Shown one piece after another: positions 1 to 64,000 of a DNA stretch of 64,000 nucleotides. This DNA is from Thermothielavioides terrestris NRRL 8126 (lineage: Eukaryota; Ascomycota; Sordariomycetes; Sordariales; Chaetomiaceae). The notes beneath the pieces are model-generated. The model ran no database searches and was not told where the DNA came from. It saw only the letters and a list, made by a program, of their open reading frames with translations. The stretch covers positions 8,990,001-9,054,000 of the forward strand of contig NC_016457.1 of NCBI RefSeq assembly GCF_000226115.1, read 5' to 3'. The translations under genes and the position numbers were made by a program. Position 1 is the stretch's first letter, and the number at the start of each line of letters is the position of its first letter.

Positions 1-1169
1 CCCGGGAGGCCCATACCTTCTCGACGCCATCGCTCTTCCGCTTCTTCTTGGTAGGCCGACTAGAGCCACCCTTGGGCCTGTAACCCGGATCATCGTCCAC
101 CACTCTCTTCCGTTTCCCCTTCCCGCTGCCGCCGCCGCCTATCGTACTCGGCGTCGCGGCGCGGTCGCCATAGCCGAGCTCGTCATCCACATCCTCAAAG
201 CTCTCAGCAGCAGCCGCGGTCCGGCTGTGCGCCGCGCTGGCACGCTTGGCGCGCGCAGGGCCCGCCCCCCGAGCGCTGCGCTCGCCCTTGCCGCGGCGTG
301 CGGACCCGGGGCCGTCGTCGCCGTGTTCTTTGCCACCATCCTTGTCGTGCTCGCCGTCTTGCAGGAATGTCTTCGGTGCGTGCTTGCGCAGCCAGTTGTA
401 GACGGAGGTGGGATTGCGCAGGGCGAGGTCGCGTTGGGCGTCCCTCGGGTTGGCGCGGTCGGCGTGGGCGAGCGGCGCGAGGGTAGGTAGCGGAGCAGCG
501 TCAATTTTGGCGCTGCCGGCTGCGGCGCCTTCGCTCGAGAGATGCGTGTCGAGTTCCCAGATGTAATTGTCGATGTCATCGGCTGAGAGGAAAGAAGGCG
601 GGTGGGATTGGCCTTGGGCTGGGTCCGCCGGCGAGTCCCGGCCGGCTTCGAGGTCGGCGAGCAGTTCGGGAAAACGCTCGGGAGCGGAGGCAAACTTGAA
701 GTGCGGCACTTCCTGCAGCAACTTCTTGTAGGACTGGGCTGGCGCTGGGCCCGGTCGCGGAGTCGACGGCTGGTCGATGTCTAGGAAGAGCGCATCGTCA
801 TCCGAAGGCGGGTCGAGGCTGAGATCTATCCGCTTCTCTGGCGGGATCTGAGCCGAATTGTTCACATCTAAAAGCAAATCGAGCAGCCGACTGTAAGAAA
901 GATCAGCAACCACATCTAGCCCGAAGGGAGGGATAATGGCGGACAGACTCTTTTTGGATAGCGAGTCTCCGGGCTGTGGCAAGCGCTTTCTGCTCTAGCT
1001 TATGAAGCTCTTCGCCTTCGTGCATCTTTTGATCGAATACGATGCGCATCTTCCGGTACTTCTTCTTCCATGACCGGTACGTGGGCTTGTCGTCGGCCAT
1101 TCTGACGTCGCCGGAATCGTCTTCGGCTTTTACTTTCATGTCGAGTCGACTGCGCGCAGCGGCTTCCAT
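1..1169 (-). CDS. iec3: INO80 complex subunit Iec3 (partial, 3' end outside window)
   Basis: This is a fungal-specific subunit of the INO80 chromatin remodeller (Ino80_Iec3 family), expected in the nucleus. Exon 1 is 1169-949 and exon 2 runs from 890 to the left edge. The 58-nt intron (donor GTCTGT, acceptor TTACAG) joins the frames to give ...QKDRLLDLLLDVN. The diagnostic block starts at residue 31 with YRSWKKKYRKMRI, followed by the helical segment ending in LLDLLLDVN. A second family block (NPTSVYNWLRKHAPKTF) lies near 365-420. The C-terminal part is Lys/Arg-rich with KKKRKS near 30-50. A possible further donor (GTATGG) lies at about 16, so the frame at the very edge is uncertain. The ATG at 1169 was chosen because the upstream in-frame codons have no ATG. 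The gene is divergent from myg1. No stop codon is inside the window. Confidence 0.88.
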
Positions 1170-1801
1170 GAGTGGCAGGTCGGGTGTCAATTGAAAGAAT
1201 GCTGGACGTTTTGTGGGAACTCGGAGATGGGGGAGGTTTTTGCAGCGGCGTCTGGAACAGCAAGGCTGGCGGCCTGTGCTTGGGCCCTGAGATGCGGGTG
1301 TGCGTGTGTGTGGAATGAGCCGGTACGACGAGGCGCCGGTTTGGACGGAGTAAAGTCGTGTTGGATGGTTCGTTTGTTAGCGCGTCTGCCAAGCAAACAA
1401 CCCCTGTGTTCACTGAGGTTGCAGTGACTTTCAGTACCCAGTAGTTATCCGTAATTTATCCATTTCTTGATTCCCTGGTACCTACACTAGGTACAGTACC
1501 TGATTTTTGCTTGGCTTGCTCACTTGCCATAACATCAGGGCAAAACAAGCCTTTACAGTACAGTTCCCATACGCTGGATTTAGGTGTGACAATAAATACG
1601 CATTTCGAGCCAATACTGAGCCCAATGTGTGGCACCATGTGTCACGCCGTTACCCAGCGCTTACAGCATTTACTGAATGCCCCATTATCAGATAGGTACC
1701 AACTCCGTGGGGCAATTTTCATCCAAGCGCGCACCGTCACTGCAAGAGACGCCTTGCAACTGCCACCACTCACCCACGGGGACACAAACCAAACCAACTG
1801 C
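1170..1801. promoter_or_regulatory. shared divergent intergenic region of iec3 and myg1
   Basis: This 632-bp gap separates two divergently transcribed genes and must hold both promoters and 5' leaders. It includes a TAC-rich stretch around 1478-1500 (GGTACC, TAGGTACAGTACC). The myg1 frame stays open upstream to 1511, but that part shows no family conservation. I recognise no specific factor site. Confidence 0.4.
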
Positions 1802-2887
1802 ATGATCCGCTCGCTCGCCCTGAAGATGGCCGAAAACGCTGCGAAACGCCTCAAGACCGGCAGCGGCATAGTCACTATCGGCACGCACAATGGCCACTTC
1901 CACGCCGACGAGGCGCTGGCAGTCTACATGTTGCGGACCCATATCCCGGCCTACTCGGGCGCGAGGCTCGTGCGGACGCGGGACCCCAAGCTTCTGGACG
2001 AGTGCCACACCGTAGTCGATGTCGGCGGTGAGTACGACCCGGCCCGCAACCGCTACGACCACCACCAGCGCACCTTCGCGACCTCGTTCCCCGACCGGCC
2101 GACCAAGCTGAGTAGCGCCGGGCTGGTGTATCTGCACTTCGGCCGCGAGATCGTCGCCCGCCGCCTGGCCCAGCCGGAGGACAGCCCGCAGGTGGGCATG
2201 GTGTGGCGCAAGCTCTACGAGAGCTTCATCGAGGCGCTGGACGCGCACGACAACGGCATCAGCGTCTACGACGCTGCGGCGCTCGCGGCCGCGGGGCTGG
2301 AGAAGCAATTCTCGGACGGCGGGTTCACGCTGGGCGCCATGGTTGGCCGGCTGAATCCCAACTGGAACGACCCGATTCCCGAGGACCCCGCCGCGGCGCA
2401 GGAAGCCGAAGACAGGCGGTTCGAGCTGGCCAGCCAGCGCATCGGCGAGGAGTTCGACCGCGACCTGGACTACTTCACGCGCGCGTGGCTGCCCGCGCGG
2501 GAGGTGGTCGCGGAGGCGTTCGCGGCGAGGCACGAGTACGACAGCGAGGGTCGCATTGTGGTGCTCAAGCGGCAGGCGGCGCCGTGGAAGGATCATCTGT
2601 ACAGCCTGGAGGAGCAAGAGCCCCAGGGCGGCAAGGTTCTCTACGTCCTGTACCCGGAGAAGCCGGTCCCGGGAGCCAAGTGGAGGATCCAGTGCGTGCC
2701 GGTCGCCAAGGACTCTTTCCAAAGTAGGAGACCGCTGCCCGAGGCCTGGAGGGGTTCCCGTGACGAGGAACTGGATGGGCTGTCTGGGATAAGCGGGTGC
2801 GTCTTCGTGCATGCGTCCGGCTTCATCGGCGGCAACAAGACTTTTGAGGGGGCGCTAGCAATGGCGAAGAAGGCGCTTGACATTTGA
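1802..2887 (+). CDS. myg1: MYG1 family protein (UPF0160), DHH-like exonuclease
   Basis: This is a single-exon gene of 361 codons, normal for the family. MYG1 proteins belong to the DHH phosphoesterase superfamily; the human member is described as a 3'-5' RNA exonuclease acting in nucleolus and mitochondria. Motifs seen: GTHNGHFHADEALA near the N-terminus, DVGGEYDPARNRYDHHQ, a SSAGLVYLHFG block, EALDAHDNG, and the C-terminal HASGFIGGNKTFEGAL. The acidic and histidine residues expected for metal binding are present. I chose the ATG at 1802; the frame is open back to 1511 but not family-like, and a second ATG lies at 1826. The start is therefore uncertain by a few residues. The gene is convergent with igo1 downstream. 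Confidence 0.94.
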   Translation: MIRSLALKMAENAAKRLKTGSGIVTIGTHNGHFHADEALAVYMLRTHIPAYSGARLVRTRDPKLLDECHTVVDVGGEYDPARNRYDHHQRTFATSFPDRPTKLSSAGLVYLHFGREIVARRLAQPEDSPQVGMVWRKLYESFIEALDAHDNGISVYDAAALAAAGLEKQFSDGGFTLGAMVGRLNPNWNDPIPEDPAAAQEAEDRRFELASQRIGEEFDRDLDYFTRAWLPAREVVAEAFAARHEYDSEGRIVVLKRQAAPWKDHLYSLEEQEPQGGKVLYVLYPEKPVPGAKWRIQCVPVAKDSFQSRRPLPEAWRGSRDEELDGLSGISGCVFVHASGFIGGNKTFEGALAMAKKALDI

Positions 2888-3704
2888 CAGGCGGGCGCGA
2901 CACAACCGAGCTCACGTACTCTTGCCGCTGCCAAGCGAGTCGTCCGTGACGCAGTAAGACTGGAAGCTCAAGCGGGCGGCAGGCACCGGAATGGAAGCGG
3001 ATAACGTTTCAGGTCCAGGCAGAGAGATGCCAGAATTCTGGGTAACCCATATCTGATCCGTTCCAGAATCAGGAACGGCCGGCACATTGTGCCCAAGAAA
3101 CAAACGGCTTAGATTGCCACTAGCGCAAGGAAGCTTGAATGTGGTCCAGATAGCAAGGAGAAAGAACACCAGTCTGAGGCCATCACTTCCATGTTTGCGT
3201 CCAGTCTCTGGCCTCGTCGCTCATGCCACAATCTCGGAAAAGGCGTCCAGTCCCGCCAGCGGTTGCTCAAGCTTCCCGTTTCCCGCTCCGCTCATCGCGA
3301 ACCGAGGGGCCGGCCGGTAGGAGGCTATCGTGGGGAGGAGAAATGATCGACGCCGGCCTAAGGCAGTGTGGAAGAAAAGCCAGAATAACCCATGTCAAGA
3401 ACGGGATAAGTACAAAAGCAAAGACAGTCCCCCAGCCCAGTCCCCGTGGTCCTCGTACCCTTCATGATCGCCGTATCCATCATCTCCTGGGTGAGTCCAC
3501 CCAACCTAACGCCACAGTCATTTTTTTTTTTTTCTCGTGGTCTCGTAAATCTCAAGGTGTCCCATGTGCCGCTCGTGGTTCAAGACGTGACGAGAAAAAA
3601 AAAAAAAAAATCAACACAACCTAGGTTGTCTGAGTTTAAATAACAACAGCTTGATCGAAGGTTGGGGTTTCGTGCTATCGTATATCTTGGCGGCTGCGCA
3701 CGCC
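2888..3704. other. intergenic region between convergent myg1 and igo1
   Basis: This must contain the 3' UTRs and terminators of two converging genes. No supported gene was seen; the short open frames overlap in several phases without conservation. It contains a T13 run (3521-3533) and an A16 run (3595-3610), described separately. Confidence 0.5.
3521..3610. repeat. poly-T / poly-A inverted repeat
   Basis: Thirteen T followed by CTCGT (3521-3538) is mirrored by ACGAG followed by sixteen A (3590-3610), with a 51-bp loop. The arms can pair over at least 18 bp. It sits between two converging genes, so it could act as a bidirectional 3'-end signal or be a small retroposition or slippage scar. Confidence 0.6.
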
Positions 3705-3777
3705 TTACCGCCGCACCGGAATCTCCTGTTGCTCACCGGTGGCAGCAGTCGCTCTAGCTTCGGGGGATTGCTGTTTC

Positions 3778-3817
<40 letters not shown>

Positions 3818-4338
3818 CTTCGGAGCCGGTAGCCGCGTCGATGTCGTCGGCGCTGGTCTCGCGGTGCAGAAAGCTGCTTTCCTTGACGGGGCTACCGGCC
3901 TGCATTCCGGGGTGATGTTGATTGTGGTGGTGGGGATGCAGCGTGCTGCCGATGCCGTTGGGCCCGCTGGCCGGGCTGGAGAGATGGGGGATGTTCTCGG
4001 GGACGGGGTGCTGGCTGCCGACGGCGCCCGTGTCGACGCTGTCGCCCTTGCCGGCCTTGCTCATGGCGTAGTCGCCGCTGTCGAAGTATTTGCGCTCCTT
4101 CAGATGCTTGGCGAAATGGTCGCTACGACTGGGCAGCTTGCCATAGAGCCGGAAGAGCCGCTGCTCCTCGGGGGAGAGGGACTGCGGGGGTCGGGCCGAG
4201 TTAGCGGCAATAGCGACATCGAGGAGGATGCGAGTTCGCAGCAAGTCGAGTTTTGGAGGAGTAGTCCAACTGCCGGACTCCCGCGCCGAACTCGCGACTC
4301 ACCTTGATATCGATTTTCTTTGCCTGGTGAGGGTTCAT
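3705..4338 (-). CDS. igo1: endosulfine/ARPP-19 family protein (Igo1-like PP2A inhibitor)
   Basis: Igo1/endosulfine proteins are phosphorylated by the Greatwall/Rim15 kinase and then inhibit PP2A-B55, promoting quiescence and mRNA protection in yeast. Exon 1 is 4338-4303 (MNPHQAKKIDIK) and exon 2 is 4181-3705. The 121-nt intron has donor GTGAGT, a GCTAAC branch site and acceptor CCGCAG. The model gives 170 residues. The family core is intact: SLSPEEQRLFRLYGKLPSR, then KYFDSGDYA with the phospho-acceptor serine at about residue 47. The C-terminal half is low complexity, with a His-rich patch (HPHHHNQHH) and a polyglutamine run of about 14 residues. An ORF continuing upstream of exon 2 in the same frame is intron sequence, because SLSPEEQ follows the branch site and acceptor directly. 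Confidence 0.93.
3774..3822 (-). repeat. CAG trinucleotide tract encoding polyglutamine in igo1
   Basis: CTG/CAG triplets with few interruptions code for about 14 glutamines followed by KQQ near the igo1 C-terminus. Such tracts are prone to length variation by slippage. Confidence 0.85.
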
Positions 4339-5280
4339 GGTTGCGGGTCGCTCGCGGACTTGTAGACAAATGGGTCGAGGGGTACAGTCGTTGCTGTCAG
4401 CGGCAGCGGGCAAAGAATCGCAAATGAGACCCCGATTGTGTTTTGAAGTTACCAGAAACAGAGCGTGGATGCCGTGCTGAGTAGACGGGTGTCCTTGGGC
4501 TTCCTGGGAAGCAAGACCGCAATGGCCGCAGTTGCTTGAATGTGCAAGTGCTGCTGCTTGGTGGAGGAGGGGTAGTTTCGTCACCGCGGCCCGTTCGACC
4601 CTTGCAGAACACCGGTTAGGTGCCAGTTCAAACTAACACTGATCGGGTTGTAAGTTTGCTGTGGTCGCTTTGCCGCTCGTCTCCGAGACTCGGTTGCTTG
4701 GAGAAGAGGATTGACAAGAAACCCACAACAAAGGCAGTTTCCTCTGTCTGATTTGTAGCTACTTATATTCTCTCCGTCTACCAGCAACTGCCGCTATTGG
4801 CCGTAGTGGTTCGAGTTGTTTTGCCAGGAGACGAAATTCATGCGGTTGCTACCCGGATCCTGGCCTTTTAGCTATCTTTGGTGATTGGGTAACGTCACCG
4901 GAGTTTGGTCTGCTTGGAGGCACCGTGGACCAGGTTGTTAGCGCCCGGACCGTTTTACAATCTTTGCACTGCCCCGGGCCTTGGGCGTCAGGGAGTGCTG
5001 CCAGCTTGCAACAGCCGGCGCCAGGGCAGCTCACCCTGCCGCAACATCAAGCTGCCAATCACCGATCGCACCACGACCCACACCACGTGCCTAGCTTGTG
5101 CTAGTGTCGGGTGTGAGTCAGATGCCGGTTCCATAGACAGTCCAAAGTGTTGTGGTTCGAGGGTTATAGCTAAAGAGGTCCCGCCAAGCCTAATTTCCGG
5201 CCCCTATCAACGCCACCCCCCTACTACAACTCGATGTACTATAGCAGTACCGGCAGGGGGTCTTCGCGTATATTCTAGGG
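4339..5280. other. igo1 upstream region and transition into the AT-rich block
   Basis: This is GC-balanced sequence upstream of igo1, holding its promoter and 5' leader. I see no supported gene. Toward 5220-5290 the composition shifts abruptly to TpA-rich sequence, marking the left edge of the RIP-affected block. Two direct copies of TAGCGCGCTTA lie just inside that edge (near 5283 and 5306). Confidence 0.5.
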
Positions 5281-7854
5281 TATAGCGCGCTTAAAGGTAG
5301 GTAATAGCGCGCTTACGCTATGGGCTAGCTATGGGCTATCGCCGTATCTACGCTATATTAGTTAAGTCCGTATAGTAGGTAATATAACCTACCTTAGAGC
5401 TACTATTATCTTACTATATAAGAATAGGTTATATATAGAGGCTATAGCTAGGCTAGGGAAGTATAAGACTATATTTGACCTAGGTAGAGCCTAGCTAGCT
5501 ACTAGGCAATAGTGGAAATATATTAAAATAAAAGAATTGAACTTAAATATCTGCTTTACCTTTATTTTTACCTTTATCTTTATTACCCTTTCTATCTTAA
5601 ATTTCCCTATATTATACTAATTAGCTACTAGCTAGCTATAAAATAAAGGTATAGTATATTTATAATATTCTACTTAATATTTATAAGGTACCTATATATC
5701 TAGGTTAGGGCTTTAGTATATCGCTTAGCCTCCTCTAAGGTATTTTAAGCTAATTAAGCTAACTCTTTAGCGATAGTAGCTAGCTATTTAGTAGCTATAG
5801 CCTAGCGCTTTGCTATTAGAGCGACTCTCTCTTCAATGCTCTGCTAGGGCTTAGCCCTAGTAAGTAAGAGGTAAGCTATAGAGGTAGCGAAAGCGCTAGA
5901 TATAGGTATACTAGCGCTAGCTAGGGGTAGGGTAATAGCGATCTCCTTATATATTATACCTTTTAATGCTAGTTAGTTAGATATAAATATAAGGTAGTTA
6001 TAGAGCTATATAGCTTATAAATAGTTGTAATTAAATGCCTATCCTATACTTTAAGGTTAGTAGGTAAAGGCTTATCTTTATTAACTTTAAGGACTTACTT
6101 ATACTATTTAACAATCTCTAGCTAAATTATAGAAGGTAGCTACTAATAGCTCGTTAGTACTAGACTAGTAGTTATTTATTAGTTAATGTTACTTATAAAA
6201 ATATAGGACTTAGTATAGCTCTATTTAATATACTCTTAGTATATATTGCCTAAATCTATATATTAGTTAACGAATATAAACCTAATATATTAAAAAATAT
6301 AATACTATACTTATTCTCTTAGAAGTAGTAGGCCTATATATCCCTATTGTAGATATATATAATATAGACTATATATAGCACTGCCTATACTTTATTATAG
6401 TTAGGCTCCTCCTTCTTCTTCTTCTTCGCCTATTTAACGTTAGCTAGCTACTAACTAATACCTAAACAATACTCTTTATTAAAGACTTTATACCTAAAGA
6501 CCTAGCTAGGCGCTTCTAAAGGTTGTTAGATGTAACTAGCTTGGACTTACCTTTGTTAGTAAAGGTAGTAGGGGCAGTGGGGGGGTAGGGGGAATAGGGG
6601 GGATAGGAGGAGTAGGGGGGGCTAGCTACTTGCTAATAGCATTTTTATTGCTAGTGCTAGTATTAATAGTGATAGTAGGCGTAAGGTATATATAGAAGCG
6701 CTATTACTACTAGCTAGGGGTAGTAGGGGCTAGGGGGGCGAGGGGGGCTAGCTATTTATTAGCAACGTCCTTGCTACTAATGCTAATGTTGGTAATAGTA
6801 GTAGATATAGAATGTACGAGATAGGCGTAAGAGCGTTACTACTACTAGCTAGAGGTGGTGGGAGGGGTAGCGGCTAGGGTAGAGGGGGTAGTAAAAGCTA
6901 GCTACTCGTTAGTAGCGCCTTCGTTGATAGTAGTAGTAGTAGTGGTAGTGGTAGTAGGTATAGAGCGTATAAGGCGTATAGGGTAGAGCCAAAGGCGCTA
7001 CTACTACTAGTTAGGGGTAGCGAGAGGGTTAGCAGCAGGGGCTAGAGGGGTAGTGGGAGCTAGCTACTCGCTAGTAGCAAGAGCATTGTTGTTGGTAGTA
7101 GTAGGGGGGTTGTTCTCCTTATATAGCTCTATATCGTTGTATTTAAAGTTGCTATATAATTCAATTAGCTATTGCCAATTGTAATACTACTATTACTACT
7201 ATAATTTCGACTAATTTTTCAACTTAACTGACTAACAAAGTATATAAAAAGTGTAGATTAAAGCTATAATATAGCTAATTAGCTTCTTAACGATAGTAAT
7301 GATAGAAATAGCTTTAAATCAACTTATATAATAGTAGTGTATATAGGTAGGTAGGTAGCAATGGCTATAGCTACGAGGTTGGAAGAAGGAAAGGAAGAAG
7401 AAGTGGGCAAAGGGCTCTAGGGCAGTAGAAAAAGGTATAGCCTATATACCTATATAGTTCTTAAAGAATCGAAGGTTTCAATATTAACTATATAGAGTAA
7501 ACATTGTTTATTTTTTAGAATTATCTAACTATAAAGTATCTAGACTAGTAGTAAAAAAGTAGCTAGCTAGTACCTTCTCTATATTTATATTCCTTCTTTA
7601 ATTTCTCTATAAAGCTAAACTTAAGGGTTAGGATAAAATTTCTATTTATCTACGATTTTATATAGTGTTAAGCCCCCTTTTAGAAACTTCGATTAACTCT
7701 ATAAAGTTTAGCTAAGGGCTAAGATTTAGACTACTAGCAATATTTACTATATCTTAGCATTGTAGAAACTCCTTTCTAAGTGTATTAATCAGCTAAGAAC
7801 TAAGCAACTTGCTTATAGTCTAGTAGCTAGCTAACTACTAATCCTTTGACTTCT
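5281..7854 (-). pseudogene. RIP-degraded coding-like sequence, left part of the base layer
   Basis: The sequence is TpA-rich and crowded with TAG/TAA. On the minus strand, from 7854 down to about 5850, long stretches read as protein if TAG/TAA are taken as former Trp/Gln codons, notably around 7450-7800 and 6050-6500. A low-complexity repeated section lies between (see 6550-7115). The reading seems to continue across the Gypsy-A insertion from 38000 (junction ...TTGATAGCTAGAAG), so this may be the 3' part of the MULE-type relic or a gene next to it. I do not recognise a domain. Exact ends, introns and product are unknown. Confidence 0.35.
6550..7115. repeat. degenerate tandem repeat, about four units
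   Basis: A G-rich run (GGGGTAGGGG-type) followed by GCTAGCTACT and a TAGTAG/ACTACTACTAGCTAG segment recurs. The GCTAGCTA marker begins at 6621, 6747, 6897 and 7059, so unit lengths are roughly 126, 150 and 162 bp. On the minus strand the units read as a Gln/Thr/Pro-rich repeated protein segment, so this may be a former internal protein repeat. Confidence 0.6.
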
Positions 7855-7859
7855 AGCTA

Positions 7860-8453
7860 TGTTAGGAGCGGGGGCTCTTAGAAGGAAGGGGGTATACATT
7901 GAAGTGACGGAGTATAAACAAGGCATAAGCAGAGCACGCGCTATAGGGTAGCTATAGGTAGGGGGGGTACAGGTAGTTGCATTGAACGCTAGCCTCTCTC
8001 ACTGCCTATAGGTTCTATCCTCTTTATCTCTCCTATCCTAGCCCTCGATCTTCCTCCGTATCGGCTAGCCTCTATTCCCAAGCTCGCAGATCCTTTCCTA
8101 GGCCATCCTATAGCGCCTATATAGCTCCCTAAGTGCGCCCAATCCGCTCTGTTGCCGACCTAATATCTCAGTTCCCCGCACTTGCTTAGCCTAATGCCCT
8201 GCACTTCGCTTAGCTCTATGCCCCTCCGATCGCTCCTCCGGGTAGCTCGCGTAATCTAGGCTACTAACGTACACCTTAGTAGTGTATATAGATGACCTAT
8301 ATAGTGCCCTATAGTTAGCTAGGCTACGCTAGGTACTAGATATAAGGCGAGGTAGTTGGGCTAAGGGTTATGCCAAGTACTGAGGCGCGTTCTAAGGGCT
8401 ATACTAGGTACCAAGGCGGGTCTTACGAGTTAGGGTGGTTCTAGGGTATAATA
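7860..8453 (-). repeat. Gypsy-A 3' LTR (left copy)
   Basis: 594 bp, aligned end to end with 37401-37994. Differences are mostly C-to-T or G-to-A. It is much more AT-shifted in its second half than its partner. Confidence 0.93.
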
Positions 8454-9588
8454 GGGCTCTCCTCCTTTAAGGTCCTTAACTCTAAGGACTGCTATGCTAT
8501 AGCTTAAAGGGCATAGCGATCACGCTTTAGGTCGTAGCCTTATATACCTAGTGGCGGACTATATAACGGTAGTTCGGGTGGCGTATACGCGGCTTACGAT
8601 CTTGCTATACACGTAGTTCCTATCGATTACGCTTTAGCTCGTAGCCTAGCCTGCTAGTGGCAAATTGCATAGCAGTAGTTTAGGTAGCGTATACGCGGCT
8701 TACGATCTTGCTATATACATAGTTCCTATCGATCGCGCTATAGCCTATAGCCTAGCCTGCCAGTGGTAGATCGCGTAGCGGTAGTTTAGGTAGTGTATAC
8801 ACGGTTTACGATCTTCTTATATACGTAGCCTCTATCGATCTAACTATTCCTCTATATATACGATCTAGGGCGGCCTAGATAGAAGTAGCCTATTCAGATC
8901 TAAGGCTGCCTATTTAGGGCCTATTTAGGCCTAAAATAGGAAGGTAACAATAGAGCTAAATAGAACTAAATAGAAAATGTATATATTTAGGGTAATAGTA
9001 GGAAAGAAAAAGGGGTAAGGAGCATATACTATATATATCCTAAGCGCCTTCGCTATATATATAGAAAAGGGGAATTAAAACTTCTACTAGAACATCGCGA
9101 TATAAGAAATATAGGATTTAAGCCCTTTAAGCTTAGACTACCTTACTAAGTATATCTTCTAGGCTTATAGCTCCTAGCTTTCCTTTCCTCCTTTTCTTCC
9201 TTTGCGCTATCTTTATAAGTGCCTAACCTACCTAAGTGCCTAGCCTATTACAACGACAATACGATACTAGCCTACGATTACAATTGCGTATATACCCTCT
9301 ACTTCCTCCTAACGCTCCCTCTGATCGTATACGTATAGCTAACTTCTTCGCTCTATAGATAATTCGTTTTTTAGCGCTCCTACCTTCGCCTCTCCTTGGT
9401 AGGTCGCCCTACAATAGTTTAGTCGATTAGTAGGATAGCTCTCGATCGATAGAATAGCTCTAGCGATTCTAGTGTATAAGGGCTATATAGCTAACGAACT
9501 CGCTATATAGCTAGTAGGAAGAATATAATAGTACACTAACAATATAGTAGATTCAAATAACTTATTTATTTCTAGCTATACCTTGTAA
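8454..9588. other. Gypsy-A 3' untranslated-like region
   Basis: This lies between the left LTR and the start of the plus-strand frame. It contains a local repeated motif: a segment with GTAGTTYRGGTRGYGTATACRCGG and CTTGCTATAYACGTAGTTCCTATCGAT recurs near 8560-8630, 8660-8735 and 8770-8830. No coding sequence is supported. Confidence 0.5.
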
Positions 9589-10644
9589 ATGACCTTTAAC
9601 ACTAAGATGTTGATAGATAGTGTAGGGCAGACGTTACTAATACACTAGGTAGAAGTAATTATATCAAAGTTGTTCTCGAGCCTAGGCTTCTAGCCTATCA
9701 ACGTAGCGCTTAAAGAGCGCCCTACTAGTAAGGCGGAGTTGCCCGCCAACAACGTGCCTATAGCTCCTATAGAGTATACGTCTAGCGTAACGGCTACGCC
9801 TACTAACAACAACGAGAAGGAGGAGAAGAAAGAGGAAGACAAGGACGAAGAGATAGAGGAATCTAAGCCTCCAACTCTATATAAAAGCGGCTTTGGCTAT
9901 AAGAGAAGGGCGGTATATAGAGAGGGTATAGATAGGGAGCAATATAATCGTTAACAGTGTAGCAGTCTAGTGACCTTGACTCGACGCCTAAAAAGAGAGT
10001 CTCTATAGGTGCTACCTACATTATTCTATAAGTGTAGAGAGCGTAATCGAAGCGTATCAGAGGTATAGGCTATATATATACTAACAATAGTAGCTACCGC
10101 TGTTGTATAGCTAAGTTTTTCGACAATAATAGCGCCCTCGTCTACTACTATTAAGCTAGTATATATCTATATATAGGTTGTATATTCGTTGCGTCTAATA
10201 TATTTATAGGTTCTAGTTTATACTATATCGAGTATACGTAAAATAACTATATTTGCCTAGCTATAAGTTGCCCTCCTCCTTTAAAGGCGCTAACCTTAGC
10301 GCTTTAAAGCCGAAACCTACGTTTTTATTACGTATATATTACGCTATTGCTAATCCCTCTAAAAAAATGAAGATTTATCCTATTGCCTTCGCTATAGTTT
10401 ATAGCTTTATTGAAGCCCTTGACAAAAGGGACTACCCTACCGTCGATAAAAAGGTAAGTTTTTAAATGTCTCCCCTATATACGTAATATATATACTAAGC
10501 GCGTTCTAGCTAGCTATGCTTATCTAGAGTATCGTCGATATACTTATAGTAGCTTGCAAGGCCATTAGCGGTGCCCTAGTCGCCTCTACCGCCCGCTTTA
10601 AGAACTTCTTAGAGTAGTAGAGGGAGGTATAGAAGGCGAAGGGT
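9589..10644 (+). pseudogene. Gypsy-A antisense reading frame, first part (before the Gypsy-B insertion)
   Basis: On the strand opposite to pol, an ATG at 9589 opens a frame that runs to 9954 with only two internal stops (TAG, both at plausible Trp/Gln positions). It includes an acidic Glu/Lys/Asp-rich stretch (EKEEKKEEDKDEE). Coding-like sequence continues: an open frame at 10253-10465, a clear donor GTAAGT at 10454 with a TACTAAG branch-like site, an acceptor about 10509-10513, then a frame (...ASTARFKNFLE...) that reaches the Gypsy-B target site at 10644. It resumes in phase at 18334. No domain is recognised. It is not a shadow of pol, whose minus-strand modules end near 18.8 kb. Confidence 0.6.
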
Positions 10645-10916
10645 TGTAACGTACTAGCCTTATAGCGTCTACAGATAAGCGTACGATGTTCTATTCAACT
10701 ACCTTAAGGAAGGAAAAAGGAGAAGTACAGGCTACGGTCCCTGCGTATAGAGTTTTTCAGGGGCTCGCGAAATAGGTTCGGACCGACGTTATTCTAGGCG
10801 CGAGGCGGGCCCGCTATAGGTCCGTCCCGGGGCCGCCGTAGATCCGTCCTAGGGCCGCCACGGATCCTAGGCGTAGCCCCTATATACTTAGCCTAGGTAT
10901 AGCCTAGTCCGTAATA
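10645..10916 (-). repeat. Gypsy-B 3' LTR (left copy)
   Basis: 272 bp, collinear with 18057-18328. It shows more C-to-T and G-to-A changes than the right copy, but keeps a GC-rich core with repeated GTCC..GGGCCGCC modules. Confidence 0.95.
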
Positions 10917-11636
10917 TACCCCCCCCGCCCCATTGGGTAGCTGAATTAGAGTATACGTAACGTCGTATTGAGCGTAGTTCAGGTCTAGCGTAGCGCTGGT
11001 TGTAATAGACGCTAGTACCTACTATCCAATTATATAGCGTTTACCTCGCTATTAGGGTGGTTTAGCGTAGTTGCCTATTAAGGCCTTGCCGCTTATAGCC
11101 GTCCTATTGCCTAAGCTTGAGTTGCTTGTTTATATCGCCTAGTAAGCTGCTAATTGGCTCTTCCTCGCTTTATACATTTGTATATCGCAACTACGTTGTA
11201 CCGAGTGTACCTACTGATTATATACGATCCAACCTTGTCCATTGTCATTTAAACCCCTCCTTCTATACAACTTGACTTTCTTATATTTTCTTCCTATACT
11301 TAACGTATACCTCCCCTTCCTCCTCTATAATCCGTTCTTCCCTCTTTTTACGTAGTAACATCGTTCTCCCTATTCCGCTTCGTATATATTTCTTTTCTTT
11401 TACGCTTCTACCTTACGTCTACCTATATCTTTAAGTACGCTACTCGTTACCGCCTTAGCTCCTATAAGAGTCTCTTCGTCCCCCCTCTCGATAGTGATAT
11501 AGTTTCGAAACTCGCCTACCACGTTCGTGTATAGGAACGCTAAAATGTTAGTCGCCGCTACTACTCTTGAAGGTAGTGGCGTAGGCCACTGTCCTAGTGG
11601 CGACGATAACGAAGACTATAATGTAAATACTTCTAG
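10917..11636. other. Gypsy-B 3' untranslated-like region
   Basis: This starts with the polypurine tract (C/G run at 10919-10929) and holds a pyrimidine-rich plus strand (about 11220-11480) that could be the leader of the plus-strand frame. A short open segment begins at the ATG near 11544 but in a different phase from the long frame, so a spliced or shifted start is possible. Confidence 0.4.
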
Positions 11637-13094
11637 GACGACTCTACTATAGACCTAAGTCGCTTGTTAACTACGACATTATAGAACTAAAATAATCGCT
11701 AGAAGAACGATAAGCTATTAATCGATAGGTTTATTATCGAAGGAGATTCCAACGATAAAGAAAATGAACTACTCTTTGACAAAAGAGAGTTCTATATACA
11801 ATGTATCGCTTACCTTCTTAGTAGCACTAAGGTCGAATATACCCCTAGTTATAGTAAATTTTATAAAGAATATTAGAGGGCCTATATTATATATAAGTAG
11901 GACTTTGTATTATAGGCAATAAACCCTTGCCTTTGGTCTAGTCTAAAGAAAATCCTTAAGGTATACAATATAGGCTAGGCTATTGAGACCCTAGCCTAAA
12001 AGAAGATAAGCTTATAGCTTGTTCGTTGTATAGTCCTTAAATATAAATTCTAGAAGCTAATATAGTTTTTTTAGACCACTTTTAACAATGTATAGACGTA
12101 TTATATCCTTGTTTAGCCGATACTACTCCCTCTATCTACTACTAAGCGGACCTCGATTTACATTGTCCCCTAGACCTTAGTCGCCTTTCTCACTATACCG
12201 AGCTGCTATAGGGCTTTAGTGCCCTATAATCCACTTACCTCTTCTCTAGACCGCTTCACCTAGCTAGCTACCTATCTAACTTATTGTTTAATAAGTAACG
12301 AAGAAGCCTATTAGCGCAATATACGCTATCTAGTCGACGCTATTACAATAGTCGTTAATACTAATAACCGTCTTATCGACTACGTTTTAAGCTCGCTATA
12401 ATCTAGCCCTTCTCTACAAGGTAGCTATAGTACGACTTCTACTAGGTACGATATTGCCTTAGTTCCCTTCGTCCTATGTCCCTAGCACCGTCTATCCTCT
12501 CCCTTTGAGAACCTCGCCTACGTCTTTTGGGAATACGCTAATCCCCTACCCTAGACCCTTAGTAGGTCTAATAGATAGCCGATTATAGAGGTACTCTCGT
12601 TGTTTAACGAGGGTGTCGAGCACCTACCTACTAGCGATATAGTACTATCTAGAGACAAAGAGGCTATAGAGTAGGGCTAGAAATAGCTCTGTCCTCTACT
12701 ATAGCCCTACTCTCGCTTTATCCTATACCTCGACCTATTATCGAACTAACCTACTAACTAGAGTAGTTATAGTAACTTTGATATTTGCCCCTACCCTACC
12801 TTAGAGATCTCGGAGTAGGTGATATATCGGCTACCGACCTTGCCTCCCTTTAGCTTATATCTAGGTATTCCGCGGTACTGTAGGATTGACGGTAGGGTAA
12901 GGCTAGAGGACTACCTATATCTAAGGAAAGAGACCTAATTAACGTGTCGAGGCCTCCCTATATTTGTATTTTTCTTATCGTTCTTTTATAATAAGGCCGT
13001 AGCCGGATATATCGGGGTGACTATATGCCTAGTAGTACTATCGAGCTATATTCGTTTTATCGTTGTTGTTTCTTATAGGGTAGTCTATATATGA
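11637..13094 (+). pseudogene. Gypsy-B antisense reading frame, about 486 codons
   Basis: One uninterrupted phase on the plus strand runs from 11637 to a TGA at 13092-13094. Roughly thirty internal stops occur; every one I read is TAG or TAA and none is TGA, which fits RIP damage of Trp/Gln codons in a real protein-coding strand. The reading has normal mixed composition, with a Ser/Pro/Tyr-rich centre. It ends in a hydrophobic stretch (about 12960-13090) that could be one or two membrane segments. It lies between pol and the 3' LTR and faces the pol 3' end, which lies about 60 bp away near 13150. The true N-terminus is uncertain. I recognise no family. Confidence 0.65.
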
Positions 13095-13129
13095 ACATTA
13101 CGTTTTCCTTTCCTTCTTCGGTTCGACGT

Positions 13130-16100
13130 CGGCTCGTCGTTGTATTATATATCTCCCTATTCCTATTCAAACTCGTCGAGTATAGTAGTATCTAAGAAGT
13201 TCTCTAGGGGCTCCTACGTTAGTTTGTTGTAATCTACCTACTTAATATATACGTTATAGTTATTTCCTCTCTCTTTAGCGTTCTAAGCTTTAAAGATCGC
13301 CTCTACCCTATATTCCTACTAAGGAATACCCTCTTTCGACATAACCTATACAGGGTCTAGCCGTTTATCCGTAACTTTCTACAAAGGGAGTAGATCGGAG
13401 GCTATTTACTCGACTAGATCGATATAGAAGGTTGGATATAAACCACTTAATACATTAAACGTTACTATTAAAGGGATAGGTACTACGACTACCTTATATT
13501 TAGCATTTAGCTAGTCGAGTTTCTTACTAAGGCGGTTCGTCTTTATATTGTATAGAGAGAGCTATACCTCGTCCCCTACCTTGAACCTCTTAGCTAGGTG
13601 GCAAGAGCGGTTCGCATTTGCCTACTACCGCTACTATATATATACGATAGCTACTTAGGTCTACTCTATTCCTTCTTTTAGATAGTGGAGGAACTTAGTA
13701 GCGTAGCCCTCTAGGGTCGCTATAGACGTCGTCGAGATCGTGATAAGTTGTATAGGGCTTATATTAAACCTATAGAGGAGGTAGTTTGGGCTTACCCTAG
13801 TTATAGATAAGTCTTTGTTGTTAAATGCGAATTAGTAGGCTAGAAGGTGTTTAGGCTAGTCGTACTATATAAAGGAGACGAAGATCTAGAGGATAATCTA
13901 TACCTCTTAGTTGATCTACTCTGTTCCCCTATTCGTCTAGGGATAGTGAGAAGTCGATAGAAGCTACTCTACCTCTACCGCTTTATATAGCGTAGTCTAG
14001 AACCTACTTAACTAGTCTAAACCGCAATCGGTTATAATTTGAGTTAGAAACCTATAGAAGCGCTATTATACGTTATAGAACCAAAGGGTATACTCTTCTA
14101 CTCTTATCGAGTATATCGCCTTAAGCTATATATACTTAGAGAGATGGTCGGTAATTACTATAAGGTAGCTAGGCGCCCCCTTGTCTTTCGTAGAGAAGTC
14201 GGTTATAAAGTCAATGGAGATCTGCTTTTAGAAGCGATTAGGGATAGGCAAAGGTTGTAAAAGCCCTTGACGTAGCTGCTAGAAGATTTTACTTCGGCAG
14301 CACTAGTTACAGTTCCTAATGAACCGTTTTATATTGGATAATATAAAGTCCTAGTAGTAATCTCTCTAGAGTATTTTGAATAGCCTATTGTACCCTAGGT
14401 ATCTTGATATAACTAAGTTATAGATTTGCTAGATAATTATAGTAGTTAGGGGCTCCTATATAGAGAGCTAGAGACGGCTATAGAACTAGAGCGCGCCTTA
14501 TACGTTGAAGGAGTAGTCTACGATCTAGGTTTATACTATATTCACCTCTTTTAGAAACTTCTAAGCTTCGTTGTAAATGGCCTAGAGCCGGTAAACGTAG
14601 TGCTCGTCTCCGACAATACCCTTGTCTTATAGGGCTACGAGCTACTTATCTTTGAAGAGCGTCTCTCTTATAGACAACCTAGCCTCCTCCTATATACTAG
14701 TCTAGTATACCTTGATCGGAGGGAATAGCTAAGCGATACACTAGCTATCTTTAAGCTCGTTTTGTTTATACTAAGAGAATATATTAAAGTACAAGGCCTA
14801 GGATCCTAGCTAGTACTTTAGCTTAAAGTTGAATAAGGAGAACGTCTTCGCCTATTAGGCCTACTGTTCACTGATCGGACGTAGCTAGGTAAAGTACTTA
14901 AGGTTCTTATAGTCGGTTAGGATAGTAAAGGGGGCCACTATACTCCAAAGCTCCGCTAACTAGGCCTTGAGATACGAGATAATAGCTAATAGCTCTTTGT
15001 TATAGATAGTATAGTTATACTTAGTAAAGCTTAGTTTTATAGAGTAGTAGGCTATAGGGTAAAGAACCCTGTCCTCTCTCTATTAAGACAAATATCTACT
15101 AAGTACTATACTAGAATAGTCCGCTTCTACGATCGTCTCTCTCTTAGGATCCTATTAGGCAAGGATCAGCTCTAATATAAACGTGGCCTTAAGCGTATCG
15201 AAGGCGTCCTACTCCTCTTTGCCCTAGTAGAAGGGGATGTTCTTATAGGTAAAGCGTATTAATAAGGCTACCTTCTTAAAGAAGTTGAGGATAAAGTTAC
15301 GATAGAAATTAGCGAATCCTAGGAAGCTCTATACTCTTCGAACTTTATAAGATACCTTCTATTTATAGATAGCTTTAATCTTTTTGGGGTTAGAGCGAAT
15401 ATAAACCTCTATCTTTATAATATACCCTAAGTACTTAACTTCCTTTATTATAAATATATATTTCTTAAGGTCTAGGTTGAGGCCTACGTCCCTTAGTCTT
15501 CGGAGGACCTTGTATACCTTCTTTATATAGTCCTTTCAACTCTTGTTCAAATATACTAAGACGTTGTTAAGGTATACTATTATATAGTCTCCTAGCGTTA
15601 GACCAAGGGCGTTGTTAATATATCTTTAGAACGTCGTAGGAGTATCTACGAGCCTAAAGGGGTAGACTAGCTATTCGAATAGTCTAAACCTTATATAAAA
15701 CGCTATAAGGTACTCGTCCCCTTTAGCTATCTAGATATAGTAGAACGTAGCTCTAACGTCTAGCTTTGTAAGCCATTTAGCCCTAGCTAAGGACCAAAGA
15801 GTCTCCTTAATTAGAGGGAATAGGTACTAGTCCTACTTAGTGATCTTGTTTAGGGCTCGATAATCTATATAGAACCTCTATCCTCCTTCTAGCTTCTTTA
15901 TAAAGAGGACTAGGGCAGCTATCGATAAGGAGTTTACCTAAATCTATCCTTTATCTAATAGGTCTACGACCTATTTCCGAATCTCTAAGAGATAGTCCCT
16001 TAGTATATTATATAAGGGTCTCTATAGGAGCTTAGGAAGTTTTCTATCTAGGCTTGTCTTAAGACGGATATAATAGTCGGCCTCCCCCCGATAGGGGGGG

Positions 16101-17960
16101 AGGTCGTTCGCCTTCTCCTTATTAAAGAGGTCGGCAAAGTTATATAGCTCCTTTAGTAAAGCGACCTTTAGGTCTAGGTCGGTATTAGGCTAGGAGATAG
16201 CTACTCCTAGTATAGTAGTTATCTTATAGATATTAGTAACGAGGAATATGTCTTATACCCCTTTAAACTTCTTCCTTTATACCTTGTAGGCTAAGCCTAC
16301 GAACACCGCGCCTATAATTAGGGTAGTATTAGCTTTCTTCTACTATAAGGAGCACTTGTATACCTATAGGTCGCTTTACAAATTAATAGTAAGGACTCTA
16401 TTAGCTAGGTCTAGTACGATCCTACGATAGTTTATCTAAGGGAGCCTCAATATAACGTTATAGGCTAGCCCTAGTACTATATAGAATATAGTAGTATTAA
16501 TCTACCTATTAACGTCTATTGTAACGTAGGCAATATATATAATTTTCTTTGTAATTTATACCCCTTTGACTATAATACCTAAGGTATAAAGAGTTAATAG
16601 GCTTATTTACTTGATCTTTAACCTCTAATATACTCTTTCGCTAATAGCTCTATAGCTCTAGTACCTACTATCTATTTATATATTTATAAAACCAAAGGAG
16701 TTTAGAAAAATAGGGATAAGAAAGGGGGGCTTATCTATTTTCTCTCTAATCTCTATAAACTCGTTCTATAAGCGGCTAGGTCCTTTTAGCCCTTGTATAA
16801 GACTTTGTATAGGGGCTACTCTTTTCCCTCCTTCTCTTTAGAGGAGGAGTCCTCTTCTATTTATTCTTTGGCCTCCAACTTGTTGATATCGACCTAAGGA
16901 GCTAGTCTCTTAGCTAAGGTAAAGGGATAAGTAGTTACAAAGTAGCCCTAGCGCCTACAATGGATATAGGCTCTAGCCTATTAGCGCGCTATATATACCT
17001 CGTTGTTTATCTACTTCGCCTATAGTACGTTTATACCTTGTTTTCCTCTATTCCACTACTACTTTCCTCTACAACCCCTATTGGCTCCCCCCTAGGCTAG
17101 GGTAGTATAGGTTATATTGATCTTAGTTATTAGTATATCTCTATCTATATCCTTCTCTATATCTGTATTAGGCCTAGGTCGCTTACCCTAGGACTATTAA
17201 TGTCGTTCCTCTAGGCGAAGGGCCTCTAGGTTGGTAGCGATCTTACAGTACTTTGCAATGGCTATAGTATAGTCGTTCTATAGAACCCCCTATCCTATTG
17301 CAATATACTTTAACTTTAGGGAGAGGTATCGTTATAGTCTAATAAGTTGTATCTCGTCGCTTTAATTAAGTCCTCTAGCCTTCGATAGCTTCGCTTTAAA
17401 GTGAATAATAAAGAAGGAGAATAGCTCGTTGTCTTCTTAGTGGAATATATCTAGCTCTGTCAAGGCTATAACCTATTTGTAGGGGTCTATATAGACTATT
17501 GTAAGATATTTGAGAAATGCTCCTAGGTTGTAGTTATAGCTAGGTCCTTTCGATTCGTAGAAGGCTACGACCTTAGCCTAGACCTCCTAGCTAAGGTTCC
17601 CTTAAATGAATATCTATTAGTTGTAGAGACCCCTAATAAAGTCCTAGTCCGCTACTAGGATATACGCTATTGTAGCCCTCTAGATGGTAAAGAGCTCCTT
17701 TTTGTCGTCGAAGGGTTGTCCTATAGGGAGGCGCTTCTACTATATCTAGGGAGCTGCTAGAGCTACGGTGTTAGTCGTCGGAGCCTAGGCGTTGGCCACT
17801 GTAGGGGCGTTTATAGTCTGAGCTATAGTAATCTGGGCTATACGAAGTTCCTCAATAGTTATATTCTAATGTACGATCGTCTCTTATAAGAGTTGGAAGT
17901 ATTTACGGACCTAATCTAGGTCTAGGACCTATAGGACGCCTAGGTTGTTTATAGTGGCGT
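13130..17960 (-). pseudogene. Gypsy-B gag-pol relic
   Basis: Read on the minus strand: a gag-like region (about 17.9-17.0 kb); a zinc knuckle at about 16924-16967 in which the first and last Cys and the His read as Tyr; an RT finger motif LVLFIKK...RALNKITK at about 15830-15920; and an RT active-site box YLNNVLVY at about 15550-15575, where Tyr-x-Asp-Asp would be expected. RNase H and integrase regions follow between about 15.0 and 13.5 kb. A C-terminal chromodomain at about 13180-13262 reads K*VDYNKLT*EPLENF, with TAG exactly at conserved Trp positions. The chromodomain places it among chromoviruses, which target heterochromatin. It is non-functional. Confidence 0.85.
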
Positions 17961-18056
17961 CCGGCCCGCTCGATGCCAGTGTCGAAACGCCCAATATGCT
18001 GCTCTCGTCTATACCTAAAAGTAATAGCTGCTCTATCTATATAAAGGTAGTTGAAC

Positions 18057-18328
18057 TGTAATGTACTGGCCTTATAGCGTCTATAGATAAGCGTACGATG
18101 TTCTATTCAACTACCTTAAGGAAGGAAAAAGGAGAAGTATAGGCTGCGGTCCCTACGTATAGAGTTTTTCAGGGGCTCGCGAAGTGGGTTCGGACCGATG
18201 TTATTCCGGGCGCGAGGCGGGCCCACCATAGGTCCGTCCCGGGGCCGCCGTGGATCCGTCCCGGGGCCGCCGCGGATCCTGGGCGCAGCCCCCACATACC
18301 TAGCCCGGGTACAGCCCGGTCCGTAACA
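18057..18328 (-). repeat. Gypsy-B 5' LTR (right copy)
   Basis: 272 bp partner of 10645-10916. The part from about 18180 to 18328 keeps intact CpG- and CpA-containing GC-rich sequence and looks far less mutated than the left copy. In element orientation it is followed by GTTCAACTACC as the putative primer-binding position. Confidence 0.95.
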
Positions 18329-18333
18329 AGGGT

Positions 18334-18700
18334 ATACTAAAGAGGCGCCTCCAGCGTTTCGTTAGCGTATCTACGCTGCTCTTACCTCCTCCCCCTCCTT
18401 TTAGCACTACGCTAGAGGAGGTAGTAGAGAGGCTAGCTAAGTTAGAGGAGTAGTAGAAGTGTATAGAGGGGGTAGTAGTAAGTCTATAAGTCCGTTGTAT
18501 CTATAAAGCGTATATATAGCTAATAATCAAAGAACGAAATTTTAGTGGTAGTAAAGAGCTAGGGTTCGCTACTAGAAGAGGGTAAGGAGGGGGAGAGGGG
18601 TAGCGAGGAGGGCGCTAATAACATATAGGTAGATAAGTTTATAACAGAGTCGATCTAGGGCTTAGAGAAGGACTTAGCGATATAGGGGGTAACTATTAGG
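18334..18700 (+). pseudogene. Gypsy-A antisense reading frame, second part (after the Gypsy-B insertion)
   Basis: If Gypsy-B and one AGGGT copy are removed, the frame ...AAGGGT|ATACTAAAG... continues in phase from the first part. It reads KRRLQRFVSVSTLLLPPPPP and a helical Glu/Leu-rich stretch ending near 18470. A GTAAGT donor near 18478 and a CTAAT..AAAG end near 18530 would be an intron. A second open stretch rich in Glu and Gly (SLLEEGKEGERGSEEG) follows to about 18700, with only TAG interruptions. It may form a coiled coil. It faces the Gypsy-A pol 3' end. No family is recognised. Confidence 0.6.
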
Positions 18701-18859
18701 TAGGTAGGTAGTTCTTATATTGTTTTTTCTTTTTCCTTTTCTTTCCTTTTTTCTTTAATTAAAGCGCTGCTTAGCGCCTTCGTTGCGTTCCCGCCGCTTA
18801 TCGCCTATGCCTATACTTATCTTAAATATATACTTTATAAGCGTATAGTAAAGGCCTAT

Positions 18860-20626
18860 TATCAATATACTTATATAGCTCCTAGGTGTTCTCTTCTAAT
18901 AGGTAGTTCTTCTATTTAATAAGGAAATACCTGTCGAGAGGTAGCCTTATATAATTAAGAATAGCTTCGACCTCCTAATGCTACTCCTATATAACGACCT
19001 ATATACGATCGTGGTATATAAGCGCTTCCTACAAGTTGCCATTAAATAGCTCGAGCATTGCAATAGAGAAAATAGGGTGGAACTTGAACGTAGGTAGGAG
19101 ATCTAAGCGATATACTATCTTCTTGCTGCCTACGTTAGCGATAATTTTAAATAGCCTAAGATATTTATTTGCGAATTTACTGTTTAGACGTCGCTAGCAA
19201 ATATACCTTAAATCGACCTAAACTTACTAGCCAACTCTGAAGGTTATAGGCGTACGTTTACAGTTATACTACTTTATATAACTTTCGTTGGCTTGTACTA
19301 AGGCCTTGTAGATTCTTTCCTAATCTTTAGCGAGCTTCCTAGTACGCTCCTCTATAGCAAGAACGTTGCTTAAGCTATTTATAAGTGGGTCTACTGGATT
19401 ATATAGGTAGTAGCTGTAAAGGAGGTATACTAGGGTCGCCTTTATAGCCAAATACATTGAGGTATTGTAAGTATATTCGGCTAGAGCTAACTTCTATACC
19501 TAGTTATACTACTTCTATATATAGTAAATACGTAGGTAATGCTCTAACGCCTAATTCTGCTTCTCTGTCTAGCCGTTAGTCTAAGGATAGTATATAGTAC
19601 TTAGCTTTTATATAATATCTAAGAGGTCGTAGAGTGTATACTAAAACCTGCTTATAAACAAGCTCTTGCGGTTAGAAACAATAGTCTATAGTAGGCCAAA
19701 TGGTCGGTAGACGTAATCGAAGAAGAGGTGGGCAAAGGCGCTAGCCTAGAGCTGTTTGTACGTCGTAATATAGAGAGTGTACTTAGTAAACTTGTCGACA
19801 ATGACGAGGACAGCGTTATAGGGCTTGTATATATAGGGGTCGATAGAGGTAGGTAGGCCAATGACGAAGTCGACTATAATATCCTGCTATAGGCGCTTAG
19901 GAACTAGCAATGCTACGAGCTTGCTATAAGGGCGGTAGGTTCTTGCTTTTATATAGCTATATATAACGTATTCTACTATATATTGATCGATCTCCCTACG
20001 TATATATAGCCAGTAGTAGTAGCGTATTAGACGTTTATAAGTCTTCCTAATGCTACTATAGCTACCTATTATAGCGTTGTAGTAGTATGTTAAAAGTGTA
20101 TACCGTAGGGCTATAAGCATATAGATCCTACTACTATAACGTAGGATGCTATTATCGCTACACTTCTATTGCCTACGTATATAAGCTGTCTTCTAAGCGC
20201 CCTTAGTCACCTAGGGATTAACTTCCTATACCTAGATTAGTTGCTGCTTAAAAAGCTAGCCTTCGTCCTCTACCGGCTTCCTAGCAGTAGTAGCGACGTA
20301 TAGACGGTGATTAGGCGTATATACATTGCTAGCTAGACTACTATAGGCCGTCTAGTCCAAGGGGGGTCGCCGCCTAGGCCCTAGGTAGCTAGATTCCCTT
20401 GCATATATTTTCTAGGCCTCTAGGGAGCTACGCTCTAACGGCGGTTTACTAGGTCCATCTAGGCCGTAGATAGCACTTCTGTCTATACCGTGGTTGACTA
20501 GTGGAAAAGCGTTATCTAGGCGAAGCCTCTACGCTGCTACCTCTCCCCTATCCCTAGCTATAGGCTTACGGTGACGCTTGCCACTACCTATGCGCTATGA
20601 GACCTCTCGATTACCCTGTTCGAGGC
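18860..20626 (-). pseudogene. Gypsy-A integrase and chromodomain relic
   Basis: Minus strand, right to left: an H2C2-type zinc-binding region at 19887-20120 (TYKRLIRYYYWLYIRREID, with Cys lost), then the integrase core with VIVDKFTKYTLYI at about 19760-19810 and a block near 19670-19700 reading VSNRKSLF, where Asp of the catalytic D,D,E triad is expected (Asn seen). TEKQN keeps the Glu. A chromodomain at 18880-18976 reads EVEAILNYIRL...LIK*KNYL with TAG at a conserved Trp. The upstream continuation of the protein is at 33546 and beyond, across Gypsy-C. Confidence 0.85.
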
Positions 20627-20630
20627 GTAT

Positions 20631-21118
20631 TAAAATGGTACAAAACCTCTATATCAACTTACCCTACTATACCTAGGACTAGGCGTGTAAGATAGCTCCT
20701 AAAGGAATATAGTGTTCCTCTGGACGAACGAAGATAGTGCGTATTGAATAGTAGGAAGAATGTCTCCTAAAAGGAAGACACGTAGCTCAGATATATCTAG
20801 TAGGATATAGTAGAAAGATAAAAAGACAATAAGAATATAGTTAGAGCTCAATAGCTCGAATACCTACTGTCTAGACAGAGGTAGAACAACGAAAGGAGAG
20901 GCTCAATAGCCTTCCTAGAAGAAGGAGGGCTACCAACGTAGTGTCAACGAATATATCTTAACAACTGTTTAATGTCTTGCTTAATAACGAAGAAGATAGG
21001 CTTAGCCTACTTAAATATATATAATCAGAGGGCTAGACCCCCTAGCAACGAATATAATGCACTAAAACGATTAGAAAAACTAGGTCCCTATATCTAGGTA
21101 GTCTATTACCCTAATTCA
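20631..21118 (-). repeat. Gypsy-C 3' LTR (left copy)
   Basis: 488 bp, collinear with 33054-33541; the differences are predominantly transitions. It contains an internal repeat of the form CAATAGCYYTCCTAG / CAATAGCTCGAATACC. Confidence 0.93.
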
Positions 21119-21399
21119 CACTTCCCTTTCAAGTTTGCTATACACTCCTATAGGCAAGCTCGTACCTTAAAAGCTCTCTAGTGTACACCTTTCATCGTCG
21201 CTACTCTTTGAGCTACTCTCTACGTATAGCTCTCTTAGCTCGTAAAGGCCTAGCTAGCTATAGTAGCTAATCATATCGTCTTTTGTACTCCTCTACTTCC
21301 TTAATATATATATCCTATCCTTGCTACTATACTAGATACTTATACTTATAGACGAAGGCGCGGTCGTATAAGTTATATAGTAGTAGACGAAGTAGCCGT

Positions 21400-23420
21400 T
21401 TAGGTTTAGTAGGCTCCTTACGAAGGCGCTTACTATAGTACTATACCGAGGGTAACGTATAGCTAGATAATATAGGCAATCCTTATACCTACAAATGTTT
21501 CTATACTAGCGAGTAAAGCATCTTAAGATAGTTTAGCCTCCTTATAAGTGTATAGATAAGCGTCTCCTCTTCCTAGAGGTAGGGATCAAGTACTATTATT
21601 CTAAGCGCCGCCTATACTAGGGCCCTAAGCTGTTTAACCTATATACTACTAAGGAGGTGCTCCTAGTCAAACTTATCTATAGGGGCATCGACGAGCCTTC
21701 AAGTTGTAGTCGCCTATATTGTAGCGATCTCTATAATCTTAGCCTCAACGTTTACCTAAGTTGATATATTGTTAAGATTCTCCGCTAGCATAGCCGATAG
21801 TTCTAAAGTAGTATTCTAGTCCTCTAGTCGGAGTAGTAGAACGGCCCTAGATATTAAAAATGTAGCTTATAGCTATCGTCCAAGGTCGTCTATAAAGTCT
21901 TATAAAGATAGCTTGCTATTTAGCTATTTATCTAGTAGGAGCCCTACAATCCTATAGTAGTACACCTAGTATACTACCTCTTACTTTGATTAGAGTATAA
22001 GAATTAGCTATACAATAGAGATTAGTCCCTTTTCACTCTAGTTAAAGATCTAGGCTTATTTGAATACTACTAAGTATATAGCTAAAATCTTAAGTTCTAT
22101 ATCGCTAAAGTAGTTATAGATATATATAGGTAGGTCGTTTAGCCTAAGAATAGCTAGCTCATTAGGCGTAAATATATCGTTGCCCTAGAGGACTTCGATC
22201 ACCTTGTCTTCGTTGTACTCTAAGAGTATAGACTATATAGGTTCTTAGGTCGAAGACAATAGGTCTAGAGGGAGCTTATACGTCTTACCTTTGTTCTACT
22301 ATAGTAAAGGGATCCCTTTAGTATAGAGTAAGCAATCTTTGAAAGTACTAAGAGCATTCTTATAAGCTCCTAACTATAAGTGTAATATATACTATTATAC
22401 GACTTTCTTACTATCTCTCTAATATAGTTAGAGCTAGGGCATCTTGAATTATATTAGTCCGTCTAGAAGGCGGGGCTAGAGCTCTTAAAGAAAAGCTTAT
22501 ATAAACTCTAGAGAGAACTATCTATACTCCTAACCTATACTTTACCGAAGGTAGTAGATAATTACCTCCTTATATAGCTACGACTAAGGGAACCTATAGA
22601 TAGACTAGAAAGCGATCTAGACCTTTAATAAGATATTGGTATATATCTCTATACTCTTGAGTATAGAGTCGAAGTAGTAAAGCCGGCCTATAATTTAGTC
22701 GAAGATCGTAATAGCCCAATGCCTTCCGTCGACAAAGCAAAGAAAGACCTAGAAACAACAATAGTTGGCAATGACCTTCTAGTTAGATCAATGGAACTCC
22801 TTTAGTATAAGACTAATATCCGAGATAGGCTATAGGTAGAACTAGAGACAGTCCTTATAAGGACGAAAGAAAAACTATATAATATCTAGGATTATCTAGC
22901 CCTTTAACTATTCTTTAGCGAGTAATATACCTTCTACATCGAAGAGTAAAATACCTATATCTATAAAGCTGATTTCGAAAAACTAATCTATTATATACCT
23001 TCTTTCTAGCTAGCCTAGGAATAGGTAGCTTACGATCTTAGGGTTTATACTAAGCCGAGGGCTCTAAATCTAGTTAGGCTACTAATTGATTATATCTTAT
23101 AAGTACTTCTTTAGGGTTTATAGAAATAGAAAAAGCTTAGGACTAGTCTCCCTAAGGTGACTTAGCATCTTTAAGTCTAGCTTTTACTCTACGAAGGAGG
23201 TGTAATACCTCGCTTAATCACTATCTTTAGTAAGCCTCTACAAACCTAGTAGTATATAAAACTTAAGCTCTCTAAGTAGCTGCTTCTATCTTAGAATAGC
23301 AGTTATATCGGCCTAAGATTATATAGGCCCTATAAAATTAGAAATCCTACAACGACCTATAATAATATTTACGATAGTATATAAAAATTTAGTTTAATAG
23401 AAAAGTCGTTTTCTAAATAG
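21400..23420 (-). pseudogene. Ulp1/C48-like cysteine protease region of Gypsy-C
   Basis: On the minus strand a coding-like frame runs from about 23420 (Lys/Arg-rich helical N-terminal part) down to about 21400. Around 22750-22640 it reads FVDGRHWAITIFD followed by IIGRLYYFDSILKS, which fits the Ulp1 (SUMO protease) catalytic His-Trp...Asp region. About 50 codons on, near 22510-22550, QSIG*EYR*FSLEF fits the Q-x-N-G-x-(D/E)-C-G box with the Cys codon now Tyr. An open helical stretch continues to about 21400. A frame change just upstream of the His motif suggests an intron or indel. C48 proteases are known passengers of some DNA transposons. Here the domain is downstream of pol inside an LTR pair. 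It is inactive as it stands. Confidence 0.6.
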
Positions 23421-23839
23421 AAAGATCTAGACTGATTAAAGCGATTGTAAGAAAATCCAAAGTATAGTAGGTAAGGCAAAAGAAATGGTTGATTATAAGC
23501 GACCTAGCGAGAGGATTAAGAAAAGGGGTAGGCAAGCCTTTAAAGGCAAAAGAGCTACTTAGCTCTTTCCTAATCTAGGCAAAAGAAAACGGATAAGGCC
23601 TATAGCGCCCACTAATTAGCTAAAGATAGGCTAGAAAAGAGTGTCCGCCTCCTAAATTCTTAAGGCCTTCCTCTCCTCTTTACTATCCTAGAACTATTTC
23701 CTTCCTCCAACCTTTTCACCACCTTATTCTAGTACCCTTGTCTCTCTAGGCAGATTAGGTTCTTAGTAGTCGAGTCTTCTACTTCCCTTTCGAATTTATA
23801 TATAGCTCCTATATACGAATTCGCAACCTAAAAACTAAG

Positions 23840-25315
23840 ATGTCGAACAACTAATATACCTACAATGTCTTATAGGAAATCACTAATAAAGTAGACGACT
23901 AGAGGCTATTATTATATAGGATTATAAACCGCTAGATCAATCTTTTACTAATGCTAAAAATAAATATTTTTATAGCCTAGAAGTACGTCTAGGTAGTCTA
24001 GAGCAAGATAAGGGATCCGCTAATACTAAAAGATAAACGCTATACTAACGAGTATACTATAATCTTAGTTGAATATAAGGCTATCTACAATATAATTAAG
24101 ATCTTCCGACTAAACGTTAGGCTACTATACGTCTAATAGGTCTTACTAAGCAACTAGCAAAATTAGTATAGGATATAGCGATCGGTTTATATCGACGATA
24201 GGCTAGTTAATATAATTGAATAGTACTATAATACCTTAGTCCTTCGTCTAGTGTATATAGAGCACTATAATAGTAGACCGCTTAGGCGTTGGATATACTA
24301 TCTCGCTATATACCTAAACTAAGCTTCGGCTCTCTTAATCTAAGTATAGGGTTATAAGTAAGTACTACGCTTCCCTTTTATACTTGCCTTCTAGATAAAG
24401 GAAGACTAACACTCTTATAGCAACAAAGTTCTTTGTTAAAGCTACGAACTATTGTACCGACGTTCGATAACTCCTTTTAACGAAGATAGGGATGTCTACG
24501 TAACTTGGCCCTTTAATAGCTACGCTTCTTTTACTCCTCTCTTTGCCAATAAGTATACTAACTATATCTAGTTAAAGAAGGAATACACTTAGACTTATAT
24601 CTATAAGAATAATTAGAAGTACCTAGCTTAGGACTTGATCTTATAGGGCTATCTCCTATATAATCTAAGGAATAATCCTAGGTTAAAGCTATATCTAGAA
24701 GAAGTAGGCTAAAAGTGGCTTGTCTTACTAGAGGATACTATTAAAGAGCAGATAGCATAGTACTAGGCCAACTATAAGACCTTGTACTATTAAAGGACAA
24801 AGACAATAGACAGGGATAGGTAGGGGGTAGGATATAGTCTAGAAGCTTAGCCTATAGATAGTAGATTAAAAGACTATATACTCTAATCGTAGATTTTTCT
24901 TAGCCTTGACTTTAGCTCTAAGAAACTTAGTCTTATATAATAGAAACTATCTATCTAGAGGGTAGAAGTAAAAAGAAAAAGGTATAAATAACTATAAGGC
25001 CCCTAAGAGTAGAGTTACCCTTTAGAAGGAAAACTTAGGTACTAGCGAGAAAGAATAAGGTCCTAAAGGCTAAAAACGAGCAAAGGACAGTGGATAGACG
25101 AAGACTAAGTGAGATATAGCTAACGGAGATATTACTAGTAAGTAGAAGGCTAATATAACAATAAGTATTAGAAAGGAAATATAGCTAAACGCCAGTAAAA
25201 CTATTAGAGGTAGTAGCTTCTACGCCTTCCCCCCTTTCTAGAATGTACGTCCTTATACGTCTAGAGGGCTAGTGTTAAAAACCAGGTAGTTTTCTATAGG
25301 GGATTTCGACGATAA
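23840..25315 (+). pseudogene. Gypsy-C antisense reading frame, 492 codons
   Basis: A single phase on the plus strand opens with ATG at 23840 and ends with TAA at 25313-25315. Its many internal stops are only TAG and TAA, as for a RIP-damaged gene read on its true coding strand. The N-terminal half is Ile/Leu/Tyr-rich with helical character; the C-terminal third is Lys/Arg/Gln-rich (for example EVKRKRYK). It is tail-to-tail with pol: the minus-strand pol frame ends at about 25325, or about 25275 if a RIP-type stop is discounted, so the two 3' ends abut or overlap by some 40 bp. It is head-to-head with the Ulp1-like region. No family is recognised. Confidence 0.65.
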
Positions 25316-28300
25316 GCTCCTAACGAGGTTGCTCCTTCTTTACCCTCTTTATAGTCGAGCGAGTCTAGCTAGCCTAAGGCGCTATAGTACAACTAGAGGT
25401 TTCCTCCTCGAGAACCTCCTCCTCAACTACAATTATAACGTCTTCTATACCGTCCTCTCTTAGCGTCCTATCGTTGTAATCGCTTATACTATAGACTTCG
25501 TTATAACCTAGAACTACAACGCTATTGTAGAGAAGCCTATTTAGGTGATTAGTGTAGCTACCTAGGCTAGTAAAGATATAGGCGTAGTCTCCCTTTGCCT
25601 AGTCGAGGCTAGTACTATCGGCAACACTATATTCCCCTTCGCTATTGTCGGTAGATATCGAGTAATATATATTTATAGAATCTACGCCTTTGCTACAATT
25701 ATCGCCACTGTTAGTAGCTCCTAAGTAACTAGCATTTATAGAATCCTACTCCTCGTCGCTATAGCCCTTGTTGCTAACCTCGTCGTAGTGCCTACCGTTA
25801 TAGCGCTCCTCTCTACGATAGAACAGGGCTAGCCTATCTACTTCTAGCTAGACGTTATCTAGCTTAAAGAATTTCTTTATATAGTTTAGAGGATATAGCA
25901 TCTAGATAGGTATATCGTCTAGGGTCTCTAGGAAGTAAGTGTTCTAGTCTTTAATTATCTAAATATAGAATAGGCCGAACTAACGGTACTCTAGCTTCCG
26001 AACTAAGCTTATATCTAGCTAGTATATATTGTTATAGACGAGGACGAGATTACTAATAGATATAACTATATTTTTAGGGTGAAATTTACGTTTATAGGCC
26101 TTATTATAGCGTTTAGCTATCTTTTTATAAGCTATAGCAACCTATTTGGTGGCAATCTTGTAATTATACTCTACTTTCTAGAGGATATAGGTATAGAGGG
26201 CAATGAGCTTTATATAGACTTTTATAGAATCTTCCTCCTCTAACTAGGTATAGACAGAGTCTTAGGTAAGAATTCGCTATATAGGAACATTAAACTCGAC
26301 TAGACTAATAGGCTTATAATTATAAGTAAGAAAGAAGGGAGATATTCTATAAGAGCCCTTGACGGTTATACGATCTATATATAAGATATATAGAAGGAGC
26401 TCCCTCTACCTCTTTCCTATACTATTAGTCATCTTTATAAGCAAGGTAGTAATCGGGATATAGCTAGCCTTATTTATACTATTCGTATACGAATTATATA
26501 GCGAGATAATGACTCTCTTAATGCCTAGTTTACAAAGGATCTCCTTAACTTCGCTTTTAAATTTAGAGCCTTCGTCAACAACTATAACTATAGGGTAACC
26601 CTAACAACAAAGGATATACTACAAGATAAAGGACTTAATAGACTTAAAGGACTTATTCGATAGGATCTTAGCTTCGATATATCCTATAAGATCGTTGTAA
26701 GCTTCGATAAAGAAATACTTCTTTTCCCTATAGCTAGACGATATATATTAGATATTGAAGTGCTATTTAGTAAAAGGAAAAGGTAGAGGCGCTATCTAAC
26801 CTACTACTTCCTTAAACCTCTAAGCATTATACGTTTAATATAGGGTATAAGCCTAAATCTAGTTCGCTATATCCTTGTATATACTACGCTAGTAGTAGTA
26901 GTTCGTTATTCGTTAGTACGTTAGCTCCCTCCTACAATAGCCAACCTCATTATAATACCAATCGAAGATTAAACGCCTCTCCTTAGGGGTATCAACGATA
27001 TACCTATAATACTATATATAATTCGTACTTTGGAAAAAAAGGTGACGATCTTCGACAAAGTACTTCAACGCTTCCCTTTTAAGCTAACGTCGCTTCTAAT
27101 ATAGACTATAGCTAGACGAAGCTTCTATCGTCGATAAGAAATAGGCGATGTCCTAGGAACGCTAGAAGTAATTATCTCGAAGGCAGATAGGTTCTAGCTT
27201 CCCTTCTAGATATAAAGTCTCTTCATTTATATAATTGACAAAGATTTGGGCATTGACCTAGTCGTCAATATTCTTCTCCGACTCCTTCTCTATATAGTTA
27301 GAGGGCTTAGGCAGCTTATAGGATAATATATTGGCTATAACGTTTTTAGGACCTAGGATATACTTAACTTCGAAGTCGAATAGGCAAATCTAAGCAATCT
27401 AGTACATTATAAAAGTACTTAGAACATCGCTTATAGCACTATTAAGCTAATAGACTAGAACTAGAGTATTAGTCTCTATAGTAAAATATATATTAAAGAG
27501 GTAGTAGCGAAAACGCTTTAGAAGGAAGAGTAGCCCCCTTAGCTCTCTCTTTGTAGTATTATACTACTTCTCTACCTCTAACTAGATACCGCTTTTGAAC
27601 CTATATAAGTATCTCTTACTATCGGGACCAACCTACTCGAATATACCTCCTTAATCGAGGATACTAGTGTTGTAAACTAGGAAGATTATACTATACTATA
27701 GATCGCTATAGACGAGCGTCGTAAGAACTAGAGTAGTAGTGATTTTCTCCTTTAGCTCGTCTATCGCCTTCTATTTAATAGGCCCCTAAGTCCACTTAGT
27801 ATCCTTCTTTATTAGGGCGTAAAGAGGAATCGCAATGATTGTAAAGCCCTTAATCTAGATCTAGTAGTATCCGACTATTCCAACGAAGATATATACTTCC
27901 TTAACGTTAGAATAGGTCTTCTACTCTTTTATTTTAATCACCTTCGCTTTCTTAGAAAGGCGTTCGTCAGATATACAAAGATAACTAAGTAGGACCGCTT
28001 TCGGCTACGCCTTCTTCGACTTTACTATAACGATAGTCGTACCTATTAGCTTTATATTTAGCAACACTATATTAATATTCTTAAGATACTCGACAACAAA
28101 TTTGCGATATCTCCCTCTATCTAGATGGCTATTATAATTAGATCGAGGACCTTTTACTATAATATTATCTAGGTAGACTCGATAGACATTTAGGATAAGG
28201 TTACCAAAGATCGTTGTTATAGCCCTTTAGAACTAGGCAACGGAATTTATATCTCTTATCGGTAGTATATATATATAGAAGAGACTGATCGACGTTGAAA

Positions 28301-31300
28301 AGGTCGTTAAATCGTAGCTCTACTTATCGAGATTGACCTAGTTGTAATTAGAGAAGAGATCTAAGAGAGATATTAGCTTATAGCTATTAAAGTCCTTATT
28401 AAATTCCTCTATAGTAGGTAGGACGAAAGCGTTGTAGATCATTATAGTATTAGCCTTTTAAGTATTATTGATAAGCTATAATCTACTGTCCTTCTTAAAA
28501 ACAAAGAACTAGTTATTATAGTAGCTTGTATAACTATACTCGATAATCCTATATATTTACCTCTCTCTAAGTAGATTAATGACCTTCTATATTAGTAGCT
28601 TTGGAATTGGAATAGACTTACTTTGCTAAGCCTTATATAGGATAATCTTAATATACTAGGGTAGGACAATATCCTTATAGATACGTCTATACTTAGTAAA
28701 ATCCTATATAAACGTAGCTTTCTAGTTTTATAAGATCTTAGTAAACATCTCCTTTTCTAGTTTATTAAAGAAACTATCTATAGTAGCGAGTATCGTTTAA
28801 AAGCGTTCCTCGGTAAGCCTTAAGCCTAGTTTAAGATCTAAGAAATAGGGGACTATAAGATTGTTCTATTCCTTCTCGAACTGTATCTTTGCCTTAGCCT
28901 TTGTAAACTACTTCTCTTACTACAATAGGTCTCCTTCTAGCGTAGAGCTATCTAATAGTACTAAATCGACTAGTCGAACCTTATTTATAATATTCTTCTA
29001 GAGCGTAAACGTCTTTAAGGTACGTCTAACCTTATACTTAAACCCCTGCCTTAGTCTCTAGTTGGAAAAGGGGTTTCTAATTAGGGTCCCCCTCTTCTCT
29101 TTTGAATAGGACAACAATTCGATCTTCGTCTATCTAGATAGAGAAGATAAAGAATAAGAATATATAACGTAAAAAAGAGTATTAAAGAGAGGTATATAAG
29201 ACTTCTATAAAACGAAATAAAAAACCGCTTTACCTATATTATTGTCGAGGAAACTAAGAGCAGTCTCGCCTTCCTCTATCTCTACCTAGTCAAAAATTCT
29301 TTTAGAACTCTTCGTCAATCCCTAGAATTATTCCTAGACGGCTAGTTATATTAGAGATAATAGACGATTCTACTAAGCAATCTTCTTAGAGACAATATAT
29401 ACCTAGACTATCTTTCCTTCTATAAGTAGATTGGCAATAATTAAATTGCTATTGCGATAATCGAAGGTTAGAGCGGTATCCTTGACGAATAGTATACCAA
29501 GGATTGCTTTATATCTACTAATAATATCCTTGGTTATAAAGAAGTGAAGGTTAATACCGACTCCGCCTAAGTAAAGAGTGGCCTAGGTCTCTTTAAAGAA
29601 TAGTGCTAAACTATAAAGACCCTTCGAAATGACCTTAGTAGACTAGTATAGTAGTATATACTTCTCGACGATGTTTATTAAGATACAATTGTACTTTGAA
29701 CTAGAGTCGATTAAAGTAAGATACTTGTTATAATAACCTTTCTTAAACTAGATATATAAAGTAGGAAGCGACTATACTCTTATTATTATATCGAGTTCTA
29801 TATATTATAAGACTAAAAGCGTTGAAATAGACTTCTATAATAAAGTATAGATACGATCGTCAATATCTCTAGGTAAACCTTTATAAATCTAATACTCCTA
29901 GAGGCTTCCTATATAGATGCCCTATATACTATTTTTAATAACTCTAAAGATCGTTAGAACTGTTTTAGTCTAACTAGAGCGAGGACTATCAAGTGTATTT
30001 ACATTAGTATATAGAGCCTATATATAGACCCCTATATCTTTCGGTATAGTAGCTAGTCCATTAGGCTTAAGAACACTAGACCCTTTATAGTCGATAACCT
30101 CGACATTAGTAGAAATGCCCTATAGGTATACGATCAAAGCGTCCTTGTACTTAGACGAAATATAAACTAAATCGTCAAGGGTTAGACCGGTCTTCGCCTT
30201 TATCGTAGTATAGATTATATCCTTTATATATAAAGGCAATGTAGCAACCTTTGGTATAGGTGGCTTAGACTATAGCTCCTCCTTCTTCGTATAATTCGCT
30301 ATAGCTAGGTTCTTAAAGATAGTTATATAAGGAGGCTCTACTAGAGGTATAAGAGTACTACCTATCTAGAAGTTATCTTCCCTTTCGTCCTTAGCGAACT
30401 AACGTTTAGTAGGCGGTATACCTTGAAGTATAGTCTCTACTTCCTCGTCCACTTCCTCTTTAGCTTCCCCCTTAGTCTAGTCAAAGAGAGGAAAAGGCAA
30501 TTGGCGAAATTCGTTAGCCTTTAGTATAAGCTATAGGACAACCTTCTAAGTTAAGATACGACCTCCCTTTGACAGAACTATATAAAACGACAACTAATTA
30601 GATGCTATATAATAGAAAATAGAGGTAAGCTTAGGCTCCCCTTTATATATAAGACGATTGATTGTTGTCTAGACGGTTATAGGCTCCTAATACAGCTTAG
30701 GCTACTAGAGGTAGTACTTATTTAGTACTAGAGATATATCTAGCTTAAATAGGCAACTATTTAGATACTTGTATTTACAATAGTACACTTAGTATATAGG
30801 GTAGCTATTATACTATAGGCAATAGGCTACGTATATAAAGATAAGCTAACTAATCTTACTAACCTCTTATATACTATCGATATCTATTTTTGTAAAGGTA
30901 ATTGTCTTAGCTAGCGTATAGCCTTTCTTACTCCTATCGTTAAAGCAGTAGTCTATACTTTTATAATATATTAGACCTATAGCTATAGCTTTTATAGCTT
31001 CTATATACTCGAGGACTATATAGTTAGAGTCACTGCAATAGTAGCAATAGCTAGAGCTTATAGGTCTACTATAGCTAGGAGGACGACTATCAATATATAG
31101 GCTAGTAACAAAGCTAATATATCTCTCCTATAAGCGGCTCTACTATTAGAAATACGTTTAGAGAACTTTAATCTCGTTAGAAGTAGGATCGATTCTATAT
31201 AAATAGAAGGCTTTAATCTTCTATTTGAACTGCTTAATGATCTTCTACTTCTAGATATATAGACGTTAGAGCTAATTAGCTAGATCGTCAATATCGTCGA

Positions 31301-32600
31301 ACATAGATATAAGAGCTTTCTTCGGTTCCTCCTTTTCCTACTCCTATAGCTTAGGAGTCGTCTTAATAGTAGATATAGCTAAAGGCGAGTAGTACTTCTA
31401 TAGATCGATCTTACGTTTATAGGTCTTAAGAAAGAGGTCTCCTATATTAAGACCCTTCTAAAGAGTATCCTAAACGAACTTAAAGAAGTCTACCCACTTC
31501 GTAGTATAGATAGAGTCCTTGTCGTCCTTCTTTAAGGTACGCTAATAGTCTTTAAAAGCTACCTAGATCCATTAATCGAACGTACGCTATATAGTTGAAA
31601 CGATTATATACTATAGCTCTTTACGAACTTTAGTAGAGGCGATAGCGTATATATAGTTGATTAACTCGAAATGGTTGTAGATAACTTTACTAACTGGCTA
31701 GCATCTCCCTTTAATCAGATTATAAAGGTAATCTCTATTACTATACTACTTAGGATCGTCGCCCTTCTAGCGTTTTAGGAACTTAGCTTTGAAAGTAGCC
31801 TAGGTCTCTTAGTCTTTTTTCTCTTAGTGACGAATAATAGGCTAGATTGTAGTATCATACTAAAGCTTAAATAGATATATATAGGTCTTGTCATTGGTAA
31901 CCTAATAAGCCTTATACATCTCCTTAAAGGTCTTGATCCAACGTATAGCATTCTAACTAGAGAAGCGGCTTTAAAGGCTAGCCTTCGCTAGGGTTAGAAA
32001 GGTCATGCCAAGCGTAGTAGCAAGAACGTGCTTAGTCATCTTCTTTAGAGCTTTGGCTTCGGAGAGACTTAGAAAGGCTATAAGACAGATATATCCTTGG
32101 ACTCTCCCTCAGAGGTTGATATTAGGATTAATAGTGTTATAGAGGTCGATAAGATTCCTAAAGCTTCTATAGACAGTATATATATATATCGCTAGAGTCT
32201 AGTTATTAGGCGCTTAGCTATCGTCTTTGAGAAAGGCAACGACTATATCGATAGACTATAAAAAGACTGATATATACAATTCTATAGAAATGTCGACTCC
32301 TTCGACGTTTGTCCAAAGGAAGAAAACTTCTTAAAAAGCTAGGTTCCTTTAGAATATACGGTCTAAAGGCCCTAAAGGATAACTATAGGTTCTTTATAGA
32401 TTACCTAGATACCCCTAGCAACTAATATATTAAACCCAACTAACGTAATAGCGATAAGAGCATAGCTCTTAAAAAGAAAAGTAAATATCTATACTAAGAC
32501 CTTATATCTAATATAAAACAGTGCTAGATATACTATTAAGAGGAGCTAAGTGTCGTAAAGGTATAGCCCTAAGCTCGGAAGCTTATAAATAGCTACTACG
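25270..32600 (-). pseudogene. Gypsy-C gag-pol relic
   Basis: Minus strand. A possible Cys-rich knuckle remnant lies near 30775-30810. RT is at about 28300-28520: FFVFKKDSRL, then IYNAFVLPTIEEF and LISLLDLFSNYN. The active-site box YLDNIIVKGPRSNY lies at about 28140-28180, Asn replacing the second Asp. RNase H follows (YNTTKRELRGLLFLLKRFRYYLF spans about 27480-27570), then integrase toward 25.5 kb. The C-terminal end is acidic (VVEEEVLEEE, about 25400). I see no chromodomain at the end, so this is probably a different Gypsy lineage from A and B. It is full of TAG/TAA. Confidence 0.85.
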
Positions 32601-33053
32601 CTTAACTATTTTTGTAATTAGTTCGGCTAGACCAGAGAAGAAAATGATAATCAATGAAAATTCTACCTCTATCTCTACTTAGGAGGATAGAACTATCGTC
32701 TTTCGATTAGGTTAGCGTTTTACAACTACTACGTCGATAATAACGAAGCCTCAATAGGTCTTCGAAGTATTAGGGATAACAAGATATCTTTTTAATACCT
32801 TACACCGTCTAGGCAAAGGAAGATCTCCTAGGACAAGGTCTCAATAGACCCCCGGAATATATACGTTTTAATAGGTTTCTACGCCTCCTAAAGATACTAG
32901 TATCGGTGTACTAGAGCCTCAATAGGTCGGCCTTGTCGTCGTTGTATAGCTATCAATATAGTATCGTATAGTTCTATAATCTTAGAAGACTTTATAGTCT
33001 ATACTGTCCCATTTAAATATAGAGCTAAGCTCCTCTTTAATTAAGCCCCTATT

Positions 33054-33541
33054 TAAAATAGTGTAAAACCTCTATACTAACCTACTCTACTATACCTAGG
33101 ACTAGGTACGCGAGATAGCTCCTAAAGGAATATAATGTTCCTTTAGATAGACGAAGATAGTGTATATCGAGTAGTGGGAAGAATGTCTCCTAAAAGGAAG
33201 ATACGTAGCTCAGATACGTTTAGTGGGATATAGTAAAAAGATAAAAAAACAATAAGAATATAGTTAGAGCTCAATAGCTCGAATACCTATCGTCTAAACA
33301 GAGGTAGAACAACAAAAGGAGAGGCTCAATAGCCTTCCTAGAAGAAAGAAGGCTACCAACGTAGTGTCAACAAATATATCTTAACAACTATTTAATGTCT
33401 TGCTTAATGACGAAGAAGATGGGCTTAGCCTATTTAAATATATATGATTAGAGGGCTAGACCCCCTAGCAACGAATGCAATGCACTAAAACGATTAGAAA
33501 AACTAGGTCCCTATATCTAGGTAGTCCATCACCCTAATTCA
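33054..33541 (-). repeat. Gypsy-C 5' LTR (right copy)
   Basis: 488 bp partner of 20631-21118. It retains somewhat more CpA/TpG sites in places (for example GAATGCAATGCAC versus GAATATAATGCAC). Confidence 0.93.
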
Positions 33542-33545
33542 GTAT

Positions 33546-36500
33546 ATTGGGCGCAACACTCTTATTAAACTCCCACTTATATAGCTTATATATATCCTCT
33601 AACTCTCTAAAGCCTATACTAGGTCTTAGCTATATAGCTAGAGTGATAGCCCTAACTGTAGAGCGGTGCTTTAGTATATAGTCCTTTCCTATAGCAATAT
33701 GCTCCTCTAGGAGCCGTAGTAGTAGGTTCTTAGCGCCTTCGTCGCTAGGGCTTTCCACTAGGTCTAGTCTTTGAGAAAGTCCGTTAGTAGGGTTCTATAG
33801 GCTAGGGCGATACTTAATGACGAAGTTAAATTCTATAAGCTTATCGCTCTAGTGTAGCTACTATATAGAGGGCCGCTTTTTCGTCTTTATATATTTGAGG
33901 TTTAGGTGGTTAGTGAGGGCGATAACGGTGGTCTATAAGTATAGGAGGTAATGTCGCTAGGCCTAAAAGGCGTTGACGAGCGTAAGCAGCTCTTTATTAC
34001 TAGTACTATAGTATGTTTCTTTGGGGCTAAGTTTATAAGAGTAGAACGCAATAGGGTGCTACTGGCCCTTGAATAGTTGGGAAAGGACTACGCTAATAGC
34101 GAACTTCGAAGTATCTGCCTCAATGTAGGTTGGAAGGCTAGGATCGAAATGACGTAGGATAGGCGCTTTCTAGAATCTATATTGTAGCTTATAGAATATA
34201 TCGATCGTATCTTATATTATCTCGAAGGTGCGATTACCTTAGAGTAGGTCGGTTAGAGGGGTATAGATCTTTAAGTAGTTGCAAATAAATCTATAGTAGA
34301 AGCTAGTGAACCTAAGGAATATCTAGATATTGTAAACGCTATAAGGTAGTGGCTATTATGCAATGGCTTCAATGTACAATAGTTCTATCTTAATGCCCTC
34401 TAAGGTGACAATGAACCTAAGGAATTCGACTTTGCGTATATAGAACCGGCATTTAGGGAGGTTAATATAGAGGTCAGCTTTTTGTAACTGTTCTAAAACT
34501 TCGTATATATACCGCTTATATTTAGCTTTATCGTTGCTAAAGATCAGTATATTATCTAAATATACGATATAGGTAATGTCAACAAGGCTAAAGAGGGTGT
34601 AGTTGATATAAGTCTAGAAGGTTATAAGTATATTAGCTAGGCCTATTGGTATTATAATAAACTCGAAATAGCTATATTGTATACGAAAGGCAGTTTTCTA
34701 CTCGTCGCCTTTATATAGCTAGATCCGATAGTATATATTCTTTAAATCAAGCTTAGTATAGATCTTTGTAGAAGATAAGCGATCGAAGATCTTGCTAATT
34801 AGAGGAATAGGAGTACAGTTCTTATAGGTAATGTGATTAAACGTATAATAGTCGACAACGAGGCGTAATTCGCCTCCCTTCTTTAGAACAAATAAAATAG
34901 ACGCGCTTATAGGACTAGTAGAAGGTTAGATCCACTGCTTCTTTAAAGCCTCTACGAGCCACTTATATAGGGTTTCCAATTCCTTTTTACTAAGAGGGTA
35001 GATCGGCCCCTATAGCGTAGTTGTACTGTCTTTGAGATCGATATAGTGTTTAAGCGCAGTATAGCAAGGCAAGGGAGGTCGATCTATAGTGGAGAAGAGG
35101 TCTTAGTAGGCCTTATACACTTCTAGGAGCTTAGGAGTAGTAGGTTATAAGCTAATGGTAGGCAAGTCTTTTTTAGCTAGGTCGTCTAGGTTAGCTAGGT
35201 TAGGCGGTTCGGCTAGGTCGATAACTGGTATAAGTATAGCAATAAGGAAAGTATTATCGCTCTAATCCTACTTAGGCTCAATTTATAAGCTAAAGTAGCG
35301 CTTTAAGTTTAAGTAAGTCTAAGTCTTTTCGTAGTAGTTGAAGAATAGCTTAGCTATCTCTATCTAAGTTTAGCCTAAAAGGATTATAAATAGCTCGATA
35401 TCTATAATTATAAAGCGTAGTAGGTAGGTCTAGGAGTATCTAAGGTGGTCGGTAATACGAATATATAGAGGGTATACGCTATATATTAGAATAGGTATAT
35501 TGCTAATAATGGTAAATCTAGGGCATTGAATGAACTTAGTCAACTATAAGTACTTAGCTAGAAAGCTACAACTAATTATATTATAATCTAACCTAGTATT
35601 TAGTATTACTACTATAGGCTTCTAATTCTTATCTAAGCGTATAAGGATAGTGCTCTTGATCTAAGACGACTTAGGCTCCTTAAGTTCCTAGGCGACGTTA
35701 ATACTATAGTTACACCTAAGCGGAGTAAGGTTCGAATTGTTCTAGGCGTTTAGGTTTAGAGGCTTTGGGCAACGAATAGCGGTATAGCCTATATGCCTAT
35801 AACGATAGTAGATAGCCTTAGGGTAGAATATAAAGATGTAGCCAACTTCGTTGTAGATATAGTAAACTAAGTGTAACTTAGGTATAGTAGTAGGTGCTAC
35901 AGTAGTATCTAGGGTAGGTTGCTAGGGTATAGGCTATATAGGAGGGAGCTAGGTAGGTATAGCTATAGGTAGAACAAGCTAAATAGGCGAGGTAAAAGGC
36001 GGGGTAGGCTAGGTAGGAGGGCAGTTCTTAGGGCAGTTAGTGTAGCGATAGCCCTCCCTACTATAGGTGAAGTATCGAACAAGGCGCTAGAAGGGCGTAG
36101 GTAGGACGTTAATAGGGCGTAGCGACTATAAAGCTATAGGGACGTTGTTTAACAAGTAAGGGCGATAGCAAGAGGTGCTAGCAATATACTAACTATACTT
36201 GATATAGTAGGCGAAGCTTATAAACTACTAGAATATAGTGGGTAACTAGGGGGAGTAGTTAAGGATAAAGCTAATCTTTAGGTGGAACTTCAATAGGAGG
36301 GTAACTATATAGGTAGGTTTATTCTATTTTAAAAATATATTGGCGATAACGCTAGTAAACTGTTTAATGAACTTTAGAATAGTCTCGTCTTTGCGCTATA
36401 TAAGGCACTTAAGCTCTATAGCTATATTAAAGGTATATAAATTAGAATTAGATAGTTCATTTTAAAGGAATATAATGAACTTGCTCTAGGTAATAGCTAA

Positions 36501-37300
36501 GAGATAGAAGTTAGGATTAGCCTCCTATTCCTAAATATATTTTACTTAGGCGTTCTTAGGCGGGCCTTGGAGGCAACTTACTATATATATAACGTAGTCG
36601 CTACTATTGAGTAAGTAGCCTATAAGCTAGAAGTTAGTATAGTAGTTGTATAGAAAGGCCTAGAGCAAAGAAGTATCTTTACTACTATATATAGGGTGGT
36701 TTAAGCTAGTAGTACGTTAGAGGGGAGCTCCTATAGCGCTAGGAAGGATTAGTAAAGGCGTAATAGGAGCATTAAACTTAGGATTAGTAATAGGTAAAGA
36801 GGTATTAAAGGTAATAGACATAGCTATAGGTATAGCTATAGATATAGGCGTAGGTATAGCGGCTATAGACGTAGCTTTAAGCGTGGCAATAGGCGTAGAA
36901 GCGGGTATAGGAGTAGGTATAGGTATAGGTATAGCAATAGATATAGCTAGTATAGTAGTATTAGTGGCCTAGGTAGCAAGAGGGTCGGAATTCGAAGAAG
37001 TAGCGCCTTTAGTAATATATATAAGCTAGGCATTTTAACGTAGAAGCTACGTATATTAAGCTCGTAGTTAGAGAATAGCTTGATAATAGCGCTTAAGAGC
37101 GATCTTAGCGCTTAAACGACGTTCTTCCTCAATAAGATCGTGCTCCTAGGTAGAGAGTAGGGGGTCGATAGGTACTACGTAGAAGCCATTTAGATCAATC
37201 TAGGTATATTAGGAGCTTTCGCCTATAGTAGCGTTAGGCGTAGGCGGTATAGAGAGGGTATATAAAGAGGTTAGATCGGTAGAAAGTGCCTAAGATTATA
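33546..37300 (-). pseudogene. Gypsy-A gag-pol relic (5' part)
   Basis: Minus strand from right to left. The gag region (about 37.2-35.6 kb) has a low-complexity GGTATAGGTATAG tract near 36815-36955 and two zinc-knuckle remnants: F-T-Y-S-R-E-G-Y-R-Y-T-N-C near 36015-36075, and Y-R-H-I-G-Y-T-A-I-R-C near 35765-35810, with Cys/His codons turned to Tyr. RT: PISASILFVLKKGGELRL at about 34858-34920, and the active-site box IVYLDNILIFS at about 34533-34570 with Asn for the second Asp. RNase H and a linker follow down to the Gypsy-C insertion at 33545, ending ...EFNKSVAPNI. The protein resumes at 20626. Confidence 0.85.
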
Positions 37301-37400
37301 AGGGTATAGGGCTTTACTTGAGCGTAGCGTAGGCGTAGGTCTAGGCTATAGCTCGTCTCCGCTAGTTCAACTCCCTAGGGTAGGATAAGAGCGTTCAACT

Positions 37401-37994
37401 TGTTAAGAGTAAGAGCTCCTAGAAGGAAGGGGGTATACGTTGAAGTGACGGAGTATAAGCAAGGTATAAGTAGAGTATATACTATAAGGTAGCTATAGGT
37501 AGGGGGGGTATAGGTAGTTGCATTGAACGCTAGCCTCTCTTATTGCCTATAGGTTCTATCCTCTTTATCTCTCCTATCCTAGCCCTCGATCTTCCTCCGT
37601 ATCGGCTAGCCTCTATTCTCGAGCTCGTAGATCCTTTCCTAGGCCATCCTATAGCGCCTATATAGCTCTCTAAGTACACCTAATCCGCTTTGTTGCCGAC
37701 CTAATGTCTCAGTTCCCTGTACTTGCTTAGCCTAATGCCCTGCACTTCGCTTAGCTCTATGCCCCTCCAATCGCTCCTCTAAGTGGCTCGTATAATCCAG
37801 GCTACTGACGTACGCCCTAGTGGCGTACGTAGATAACCTGCGTAGTGCCCTGTGGTTGGCTAGGCTGCGCTAGGTGCCGGATACAGGGCGAGGTGGTCGG
37901 GCCAAGGGTTGTGCTAGGTGCCGAGGCGCGTTCCGAGGGCTGTGCCGAGTGCCGAGGCGGGTCCCGCGGGTTAGGGTGGTTCCAGGGCATGACA
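37401..37994 (-). repeat. Gypsy-A 5' LTR (right copy)
   Basis: 594 bp partner of 7860-8453. Its right half (about 37790-37990) is conspicuously GC-rich and looks nearly unmutated beside the RIP-altered left copy. It ends CATGACA followed by the AGCTA duplication. Confidence 0.93.
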
Positions 37995-38049
37995 AGCTAT
38001 CAATTATTACGAAGTTCCTTAAAGTTGAAAGTAGTATTAGGGATATAAG

Positions 38050-40330
38050 GTAGTATAGTCTAGTAGCTAGCTAGTACTTAACTAAAGAACTATATATTAT
38101 TGCTTATTACTAAGATATAAACAAAGGAATATCTAACTCCTAAACCTATTATAGATCCTTCTAAACTCTACTTAATAGCTTCCTTAAAATATAGTCGAGA
38201 TCCTTTTATAAGCTATATATTACCTATACATTATCCTAGATCCTATATATCGTAGTTTATAGTAACTATATTAGCTCCTAGACCTATAGGAATAGATACT
38301 ATATAATAGAGACCTCGTCTAAGCTAGTGAGATCTACTAGCAATAGAACGATACTATAGTATATTCTAAACCCCTTCGCTTCTAAGATATTAACTAGCTA
38401 CTAGAAGTGCTCTAGCTATAATAAGTTCGTTAACAAGTAATAATGCTAGATATATAAGTAGAGGAGCAATTAGCTTCTAAACCACTTATACCTATAGCGA
38501 GGGATACTAACTAGCTTTGGAATTAGGGTATCCTATAAAAGCTAAGCTACTTAATCCATTTAGTTGACTATATTATAATAGTCTAGGTTATAGCGTTTAT
38601 CTAGAGTAGCCTACCTAAGTATAGAGACCTTAGTAGCAATGTCGGTAGTACCCTAGGTAGTTAGCTATAGTAGCTAGATAGCTACTATACTGCTCTGCTA
38701 CTGCCTATCATTGTATTATAGACTAAAAAACTAGTCCAGTATAAAAACGCTATTAAAGTCAAGAGGCTCGTTAGTATTGAACTATTTATAAGCTATTGAT
38801 AGCTTATATACAATTAGTACTTAAGCCTACTTAGGTAGTCTATTAAAGCCCTAGCTGTTAAACTGCTCTATATATATAGCTAGAAGTATATAATTGAGAC
38901 TTCTAAACTTAGCCTAGATCGCCTTGTTTTAGTAGTCTTATATATAGTAATTAAGGTAAATGATTAAACTAGCAAAGAAGAAGGTACTAAGTATCTACTA
39001 CTTTAGTATAAGCTTAACGTTCTTGACCTTTAAGTACTATCCTTCGACTATATTTGTTATAGTAATTTAGTAGAGTAGGGAGATTAGGTCTTATACCTAA
39101 TACGCCTATAGCTAAATGTTATTTAGCTAATTGTTCTTTAAATATTGCTTAAGCCTATCAGTGCTAGCGTAAGCAATAGTAGCTTTAATAGACTCTATAT
39201 AGCCTTTTTCCGAACGACGGCTTAGAAGAGTAGCTACTATATAGCTAAGGCACTCCTTGTTAATGCTAATCTAGCACTTCAAAGTCTTCTAGCAATACTT
39301 TATATAGAGGAGATATTGTATATATAGGAGGCTATACTTATTGTAGCTAAATGTCTCCTAGATAGTAAGTTGTTTAGCTATAGAGTCGTCGATAATTATA
39401 TATTTTAGGAGCTAGCCCCTATTAGCTACTCCCTTATACTACTTTAATAGTACGCCTAGGTATACTACGATACTATTAGTAGTCTACCTCTCTATAAAGA
39501 AGTAAGTAGAAGGGAGCTAGTAGCTATTAAAGTCCCGAACTATAATTGTAAATAGGTACTAACTGCTATAAGCAGTCTTATAAGTAGTATCTATAATCGC
39601 TAGTTAGCTATACTTTTTTAATATATCCAATAGGTCTCTATATACAAAGACTAATATAGAGGAGTTCTCGCTAAGTATAGTCAGTGTCTTATACTTGTAC
39701 TAATCACTGTAGGCTAGTAGCTAAGCAACGGCTTCTATAAATTCTACTTCTTTAAAAACCTTATAGGACTATACTTTATAAGTATTATATTTACTAAGCT
39801 TAAGAGACCTATAAAGGTTATAAATCTCCTTAGTTATAATATACTAGCCGCTTATACTATAAAGATATACCTTAGCCTTAGGGGTTTTGGTATAGCTATA
39901 TAGCTAGTATTCTACTACTCTATCGCTATATCTAGTAGAGAGGAGGTAGGCGATATACTCTATAATAATATATAGGCGTTTAATTATTTCGATATCTTCT
40001 ATTAAGTGATTGTAGTTATAGTGAATTACAATATTAATAGTACCGTCGTTGTATTAAACTTTATAGAGAGTATAGCGATATAGCTCTATATTCTATAGCG
40101 CCCTATTGCATTTACCTTGCCCTTTAGTCTTTTATAGCGTTTTCTAGAGATGGCAATAGAATATAGTCTTTATTTACTATTACCTTAGGGCATCTCTTCT
40201 ACTATAGAAGTACGATACCTAGCGCTATTTAGCTTGTTAGGCTATATATAGGAGGGTAAACTCGCTCTCTTTAAACTAGCGTTTCTAGATCTCTATAATA
40301 TTATTAGGAATTGCAAGGCTACTATTTAGC
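38050..40330 (-). pseudogene. MULE-type transposase relic
   Basis: On the minus strand, long stretches read through apart from TAG/TAA. Around 40000-40080 a zinc-ribbon-like N-terminal end reads YNDGTINIVIHYNYNH. Near 39570-39610 AIIDTTYKT, then a stretch with PSTYFFIE (about 39480-39510), then IIIDDSIAKQLTI at about 39360-39410. This order (D-T-T-Y-K-T, then D-D-S-x-A-x-Q) matches the MULE transposase DDE core. The SWIM-type tail is not recognisable. It is the layer into which Gypsy-A inserted, so it predates all three retroelements. Confidence 0.6.
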
Positions 40331-40705
40331 GCTCTAGGCTCTAGTTTAGATAAGCGAATTAAGGATATATACTTATACCTACGTCTAGAAGCCGGTTCTT
40401 CTATTAAGGAACTATCTCCCTTATTAGATAATGCAAAGCTGTTTAGTAGCTAGGTAGAAGCTAGAGTAGGACTTAGAAAGCTATTTGATTATAACGATTA
40501 TAGGATTAGGGGCTCTAAGTTAAGGAGGAGCTATAGTAGTATCTACTAAGTAGCTAGATCGAGGCTAGGCTTAGTAGGTAGATGTTCTAAGACTAAGAAG
40601 CTCGCTATAGGTATAGTATTAGCAATTTAATACTAGTGATTAAATTAGGCATTAGACTAAACGGCATTTATATATTAAGGGGGACTAAAGGCGCTAATAG
40701 GCTAT

Positions 40706-41225
40706 GAATACTACGTCGTTTTATTGCTAGCTATATAGTATATCGTTTTATTACTAGCTATATAGTACATTGATTTGTTACTAGCTATATAACGTATCAA
40801 TTTATTGCTAACTATATAAAGCAAGCTAGTCTATAGTAGGATATTAGTCTATAGCTAGATCAATGCTTAGCAACTACTAATAGGTAGGTAGTAAAACAAC
40901 TTACCTAGTACGTCTTTAGGTTACTAGTTATATAGTATATCGTTTTACTACTAGCTATATAATACGTCGTTTTATTGCTAGCTATATAGTACATCGTTTT
41001 ACTACCAACTATATAGTATATTATTTTACTACTAACTATACGAAGCGAGCTAGTCTATAGCTAGATCAATGCTTAGCAACTGCTAATCGGTAGGTAGTAA
41101 AACAACTTATTAAGTATATCTTTTAGTTGTTAGCTACATAGTGTAAGTTAGTCTATAGTAGGATACTAGTTAGTAGCTAGATAAATACTTAGCAACTATT
41201 GATATGTCAGTGGCAAACCAACTTA
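40706..41225. repeat. subterminal-type tandem and higher-order repeat array
   Basis: A unit of about 28 bp containing TCGTTTTAYTRCTAGCTATA recurs from 40714, in runs of four or five. Each run is followed by a longer block with TAGTCTATAG...AGATCAATGCTTAGCAACT and GGTAGGTAGTAAAACAACTTA. The larger block appears near 40824-40903 and 41049-41108, with a diverged copy near 41147-41220, giving a higher-order period of roughly 200-225 bp. Lying beside the MULE-type relic, it could be that transposon's subterminal repeat region. Confidence 0.7.
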
Positions 41226-41541
41226 CTAATAGGATCCATTGGATATAGGCTAAATATATAGTTCTATAGCGATATAAAGTTGTAATATAGGTCTAAGTAG
41301 AATAGAGGGTTGGTATAGATATAGATTAGTTGGGGAAACGTAGGTAGGATATACATAGATGTAAACTAGCGGCTAGGTAGCCGCTAGCGCGACGTAGGCG
41401 TAAGGACTACCGCATTGAAATTGTTAAGCGGCGGCAAAAGGAGTTACTTCTAAGCGTGGTGGCCATAGTATCTATAAGGACATCGGAAATTGGTCTTAGT
41501 GGGACCTCTTTAGCCATCAGCGGTTCGAGTTACCTGAATTA
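41226..41541. other. right edge of the RIP-affected block
   Basis: The sequence grades from TpA-rich (to about 41360) into balanced composition by about 41440. No gene is supported. TSD base pair TA (41540-41541) of the MITE closes it. Confidence 0.5.
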
Positions 41542-42162
41542 CCAGGGGGCTCCACTTGCACCAATTTCAGTTGCCCCCTCTCCTGCGGAGAAGGGGGAGC
41601 AAAATTATAGAACAGCACACAATTGGGAGACAAAACAAATCTCTATACATTTTCTTAGCATTTGTATTAGTATCGACATTTGTACCTCAACTACTCAACC
41701 AATTTACATTGCATTATCTTCAAACTTTGCCCAATTGCAAAGAGAGTACTAAAGAGCTTGAAAATACAATTATTTTTAAATTGAATAAGTTGTTGTAAGC
41801 TTTTGCTTAGTTATTTGGATATTCTCCTAACGTTCCTTCTACGAGTTGCTATATTCCTCTATACGAGTTGCTACCCAACTCACTACTATACACTAGCTTA
41901 AATATATGTAGATAGGTATATAATTTTAATCCATTTTAAGAAATATATATATCTAAGCCCTCTTAGCAACTGAGCTAAGTTTTAAAGCGATGCAATGCAA
42001 ATTGGTTATGTAATTCAGGTACAATGTTTTACGTTAACGTGGTTACTCGGAAAATGTATGGAGAATTGTTCTGTCCCCCAATTGTGTGCTGTCCTATAAT
42101 TTTGCTCCCCCCTCTCCGTAGGAGAGGGGGCAACTGAAATTGGTGCAAGTGGAGCCCCCTGG
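41542..42162. mobile_element. mariner/Tc1-like MITE, 621 bp, long terminal inverted repeats
   Basis: The ends CCAGGGGGCTCCACTTGCAC and its inverse are flanked by TA on both sides (41540-41541 and 42163-42164), the Tc1/mariner duplication. The inverted repeats are about 113 bp long and nearly identical (41542-41654 against 42162-42050). Inside each arm is a secondary palindrome: TTGCCCCCTCTCC and GGAGA(A/G)GGGGGAGCAA around a short loop. The centre is AT-rich and shows no transposase, so the element is non-autonomous. Open frames across it are mirror images from the inverted repeats, not genes. Confidence 0.88.
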
Positions 42163-42164
42163 TA

Positions 42165-42566
42165 GTTAGCTGCCCAGCTGAAGGAAACTGTGTTGGCCCT
42201 TGCTGATTTTGGTAGCCCTTCCACAACAACAGCTCCCCACATTGGTGCCAGGTCGGACCATCGCCGAGACCCAGATGCCCCGTTGAGACTTGAAAGGTGA
42301 GAAGGTGGGTAGCATCTGATACGGTGCACAATCGCTTTGAAGATGCATTCTCGAGTTTCATTTACTAGCTCTTTCTCTCTGCGGAGTAGGTAACTATCCT
42401 CACTAAGATAAATGGGTTATGATCAACATAGCCCTGCGTTAAGTATCTGGCGAGCAAAAGAGCAAGGACTGCTTAACGCTCCTGACTCAGCGTGCAACCG
42501 ACAATCGACCTCCATCCGGGGCACGGAACTCCAATGCAATGCAAAGCTCGCGTCAATATGCGCTGT
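42165..42566. other. intergenic 3' of the glutaminase gene
   Basis: About 400 bp of balanced composition between the MITE and the stop codon of the gtaA-like gene. It probably contains the 3' UTR and poly(A) site. No further feature seen. Confidence 0.4.
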
Positions 42567-45009
42567 TTAATAGGGAGACAGGGCCAGCAAAGCAAACGTC
42601 CCCCCCATGACCGGCCTGGCCACGAACACCGGCCCGCCATCCGGGTACCCGCCCGTCACCGAATCGTAGAGGTCGGTCATGGCGCGGTTGGTCGACGTCG
42701 TCCCGATCCAGTTGGCCAGCTTCGATATGAACATGTTCCGCGTGGGCTCGCTGGCGACGGCCGCTACAAACATCTCCCAGTCTGACTTGGTCCAGGTGTG
42801 CCGGGTGTCGAGGGGCACACCGTACTGGTTGGCCACCGTCGGGTAAAAGTTGCTCTGCATGTCGAAGATAGACTGGTCCACGAAATTGAGGTTGAGGAGC
42901 TTGTCGGCGTAGATATTGTAGAGGAGCCCTGCTCGTTGCGTCGTGGTTAGCATTCCATGCGCGGGAAACGGGGCAAAGTACACAGAGAGGGCGCGTCTGT
43001 ACCATGGCTGTCGTCGTTTCCGTAGCTCAGCGTCGTATGAGGCGGGTTTGCCTGGGAGTTGATGCCCAGCTGTTTCCAACCCTTCAGGTAGTTATCAGCA
43101 ATCGCCCCGAACTGGTCGTCGTTGTTGGTCAGCTGGGCGATGTGAGACATGGCCTTGAGCCCGATGATGCCCTTGATGGCGAGATTCGTCTGGTTGCTGC
43201 AACGGTCTCGTTAGTTTCGTTGGCCAGGCTTCATCTCCGACGTTAGAAGCACTCACGCCAGAGTCCCCGCAAAGTCATCTGTGCTCAGTTGGCTCGCGGG
43301 AATAAGAGACTCCTCCACCAAGAACTGGGCCCATTGGGACAGCTTTGCGTAGTGAGCCGACAGATAGGCCGTGTCTCCGGTGCGCTGAGCATAGGCCAGC
43401 GTCATAATAATCATGTTTCCACATTCCTCCAACGGCATGGCCTCGTCATTCCCTTGTGGATATCCCTTGGCCACTGGGAAAGTTCCGAGATCGTGCTCGG
43501 CGTATGCGTTCGGATAGGCACCGCTCTCCTGGTTCTCAAACAGCGGGTCAAGTATGTACCTCGCAATCGATGCGTTGAGATAGAGAAAAATTGGATACGC
43601 AGGGAAGATGACGTCAACGGTTTGAATGTCGCTATTCGAGCTGATCTCCTTCAGGAAAATGTACGGCTTTGAAGGAGTACCAGCGTATTGGAGCGCGCCA
43701 AAGGTCTGGCGGACGGCAAGCGTCGTGATAGTGGCGTAGTTCTGTCCGGCTGCCTTCTCCGAGTCCGACTGTATCCGTTGGTCGAGGGCGGAGGATACCT
43801 CGCTGGCGTGGTCGTAGTCGTTGTAGAAGGCAGCAACGGCCGAGACTTCGTCTTGATAGTACGACGACCACAGCCCTGGCACCGGCGCCAAGTTGCCACT
43901 CTGGCCAGCAAAGTTGATGACTTGGTCTTGGACAAGGCCCAGGGTGAAGACTCTCTCCACGTCATCCCCCGTCACGTTACCCAGGTCGTGGGAAAACGCG
44001 AATACCGGCCTAGGGGGAAGGTCAGTCGATGAGCGTTCCAGGTCCCGCCCCCAGCCGTGCAAGTGAAACCCACCATTGTTGGTTCACGGGCCTAAAGTTT
44101 GACTCCATCGAGTCGGTAAGAACCCTGTTGTTTGCAAACTGGCCCCGCAGCGTCGTGTCTTGGCCGATCTGCCAGGTCATCTGTACAGAGAGCGTCAGAC
44201 TCTCCCGACCGTCCCACGCGCCGGAGTAGTGGGAGATCGGACTTACCCCGCTGTTGGAACGAGTGGCCAAATACCAGTTGCCCCAGCTGGCAATCTCCTG
44301 TGATTCCTGGAACTGCTGCTGGTTCTGGCGGAAGAACTTGTGGTAAGCGATATCGCCAGTGCTGCCAGTGTCCCACTGGATGATCTGGGAGGTGTCGCCA
44401 CTAGCCCACTCTGTCTGATCGTTAGCAAAACGCCCAAGGCGCGGGAAGAGAGGAGATAGATGGAATTACCCCCGGAGACGTCCATGTAGACCTGGACAGC
44501 ATGTGGTTGACCGTCAGAAGACCTGGTCTTGACAGAAACATACGAGAATTGCTGGGACTGTCTCGCCAAGTCGTCGGGATAAACCGGGGATAGGAAAGTG
44601 ACAGTCATAGTGACTTTCCCGGCGACGTCAAAGGTAAAGATGCTCCGGGTCGCGGTATACTCGAGTGACACCTGGTTGACGGGTGCCGGGCCGGGCGCGC
44701 CCCCCATCCAGTTGTAAGTCACTCCATCAACGGCGACCAACCCTTGCCAGCCCAGAATACCGCCCCTATTCGAGAGTCAGCCACAAATATCCTGGCATAT
44801 GAGTAAGACCAGAGGTAGCATTACGTCCAGTGCCGTGGCCAAGCGCCCGGAAGGACGTCCCCAGAGTCACCCTGAAGCCAGGCGTTGAGATACGGCGATC
44901 GCACGGCGAGCGGGACCGCCGGGGGTCTTGTTGGCTTGAAGGTCGGAGAGGCAGCAATAAGACTGGCACTCATGGCTGCCAGGGCGGCCACCATTTTGAG
45001 GAGCCGCAT
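42567..45009 (-). CDS. gtaA: secreted glutaminase A-like protein (DUF5127/DUF4965/DUF1793)
   Basis: The family (Aspergillus GtaA) is secreted and hydrolyses L-glutamine to glutamate. Seven exons: 45009-44825, 44765-44470, 44410-44247, 44180-44074, 44009-43257, 43196-43003, 42928-42567. They sum to 2061 nt, 686 residues, the usual family size. All six introns (59-74 nt) start GT and end AG, with CTAAC-like branch sites in several. An N-terminal signal peptide is evident (MRLLKMVAALAAMSAS...). Family blocks: PYLNAWLQGDSGDVLPG, VDGVTYNWMGG, WGNWYLATRS, PVFAFSHDLG, FPAYPIFLYLNA, EHDLGTFPVAKGYPQGNDE with EECGNMIIM, and the C-terminal TRHTWTKSDWEMFVAA and GGYPDGGPVFVARPVMGGTFA. It is the first intact gene beside the heterochromatic block, so position effects on expression are plausible. 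Confidence 0.94.
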
Positions 45010-48000
45010 TACTGGAAGGCCGCACACCGCGGAGGGTGAGACAAACGGAGCGGGCCGAGTAGATACGACCGGAGAGGGGGCCCACGGAAAGGAGAGGAGA
45101 CGTGCACGCCCCGAATAGTCTGGAAGTCAAAATATCAAGTCCGCGGCGGACGCTGAGCAACGACCTGCTAGGAGATACCAATATGCGCAAGGGCAGCCGC
45201 TGGTGGAAAGCCGGAGGAGAGGACCCCCAGAACCGGCAGCCGCGGGGGTTTTGTAGACGGGCAGCAGCACAGATGCTACACGCCAAAGCGGCACGCGGAT
45301 AGGCCCGAGAACATGGACGAACTGAGCACCGGTCATACAGCGGGGTCTCGAGACCCTCTCGGTCCCCAGGTGCGGTTCGCCATCGCACGGCGATGCTCCG
45401 GACCATCGAGGGGTTCACTGGAAGCTGAAAGGAGAAGGTGGCGGCGACCCCGCTGAGCAATAACTCCTAGCGCCGTACCACGCGTGTTACACGATAGACG
45501 GCGAGGTAAGCATACCACATGAGAGATGCCGAGCGCCCGATCTGCGGCACCATCGGCAGGCCTCCCTAGTCGTGGGCCTTAAGAGCACGTACACTAGTCC
45601 ATGCAACATACACAGCAGGATGGACGGCCGTGATGTGGGACCAACGAGAAGGCATTGTGTCTTTCGCAGGGATCGAGCTCTGCCAAGACATCCTGTTGGA
45701 AACTGTGATTTGCCATCACCTCGCGCAGACAAAAAGGACGGAGTGGTGAGGGAATTCTGGGGAGGCACGGTACACTGCCGCCGCAGGCAAGATAATCTGC
45801 CCGAATCGCAAGAAAGCACGCAGGTCATGCTCTGGAACGAGCCGGCTGCAAGGTGAAAGCCGAGGCAAAGGGTGGACAGAGACAGGAGGGAGATTTCCCT
45901 AAGAGACGGGCCACCGGGCTTCTCCGCCGTAGCCCACTCTCCCTGGATGCTGCGTGAGTGAACCCGTCTGAAGAGTGTCACCGTAGCCTTCATCATGGCC
46001 GTGGCTGGCCGGGGTCGGTCGGGGGCGGCTAGGTGTGAGAGTGCGGAGGATGGTTGCCAAGCCTGAGAACGCGACGGCACATCGCGAGATGGCTGGCGAA
46101 GCAGTTGCTGGCGGTGCTGAGACACAGCAAGTGTATTCGCTTGCGCGGGGTCAACTCACTCGAAGCCATACCATTGCGGCTGGCTCAAAGGTCTTGGTCG
46201 ATAATGGCAAGACGGGACATCGGCTTTCCGCAAGTCCGTTTGCTTGTCCGCTTGAGCCTGTATGGGGCGTGATTCTCTCTCCAGGTGGGAGCAGGCAGCT
46301 ACATTCTTGTTCTTGGTCTGGAGTAAAGCCGAAGTGACGTTGCAAGCCTACAGGGGTGGTGCCGACGCTACTCCATAACAGGAAAAGTGCCTGAATCCAA
46401 CCAACCCGGCCAGCCTACCCCACACGCAACCCACCCCTCCTTCGGCCTCCAGTTACGATGGAGTACCTCCGTTGTTTGTACTCCGCAGACGCAACAATGA
46501 AATGAAAGCAAGGTCACCGGGCCGAGACCGTGTCACGCCAGTCCCCTCAACGTAGCTTTGTGCTCAGGTCTAGAAGGTTGGTACCCAGCATTCCTGCGAC
46601 ACAACACACAGCGCCTGGACGCACAGCTTCTGGCGACATATTATGTTCGTAACGGTGGGTGGTGCAGCTACCTGGTACGGTAGGTACCTTAAATCTGTCC
46701 GTATTATACCAACAGATGCCCGCAATCGATCCACGGATGACCCTAACCCTGAGGCTTGACACTGCATACTACTACCACACACAACACTGTGAAAGCGTCA
46801 CGTTGAAATCCTCCGGGCTACCTAGCAGCCGTGTCAATTCTGGCGGTGTAATAACCGAAGCATTGGCTGCATATAGCGATGCATGGACAGGAAGGGAACT
46901 TGGTCCGTGGCAAGGCGGCCCACCCCTCATGTCACTCTGCCTCTACCGTGATGCTAGGCCTCGGCATGTCTATTGGGCAGCAAAACGGAGATGTGGCCAA
47001 GCCTGATAGTAAGACTAGACACACTGTCCAGTAGCAGCATAGCAGATGTACTGTACCTATGTACTGGCTACAGGCGTCCTGTTTGAGAGACAAGGCAGAA
47101 ACTGCCATGTCTGGGCCCTAGCTGACACCTCAACAGCTCGGTTCACAAGATGCCTCCTAACCAGCAGACATTAAGTCTTAAGTCAGAGAAGGCTTGAGCG
47201 CTCAGGGTGACTACGGTCAAACAGAAGGTCATCGGGACCGGCAGCACTTCGCATCACGGGGCCAAGCTATCCTTCCACAAAATAGGGTAGACGCCTGTAT
47301 ACTGTCGGGTCCAATTTCCTCTTGCAGGTTCCGGGCAACCCCCGAGCCCAAACACGCCAGAGCCGAGGTGCTACTTGCGTCTTACACGTGAGTGATCCAT
47401 GGCACGAGGCTGGCATGAACGCCGTCACCCTTAGCCACCACGTGCCTTGCGCTTGGAAGCGGCCCTTGCGGCAGTCGTCAGACGGCGACGTCTGGAAGCG
47501 GGAAAAGTTTCTCGATCCGGGCACGAGTATGCTGTACGTCGAGTGAGAGATCTTGGGCTTCTTCATTCATTCCCCAGCTGCGGCTGGCGCTTTGTCAGCG
47601 GATTTCTCAAGAAGCCGTCTTGCCACGCCCCGTCCAAGTGCCCTACCTCTTTTTTTTGACTTTGCTTCTTAGCCTCCAGAAGCGAGAACTCGGCGGGAGC
47701 CTCCGAGATCCAGTGGGGGAATTGCCAAGCAAGAGAAGTCGCGCAACAGGATGCGCCATGCATGGGGAACACAAACAGCGGGGAGCGTCCTACCGTTCGC
47801 TCCCCTGACCAAGCCGGCATCGTGAACTTATGTCGTATCCCGAGGCAAGTATCCAGCCAAGGCCTTGCAGCAAGTAACCGCGCAAATCGAATGACCGGAG
47901 AGTGAGCTGGCGCCTGACATACGAGTAGCTCGATGGCAGAGCCCTGCGATCCGCCGTTGGAGGCTCGGGCAAACTGCCCTACTGTCCATGTTGTCCCAGA

Positions 48001-48082
48001 GCATACAGACTTCGATTCCCCGGTGGGGTGAGAACGAAATCAGCCGCGGACAGAAGCCTGAGGTCCCACGAGCACCCTCAGT
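45010..48082. other. 3.1-kb gene-free interval
   Basis: GC-rich, with many overlapping short frames in several phases and no conserved motif or splice-linked exon set that I can support. It includes the promoter of the gtaA-like gene at its left end. TACTCCG/GGAGTAC-type motifs occur near 46458-46490. Confidence 0.45.
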
Positions 48083-49273
48083 CTACAGTCCTTCCTTAGC
48101 GAGCATGTCGCCGATGTCAAGGTAGAAGGCCACTGCGTTGAACCTAGGAACATGGGCTGCGTCAGCATGCAAGGCGAGAACGGCGGGAACCAATATGTGG
48201 TAACTCACGAAGGCGGCCGGCCCATCCACTTCTGGACCACAAAGCGAAGCCGATTGCTCCAGTTGATCAAGTCCAGATGGTTGACGCCCAGCAGGGTCCC
48301 CTTGTAGGTGCCCCATTTGCTGCTCTCGACGCTGACGAGACCGTCGTTGGGGCCTTCGCGCTCCTCAATTACCCGGTGAGAATGGCGGAACGGGCTCAAC
48401 AACGGCGGCTTGCCGCGGACCATGGCGCCATACGAAAAGTAACGCACGGCCGGGTCGTCCGGTGTCTTGGGATTGAACTCCTGGTCCATGTACCTCGTCG
48501 TCAGCTGAGCGAAGGCGCCGGGTTCCCACCCGGTGGTCCGCTCCCAAAGATCGTACAAGCGGGGCAGGTAGTGCGGCCCGATCTCGTCGATGAGGAAGTC
48601 GGCAAAGGGGCTGCCGTGGTGCGGGGTGCCGACGGTGACGAGCGACTTGACGTCGACGCCGGCGGGCTGGAGCTGGGAGATCATGTACCGGGCGTCCAGG
48701 CCACCCATGCTGTGGGCCACAATGTTGACGCTCCTACCCCTTGCTTGGGCTTCAATGTCCTCGGCGAGCTTGGCAGCCCGCTTCTCGATGGTGCCGCTCG
48801 GGGGCACCGAGGTAGTGATGACTTCGGCATGGTTGGCACTGAGGGCCTCCTTGATGCCCCGCCAGTACTGGATTCCGGGGATGCCGGGCAGCAGCGAGCC
48901 AGCCAGCTTCAACTCGGCGAATCCCAGCAGGCCATGGGCAAGCACAATGGGATGTTCGGGGGTTTCTGTGGCGCAACGTGTCAGCCTCCCGCCAACCTTG
49001 GAGAGTATGTACTTGCGCCTGGCGGATGGAGGGGGGCGCGCATGCGGCGTACGCACCGTAGCTGTCTCTGAGGACGGCGTACTCGTCGGCAATCGCGGTG
49101 CCCAGATCCTTGATCCGCGCGTCTGTGGGTGGGAGCTGGCGGCAAAGCGGTGCATAGGCGCCGAAGCGACGCTGCGGAGGGGCAGGCCGACAAATCGTCT
49201 GATTTCTTGCATGCACGCGGGCGGCAGTGCCGGCGGCAGTGCCAAGCCGGCAAGCCCGTATCAGCTCTCTCAT
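48083..49273 (-). CDS. alpha/beta-hydrolase lipase, Tgl2-like
   Basis: Predicted triacylglycerol/ester hydrolase of the alpha/beta fold. Exons 49273-49057, 48965-48209 and 48143-48083 sum to 1035 nt, 344 residues. The introns are 91 nt (GTGCGT...CACAG) and 65 nt (GTGAGT...CCTAG). Exon 1 uses a different phase from the long open frame that begins within the first intron; it gives the family sequence DARIKDLGTAIADEY, joined to ETPEHPIVLAHGLLGF. Catalytic features: oxyanion-type HGLLGF, nucleophile elbow AHSMGG (Ser about residue 155), GTPHHGS, and the late NDGLVSVESSKWG and GVNHLDL supplying probable Asp and His. The last exon ends FYLDIGDMLAKEGL. The N-terminus is Arg/Ala-rich without acidic residues at first (MRELIRACRLGTAAG), consistent with a mitochondrial presequence as in yeast Tgl2. 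The ATG at 49273 is the first in-frame ATG I found. Confidence 0.9.
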
Positions 49274-50949
49274 CTCATCTGGCACAGGACGAGTTTCTGG
49301 ACGCCGCCAGATGGTCACCAAATGACGATGAACGCCTCAGGAGATCCCGATCTCACTTCTCTGTTCTGGGCAGGTCGGGGTGCCAGATGACCAATTGCGG
49401 CCGGAGTTGCCGCGCAAACTGGGCGATCGGTCAAGTTCTGCCGCAGCTGCATGTTGGTGACGAGCCCGCTTCTGGCAACCGTGATGGTGATCAATGGTGC
49501 ACAGTATGGGGAGTACCGTACATGGAGGCACCCCCCACTGTACCCAGCTGTCTTGCAAAGACGCAATTGCATCACCGGCTGTCGGTCTTTCCGAATCCAT
49601 CGCAGAAACTACAGTGCTGGCTGCCTTACTATGTACAACGGAGAGCACCTACTTGAGTTGATGTAAACCCATCGATATGCTCCAAATCAGCCATCAACTT
49701 TTTGCCTATCCTTCTCTTCCCGCCGCAACTGCAAGCCGGTTCGCCGCGGTCCCCAGCCAGTGATCGCGACTTCCACCCGGACGTCTCTTGGTGTGATGTG
49801 ATTTTCAGCTCGCGGCCGGCCGCGGGAACAGTGACGGGAGGTCGGCCGCAATCCGCACCTAGTCCGAGCAGGGAGCAGTTGGTGATGCCCGAGCGTTATC
49901 GGCGTCATGGTGTTGCGTACTGTGTTACCTGCACCTCGCGGGCATGGCTTGTTTTGCCGAACCCGTAAGTGGTGTAACCGCGGGCCTTATTGATCCTTTG
50001 CCGTTCCCAATTGGCTTGGAGAAACGCAGCGGCATGTTCGAGTGTGCGTGTTGTGGCGGTTGCCAGCCAACAGCAGGGTGCATTATCACTTGCATCGCAG
50101 ATGGCCAATCGAGCAGCCTGGTGGTGGCGCGCCGCGGCCTGGCCGCCATAACACTGCACCGGAGAATTGGCAATCGCGAGTGAAAACACATCACGGCAAC
50201 CTTAGCTCGGTAATGTTTACCTGCGGGTTTGCGACCTCGTCCGCCTGCGAGTTAGCGACAAGGTTGTCGGAATACTGTGTAAGGTAACTTGGAGGAAGCG
50301 TGCCCATGGGCCGCCGTTGGGGCGCGGACCGCCGTGTGCCCGCATTGCACGAGTCGTGTGGAACCCAAGGGGCCTCTCGCTCTATTCCGTACAGCATGGC
50401 CATATATTGTTCTGTCTGCGGTGCTAGTCAGCGGCCGGAGCCCAGCAGTACTGGACACTGCTTCTCGCGAACCGTCGTCAAGGCTAGATCCGAATTTGTC
50501 CCCGCCCCGCGATACAAAAGTTCGAGTGTTCACCGCGCTGTCTGTGGTTTCAACGGCCAGATGGTGTGGCTCCGGCCGACGGCCAAGGAGACACCAGGCC
50601 GGAGACCGGGCTTCCATGGATGGAGGAGCCGGGCGGCCTTGCTGTCTTCTCCTACCCCCCTGGCTCCTCCGCCCTCACCCCTTCCCATCGCTGCACGTTA
50701 AGCGCCATGGCGCCCTACCCGCAGTAAGTGCCGGACTGTCGGGCCAGCCCGTCGACTGGCATGTCCCACACCACAACCTGGGATCAAGAAGCATATGTGT
50801 CGCCCTTCTGTCCTGGACTCTCGCTGCCTGGCATTCGAGATGTTCGCCCTTTCCGAACCTTCTCGTCTATACATCGGTCAACTCGTCCATGTAAAGTCAT
50901 CGACTGAAGCCGGACCACGCCCAGCACCACCGTTGAGTCCCTCGGCGCC
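49274..50949. other. intergenic region between divergent lipase and RTA1-like genes
   Basis: About 1.7 kb holding two divergent promoters. The open frames in it overlap on both strands and lack conservation. A short GGGGAGTACCGTACATGGAG element lies at about 49509. No gene is supported. Confidence 0.45.
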
Positions 50950-52354
50950 ATGCTGGCTGTCGCAGACTGCTCAGGTGAGGTCTGTGCTGTCCCACCGGGG
51001 GCGTTGCCCTACGGAGCCGCGCCGGCAGGCAACGCGTTGATGCTCGCCGCCTTTGCCGCCCTGACCCTGCCGGTGATATACGCTGGTCTTCGATACAAAA
51101 CCGTTTTCCACTCGGTCTTTCTCCTAGCCGCCCTTCTCGCTGGCGTTGTCGGCCATGTCGGCAAGGTCTTCTTGACTGCCAACCCAGCCAGTCGCGCCTC
51201 TTCGGCCGTCTATCTCATGGGGACGCACTGGGCCGCCGTGTTGGTTGGCTCTGCCGTCAACCTCGTTCTTCCCCACGTGATGGTCATTTACGGCCAGCCG
51301 TTCCAGCTCGTTTCGGACCCTGTTTATTTGAACATAGCCTTCTTCATCCTCGACATCGTCACCCTGGCGTTCCAGTCTGTTGGCATTGGCTTTGCCTCTG
51401 CTTCTAGCACGGTTATCGGAGTACGTTTGGCCCATGACAACTGAGGAGAGCAGCGTGGCTGACAATCCGACTAGGTCGCTCAGGGGGTGTACATCCTACT
51501 CACGGGCCTCGCCATCCAAGCCGTCAGCCTCCTTGCCTTCCTGGGTATATATCGATATTTCCGACACAGGCTTTCCCATCGACGGTATATACTCGACGAC
51601 AGGTTCTCCTCCGTCTATCTGTCTCGCCGGTTCAACTACTTCATGATATGTTCGTCCAACCCCTCCTTGATGCCCCCCCAAAAAACGTGTGTGTGTTGAG
51701 ACCCTCCTAGGCGTCCAGGTGACGGCGTCTCTTCTCCTGGCCCGGACAGCTGTCCGGATCGCCATCTTTGCCAACGGGCTGGCGACCTCCTTTGCGCGCT
51801 CACAAGTCGCTTCTTTCCTCCTCGACGACACCCTCGTTCTCATCGCAGCCCTCATTCTGACGGTCTACCCCGCTGGCCGGGCATTCGGCGCTGCTTGGGC
51901 CGCAACGTCGCCTGTGGCTTCGTCTGACCGTCCAGACCACCTCCCCTTGCCCCTCCGTCGGCATCGCCGCAACCGAAGCTATCCGATAAATAAGCGCGTT
52001 ATCTCTCTGCCATATTCGTCCCCGTCTACATCGCCCCGATTCAGCCCGGGGTTTGCCACGAGGCCGGGGATGACACCGGGCCTCCCGGCCCACCCTTCCC
52101 CCCAAGGTGCGCCGCTTGTGGCGCCGCTGATGTCCCCCAGAAACAATCCTGTACACCAGCGGGTACCTTACGATGCTACCCCTACGCAGACCGTGCCTTT
52201 TATGGATCCGCAGGAGAGCCCCGGCCTTGATTTCGAGTCGGCCATGTGGGCGGCAGCGCCTGTCGAGCATGGGAGGAAGAGGAAGATGTGGGGTGGTGGC
52301 ACTTCTGCGCACGAGGCGAATCAGATGGTGGACAGCGACGTGTTGTGGAATTGA
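50950..52354 (+). CDS. RTA1-like multi-pass membrane protein
   Basis: Fungal RTA1/RTM1 family members are seven-helix membrane proteins linked to lipid movement and resistance to toxic lipids and sterol drugs. Exons 50950-51420, 51475-51649 and 51711-52354 sum to 1290 nt, 429 residues. The introns are 54 nt (GTACGT...ACTAG) and 61 nt (weak donor GTTCGT, acceptor CCTAG). The weak donor joins FNYFMIC to VQVTASLLLARTAVRIA, restoring a continuous hydrophobic helix, which is why I chose it. Seen: several hydrophobic helices, THWAAVLVGSAVNLVL, a LAFQSVGIGFA helix, a GVYILLTGLAIQ helix, and the ARTAVRIA motif in the position of the family's R-x-x-(F/Y)-R region. The tail after about residue 305 is Pro/Ser/Arg-rich and cytosolic-like. 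It is divergent from better known members, so substrate and role are open. Confidence 0.85.
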
Positions 52355-53133
52355 TAGGCTCGTAACTTGAGCTGGAGTTGGAAGAGATTATTTTGGTCAA
52401 GGCGTTGGGGCGTTCTTCGTGTCTTGGGTCAGCAACTACTTGTTAGTCAGGGGAGTGGCGGGATACGTGACTCGATTGTTTCTTTGTCAAGGGCTTCTTG
52501 GGAACGACGCGAGAAAGATTCGCTTCATGTCCATACATATATTCCGCACGCTACAATTCATGGTCCTGATAATCACTAGGCCCCTGTTGTGGCGTATGCC
52601 ATTTGTTGGTACCGCGCATTCGACGAGCAATGGGAACTGCTGCTGGCCAGAATGAGATCGGCATCCATATTTCTCTGCTGGTTTCCCACCCCGTTTCTGC
52701 GGATGTCTTCCCTCGGACTTGAGCATTGAGCAGGGAGCTGCCTCACAAACAATGGCAATATGTGACGCCGGCACTGCAGCCAGCCGGACAGTCAAATGGC
52801 TTGCTTCCGATCCAGAAAATGGCGAGGCGGAGGAGCCCTTTGTCTCGTACTCCTGCTCAAGCTTAAATTAGAACATGGCCCATTTTCCAGCACTTGCCTC
52901 ACGACAATTTGATTATGGTGTGGCAGAAGGTCGCACAAAGGATGTCCTCGTCACGCCCCTTTGTCCCCCCAGCCTATAAAGTTTGTATGAGACGGACAGT
53001 GATTGGGAATTACAGTGTAGGATACACGACACCACATTTCCTTTCACGAGGTTCAACAGAGTTTCAGCACTATTATCACTACCATCGTAGAATATAGCGA
53101 AGAAGGCTTCCTCATCGCGCAGCGCAGACCACA
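52355..53133. other. intergenic region, includes promoter of the coiled-coil protein gene
   Basis: About 780 bp, no gene supported. A TATAAA lies at 52975-52980 followed by a leader of about 150 nt. Confidence 0.45.
52975..52980 (+). promoter_or_regulatory. TATA-like box
   Basis: TATAAA located 154 bp upstream of the ATG at 53134, downstream of a C-rich stretch. The distance is plausible, but no transcription start is visible. Confidence 0.3.
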
Positions 53134-54927
53134 ATGGAAGAACCCCCGGAGTCCCCGTTGGTCGATCCCACGAGCCTTGTCGGGCCTGGAACCAACAAGG
53201 AGGCGGAAGACGAGACTCGGAACAATAATCGGACGAACTCGACTTCACTGATTGATCCTCCTGAAACCTCTCCTGAGGCGGGACCAATCGGCGTTCTTCA
53301 GGAGGAGCTTAGACGCGACGAGGAGCTCCTTTCAGACTTTGTACAGAGCCAAGACGACGAAGTGAACCAAGGAGGCATTTCCACCACCACCGCTGTACCC
53401 CTTTTGCAACCTTCTGTCCCTGTGAGGGAGAGCGAAGGGGAGGTCGAGCCAGAGCCAAGCCTGCTACCCACTTTGGTTTCTGCGGGTTCTGGTAGCAGTG
53501 TGCAGTCCTCCCAGAGCGTTTCAGGACATCCCATTCCAAGCCCGGAGTCTGAGGGAAATGCGTTGGAGGAGGCGTCAGAGATTGCACCGGATCCTGGCTC
53601 CGAAGAAGATAGGTTACAAGAGGAAGGTGCCCAGTTGGGCCTGCATCAAGGGGGACTCTTTATTATAGGCTCAAGCTCAGACCAGCTGTTATCCGCGGGG
53701 CACAGGGAAGAGCCGGCAGCGTCTCCTATTGCAAAGGGAGAAGAGGAACCTCAGGCGCCTGAGACTCTCTCTGAAGCTGGCGCGTTCGACATATCAGTCA
53801 ACCGTCCAATAAACGACAATGGTGATGATAGGAACAAAGAAAACGACAAAAGGCAGGAGCCAGCGCCCGGAGCGCCCAACACCCCTAGGCTCACCGCAAC
53901 TTGTCAAGGAGAATCCGCAAACAGCTGGCTGGGAGATACCCCCGAAACGGTCAAAAGGGGTACCCCACGACCGCCCTCGCTGGGAGACAGACAGGAAGGT
54001 GAAGGTTCCTCATCCGTGACGGCGCTTGGACAACAACGAACGGCCCCGATTTTCATCAGAATGGGTGACGCCGATGACCCTCGCCTGGCACCTTTCTACG
54101 AGGAGAGCTCTCCCAAACCGGGCGAGTCAATGGCCGACTTCACTGCTCGGGATCAGATCCGACGGTGCGAGCTGATCCTCGAGCGGCCCCTCACCGAGGC
54201 GGAAGCAGACATCATCCGATCGACCTGCCGGGAGCTGGGACGGCGCAGGGCCTCTAGCGAGGTCAGCGAGCCCGCAACGATCCATTCCCCGCCAAGGGCC
54301 CCATTCCAGGGGGGGCAGGACCACGCCAGCGACAATCCTGCATCGGCCGGCGAGGCCGACGACCTCCACCAGCAAGTCGCCGAGTTGCGCGGCAGGGTCG
54401 AAGCTCTCGAAGCCTGGCTCGAGGAGGCCGATCAGAAGCCACCTGCCTCGGGACAGGGGCATCTCGACGAGGCCAGGGCCGACATCGCCCAGCTCAGGCA
54501 AGAAAAGGAGGCTGTTGAGACAAAGCTTGCGTCGGTCGAGCTGGAGCTACAGACCCTGAAGGCCGAGATCAGCGAGCTCAGGGCCCGCTTACCCCCCTAC
54601 GACGAGGCAGTGCCCGAGCCGGACCGCGAGCCCGGTAACGTGACGCACAACCGCGGAGGAAGGCATCCATCTGACCGGCGGGCCCAAGGCGCCGGTTACG
54701 TTTGGTCTGTGAGCATCGCATTGGCCCTGTTGGTGCTGGCGTGGGTAGTCCCCGAGGCGGTTCTGCACAGCAAGCGGCTCTCGGAAGGGTACGGGCCGTA
54801 CATCAACGGCGGTTACAACGGCTTGGGTAGCGTTCTCATCTTCGGCTCGTGGACCAAATTTTTCTTGTTTGCTCTGATGCTCTGGTTTCTGGGTTATTCT
54901 GCGGGCTTGAATCGGCGACGAGTGTGA
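53134..54927 (+). CDS. unrecognised acidic coiled-coil protein with two C-terminal membrane segments
   Basis: Single-exon frame of 597 codons; I do not recognise a family. Residues 1 to about 310 are acidic and Ser/Pro/Glu-rich, low in structure. Residues about 333-372 form an amphipathic block (MADFTARDQIRRCELILERP...). Two coiled-coil stretches follow at about 409-435 (QQVAELRGRVEALEAWLEEAD) and 442-485, with clear heptads of Leu/Val. Two hydrophobic segments are at about 522-544 (VSIALALLVLAWVVP) and 566-592 (FFLFALMLWFLGYSAG), separated by a Gly/Tyr-rich loop, with a short basic tail NRRRV. This suggests a tail-anchored or hairpin membrane protein with a large soluble N-terminal part. The codon use looks host-like and the frame is long and intact. 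The start ATG follows a 5' leader without a competing in-frame ATG. Confidence 0.75.
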   Translation: MEEPPESPLVDPTSLVGPGTNKEAEDETRNNNRTNSTSLIDPPETSPEAGPIGVLQEELRRDEELLSDFVQSQDDEVNQGGISTTTAVPLLQPSVPVRESEGEVEPEPSLLPTLVSAGSGSSVQSSQSVSGHPIPSPESEGNALEEASEIAPDPGSEEDRLQEEGAQLGLHQGGLFIIGSSSDQLLSAGHREEPAASPIAKGEEEPQAPETLSEAGAFDISVNRPINDNGDDRNKENDKRQEPAPGAPNTPRLTATCQGESANSWLGDTPETVKRGTPRPPSLGDRQEGEGSSSVTALGQQRTAPIFIRMGDADDPRLAPFYEESSPKPGESMADFTARDQIRRCELILERPLTEAEADIIRSTCRELGRRRASSEVSEPATIHSPPRAPFQGGQDHASDNPASAGEADDLHQQVAELRGRVEALEAWLEEADQKPPASGQGHLDEARADIAQLRQEKEAVETKLASVELELQTLKAEISELRARLPPYDEAVPEPDREPGNVTHNRGGRHPSDRRAQGAGYVWSVSIALALLVLAWVVPEAVLHSKRLSEGYGPYINGGYNGLGSVLIFGSWTKFFLFALMLWFLGYSAGLNRRRV

Positions 54928-54958
54928 GCTGGGCTTGCTTCAGAGGAATGGGGGGCGT

Positions 54959-54978
54959 GGGGGGGGGGGGGGGGGGGG
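54959..54978 (+). repeat. poly-G homopolymer, 20 G
   Basis: An uninterrupted run of about 20 G, 30 bp after the stop codon of the coiled-coil protein gene, preceded by GGGGGCGT. Its length may be unstable, and it may be a sequencing or assembly artefact. Confidence 0.8.
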
Positions 54979-57900
54979 TAAAGAGGGGAGATTGAGATAG
55001 ACTTCATTTCTGGATATTGATCAGCTTCAACTTGTTCTCTGCTCACGCCCAAGTATCATCATAAAGATCGAGAGCGTGCGGTCCTGTGTAGAAGGTCCCC
55101 GTAATTTCGGCCAGGGACGTTGGGCTGTCTCACGGTATGTGTAAGACACCCCCTGTTCGTGAGTCAGCACTGCCAGGTCTCCCACCTGGTTGCAGCGGTT
55201 CCCATAAACTGATGCCCCGGTTCTTCTGCCTCCGCCCGCCTGACTGTGTCCTGTCGCATCCATGTCTCCGGAACTGAATGACGCGCATGTAGGTGGAAAT
55301 CGTGAGGAAGGTTGTGTGGTGATGGCCGTAATCCAAACTCATTCCTTCTTTTGTTTGGCCACCAGTTCGTACGTGATCAAAGCCACACTTCGCCGCCGAG
55401 TTTCTTTCCAGACCTGCTGCAGTGGGTCTCAAGTCGCGGCACCATCGGCAACCCAACCAGATCCCCAATGTAACGGTGCGGACGAATCCTCTCGCGCTTT
55501 CTTGCTTCGACCCTCACTTCCGGGAAGCGGTTCCTTCTTCCCGAATCTAACGGAGATCTGAGGCCGGGCAGCGCCGCACCCCTTGGCTAATCCACCGGTC
55601 CGTCTCTGCCCGACCCGGTCTCTGGGTCAGGAAAGCCACGAAACGAGTTCGCAATCATGGTCGTACACTAGGGCGGGAAGGATCGACCGAGACCGTTGAG
55701 AGCCCCGACAGGCGCCCGATCATGCGGGTGGCGTCATCATGTCGTCCCGGAGCATTACGTGAGCTGCATCATGGAAGCAACGTCGGAGATGATCTGCCTT
55801 GAGAAGGTATTTGGCTAGCCGCAGCGCCGGTGTTGCTGAAGAGGTGTGATAGGGTCCGTGCTGCGTGTGCAGGACGCTGCAAAATTCGCGACTGAGGGTT
55901 TGGAGAGGTCCGGCCGACGGAGCGAGCAAGCCTATGACGAGCCCACCATCACAAAGGAAAGCCAGTGCGTGCAGAAAGGGAAAGGGTGGCTCAGCAGGAC
56001 GGCTGCAGCAATCTGTCAAGCGCATCGAGATGCGTTGCCTTCGACCGATTGCGATTGAAGATACCTCGTCAGTGTGCGCATGCGTTCCACGGCAGCTTCC
56101 ATTTCTGGATATCCGTGGTGGAAGGAAGCTCAAGACAGTTCCTTGCTGTCGCCTGACCGATCACGAGTCGAGGCTGCCGGCCGGGGGTGGTGGCGGGGAA
56201 GAACTTTCGCACTTCCATGTCTTGTACCAAGGCGGGGGCTAAGTTATCAGAACTGGTGGGCGCTGATCGCACCAGCACTCGCACCGATGAAGGGGGAGGG
56301 AACGAACGGAAGGGCTCCCAACTCGTCCAGGATTAGGCGTGCAAATTCTACGCAGCCCGTTGATCTCCGTTGATCTCCGTCAGATAACTGGCCTTCGTGG
56401 GTGATGTCTCCCCTGGCTTGCTCCCACGCTGCAACTCCCGACGTTGCCATATGCCGAATCCAACAGCTGTGCTCTTCTATGGTGCAGGCTCGACATTAGA
56501 GGGCAGCGCTCTCGAGCAGGCGTCCAATGGAGTCTCAAAGGGGCGAGGCTTGCTCGCAGCACTCATACATTGTGATTGGTTTGAACCACCGGGAGATCTG
56601 CGAGGTCCTTTGGGGCCCCACAGCACTAAGCAGGGGCACGAACGGGCCTCGCATGTGGATAAGCCCTTTCGGCACCGCGGGGGCGAATTTCCGATTTAGG
56701 AAAGGTGCCCTCTTAGTTAACCGCCCCACGCCAAGATCGGAGCTTAAACTGACAGCAGGCGCAAGCACTCATCCTGCAGCAGCGCTTGCAGCAGCAACTG
56801 CTTGCCTCCTTCCATCTTGATCCATTGTTCCTGGTCTTGCCTGTTTCTTTGTCTGCAATCCGTGCCTTGGTGAAATAAACGATTTCCTTTATTCCTTGCT
56901 TTGACCTTGACCCTTTCTTTTTCGATTCAGTTTAGACCGGCTGAACGAGATAAAGCAATGCTGGGCCTCGTTGCTGTTTTGTGGTGCAGGACAATGACCG
57001 TGCTCCTACAGTTGCTCGTTGGAGTCGTTGCTGGGCGTCATTTGCCTGTCTCTCCATCAATTTTTCTTGACGTGCTCTAACGCAGCAGCAATCCATACCT
57101 GGTATGAGTGTAGACCACTCGGGATTAGTCTGCGACACGGCGGTCGCCTGCAAATCTTGGTCGCTGAATGCATGGAAGAGCAATGTCAACCCTGCCGATA
57201 TTCGCCTCTTTATGCTTGCTTGCCCATCTCCGACACCATACTCTGTATGTGCTTGCCCGGTACCATATTTCTCGGGGCCGCGGCGCCTGAACCGTAAGTA
57301 TCCATCTATTAACCAGCAGCGGGCAGAACCTTAATCTGCCGCGCCAACTCGCTATGCCGTTTTATGATCTTCATTGCTCATCAACTGCCATCTGTGCATG
57401 CTACCTTACCGTGGGCTCGACACTCGCAGTTGCAGCTGTCCATGGTTCTCCTGAAACACGTCCTTTTTTCGTTTCTTCTCCCCCCCAATCCCCTATCAGC
57501 ATGAACTTGGTCAGTAGCCTGTCTGTCGAGTCTGTCGCTTCTGACCTTGTTACTGTAGTGTTCTCCGGCTCGGCTACACATCCACAAATCTCTCCCGCCC
57601 ACGCCCACGGGACTCAGCTGGCGGAAGGCCGTGCCGTCGCAGCTGCAGATAGATGCCCTGCAAGTTACAGTGCGTTGCGTGCAGGTGGCCCTCAATGGGC
57701 TGCTGCAGTGTGGCAGACTTCAGCAGGTTCTCGCCGGATCCCCACTGAGCAGTCCGGGGCTCAGTACGTCCAAGGTTGGCAAGAAACCTCGCTTGATGCG
57801 TGCTTGGGTACTTTGCACTGATGCAGTGTTGTGTTCGATATTCAACTGATATTGCGTGCGTTTGTGGGGTAAGATTGGGTAGGAGCCTCGGGAGGGTTTC

Positions 57901-58688
57901 TAGGGTCGCAGTGCACCCGGGCTAACCAAGGGTCAGGCGCGCTGGCTCTTGTCGGTTCCTACTTTATCCCATCTTTAGCCAGATTGCGACTGCGACTGCC
58001 TGCCAATGATGACAACCCTCCGTCGTCCACCATGGTCCACAGTGGCCGCTGGCTGACGGGCCCGTCTGCCCCGTCGTGTGGCGGACTCGCTGCTTTGTCA
58101 AGCTGACCAAATCCCAGACTGGAAGTCCACAATCTCTCGACTCGCCCGAAGAGGTTGTCACTTATTGCGCACCTTGGACAGGCCCACGCCGGGACGTGCA
58201 TGCCAGCCTCGAAGGGCCCACGGCGCTTGCCCGTGGAATCCGCCCTTGTGGGCCACGGCACGGCGGTGTCACCCGCCTCTTCCAGGCAAAGTGCCCGCCG
58301 TCGCCTTGTCTTGGCCTGCCGGAAGTTGCCATGCCATCGCCGCTATGGTTACGGTGGAGTTTCAAGTGCCGTGGCCGTCATGGCCCCAGACACCAAGCTC
58401 TCTCCATGTGACGCTGGAGCAATCAACATTTCATTCTGAGAACCGTACACGCCCTTCTACAACTGCCCAATGGGTGAATCCGGGACCCCACTCGGAACAT
58501 CCTGTTTTGGGGAGGACGCCCTCGGGGCCAACATGGCGTTGCGGGAAGGGCAGTTATATACCGGGTTGGTTTTGGAGGGAGGTGCCCCCCGTTGCCCCTG
58601 GACGATCTTGACGACCGCCTTGTTTCTGACAGCTCGCCGGCAGCTCTATAACCCCTGCACCCGGCCTGGCTGAGAGAGCTTGGCTCAT

Positions 58689-58694
58689 TATAAG
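58689..58694 (+). promoter_or_regulatory. TATA-like box of the ferric reductase gene
   Basis: TATAAG, 110 bp upstream of the ATG at 58804. Consistent position but weak motif. Confidence 0.25.
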
Positions 58695-58803
58695 ACGGCT
58701 CTCGCAGCCGGGTGCGTCCCGGGATCTCACTTGGCAACTCGCACCTTCAGCGGCGGCAGACTTCTGACTGACACCCTCTGATCCCTCCAGTCTCCTCTTC
58801 GAG

Positions 58804-60907
58804 ATGGCCGGGACTTCCGGTGGCCTCCCGAGCGGAGCCGGGCATGGAGGAGGCAGTGTCGGTGCCAGCACAGGGGACCATGGAGGCAAGAACTCCGCCA
58901 TGGCAGCATTCTTCGCCCAGCGGCAGGTGGTGACGGAGCGCGTTATGAAGTACTATGCAGCCGGTATCTGCGGCCTGATCGCCGTCTTCGTCGTCTTCCA
59001 CTGGACCCATTGGCTATGCGTGAGCTTGGAACGGTCCAAAAAACCACCTGGGATATTGGGCCGGCCGTTTGTTGCGGGCTCAAGGTATGTACTGGAACCG
59101 CTCGCTCCCCGGCTGCGAGATCACTCGCTGACCATGCTAGACTCGCGAGGAATCTACTAATCCGCAAGGTCCCTGGCTTCAGGTCCGCCGGACATGGCGT
59201 CGTTGTCGCAGCCTACGTTGCTATCAACGTCGCCGTCATATTCACCAACGTGGATTTCAGCTCTCTGTCGAACCTCTCTTCGAGGCTTGGCTGGTATGTT
59301 TGGTGCCTTCTTACGCACTTCTACCCCTGTGTCGTTGGAGTACTGACAGCGATGTGACCCAGGATGGTACTGGCGAATATGGCCTTGGTCATCTTCTTGG
59401 CCTTGAAGAACACTCCCTTGGCGTTCATAGCGGCCTACTCCTACGAGCGACTCAATTGTCTCCATCAGATCGCCGGTTACACCATGTTCCTTGAGATGGT
59501 CCTCCACGCCTCCACGTACACGGCCTACTTCAACAATCTAGGTCGCCTCTCGGTCATGTTCGCCGAGAGGCAGCAGATCGCCGCTATCGTGGCCGGCTTT
59601 TCATTCTTGGGTGTCGTCTTTACAGCCACGTTCATCAGGCGTGTTTGGTACGAACTTTTCTACGTCACGCACATATCTTGCTGGATCGCGGCTGTCGTCG
59701 CGGTCGGCTTCCATCAGCCGGGCCTCGCAAACAAAACGCTCATAGTCGTCCTCATCGCCGCCTCTATGTGGTTCCTCGACCGCCTGGTCAGAGCCTCGAG
59801 AGTCTTGTACTACAGCGTCAACAACGAGGCAACCCTTCATCCCCTTCCGGACGGAGGCACTAAGATCGTCATGAAGAAAGTACCGTCAAGGGCTGAGCCG
59901 GGGAAACACTGCTTCATCTGGATCCCTGCAATCCGCAAGTTCGAGACGCACCCTTTTACCATCCACAAAAGCTCGCCGGTGGAGTTCACGGTGAAAGCAC
60001 GGAACGGCTTCACAAGCGACCTGCATAAATACGCAGTAGCCCACCCGGGCGCGGCGGTGAAGGCCTCGATTGACGGACCGTATGGCACTTTCCCGGACCC
60101 CTTGGACTTCGACAAGATTGTGCTCATTGCCGGGGGTGGGGGGGCCACCTTTACATTCGGCCTGGCCATAAACCTTTTGGAGAGGATGAACGAGGACTGC
60201 CCCCGAAACGTTGTCTTTATATGGTCGGTCAGAGAGCATGGTGAGTTTTCGCCTGCGTCAACGCTGTCTTTCTTCCCACCGCCCCTGCCCCTGCTTTGTG
60301 AGCTGGCCTGGCGCTAACACGGCCGGCCGCAGAACACCTTTCCTGGTTCAAAGAGCAGCTCGACTTCCTCAAGACCCACGCGCACTCGCCGAAAGTAAAC
60401 GTTTCTCTCTACGTGACACGAGCTCCATCGTCGACCTCGGATCTCCCTAGCGACAGCGACAACCACGGCCACTCCACCCCGTCAGACTCCTCAGACGGCG
60501 CTGAATGGCCACCGTTGTCACCAATCGGCCCAGACCTAGAGAAGACCGCCTCCAAGGAGCCGGCCCCGGCGGTTCGCTGGCCACCCCTGACAGGGGGTGA
60601 TTCCGAAAAGGACACGGAGGGTGCCCTCGAGACGCAGGTTGAGCATGGCGGCGCGTCGGGGAAAGGCACCGCGAAGACCGCCGACGTCGTTTCTCATAGC
60701 TTCTATGAGTATGCTGTCAAAGCCGGCCGGCCAGATGTGGCGTCACTCATCCGCGATGCGGTCAGGACCACGCCGCGGAACCAGCGTGTTCTTGTTGCGG
60801 CGTGTGGGCCGGACGGCCTGATGCGTGTCGTTCGGGACACGACAGCGAAGCTGATAGTGGGCGATGGGCCGGCGGTGGAACTGCACTGTGAACAGTTCGG
60901 CTGGTAA
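58804..60907 (+). CDS. ferric/cupric reductase-like transmembrane flavocytochrome (FRE family)
   Basis: FRE proteins pass electrons from cytosolic NADPH through FAD and two haems to reduce extracellular Fe(III) or Cu(II) before uptake. Exons 58804-59084, 59141-59293, 59363-60240 and 60333-60907 sum to 1887 nt, 628 residues. The introns (56, 69 and 92 nt) have GTATGT/GTGAGT donors and CTGAC/CTAAC branch sites. Two H-x13-H haem-ligand pairs are present: LHQIAGY...LHAST (about 177 and 191) and THISCW...GFHQP (about 246 and 260). The FAD motif is HPFTI (about 340), the NADPH loop AGGGGATFTFG (about 400), and the C-terminal nucleotide motif CGPDGLM (about 594). A Ser/Asp-rich linker lies between the NAD-binding halves. 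There is no clear signal peptide; a first membrane helix begins about residue 45. It could alternatively serve as an NADPH-oxidase-like enzyme, but the FRE layout fits better. Confidence 0.92.
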
Positions 60908-61859
60908 AATGGTGCTCGACTTGGCCTCGCTTCCCTTGTCTGTTGCCGCCCGCCATGAGGGTAATGAACGCGTTATGGATCTAACGGCAAACCCTTTTCG
61001 TTTCGCTCTTTTTCGCCCCTTTCCCCAAATCTCCCTGTAAGTTATCGGGAACGGACTGGCGTCTGGCTGTGGTTCATCGCCGTTTGCAGTGACTGCTGAT
61101 GAGGGGTTGGCGCCAAGCGAGCAGTTTCTGGCACTCCGCGTTTTGCCGCGGCGCCTTAGCATTAACTCGGTACCAAGAGAGGAGAGGGGTCCTGTCTCGC
61201 AAATGCTCCTGTGTGTCTCTGTATGAGTCTGGTCTGAAGTTGCGCCTCTGGTCCACGGGAAGCTGCTTTGAGTTACCCGGAAGCGGCCCATTGTCCCATT
61301 GTCCATCTGTGCAAGGTACCCAGCCAAGTTCGCTGCGTGGTCCTCTTGCGCAATCGCTCCCCTGAGCAAGGTACCTCAGCGTTAACTCCGCAAGGTACTG
61401 ATGCCGCAGCAGCTGAGGGGCACAGTACACAGTACAGCTCACGGGAGCACAACGCGATAACCAGCCTCTCGGTTTTCCATCCTCCACCATACCCTTCTTT
61501 TTCGAGAGATCCGAAACCGCTTGCGTTCGCAATCTAGGTGTATTCCTACTTACCTGCCCCATCATCTGCGCGGTATTCCGCATTCGTATTTGAGCTCCCG
61601 TCTCAGGAGTCATTTCGGTGCTCTCAACACACGTGCTCTCTTTCCTGGCTCCTCATTTGACTGACGTCAGCGGGCTCTAAGCAATCAATCAGCGAGCTCG
61701 GCGAGCTCACGGCGCCGTTTTTTGCGCGGTCGCAGATCACAGCTTCTCCTCGCTTGATTCCGTCGACTCCGTCCACCAGAGACCGACTGAGCTTCGCACC
61801 ACCTGGGGAGCCAATTTGATAACAAGCGCACCACAGTCCCGATAACGCCCACCGAAACC
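60908..61859. other. intergenic region upstream of the CBM48 gene
   Basis: About 950 bp without a supported gene; it includes the 3' UTR of the reductase and the promoter of the CBM48 protein gene. Four AAGGTAC-type repeats occur between 61312 and 61400 (CAAGGTACC, GCAAGGTACCTC, GCAAGGTACTG). Confidence 0.4.
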
Positions 61860-64000
61860 ATGCTCAGTTTCACCTTCCAATGGTCAGTTTACGCCTGCGT
61901 CCTTCCTGCCTGGAGTTTGCGTCGCGCTTGGCGGTAGCCAGCGCTTACCTGGCAAACCTGCTGCGACGTCAGCCTTTCCGGCTTGCGCCAGCGTGACGAG
62001 TGGCCGTATCGCTGTTGTGACAACCTGCTAACCGCTGCCTCGTCAACCGCTGCAGGCCTCATGATGCCGAAGAGGTTTACGTGACTGGCACCTTCGACAA
62101 TTGGACCAAAAGCTACGAGCTCGACAAGGTTGGCCAGGTGTTCCAGAAGACCGTGACATTCCCGGAATCGTCCGGCAAGATATACTACAAGGTTGGTGCA
62201 GTGTCTCATTTCGCCCTTTCGCGGGGTATTCCAAGTACTTGCAAGGAGGGGCGCAACACATCCCAGACGAGCGGCAAGCAAACCAGGGCCCGGGAGCGAG
62301 AGAGTGCTGGGATTGAAGCAGCGGTGAGCTCGGTGAAGATAAGAGCGCGGACAGTGCCCCTCAGGAACGCGACGCTACTCCACCAGATCTCATCCTGCGC
62401 TGTCCCACCATATTCCCACCCAAGGCTGGGCACCACAAACCCTGGCAGCACAAGGCGCGCGTTGCCAGCGGCAATGCGTGAGAGGCCAATGGCTCGTACA
62501 AGTGTTGTCTTGATTGCGTTCTCGAGACACAAAGTGCAACTGTGTGTCTGCAATCCCGTTGGGTTTGCCAGTGACGCATCGCAACAACATCGCAGCAACC
62601 GCGGCGAGGAGGACGAGCAGGGGCAGGCCGGCGATTGACGCGAAGCTAGCAGCTGCTGTGTGGGGACCCCTGAACATGAGCACCCCTGGAGGTGCGAAAA
62701 CAAGTCACCTGGCCCGCCCATGACGGCTCAAGCTCAAACCCACCCAAGGCCACCACGCGCCCCTCATTTGGCGTCCGCGCCCCTCCCACTCGAGCTGGAC
62801 CGTGCTTCGACTGCTGCGCTGATGTGACCTCATTTGAACACTGATCCGTCTTGTCTTCCGGTTATTCGGTCGCTGACATACTTTGCCTTCGCAGTTCGTT
62901 GTCGACGGCAACTGGACCACTGACCCCGCTGCGCCGCAAGAAAAGGACCAGGACGGCAACGAGAACAACGTCCTACTACCCGAACAAATGGAGAAGCTCG
63001 AAGAAGCCTCCCAGGCGGCGGCCATCAACAACCTTGTCCCGGAGTCCACCACGGCCCAATTGGCCGGCGCAGTCCCTCTGGAGGACAACAAAGAGCACCA
63101 AAAGGAGGAGACGCAGGATGGAAAGGAGCACGCGGGGCAAGAAGCTACCTCCGGCGCGGCCATTCTCAGCTCCGCCGCCCCCGACTCGACCACGGCTCAA
63201 TTGGCTGCTGCCGTGCCCCTGGAGGAGAGGAAGGGCGATGCCCCTGCCCCGGGCGGCTATCCTGAGACGCCAGCGACCGAGCTCGACAAGGAGGTGAAGG
63301 TCGAGCCGCTTCCCGCTGCCGAGGGTGCGGTCAACCCAGTCAAGCTCGCGCCTGGCGAAGAGGTCATCAAAGACATCAATGCCGGCGCTGTCGACAGCCA
63401 TGTCACTCTTGACAAGGAGTCGTACGAAAAGAGCGACCGCATCCCCGGCGTCGAAACAACGCTTCCCGTCGTTGGTGCCAATGATGTCACCATCAACACT
63501 GTCGTGCCCGAAGCGACCACTGCCGCACTCGCCGGCCAGGTTCCCTTGGAGGAGGCGAAGGTGCCCGAGATCGTCAGGCAGAGCCAGCTGGAGGCCAATG
63601 TTGAGCCAGAGGCAAGCGCTATCAGCGAGGAGGTGAAGGAGAAAGCTGCCGTCGAGCAGGAGCTCCTGGAGAAGGTGCCCGAAGCCCCCTCAACATCTGA
63701 GGGGACTGCTGGCCAGGACGCCGAGAAGTCAGGGACCGACCAGACGGGGGCCGAAAAGGTGCTTGCTGCGGCTACTTCGGCCGGCGAGGTGGCATTGGGT
63801 GCTGCGATCGTAGCCGGCAGTGCTGCCGCGGATGCGGCAATCAAGGCCAGCGATGCTGCCACCGGGGCTGTAACCAAGGCGGGCGAGGCTGCGGCGGATC
63901 TCACGGCCAAGGCGGGCGAGACTGCGGCGGATCTCACAGCAAAGGCTACAACTGCCGCCTCCGATGCGGCAACCCACCTGTCCGAGGCTGTCAAGGGAGT
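61860..64000 (+). CDS. CBM48 (AMPK glycogen-binding-like) domain protein, partial
   Basis: The family includes yeast Crp1 and Mdg1: an N-terminal early-set/CBM48 domain followed by a long low-complexity region. Exon 1 is 61860-61882 (MLSFTFQ plus split Trp codon), exon 2 62056-62191, exon 3 62895 to the right edge. The joined start reads FTFQWPHDAEEVYVTGTFDNW, continues to KIYYK, then FVVDGNWTTDPAAP, as expected for the domain. Intron 1 is 173 nt. Intron 2 is 703 nt (donor GTTGGT), exceptionally long here. The C-terminal region has three copies of (S/A)TTAxLAxxVPLE (about 63041, 63182 and 63509) and Ala-rich repeats with DLTAKAGE (about 63898-63945), suggesting an extended helical tail. No stop is reached in the window. 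Confidence 0.9.

What the first reader, a model, noticed from the sequence alone, without database searches (positions are those of the whole stretch)
7860..37994. Three separate Gypsy elements share the same gag-pol / antisense-gene tail-to-tail plan
A, B and C differ in LTR length (594, 272, 488 bp), LTR sequence and pol sequence, yet each has a plus-strand gene-like frame between pol and the 3' LTR. Convergent or ancestral retention in three elements suggests a functional module: an accessory protein, a regulator made from an antisense promoter near the 3' LTR, or a source of double-stranded RNA. I know of no standard description of this in fungal Gypsy elements.
Basis: inference. Interest (0 to 1): 0.88.

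Follow-up and report, generated by a model that had tools for sequence, protein, structure and literature searches.

The report
Antisense spliced genes in fungal retrotransposons
Three nested, mutation-silenced retrotransposons in a fungal chromosome appear to share an extra gene on the opposite strand between pol and the last repeat, well supported as an intron-containing protein gene in two of them, and in one lineage that gene block has been swapped as a unit.

Summary
The window is a RIP-mutated nest in Thermothielavioides terrestris: Gypsy element A contains B and C. The shared plan (gag-pol on minus, extra gene on plus, tail to tail between pol and 3' LTR) is well supported in A and B and probable in C. 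No frame is open in the window itself.

A: five less-mutated relatives elsewhere carry a seven-exon antisense gene (353 aa by one intron choice) ending about 115 bp from the pol stop. B: a two-exon gene (443 codons). A sister element, L076, has nearly the same pol (14 transversions in 3000 bp) but an antisense protein only 33% identical, with the intron in the same place and transversions concentrated at third codon positions (79/65/122). That shows codon-level constraint and replacement of the block as a cassette. C: codon statistics support a plus-strand gene and, beside it, a second extra gene in sense orientation, perhaps a C48-type protease.

All three show a Cx2Cx6C motif (in C only column by column), but homology among A, B and C is not shown. 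The plan is not new: Boty elements of Botrytis carry antisense brtn, and plant Retand/Grande elements are similar. New here are the many introns and the cassette swap. Function (nuclear regulator) is inferred.

The parts
37401..37994 (-). 5' LTR of element A
   Evidence: direct repeat
7860..8453 (-). 3' LTR of element A
   Evidence: direct repeat; TSD AGCTA on both sides
18798..20629 (-). A pol, integrase part up to its stop (about 18.8 kb)
   Evidence: Integrase_H2C2 and SH3_Tf2-1 (the second below its cut-off); stop placed by alignment to L039
33866..34886 (-). A pol, RT and RNase H
   Evidence: RVT_1 E 3.8e-19, RT_RNaseH_2 E 2.6e-22
9607..10644 (+). A antisense gene, exons 1-5 and first part of exon 6 (9607-9912, 9966-10027, 10094-10158, 10210-10262, about 10310-10453 or a later start, 10510-10644)
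   Evidence: exon model in natural copy L039, mapped to the window; codon model calls + frame 1 at 9654-10103
18334..18685 (+). A antisense gene, rest of exon 6 (to 18477) and exon 7 (18533-18685), beyond the B insertion
   Evidence: codon model + frame 2 at 18480
10645..10916 (-). 3' LTR of element B
18057..18328 (-). 5' LTR of element B
13093..15901 (-). B pol from RT to its end (about 13.1 kb, approximate)
   Evidence: RVT_1 E 4.3e-16, RT_RNaseH_2 E 1.5e-16, Integrase_H2C2 E 4.8e-4 below its cut-off; end by eye in L076
11545..11622 (+). B antisense gene, exon 1
   Evidence: L032 model
11623..11684 (+). B antisense intron (GTAAGT, CTAAC, TAG in L032)
   Evidence: signals kept by eye in 29 further rows apart from RIP-type changes; intron at the same place in L076
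11685..12938 (+). B antisense gene, exon 2 with Cx2Cx6C motif
20630..21118 (-). 3' LTR of element C
33053..33541 (-). 5' LTR of element C
27440..28406 (-). C RT and RNase H region
   Evidence: RT_RNaseH_2 E 3.5e-5, RVT_1 E 0.0048, below Pfam cut-offs
23650..24830 (+). C probable antisense gene, + frame 2 (limits approximate)
   Evidence: codon model; weak stretch 24100-24400; some copies shift frame further on
24554..24586 (+). C antisense gene, columns of the Cx2Cx6C motif
   Evidence: Cys in 10, 3 and 3 of 27 rows at the three columns, otherwise Tyr; no row has all three
21269..23218 (-). C second extra gene, sense orientation, C48/Ulp1-like by motif spacing only
   Evidence: codon model; motif near 22.72 kb read by eye; no Pfam or PDB support

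Best explanation
A and B are RIP-killed Ty3/Gypsy elements, and C is an element with the same layout. Each carried, between pol and the 3' LTR, its own protein gene on the opposite strand, running from near the 3' LTR towards pol and ending tail to tail with it. Shown: exon-intron structure of the sequence in A and B, and codon-level constraint in B. Inferred: the gene has its own promoter beside the 3' LTR and makes a spliced antisense mRNA from the integrated copy. The opposite-strand position lets its introns (and presumably its poly(A) site) pass through retrotransposition untouched, because they are not splice or poly(A) signals in the genomic RNA. The product is a small protein with a Cys cluster, and in A also with basic and acidic stretches. 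I infer it to be a nuclear regulator of the element (of its transcription, silencing or integration). Shown in the B lineage: the pol-to-LTR block exists in two diverged versions beside almost the same pol, so it has been exchanged as a cassette.
For: A: five copies have an open 1324-codon frame with RT and the same antisense exon hits with equal scores. Two of them (L039, L040) were compared and are identical over 3016 bp; neither passes the RIP indices. L039 splices into one frame of seven exons with GT-AG introns (four of the five fixed introns with a CTRAY branch site), ending about 115 bp before the pol stop. A spliced-frame search scored 936 on the antisense strand and 327 on the sense strand; 1 of 200 shuffles reached 936. 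The two LTRs of one such copy are identical over 594 bp. B: codon model trained on the other two elements calls one plus frame over 8 successive windows, 0 of 300 shuffles as long. Against L076: pol 14 transversions in 3000 bp; antisense protein 102 of 309 identical, 266 transversions by codon position 79/65/122 (p 4.8e-5). In the first 148 codons, compared without gaps, 30/27/60, and the antisense frame has the highest identity of six frames. The intron is at the same position, 62 and 63 nt. A genome search with the B protein finds the second type at 27-36% identity, E down to 7e-34. Pol of the three other second-type copies read differs from window B by 19, 17 and 2 transversions in about 2930-2950 bp (L077, L078, L079). 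C: codon model run sum reached by 0 of 300 shuffles, run length by 2 of 300. A Cx2Cx6C motif is visible in A, in B copy L032 and column by column in C.
Against: No transcript, splice-junction or protein data. No relative outside this species was found for A or B: the only database hit is a T. terrestris gene model for A, none for B; C's protein was not searched there. C has no diverged relative among 91 matches, its transversion test is not significant (4/7/10, p 0.12), and stops are not rarer in the called frame than in others. B against its close sisters is only borderline (6/2/10, p 0.04). In window A the codon model's run length is ordinary (130 of 300 shuffles reach it), only the summed score is rare (1 of 300); the splice search preferred another start codon, and three choices of the intron-4 end keep the frame open. 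The LTR side of second-type copies differs from B by 3.2-5.4% transversions, more than pol does, so the exchanged block may reach into the LTR. Nuclear role and zinc binding rest on motifs read by eye; Pfam finds no domain above its cut-off.
Confidence: 0.75

Rival explanations
1. Coding-shadow or RIP artefact: the plus frames only look gene-like because pol and RIP bias the stop pattern of the other strand.
For: No frame is open in the window; fixed-stop counts do not single out the called frames; the codon model missed the right pol frame in 9 of 83 windows.
Against: The frames do not overlap pol; A copies with an open pol frame have the spliced antisense frame; B against L076 shows third-position excess and protein-level homology; three LTR stretches give no positive windows.
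Confidence: 0.04
2. The block acts as RNA: antisense transcription makes double-stranded RNA or silences the element in cis, and the protein is secondary or a relic.
For: An antisense transcript overlapping the 3' part could have this effect; suggested in print for plant elements (PMC7264820, passages).
Against: Codon-level constraint and a kept intron position in B are not needed for an RNA role. Small RNAs were not testable here.
Confidence: 0.12
3. Passenger: a convergent host gene was captured with its introns by read-through, and it does nothing for the element.
For: Introns in the antisense gene fit capture from genomic DNA; a non-RIPped A-like relic lies elsewhere (L085).
Against: A module is present in each of the nine B-type and second-type copies compared, and it is constrained at codons. 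Of the two non-A hits, one is that relic and the other lies in an F-box gene, so no intact host homologue was seen; three partial B-like hits were not read.
Confidence: 0.15

Closest known systems
brtn of Boty-like Gypsy elements, Botrytis cinerea (Zhao et al. 2011, seen only as cited in PMC7264820, PMC8365987, PMC4227169)
   Same: Fungal Gypsy element with chromodomain and an additional gene antisense to gag-pol between pol and 3' LTR
Plant antisense aORF-3R genes: Retand (TRP28), Grande gene23, RIRE2 (PMC7264820 and PMC11963269, passages)
   Same: Same place and orientation; regulatory, DNA-binding role proposed; Retand also has tandem repeats between pol and 3' LTR
   Different: Plant families; TRP28 said to occur only in flowering plants; 'intron' and 'zinc' do not occur in the Retand paper
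HTLV-1 HBZ (recalled; named in PMC11963269 passages)
   Same: Antisense nuclear product of a retroelement; that it is spliced and regulates the sense unit is recalled
   Different: Promoter in the 3' LTR and bZIP protein (recalled), a retrovirus; no homology claimed
Antisense homing endonuclease genes with spliceosomal introns in group I introns (PMC9548176, abstract)
   Same: A mobile element keeps a spliceosomal intron in an opposite-strand gene
   Different: rDNA intron, unrelated protein; the sense gene there has an intron too
Ulp1 domains in Ginger1 and Mutator transposons (PMC2836005, passages)
   Same: Mobile elements with a C48-type protease, as suspected for C's sense gene
   Different: DNA transposons; C's gene has only a motif by eye

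Membership tests
Ty3/Gypsy LTR retrotransposon | LTR pair with 5-bp target duplication | tested here: met
   A and B exact, C equal after RIP-type changes
Ty3/Gypsy LTR retrotransposon | pol order RT-RNaseH-integrase | tested here: met
   A and B (B's integrase hit below its cut-off); for C only weak RT/RNaseH by Pfam, integrase end by eye
Chromovirus branch | C-terminal chromodomain in pol | tested here: inconclusive
   read by eye in L039 (A) and L076 (B type), motif recalled; no Pfam hit; not seen in C
Boty-type element with antisense brtn | extra gene antisense between pol and 3' LTR | tested here: met
   A, B; C probable
Boty-type element with antisense brtn | protein homologous to BRTN | not testable with these tools
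   sequence not to hand; protein searches with A and B gave no Botrytis hit
Plant Retand/TRP28 antisense genes | TRP28 domain (PF04195) | tested here: not met
   Pfam scan of A and B antisense proteins: no such hit
Fungal Zn2Cys6 cluster proteins | two CxxCx6C-type halves (recalled) and a Pfam match | tested here: not met
   only one half matches; no Pfam hit
C48 (Ulp1) peptidase, C's sense gene | PF02902 match and His-Asp-Cys triad | tested here: inconclusive
   His to Asp spacing of 17 read by eye against a recalled motif; Pfam and PDB searches empty

The most novel reading that the evidence does not exclude
The antisense gene is an exchangeable specificity cassette: related elements on one pol backbone carry diverged versions so that each regulates, or escapes regulation by, its own kind, and the opposite-strand position is kept because it shields the cassette's introns during retrotransposition.
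Probability: 0.2. Interest if true: 0.75.

Novelty: new variant of a known kind. Interest (0 to 1): 0.55.

Why it matters
Retrotransposons normally lose introns. An opposite-strand, multi-intron gene kept in five copies with an intact pol frame (one of them with identical LTRs, so recent), and swapped as a block in another lineage, suggests that some fungal Gypsy elements carry an accessory protein with its own evolutionary life. RIP and repeat pipelines may hide such genes, so the class may be under-counted. The 2011 survey of fungal LTR elements PMC3248453 has no occurrence of 'antisense' in its main text.

Tried and rejected
Counting stops fixed in all copies to find the ancestral frame failed: RIP makes the same stops in every copy, and even the pol frame is not spared. 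Homology among A, B and C proteins: hhalign probabilities 0.05-0.2 per cent, Smith-Waterman mostly not beyond shuffles; the best cases were A against C copy L048, 5 of 500 shuffles, and the L037 segment against A, 82 of 3000; other copies fail, so no claim. Of four B rows tested for the longer four-Cys pattern, only L032 has it. Database relatives outside T. terrestris: none in three searches, which need shared 5-residue words. C48 by Pfam, and a profile against PDB: nothing. Other RT families as controls: L083 has an extra frame in sense and none antisense, L084 no clear antisense frame, L082 is useless because of a nested LINE; so the plan is not universal in this genome. The two flanks used as noncoding controls turned out to look coding, so only the three LTR stretches serve as negatives. 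In the many-copy scan some windows of C's sense gene favour the mirror frame. No structure prediction was run. Literature: (listings); I found no report of a multi-intron antisense gene or of module exchange in fungal Gypsy elements in these searches of an open-licence library, which lacks the brtn paper.
Full report
Setting. The window is bases 8,990,001-9,054,000 of contig 1 of a 36.9 Mb, six-contig genome. A protein hit names the species as Thermothielavioides terrestris NRRL 8126. From 5 to 42 kb the DNA is AT-rich with strong RIP indices, and no stop-to-stop frame of 120 codons exists between 5286 and 41380. Three LTR pairs lie nested: A outside, with B and C inserted into it. Every LTR mismatch is a transition (A 83, B 28, C 47). 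Pfam finds RT, RNase H and integrase parts on the minus strand for A and B and weak RT/RNase H for C. Copies in the genome, lower bounds where only part of the candidates was scored: B 43 matches (40 of 148 candidates scored), A 35 (34 of 34), C 41 (35 of 115).

Element A. Five copies elsewhere have an open 1324-codon frame with RT and give the same antisense exon hits with equal scores. I read the 3' part of two of them, L039 and L040, which are identical over 3016 bp and do not pass the RIP indices. The window copy belongs to the same family: of 680 differences from L039 in the compared stretch, 667 are in the RIP direction, 9 are reverse transitions and 4 are transversions. In L039 the strand opposite to pol splices into one frame of seven exons and stops about 115 bp before the pol stop. 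Three ends of intron 4 keep the frame open; two of them give 353 and 332 aa. A search for the best spliced frame scored 936 on that strand against 327 on the sense strand; 200 shuffles averaged 390 and one reached 936; it chose a start 153 bases upstream of mine. One of the five copies has identical LTRs, 594 of 594 bp, so it is recent. A T. terrestris gene model, THITE_117983, is a relative of the protein (70% over 78% of the query; sequence), so annotators have already met it without naming it. In the window, B sits in exon 6 of this gene. On the window copy alone the codon model is weak evidence: summed score reached by 1 of 300 shuffles, run length by 130 of 300.

Element B. The less-mutated copy L032 shows a 26-codon exon, a 62-nt intron with GTAAGT, CTAAC and TAG, and a second exon of 417 codons and a stop, interrupted by eleven RIP-type stops (ten TAG and one TGA). 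By eye the intron signals are kept in the 29 further rows, the window included, apart from RIP-type changes. A codon model trained only on the pol frames of the other two elements (right frame best in 74 of 83 test windows) calls this frame in eight successive windows; none of 300 shuffles did as well.

The cassette. L076 is a B-type element: its pol differs from window B by 14 transversions in 3000 bp with no gaps, 10 of the 14 at third codon positions and none at second. Between pol and LTR, however, no nucleotide alignment to the window is found at E 1e-10. The opposite strand there encodes a protein 33% identical to B's (102 of 309), with the intron at the same position. RIP makes only transitions, so I counted transversions: 79, 65 and 122 at codon positions 1, 2 and 3. 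In the gap-free first 148 codons they are 30, 27 and 60, and amino-acid identity is highest in the antisense frame among six (50 of 139 against 29-44 of 131-139). The second module has at least 32 near-full copies (43 matches, 40 of 79 candidates scored). Three more second-type copies were read: their pol differs from window B by 19 (L077), 17 (L078) and only 2 (L079) transversions in about 2930-2950 bp, while their modules are of the second type. So the block has been exchanged between members sharing almost one pol. The LTR side differs more, 3.2-5.4% transversions in the second type against 0-1% in the four B-type rows with a separate LTR alignment, so one edge of the exchange may lie in or near the LTR. 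Direction, number and mechanism of the exchange are not known.

Element C. The same codon model calls plus frame 2 from about 23.65 to 24.8 kb with a weak stretch in between. Run length is reached by 2 of 300 shuffles, summed score by none. Transversions between C and its sister group do not reach significance (4/7/10). Of 91 matches to this frame in the genome, 20 end at residues 402-424 (about 25.05-25.11 kb) and 5 at 305-364, several with the rest listed as a separate match, so gene end and introns are open. Beside it lies a second extra frame, in the sense of gag-pol, from about 23.2 to 21.3 kb, called by ten successive windows (0 of 300 shuffles). It contains a His-Trp and a Phe-Asp-Ser with 17 residues from His to Asp, as I recall for Ulp1-type proteases, but no search supports this. 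I saw no intron in it.

Shared motif. A and B copy L032 show Cx2Cx6C; in C the three columns are Cys in 10, 3 and 3 of 27 rows and Tyr otherwise, and no row has all three. For one A and four B sequences, placing their Cys at random gives such a motif in 0.2-1.1% of cases; C was not tested so. I chose the motif after seeing it, and full comparisons do not support homology. It is a lead.

How it may work. Because the gene is antisense, its introns are invisible in the genomic RNA and survive transposition. Its mRNA must come from an integrated copy through a promoter near the 3' LTR. In A three 106-nt tandem repeats lie there (8548-8865). I think the most likely role is a nuclear regulator, as proposed for plant antisense genes (PMC11963269, passages). 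This step is inference.

Known or new. The layout is known in fungi (brtn, cited in PMC4227169, PMC8365987, PMC7264820; passages; a BRTN-like transcript is mentioned for Monilinia in PMC5987419) and in plants. A multi-intron structure and module exchange I did not find in my searches. Hence a new variant of a known kind.

Noticed in passing
window 38000-41499, minus strand: RIPped Mutator-like transposase (MULE, E 0.0012, below the Pfam cut-off) flanking element A, with repeats at 40708-41226 and an inverted repeat at 41537-41654/42050-42167.
   Followed up: partly
window 6650-7700, minus strand: A further RIPped coding-like frame on the other side of A, without a Pfam match.
   Followed up: partly
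window 8548-8865: Three 106-nt tandem repeats between A's 3' LTR and its antisense gene; plant Retand elements also have tandem repeats in this region (PMC11963269 passages).
   Followed up: no
L085 around 640-800: A degenerate, non-RIPped relic resembling the Cys region of the A antisense gene (one search hit, E 1.7e-5).
   Followed up: partly
L086: The weak A hit at C1:6116259 (E 7.8e-4) lies in an F-box gene (E 1.2e-5), so it is probably a chance match.
   Followed up: yes
   Followed up: no
L083: Another Gypsy family with an extra frame in sense orientation downstream of pol and no antisense frame.
   Followed up: partly
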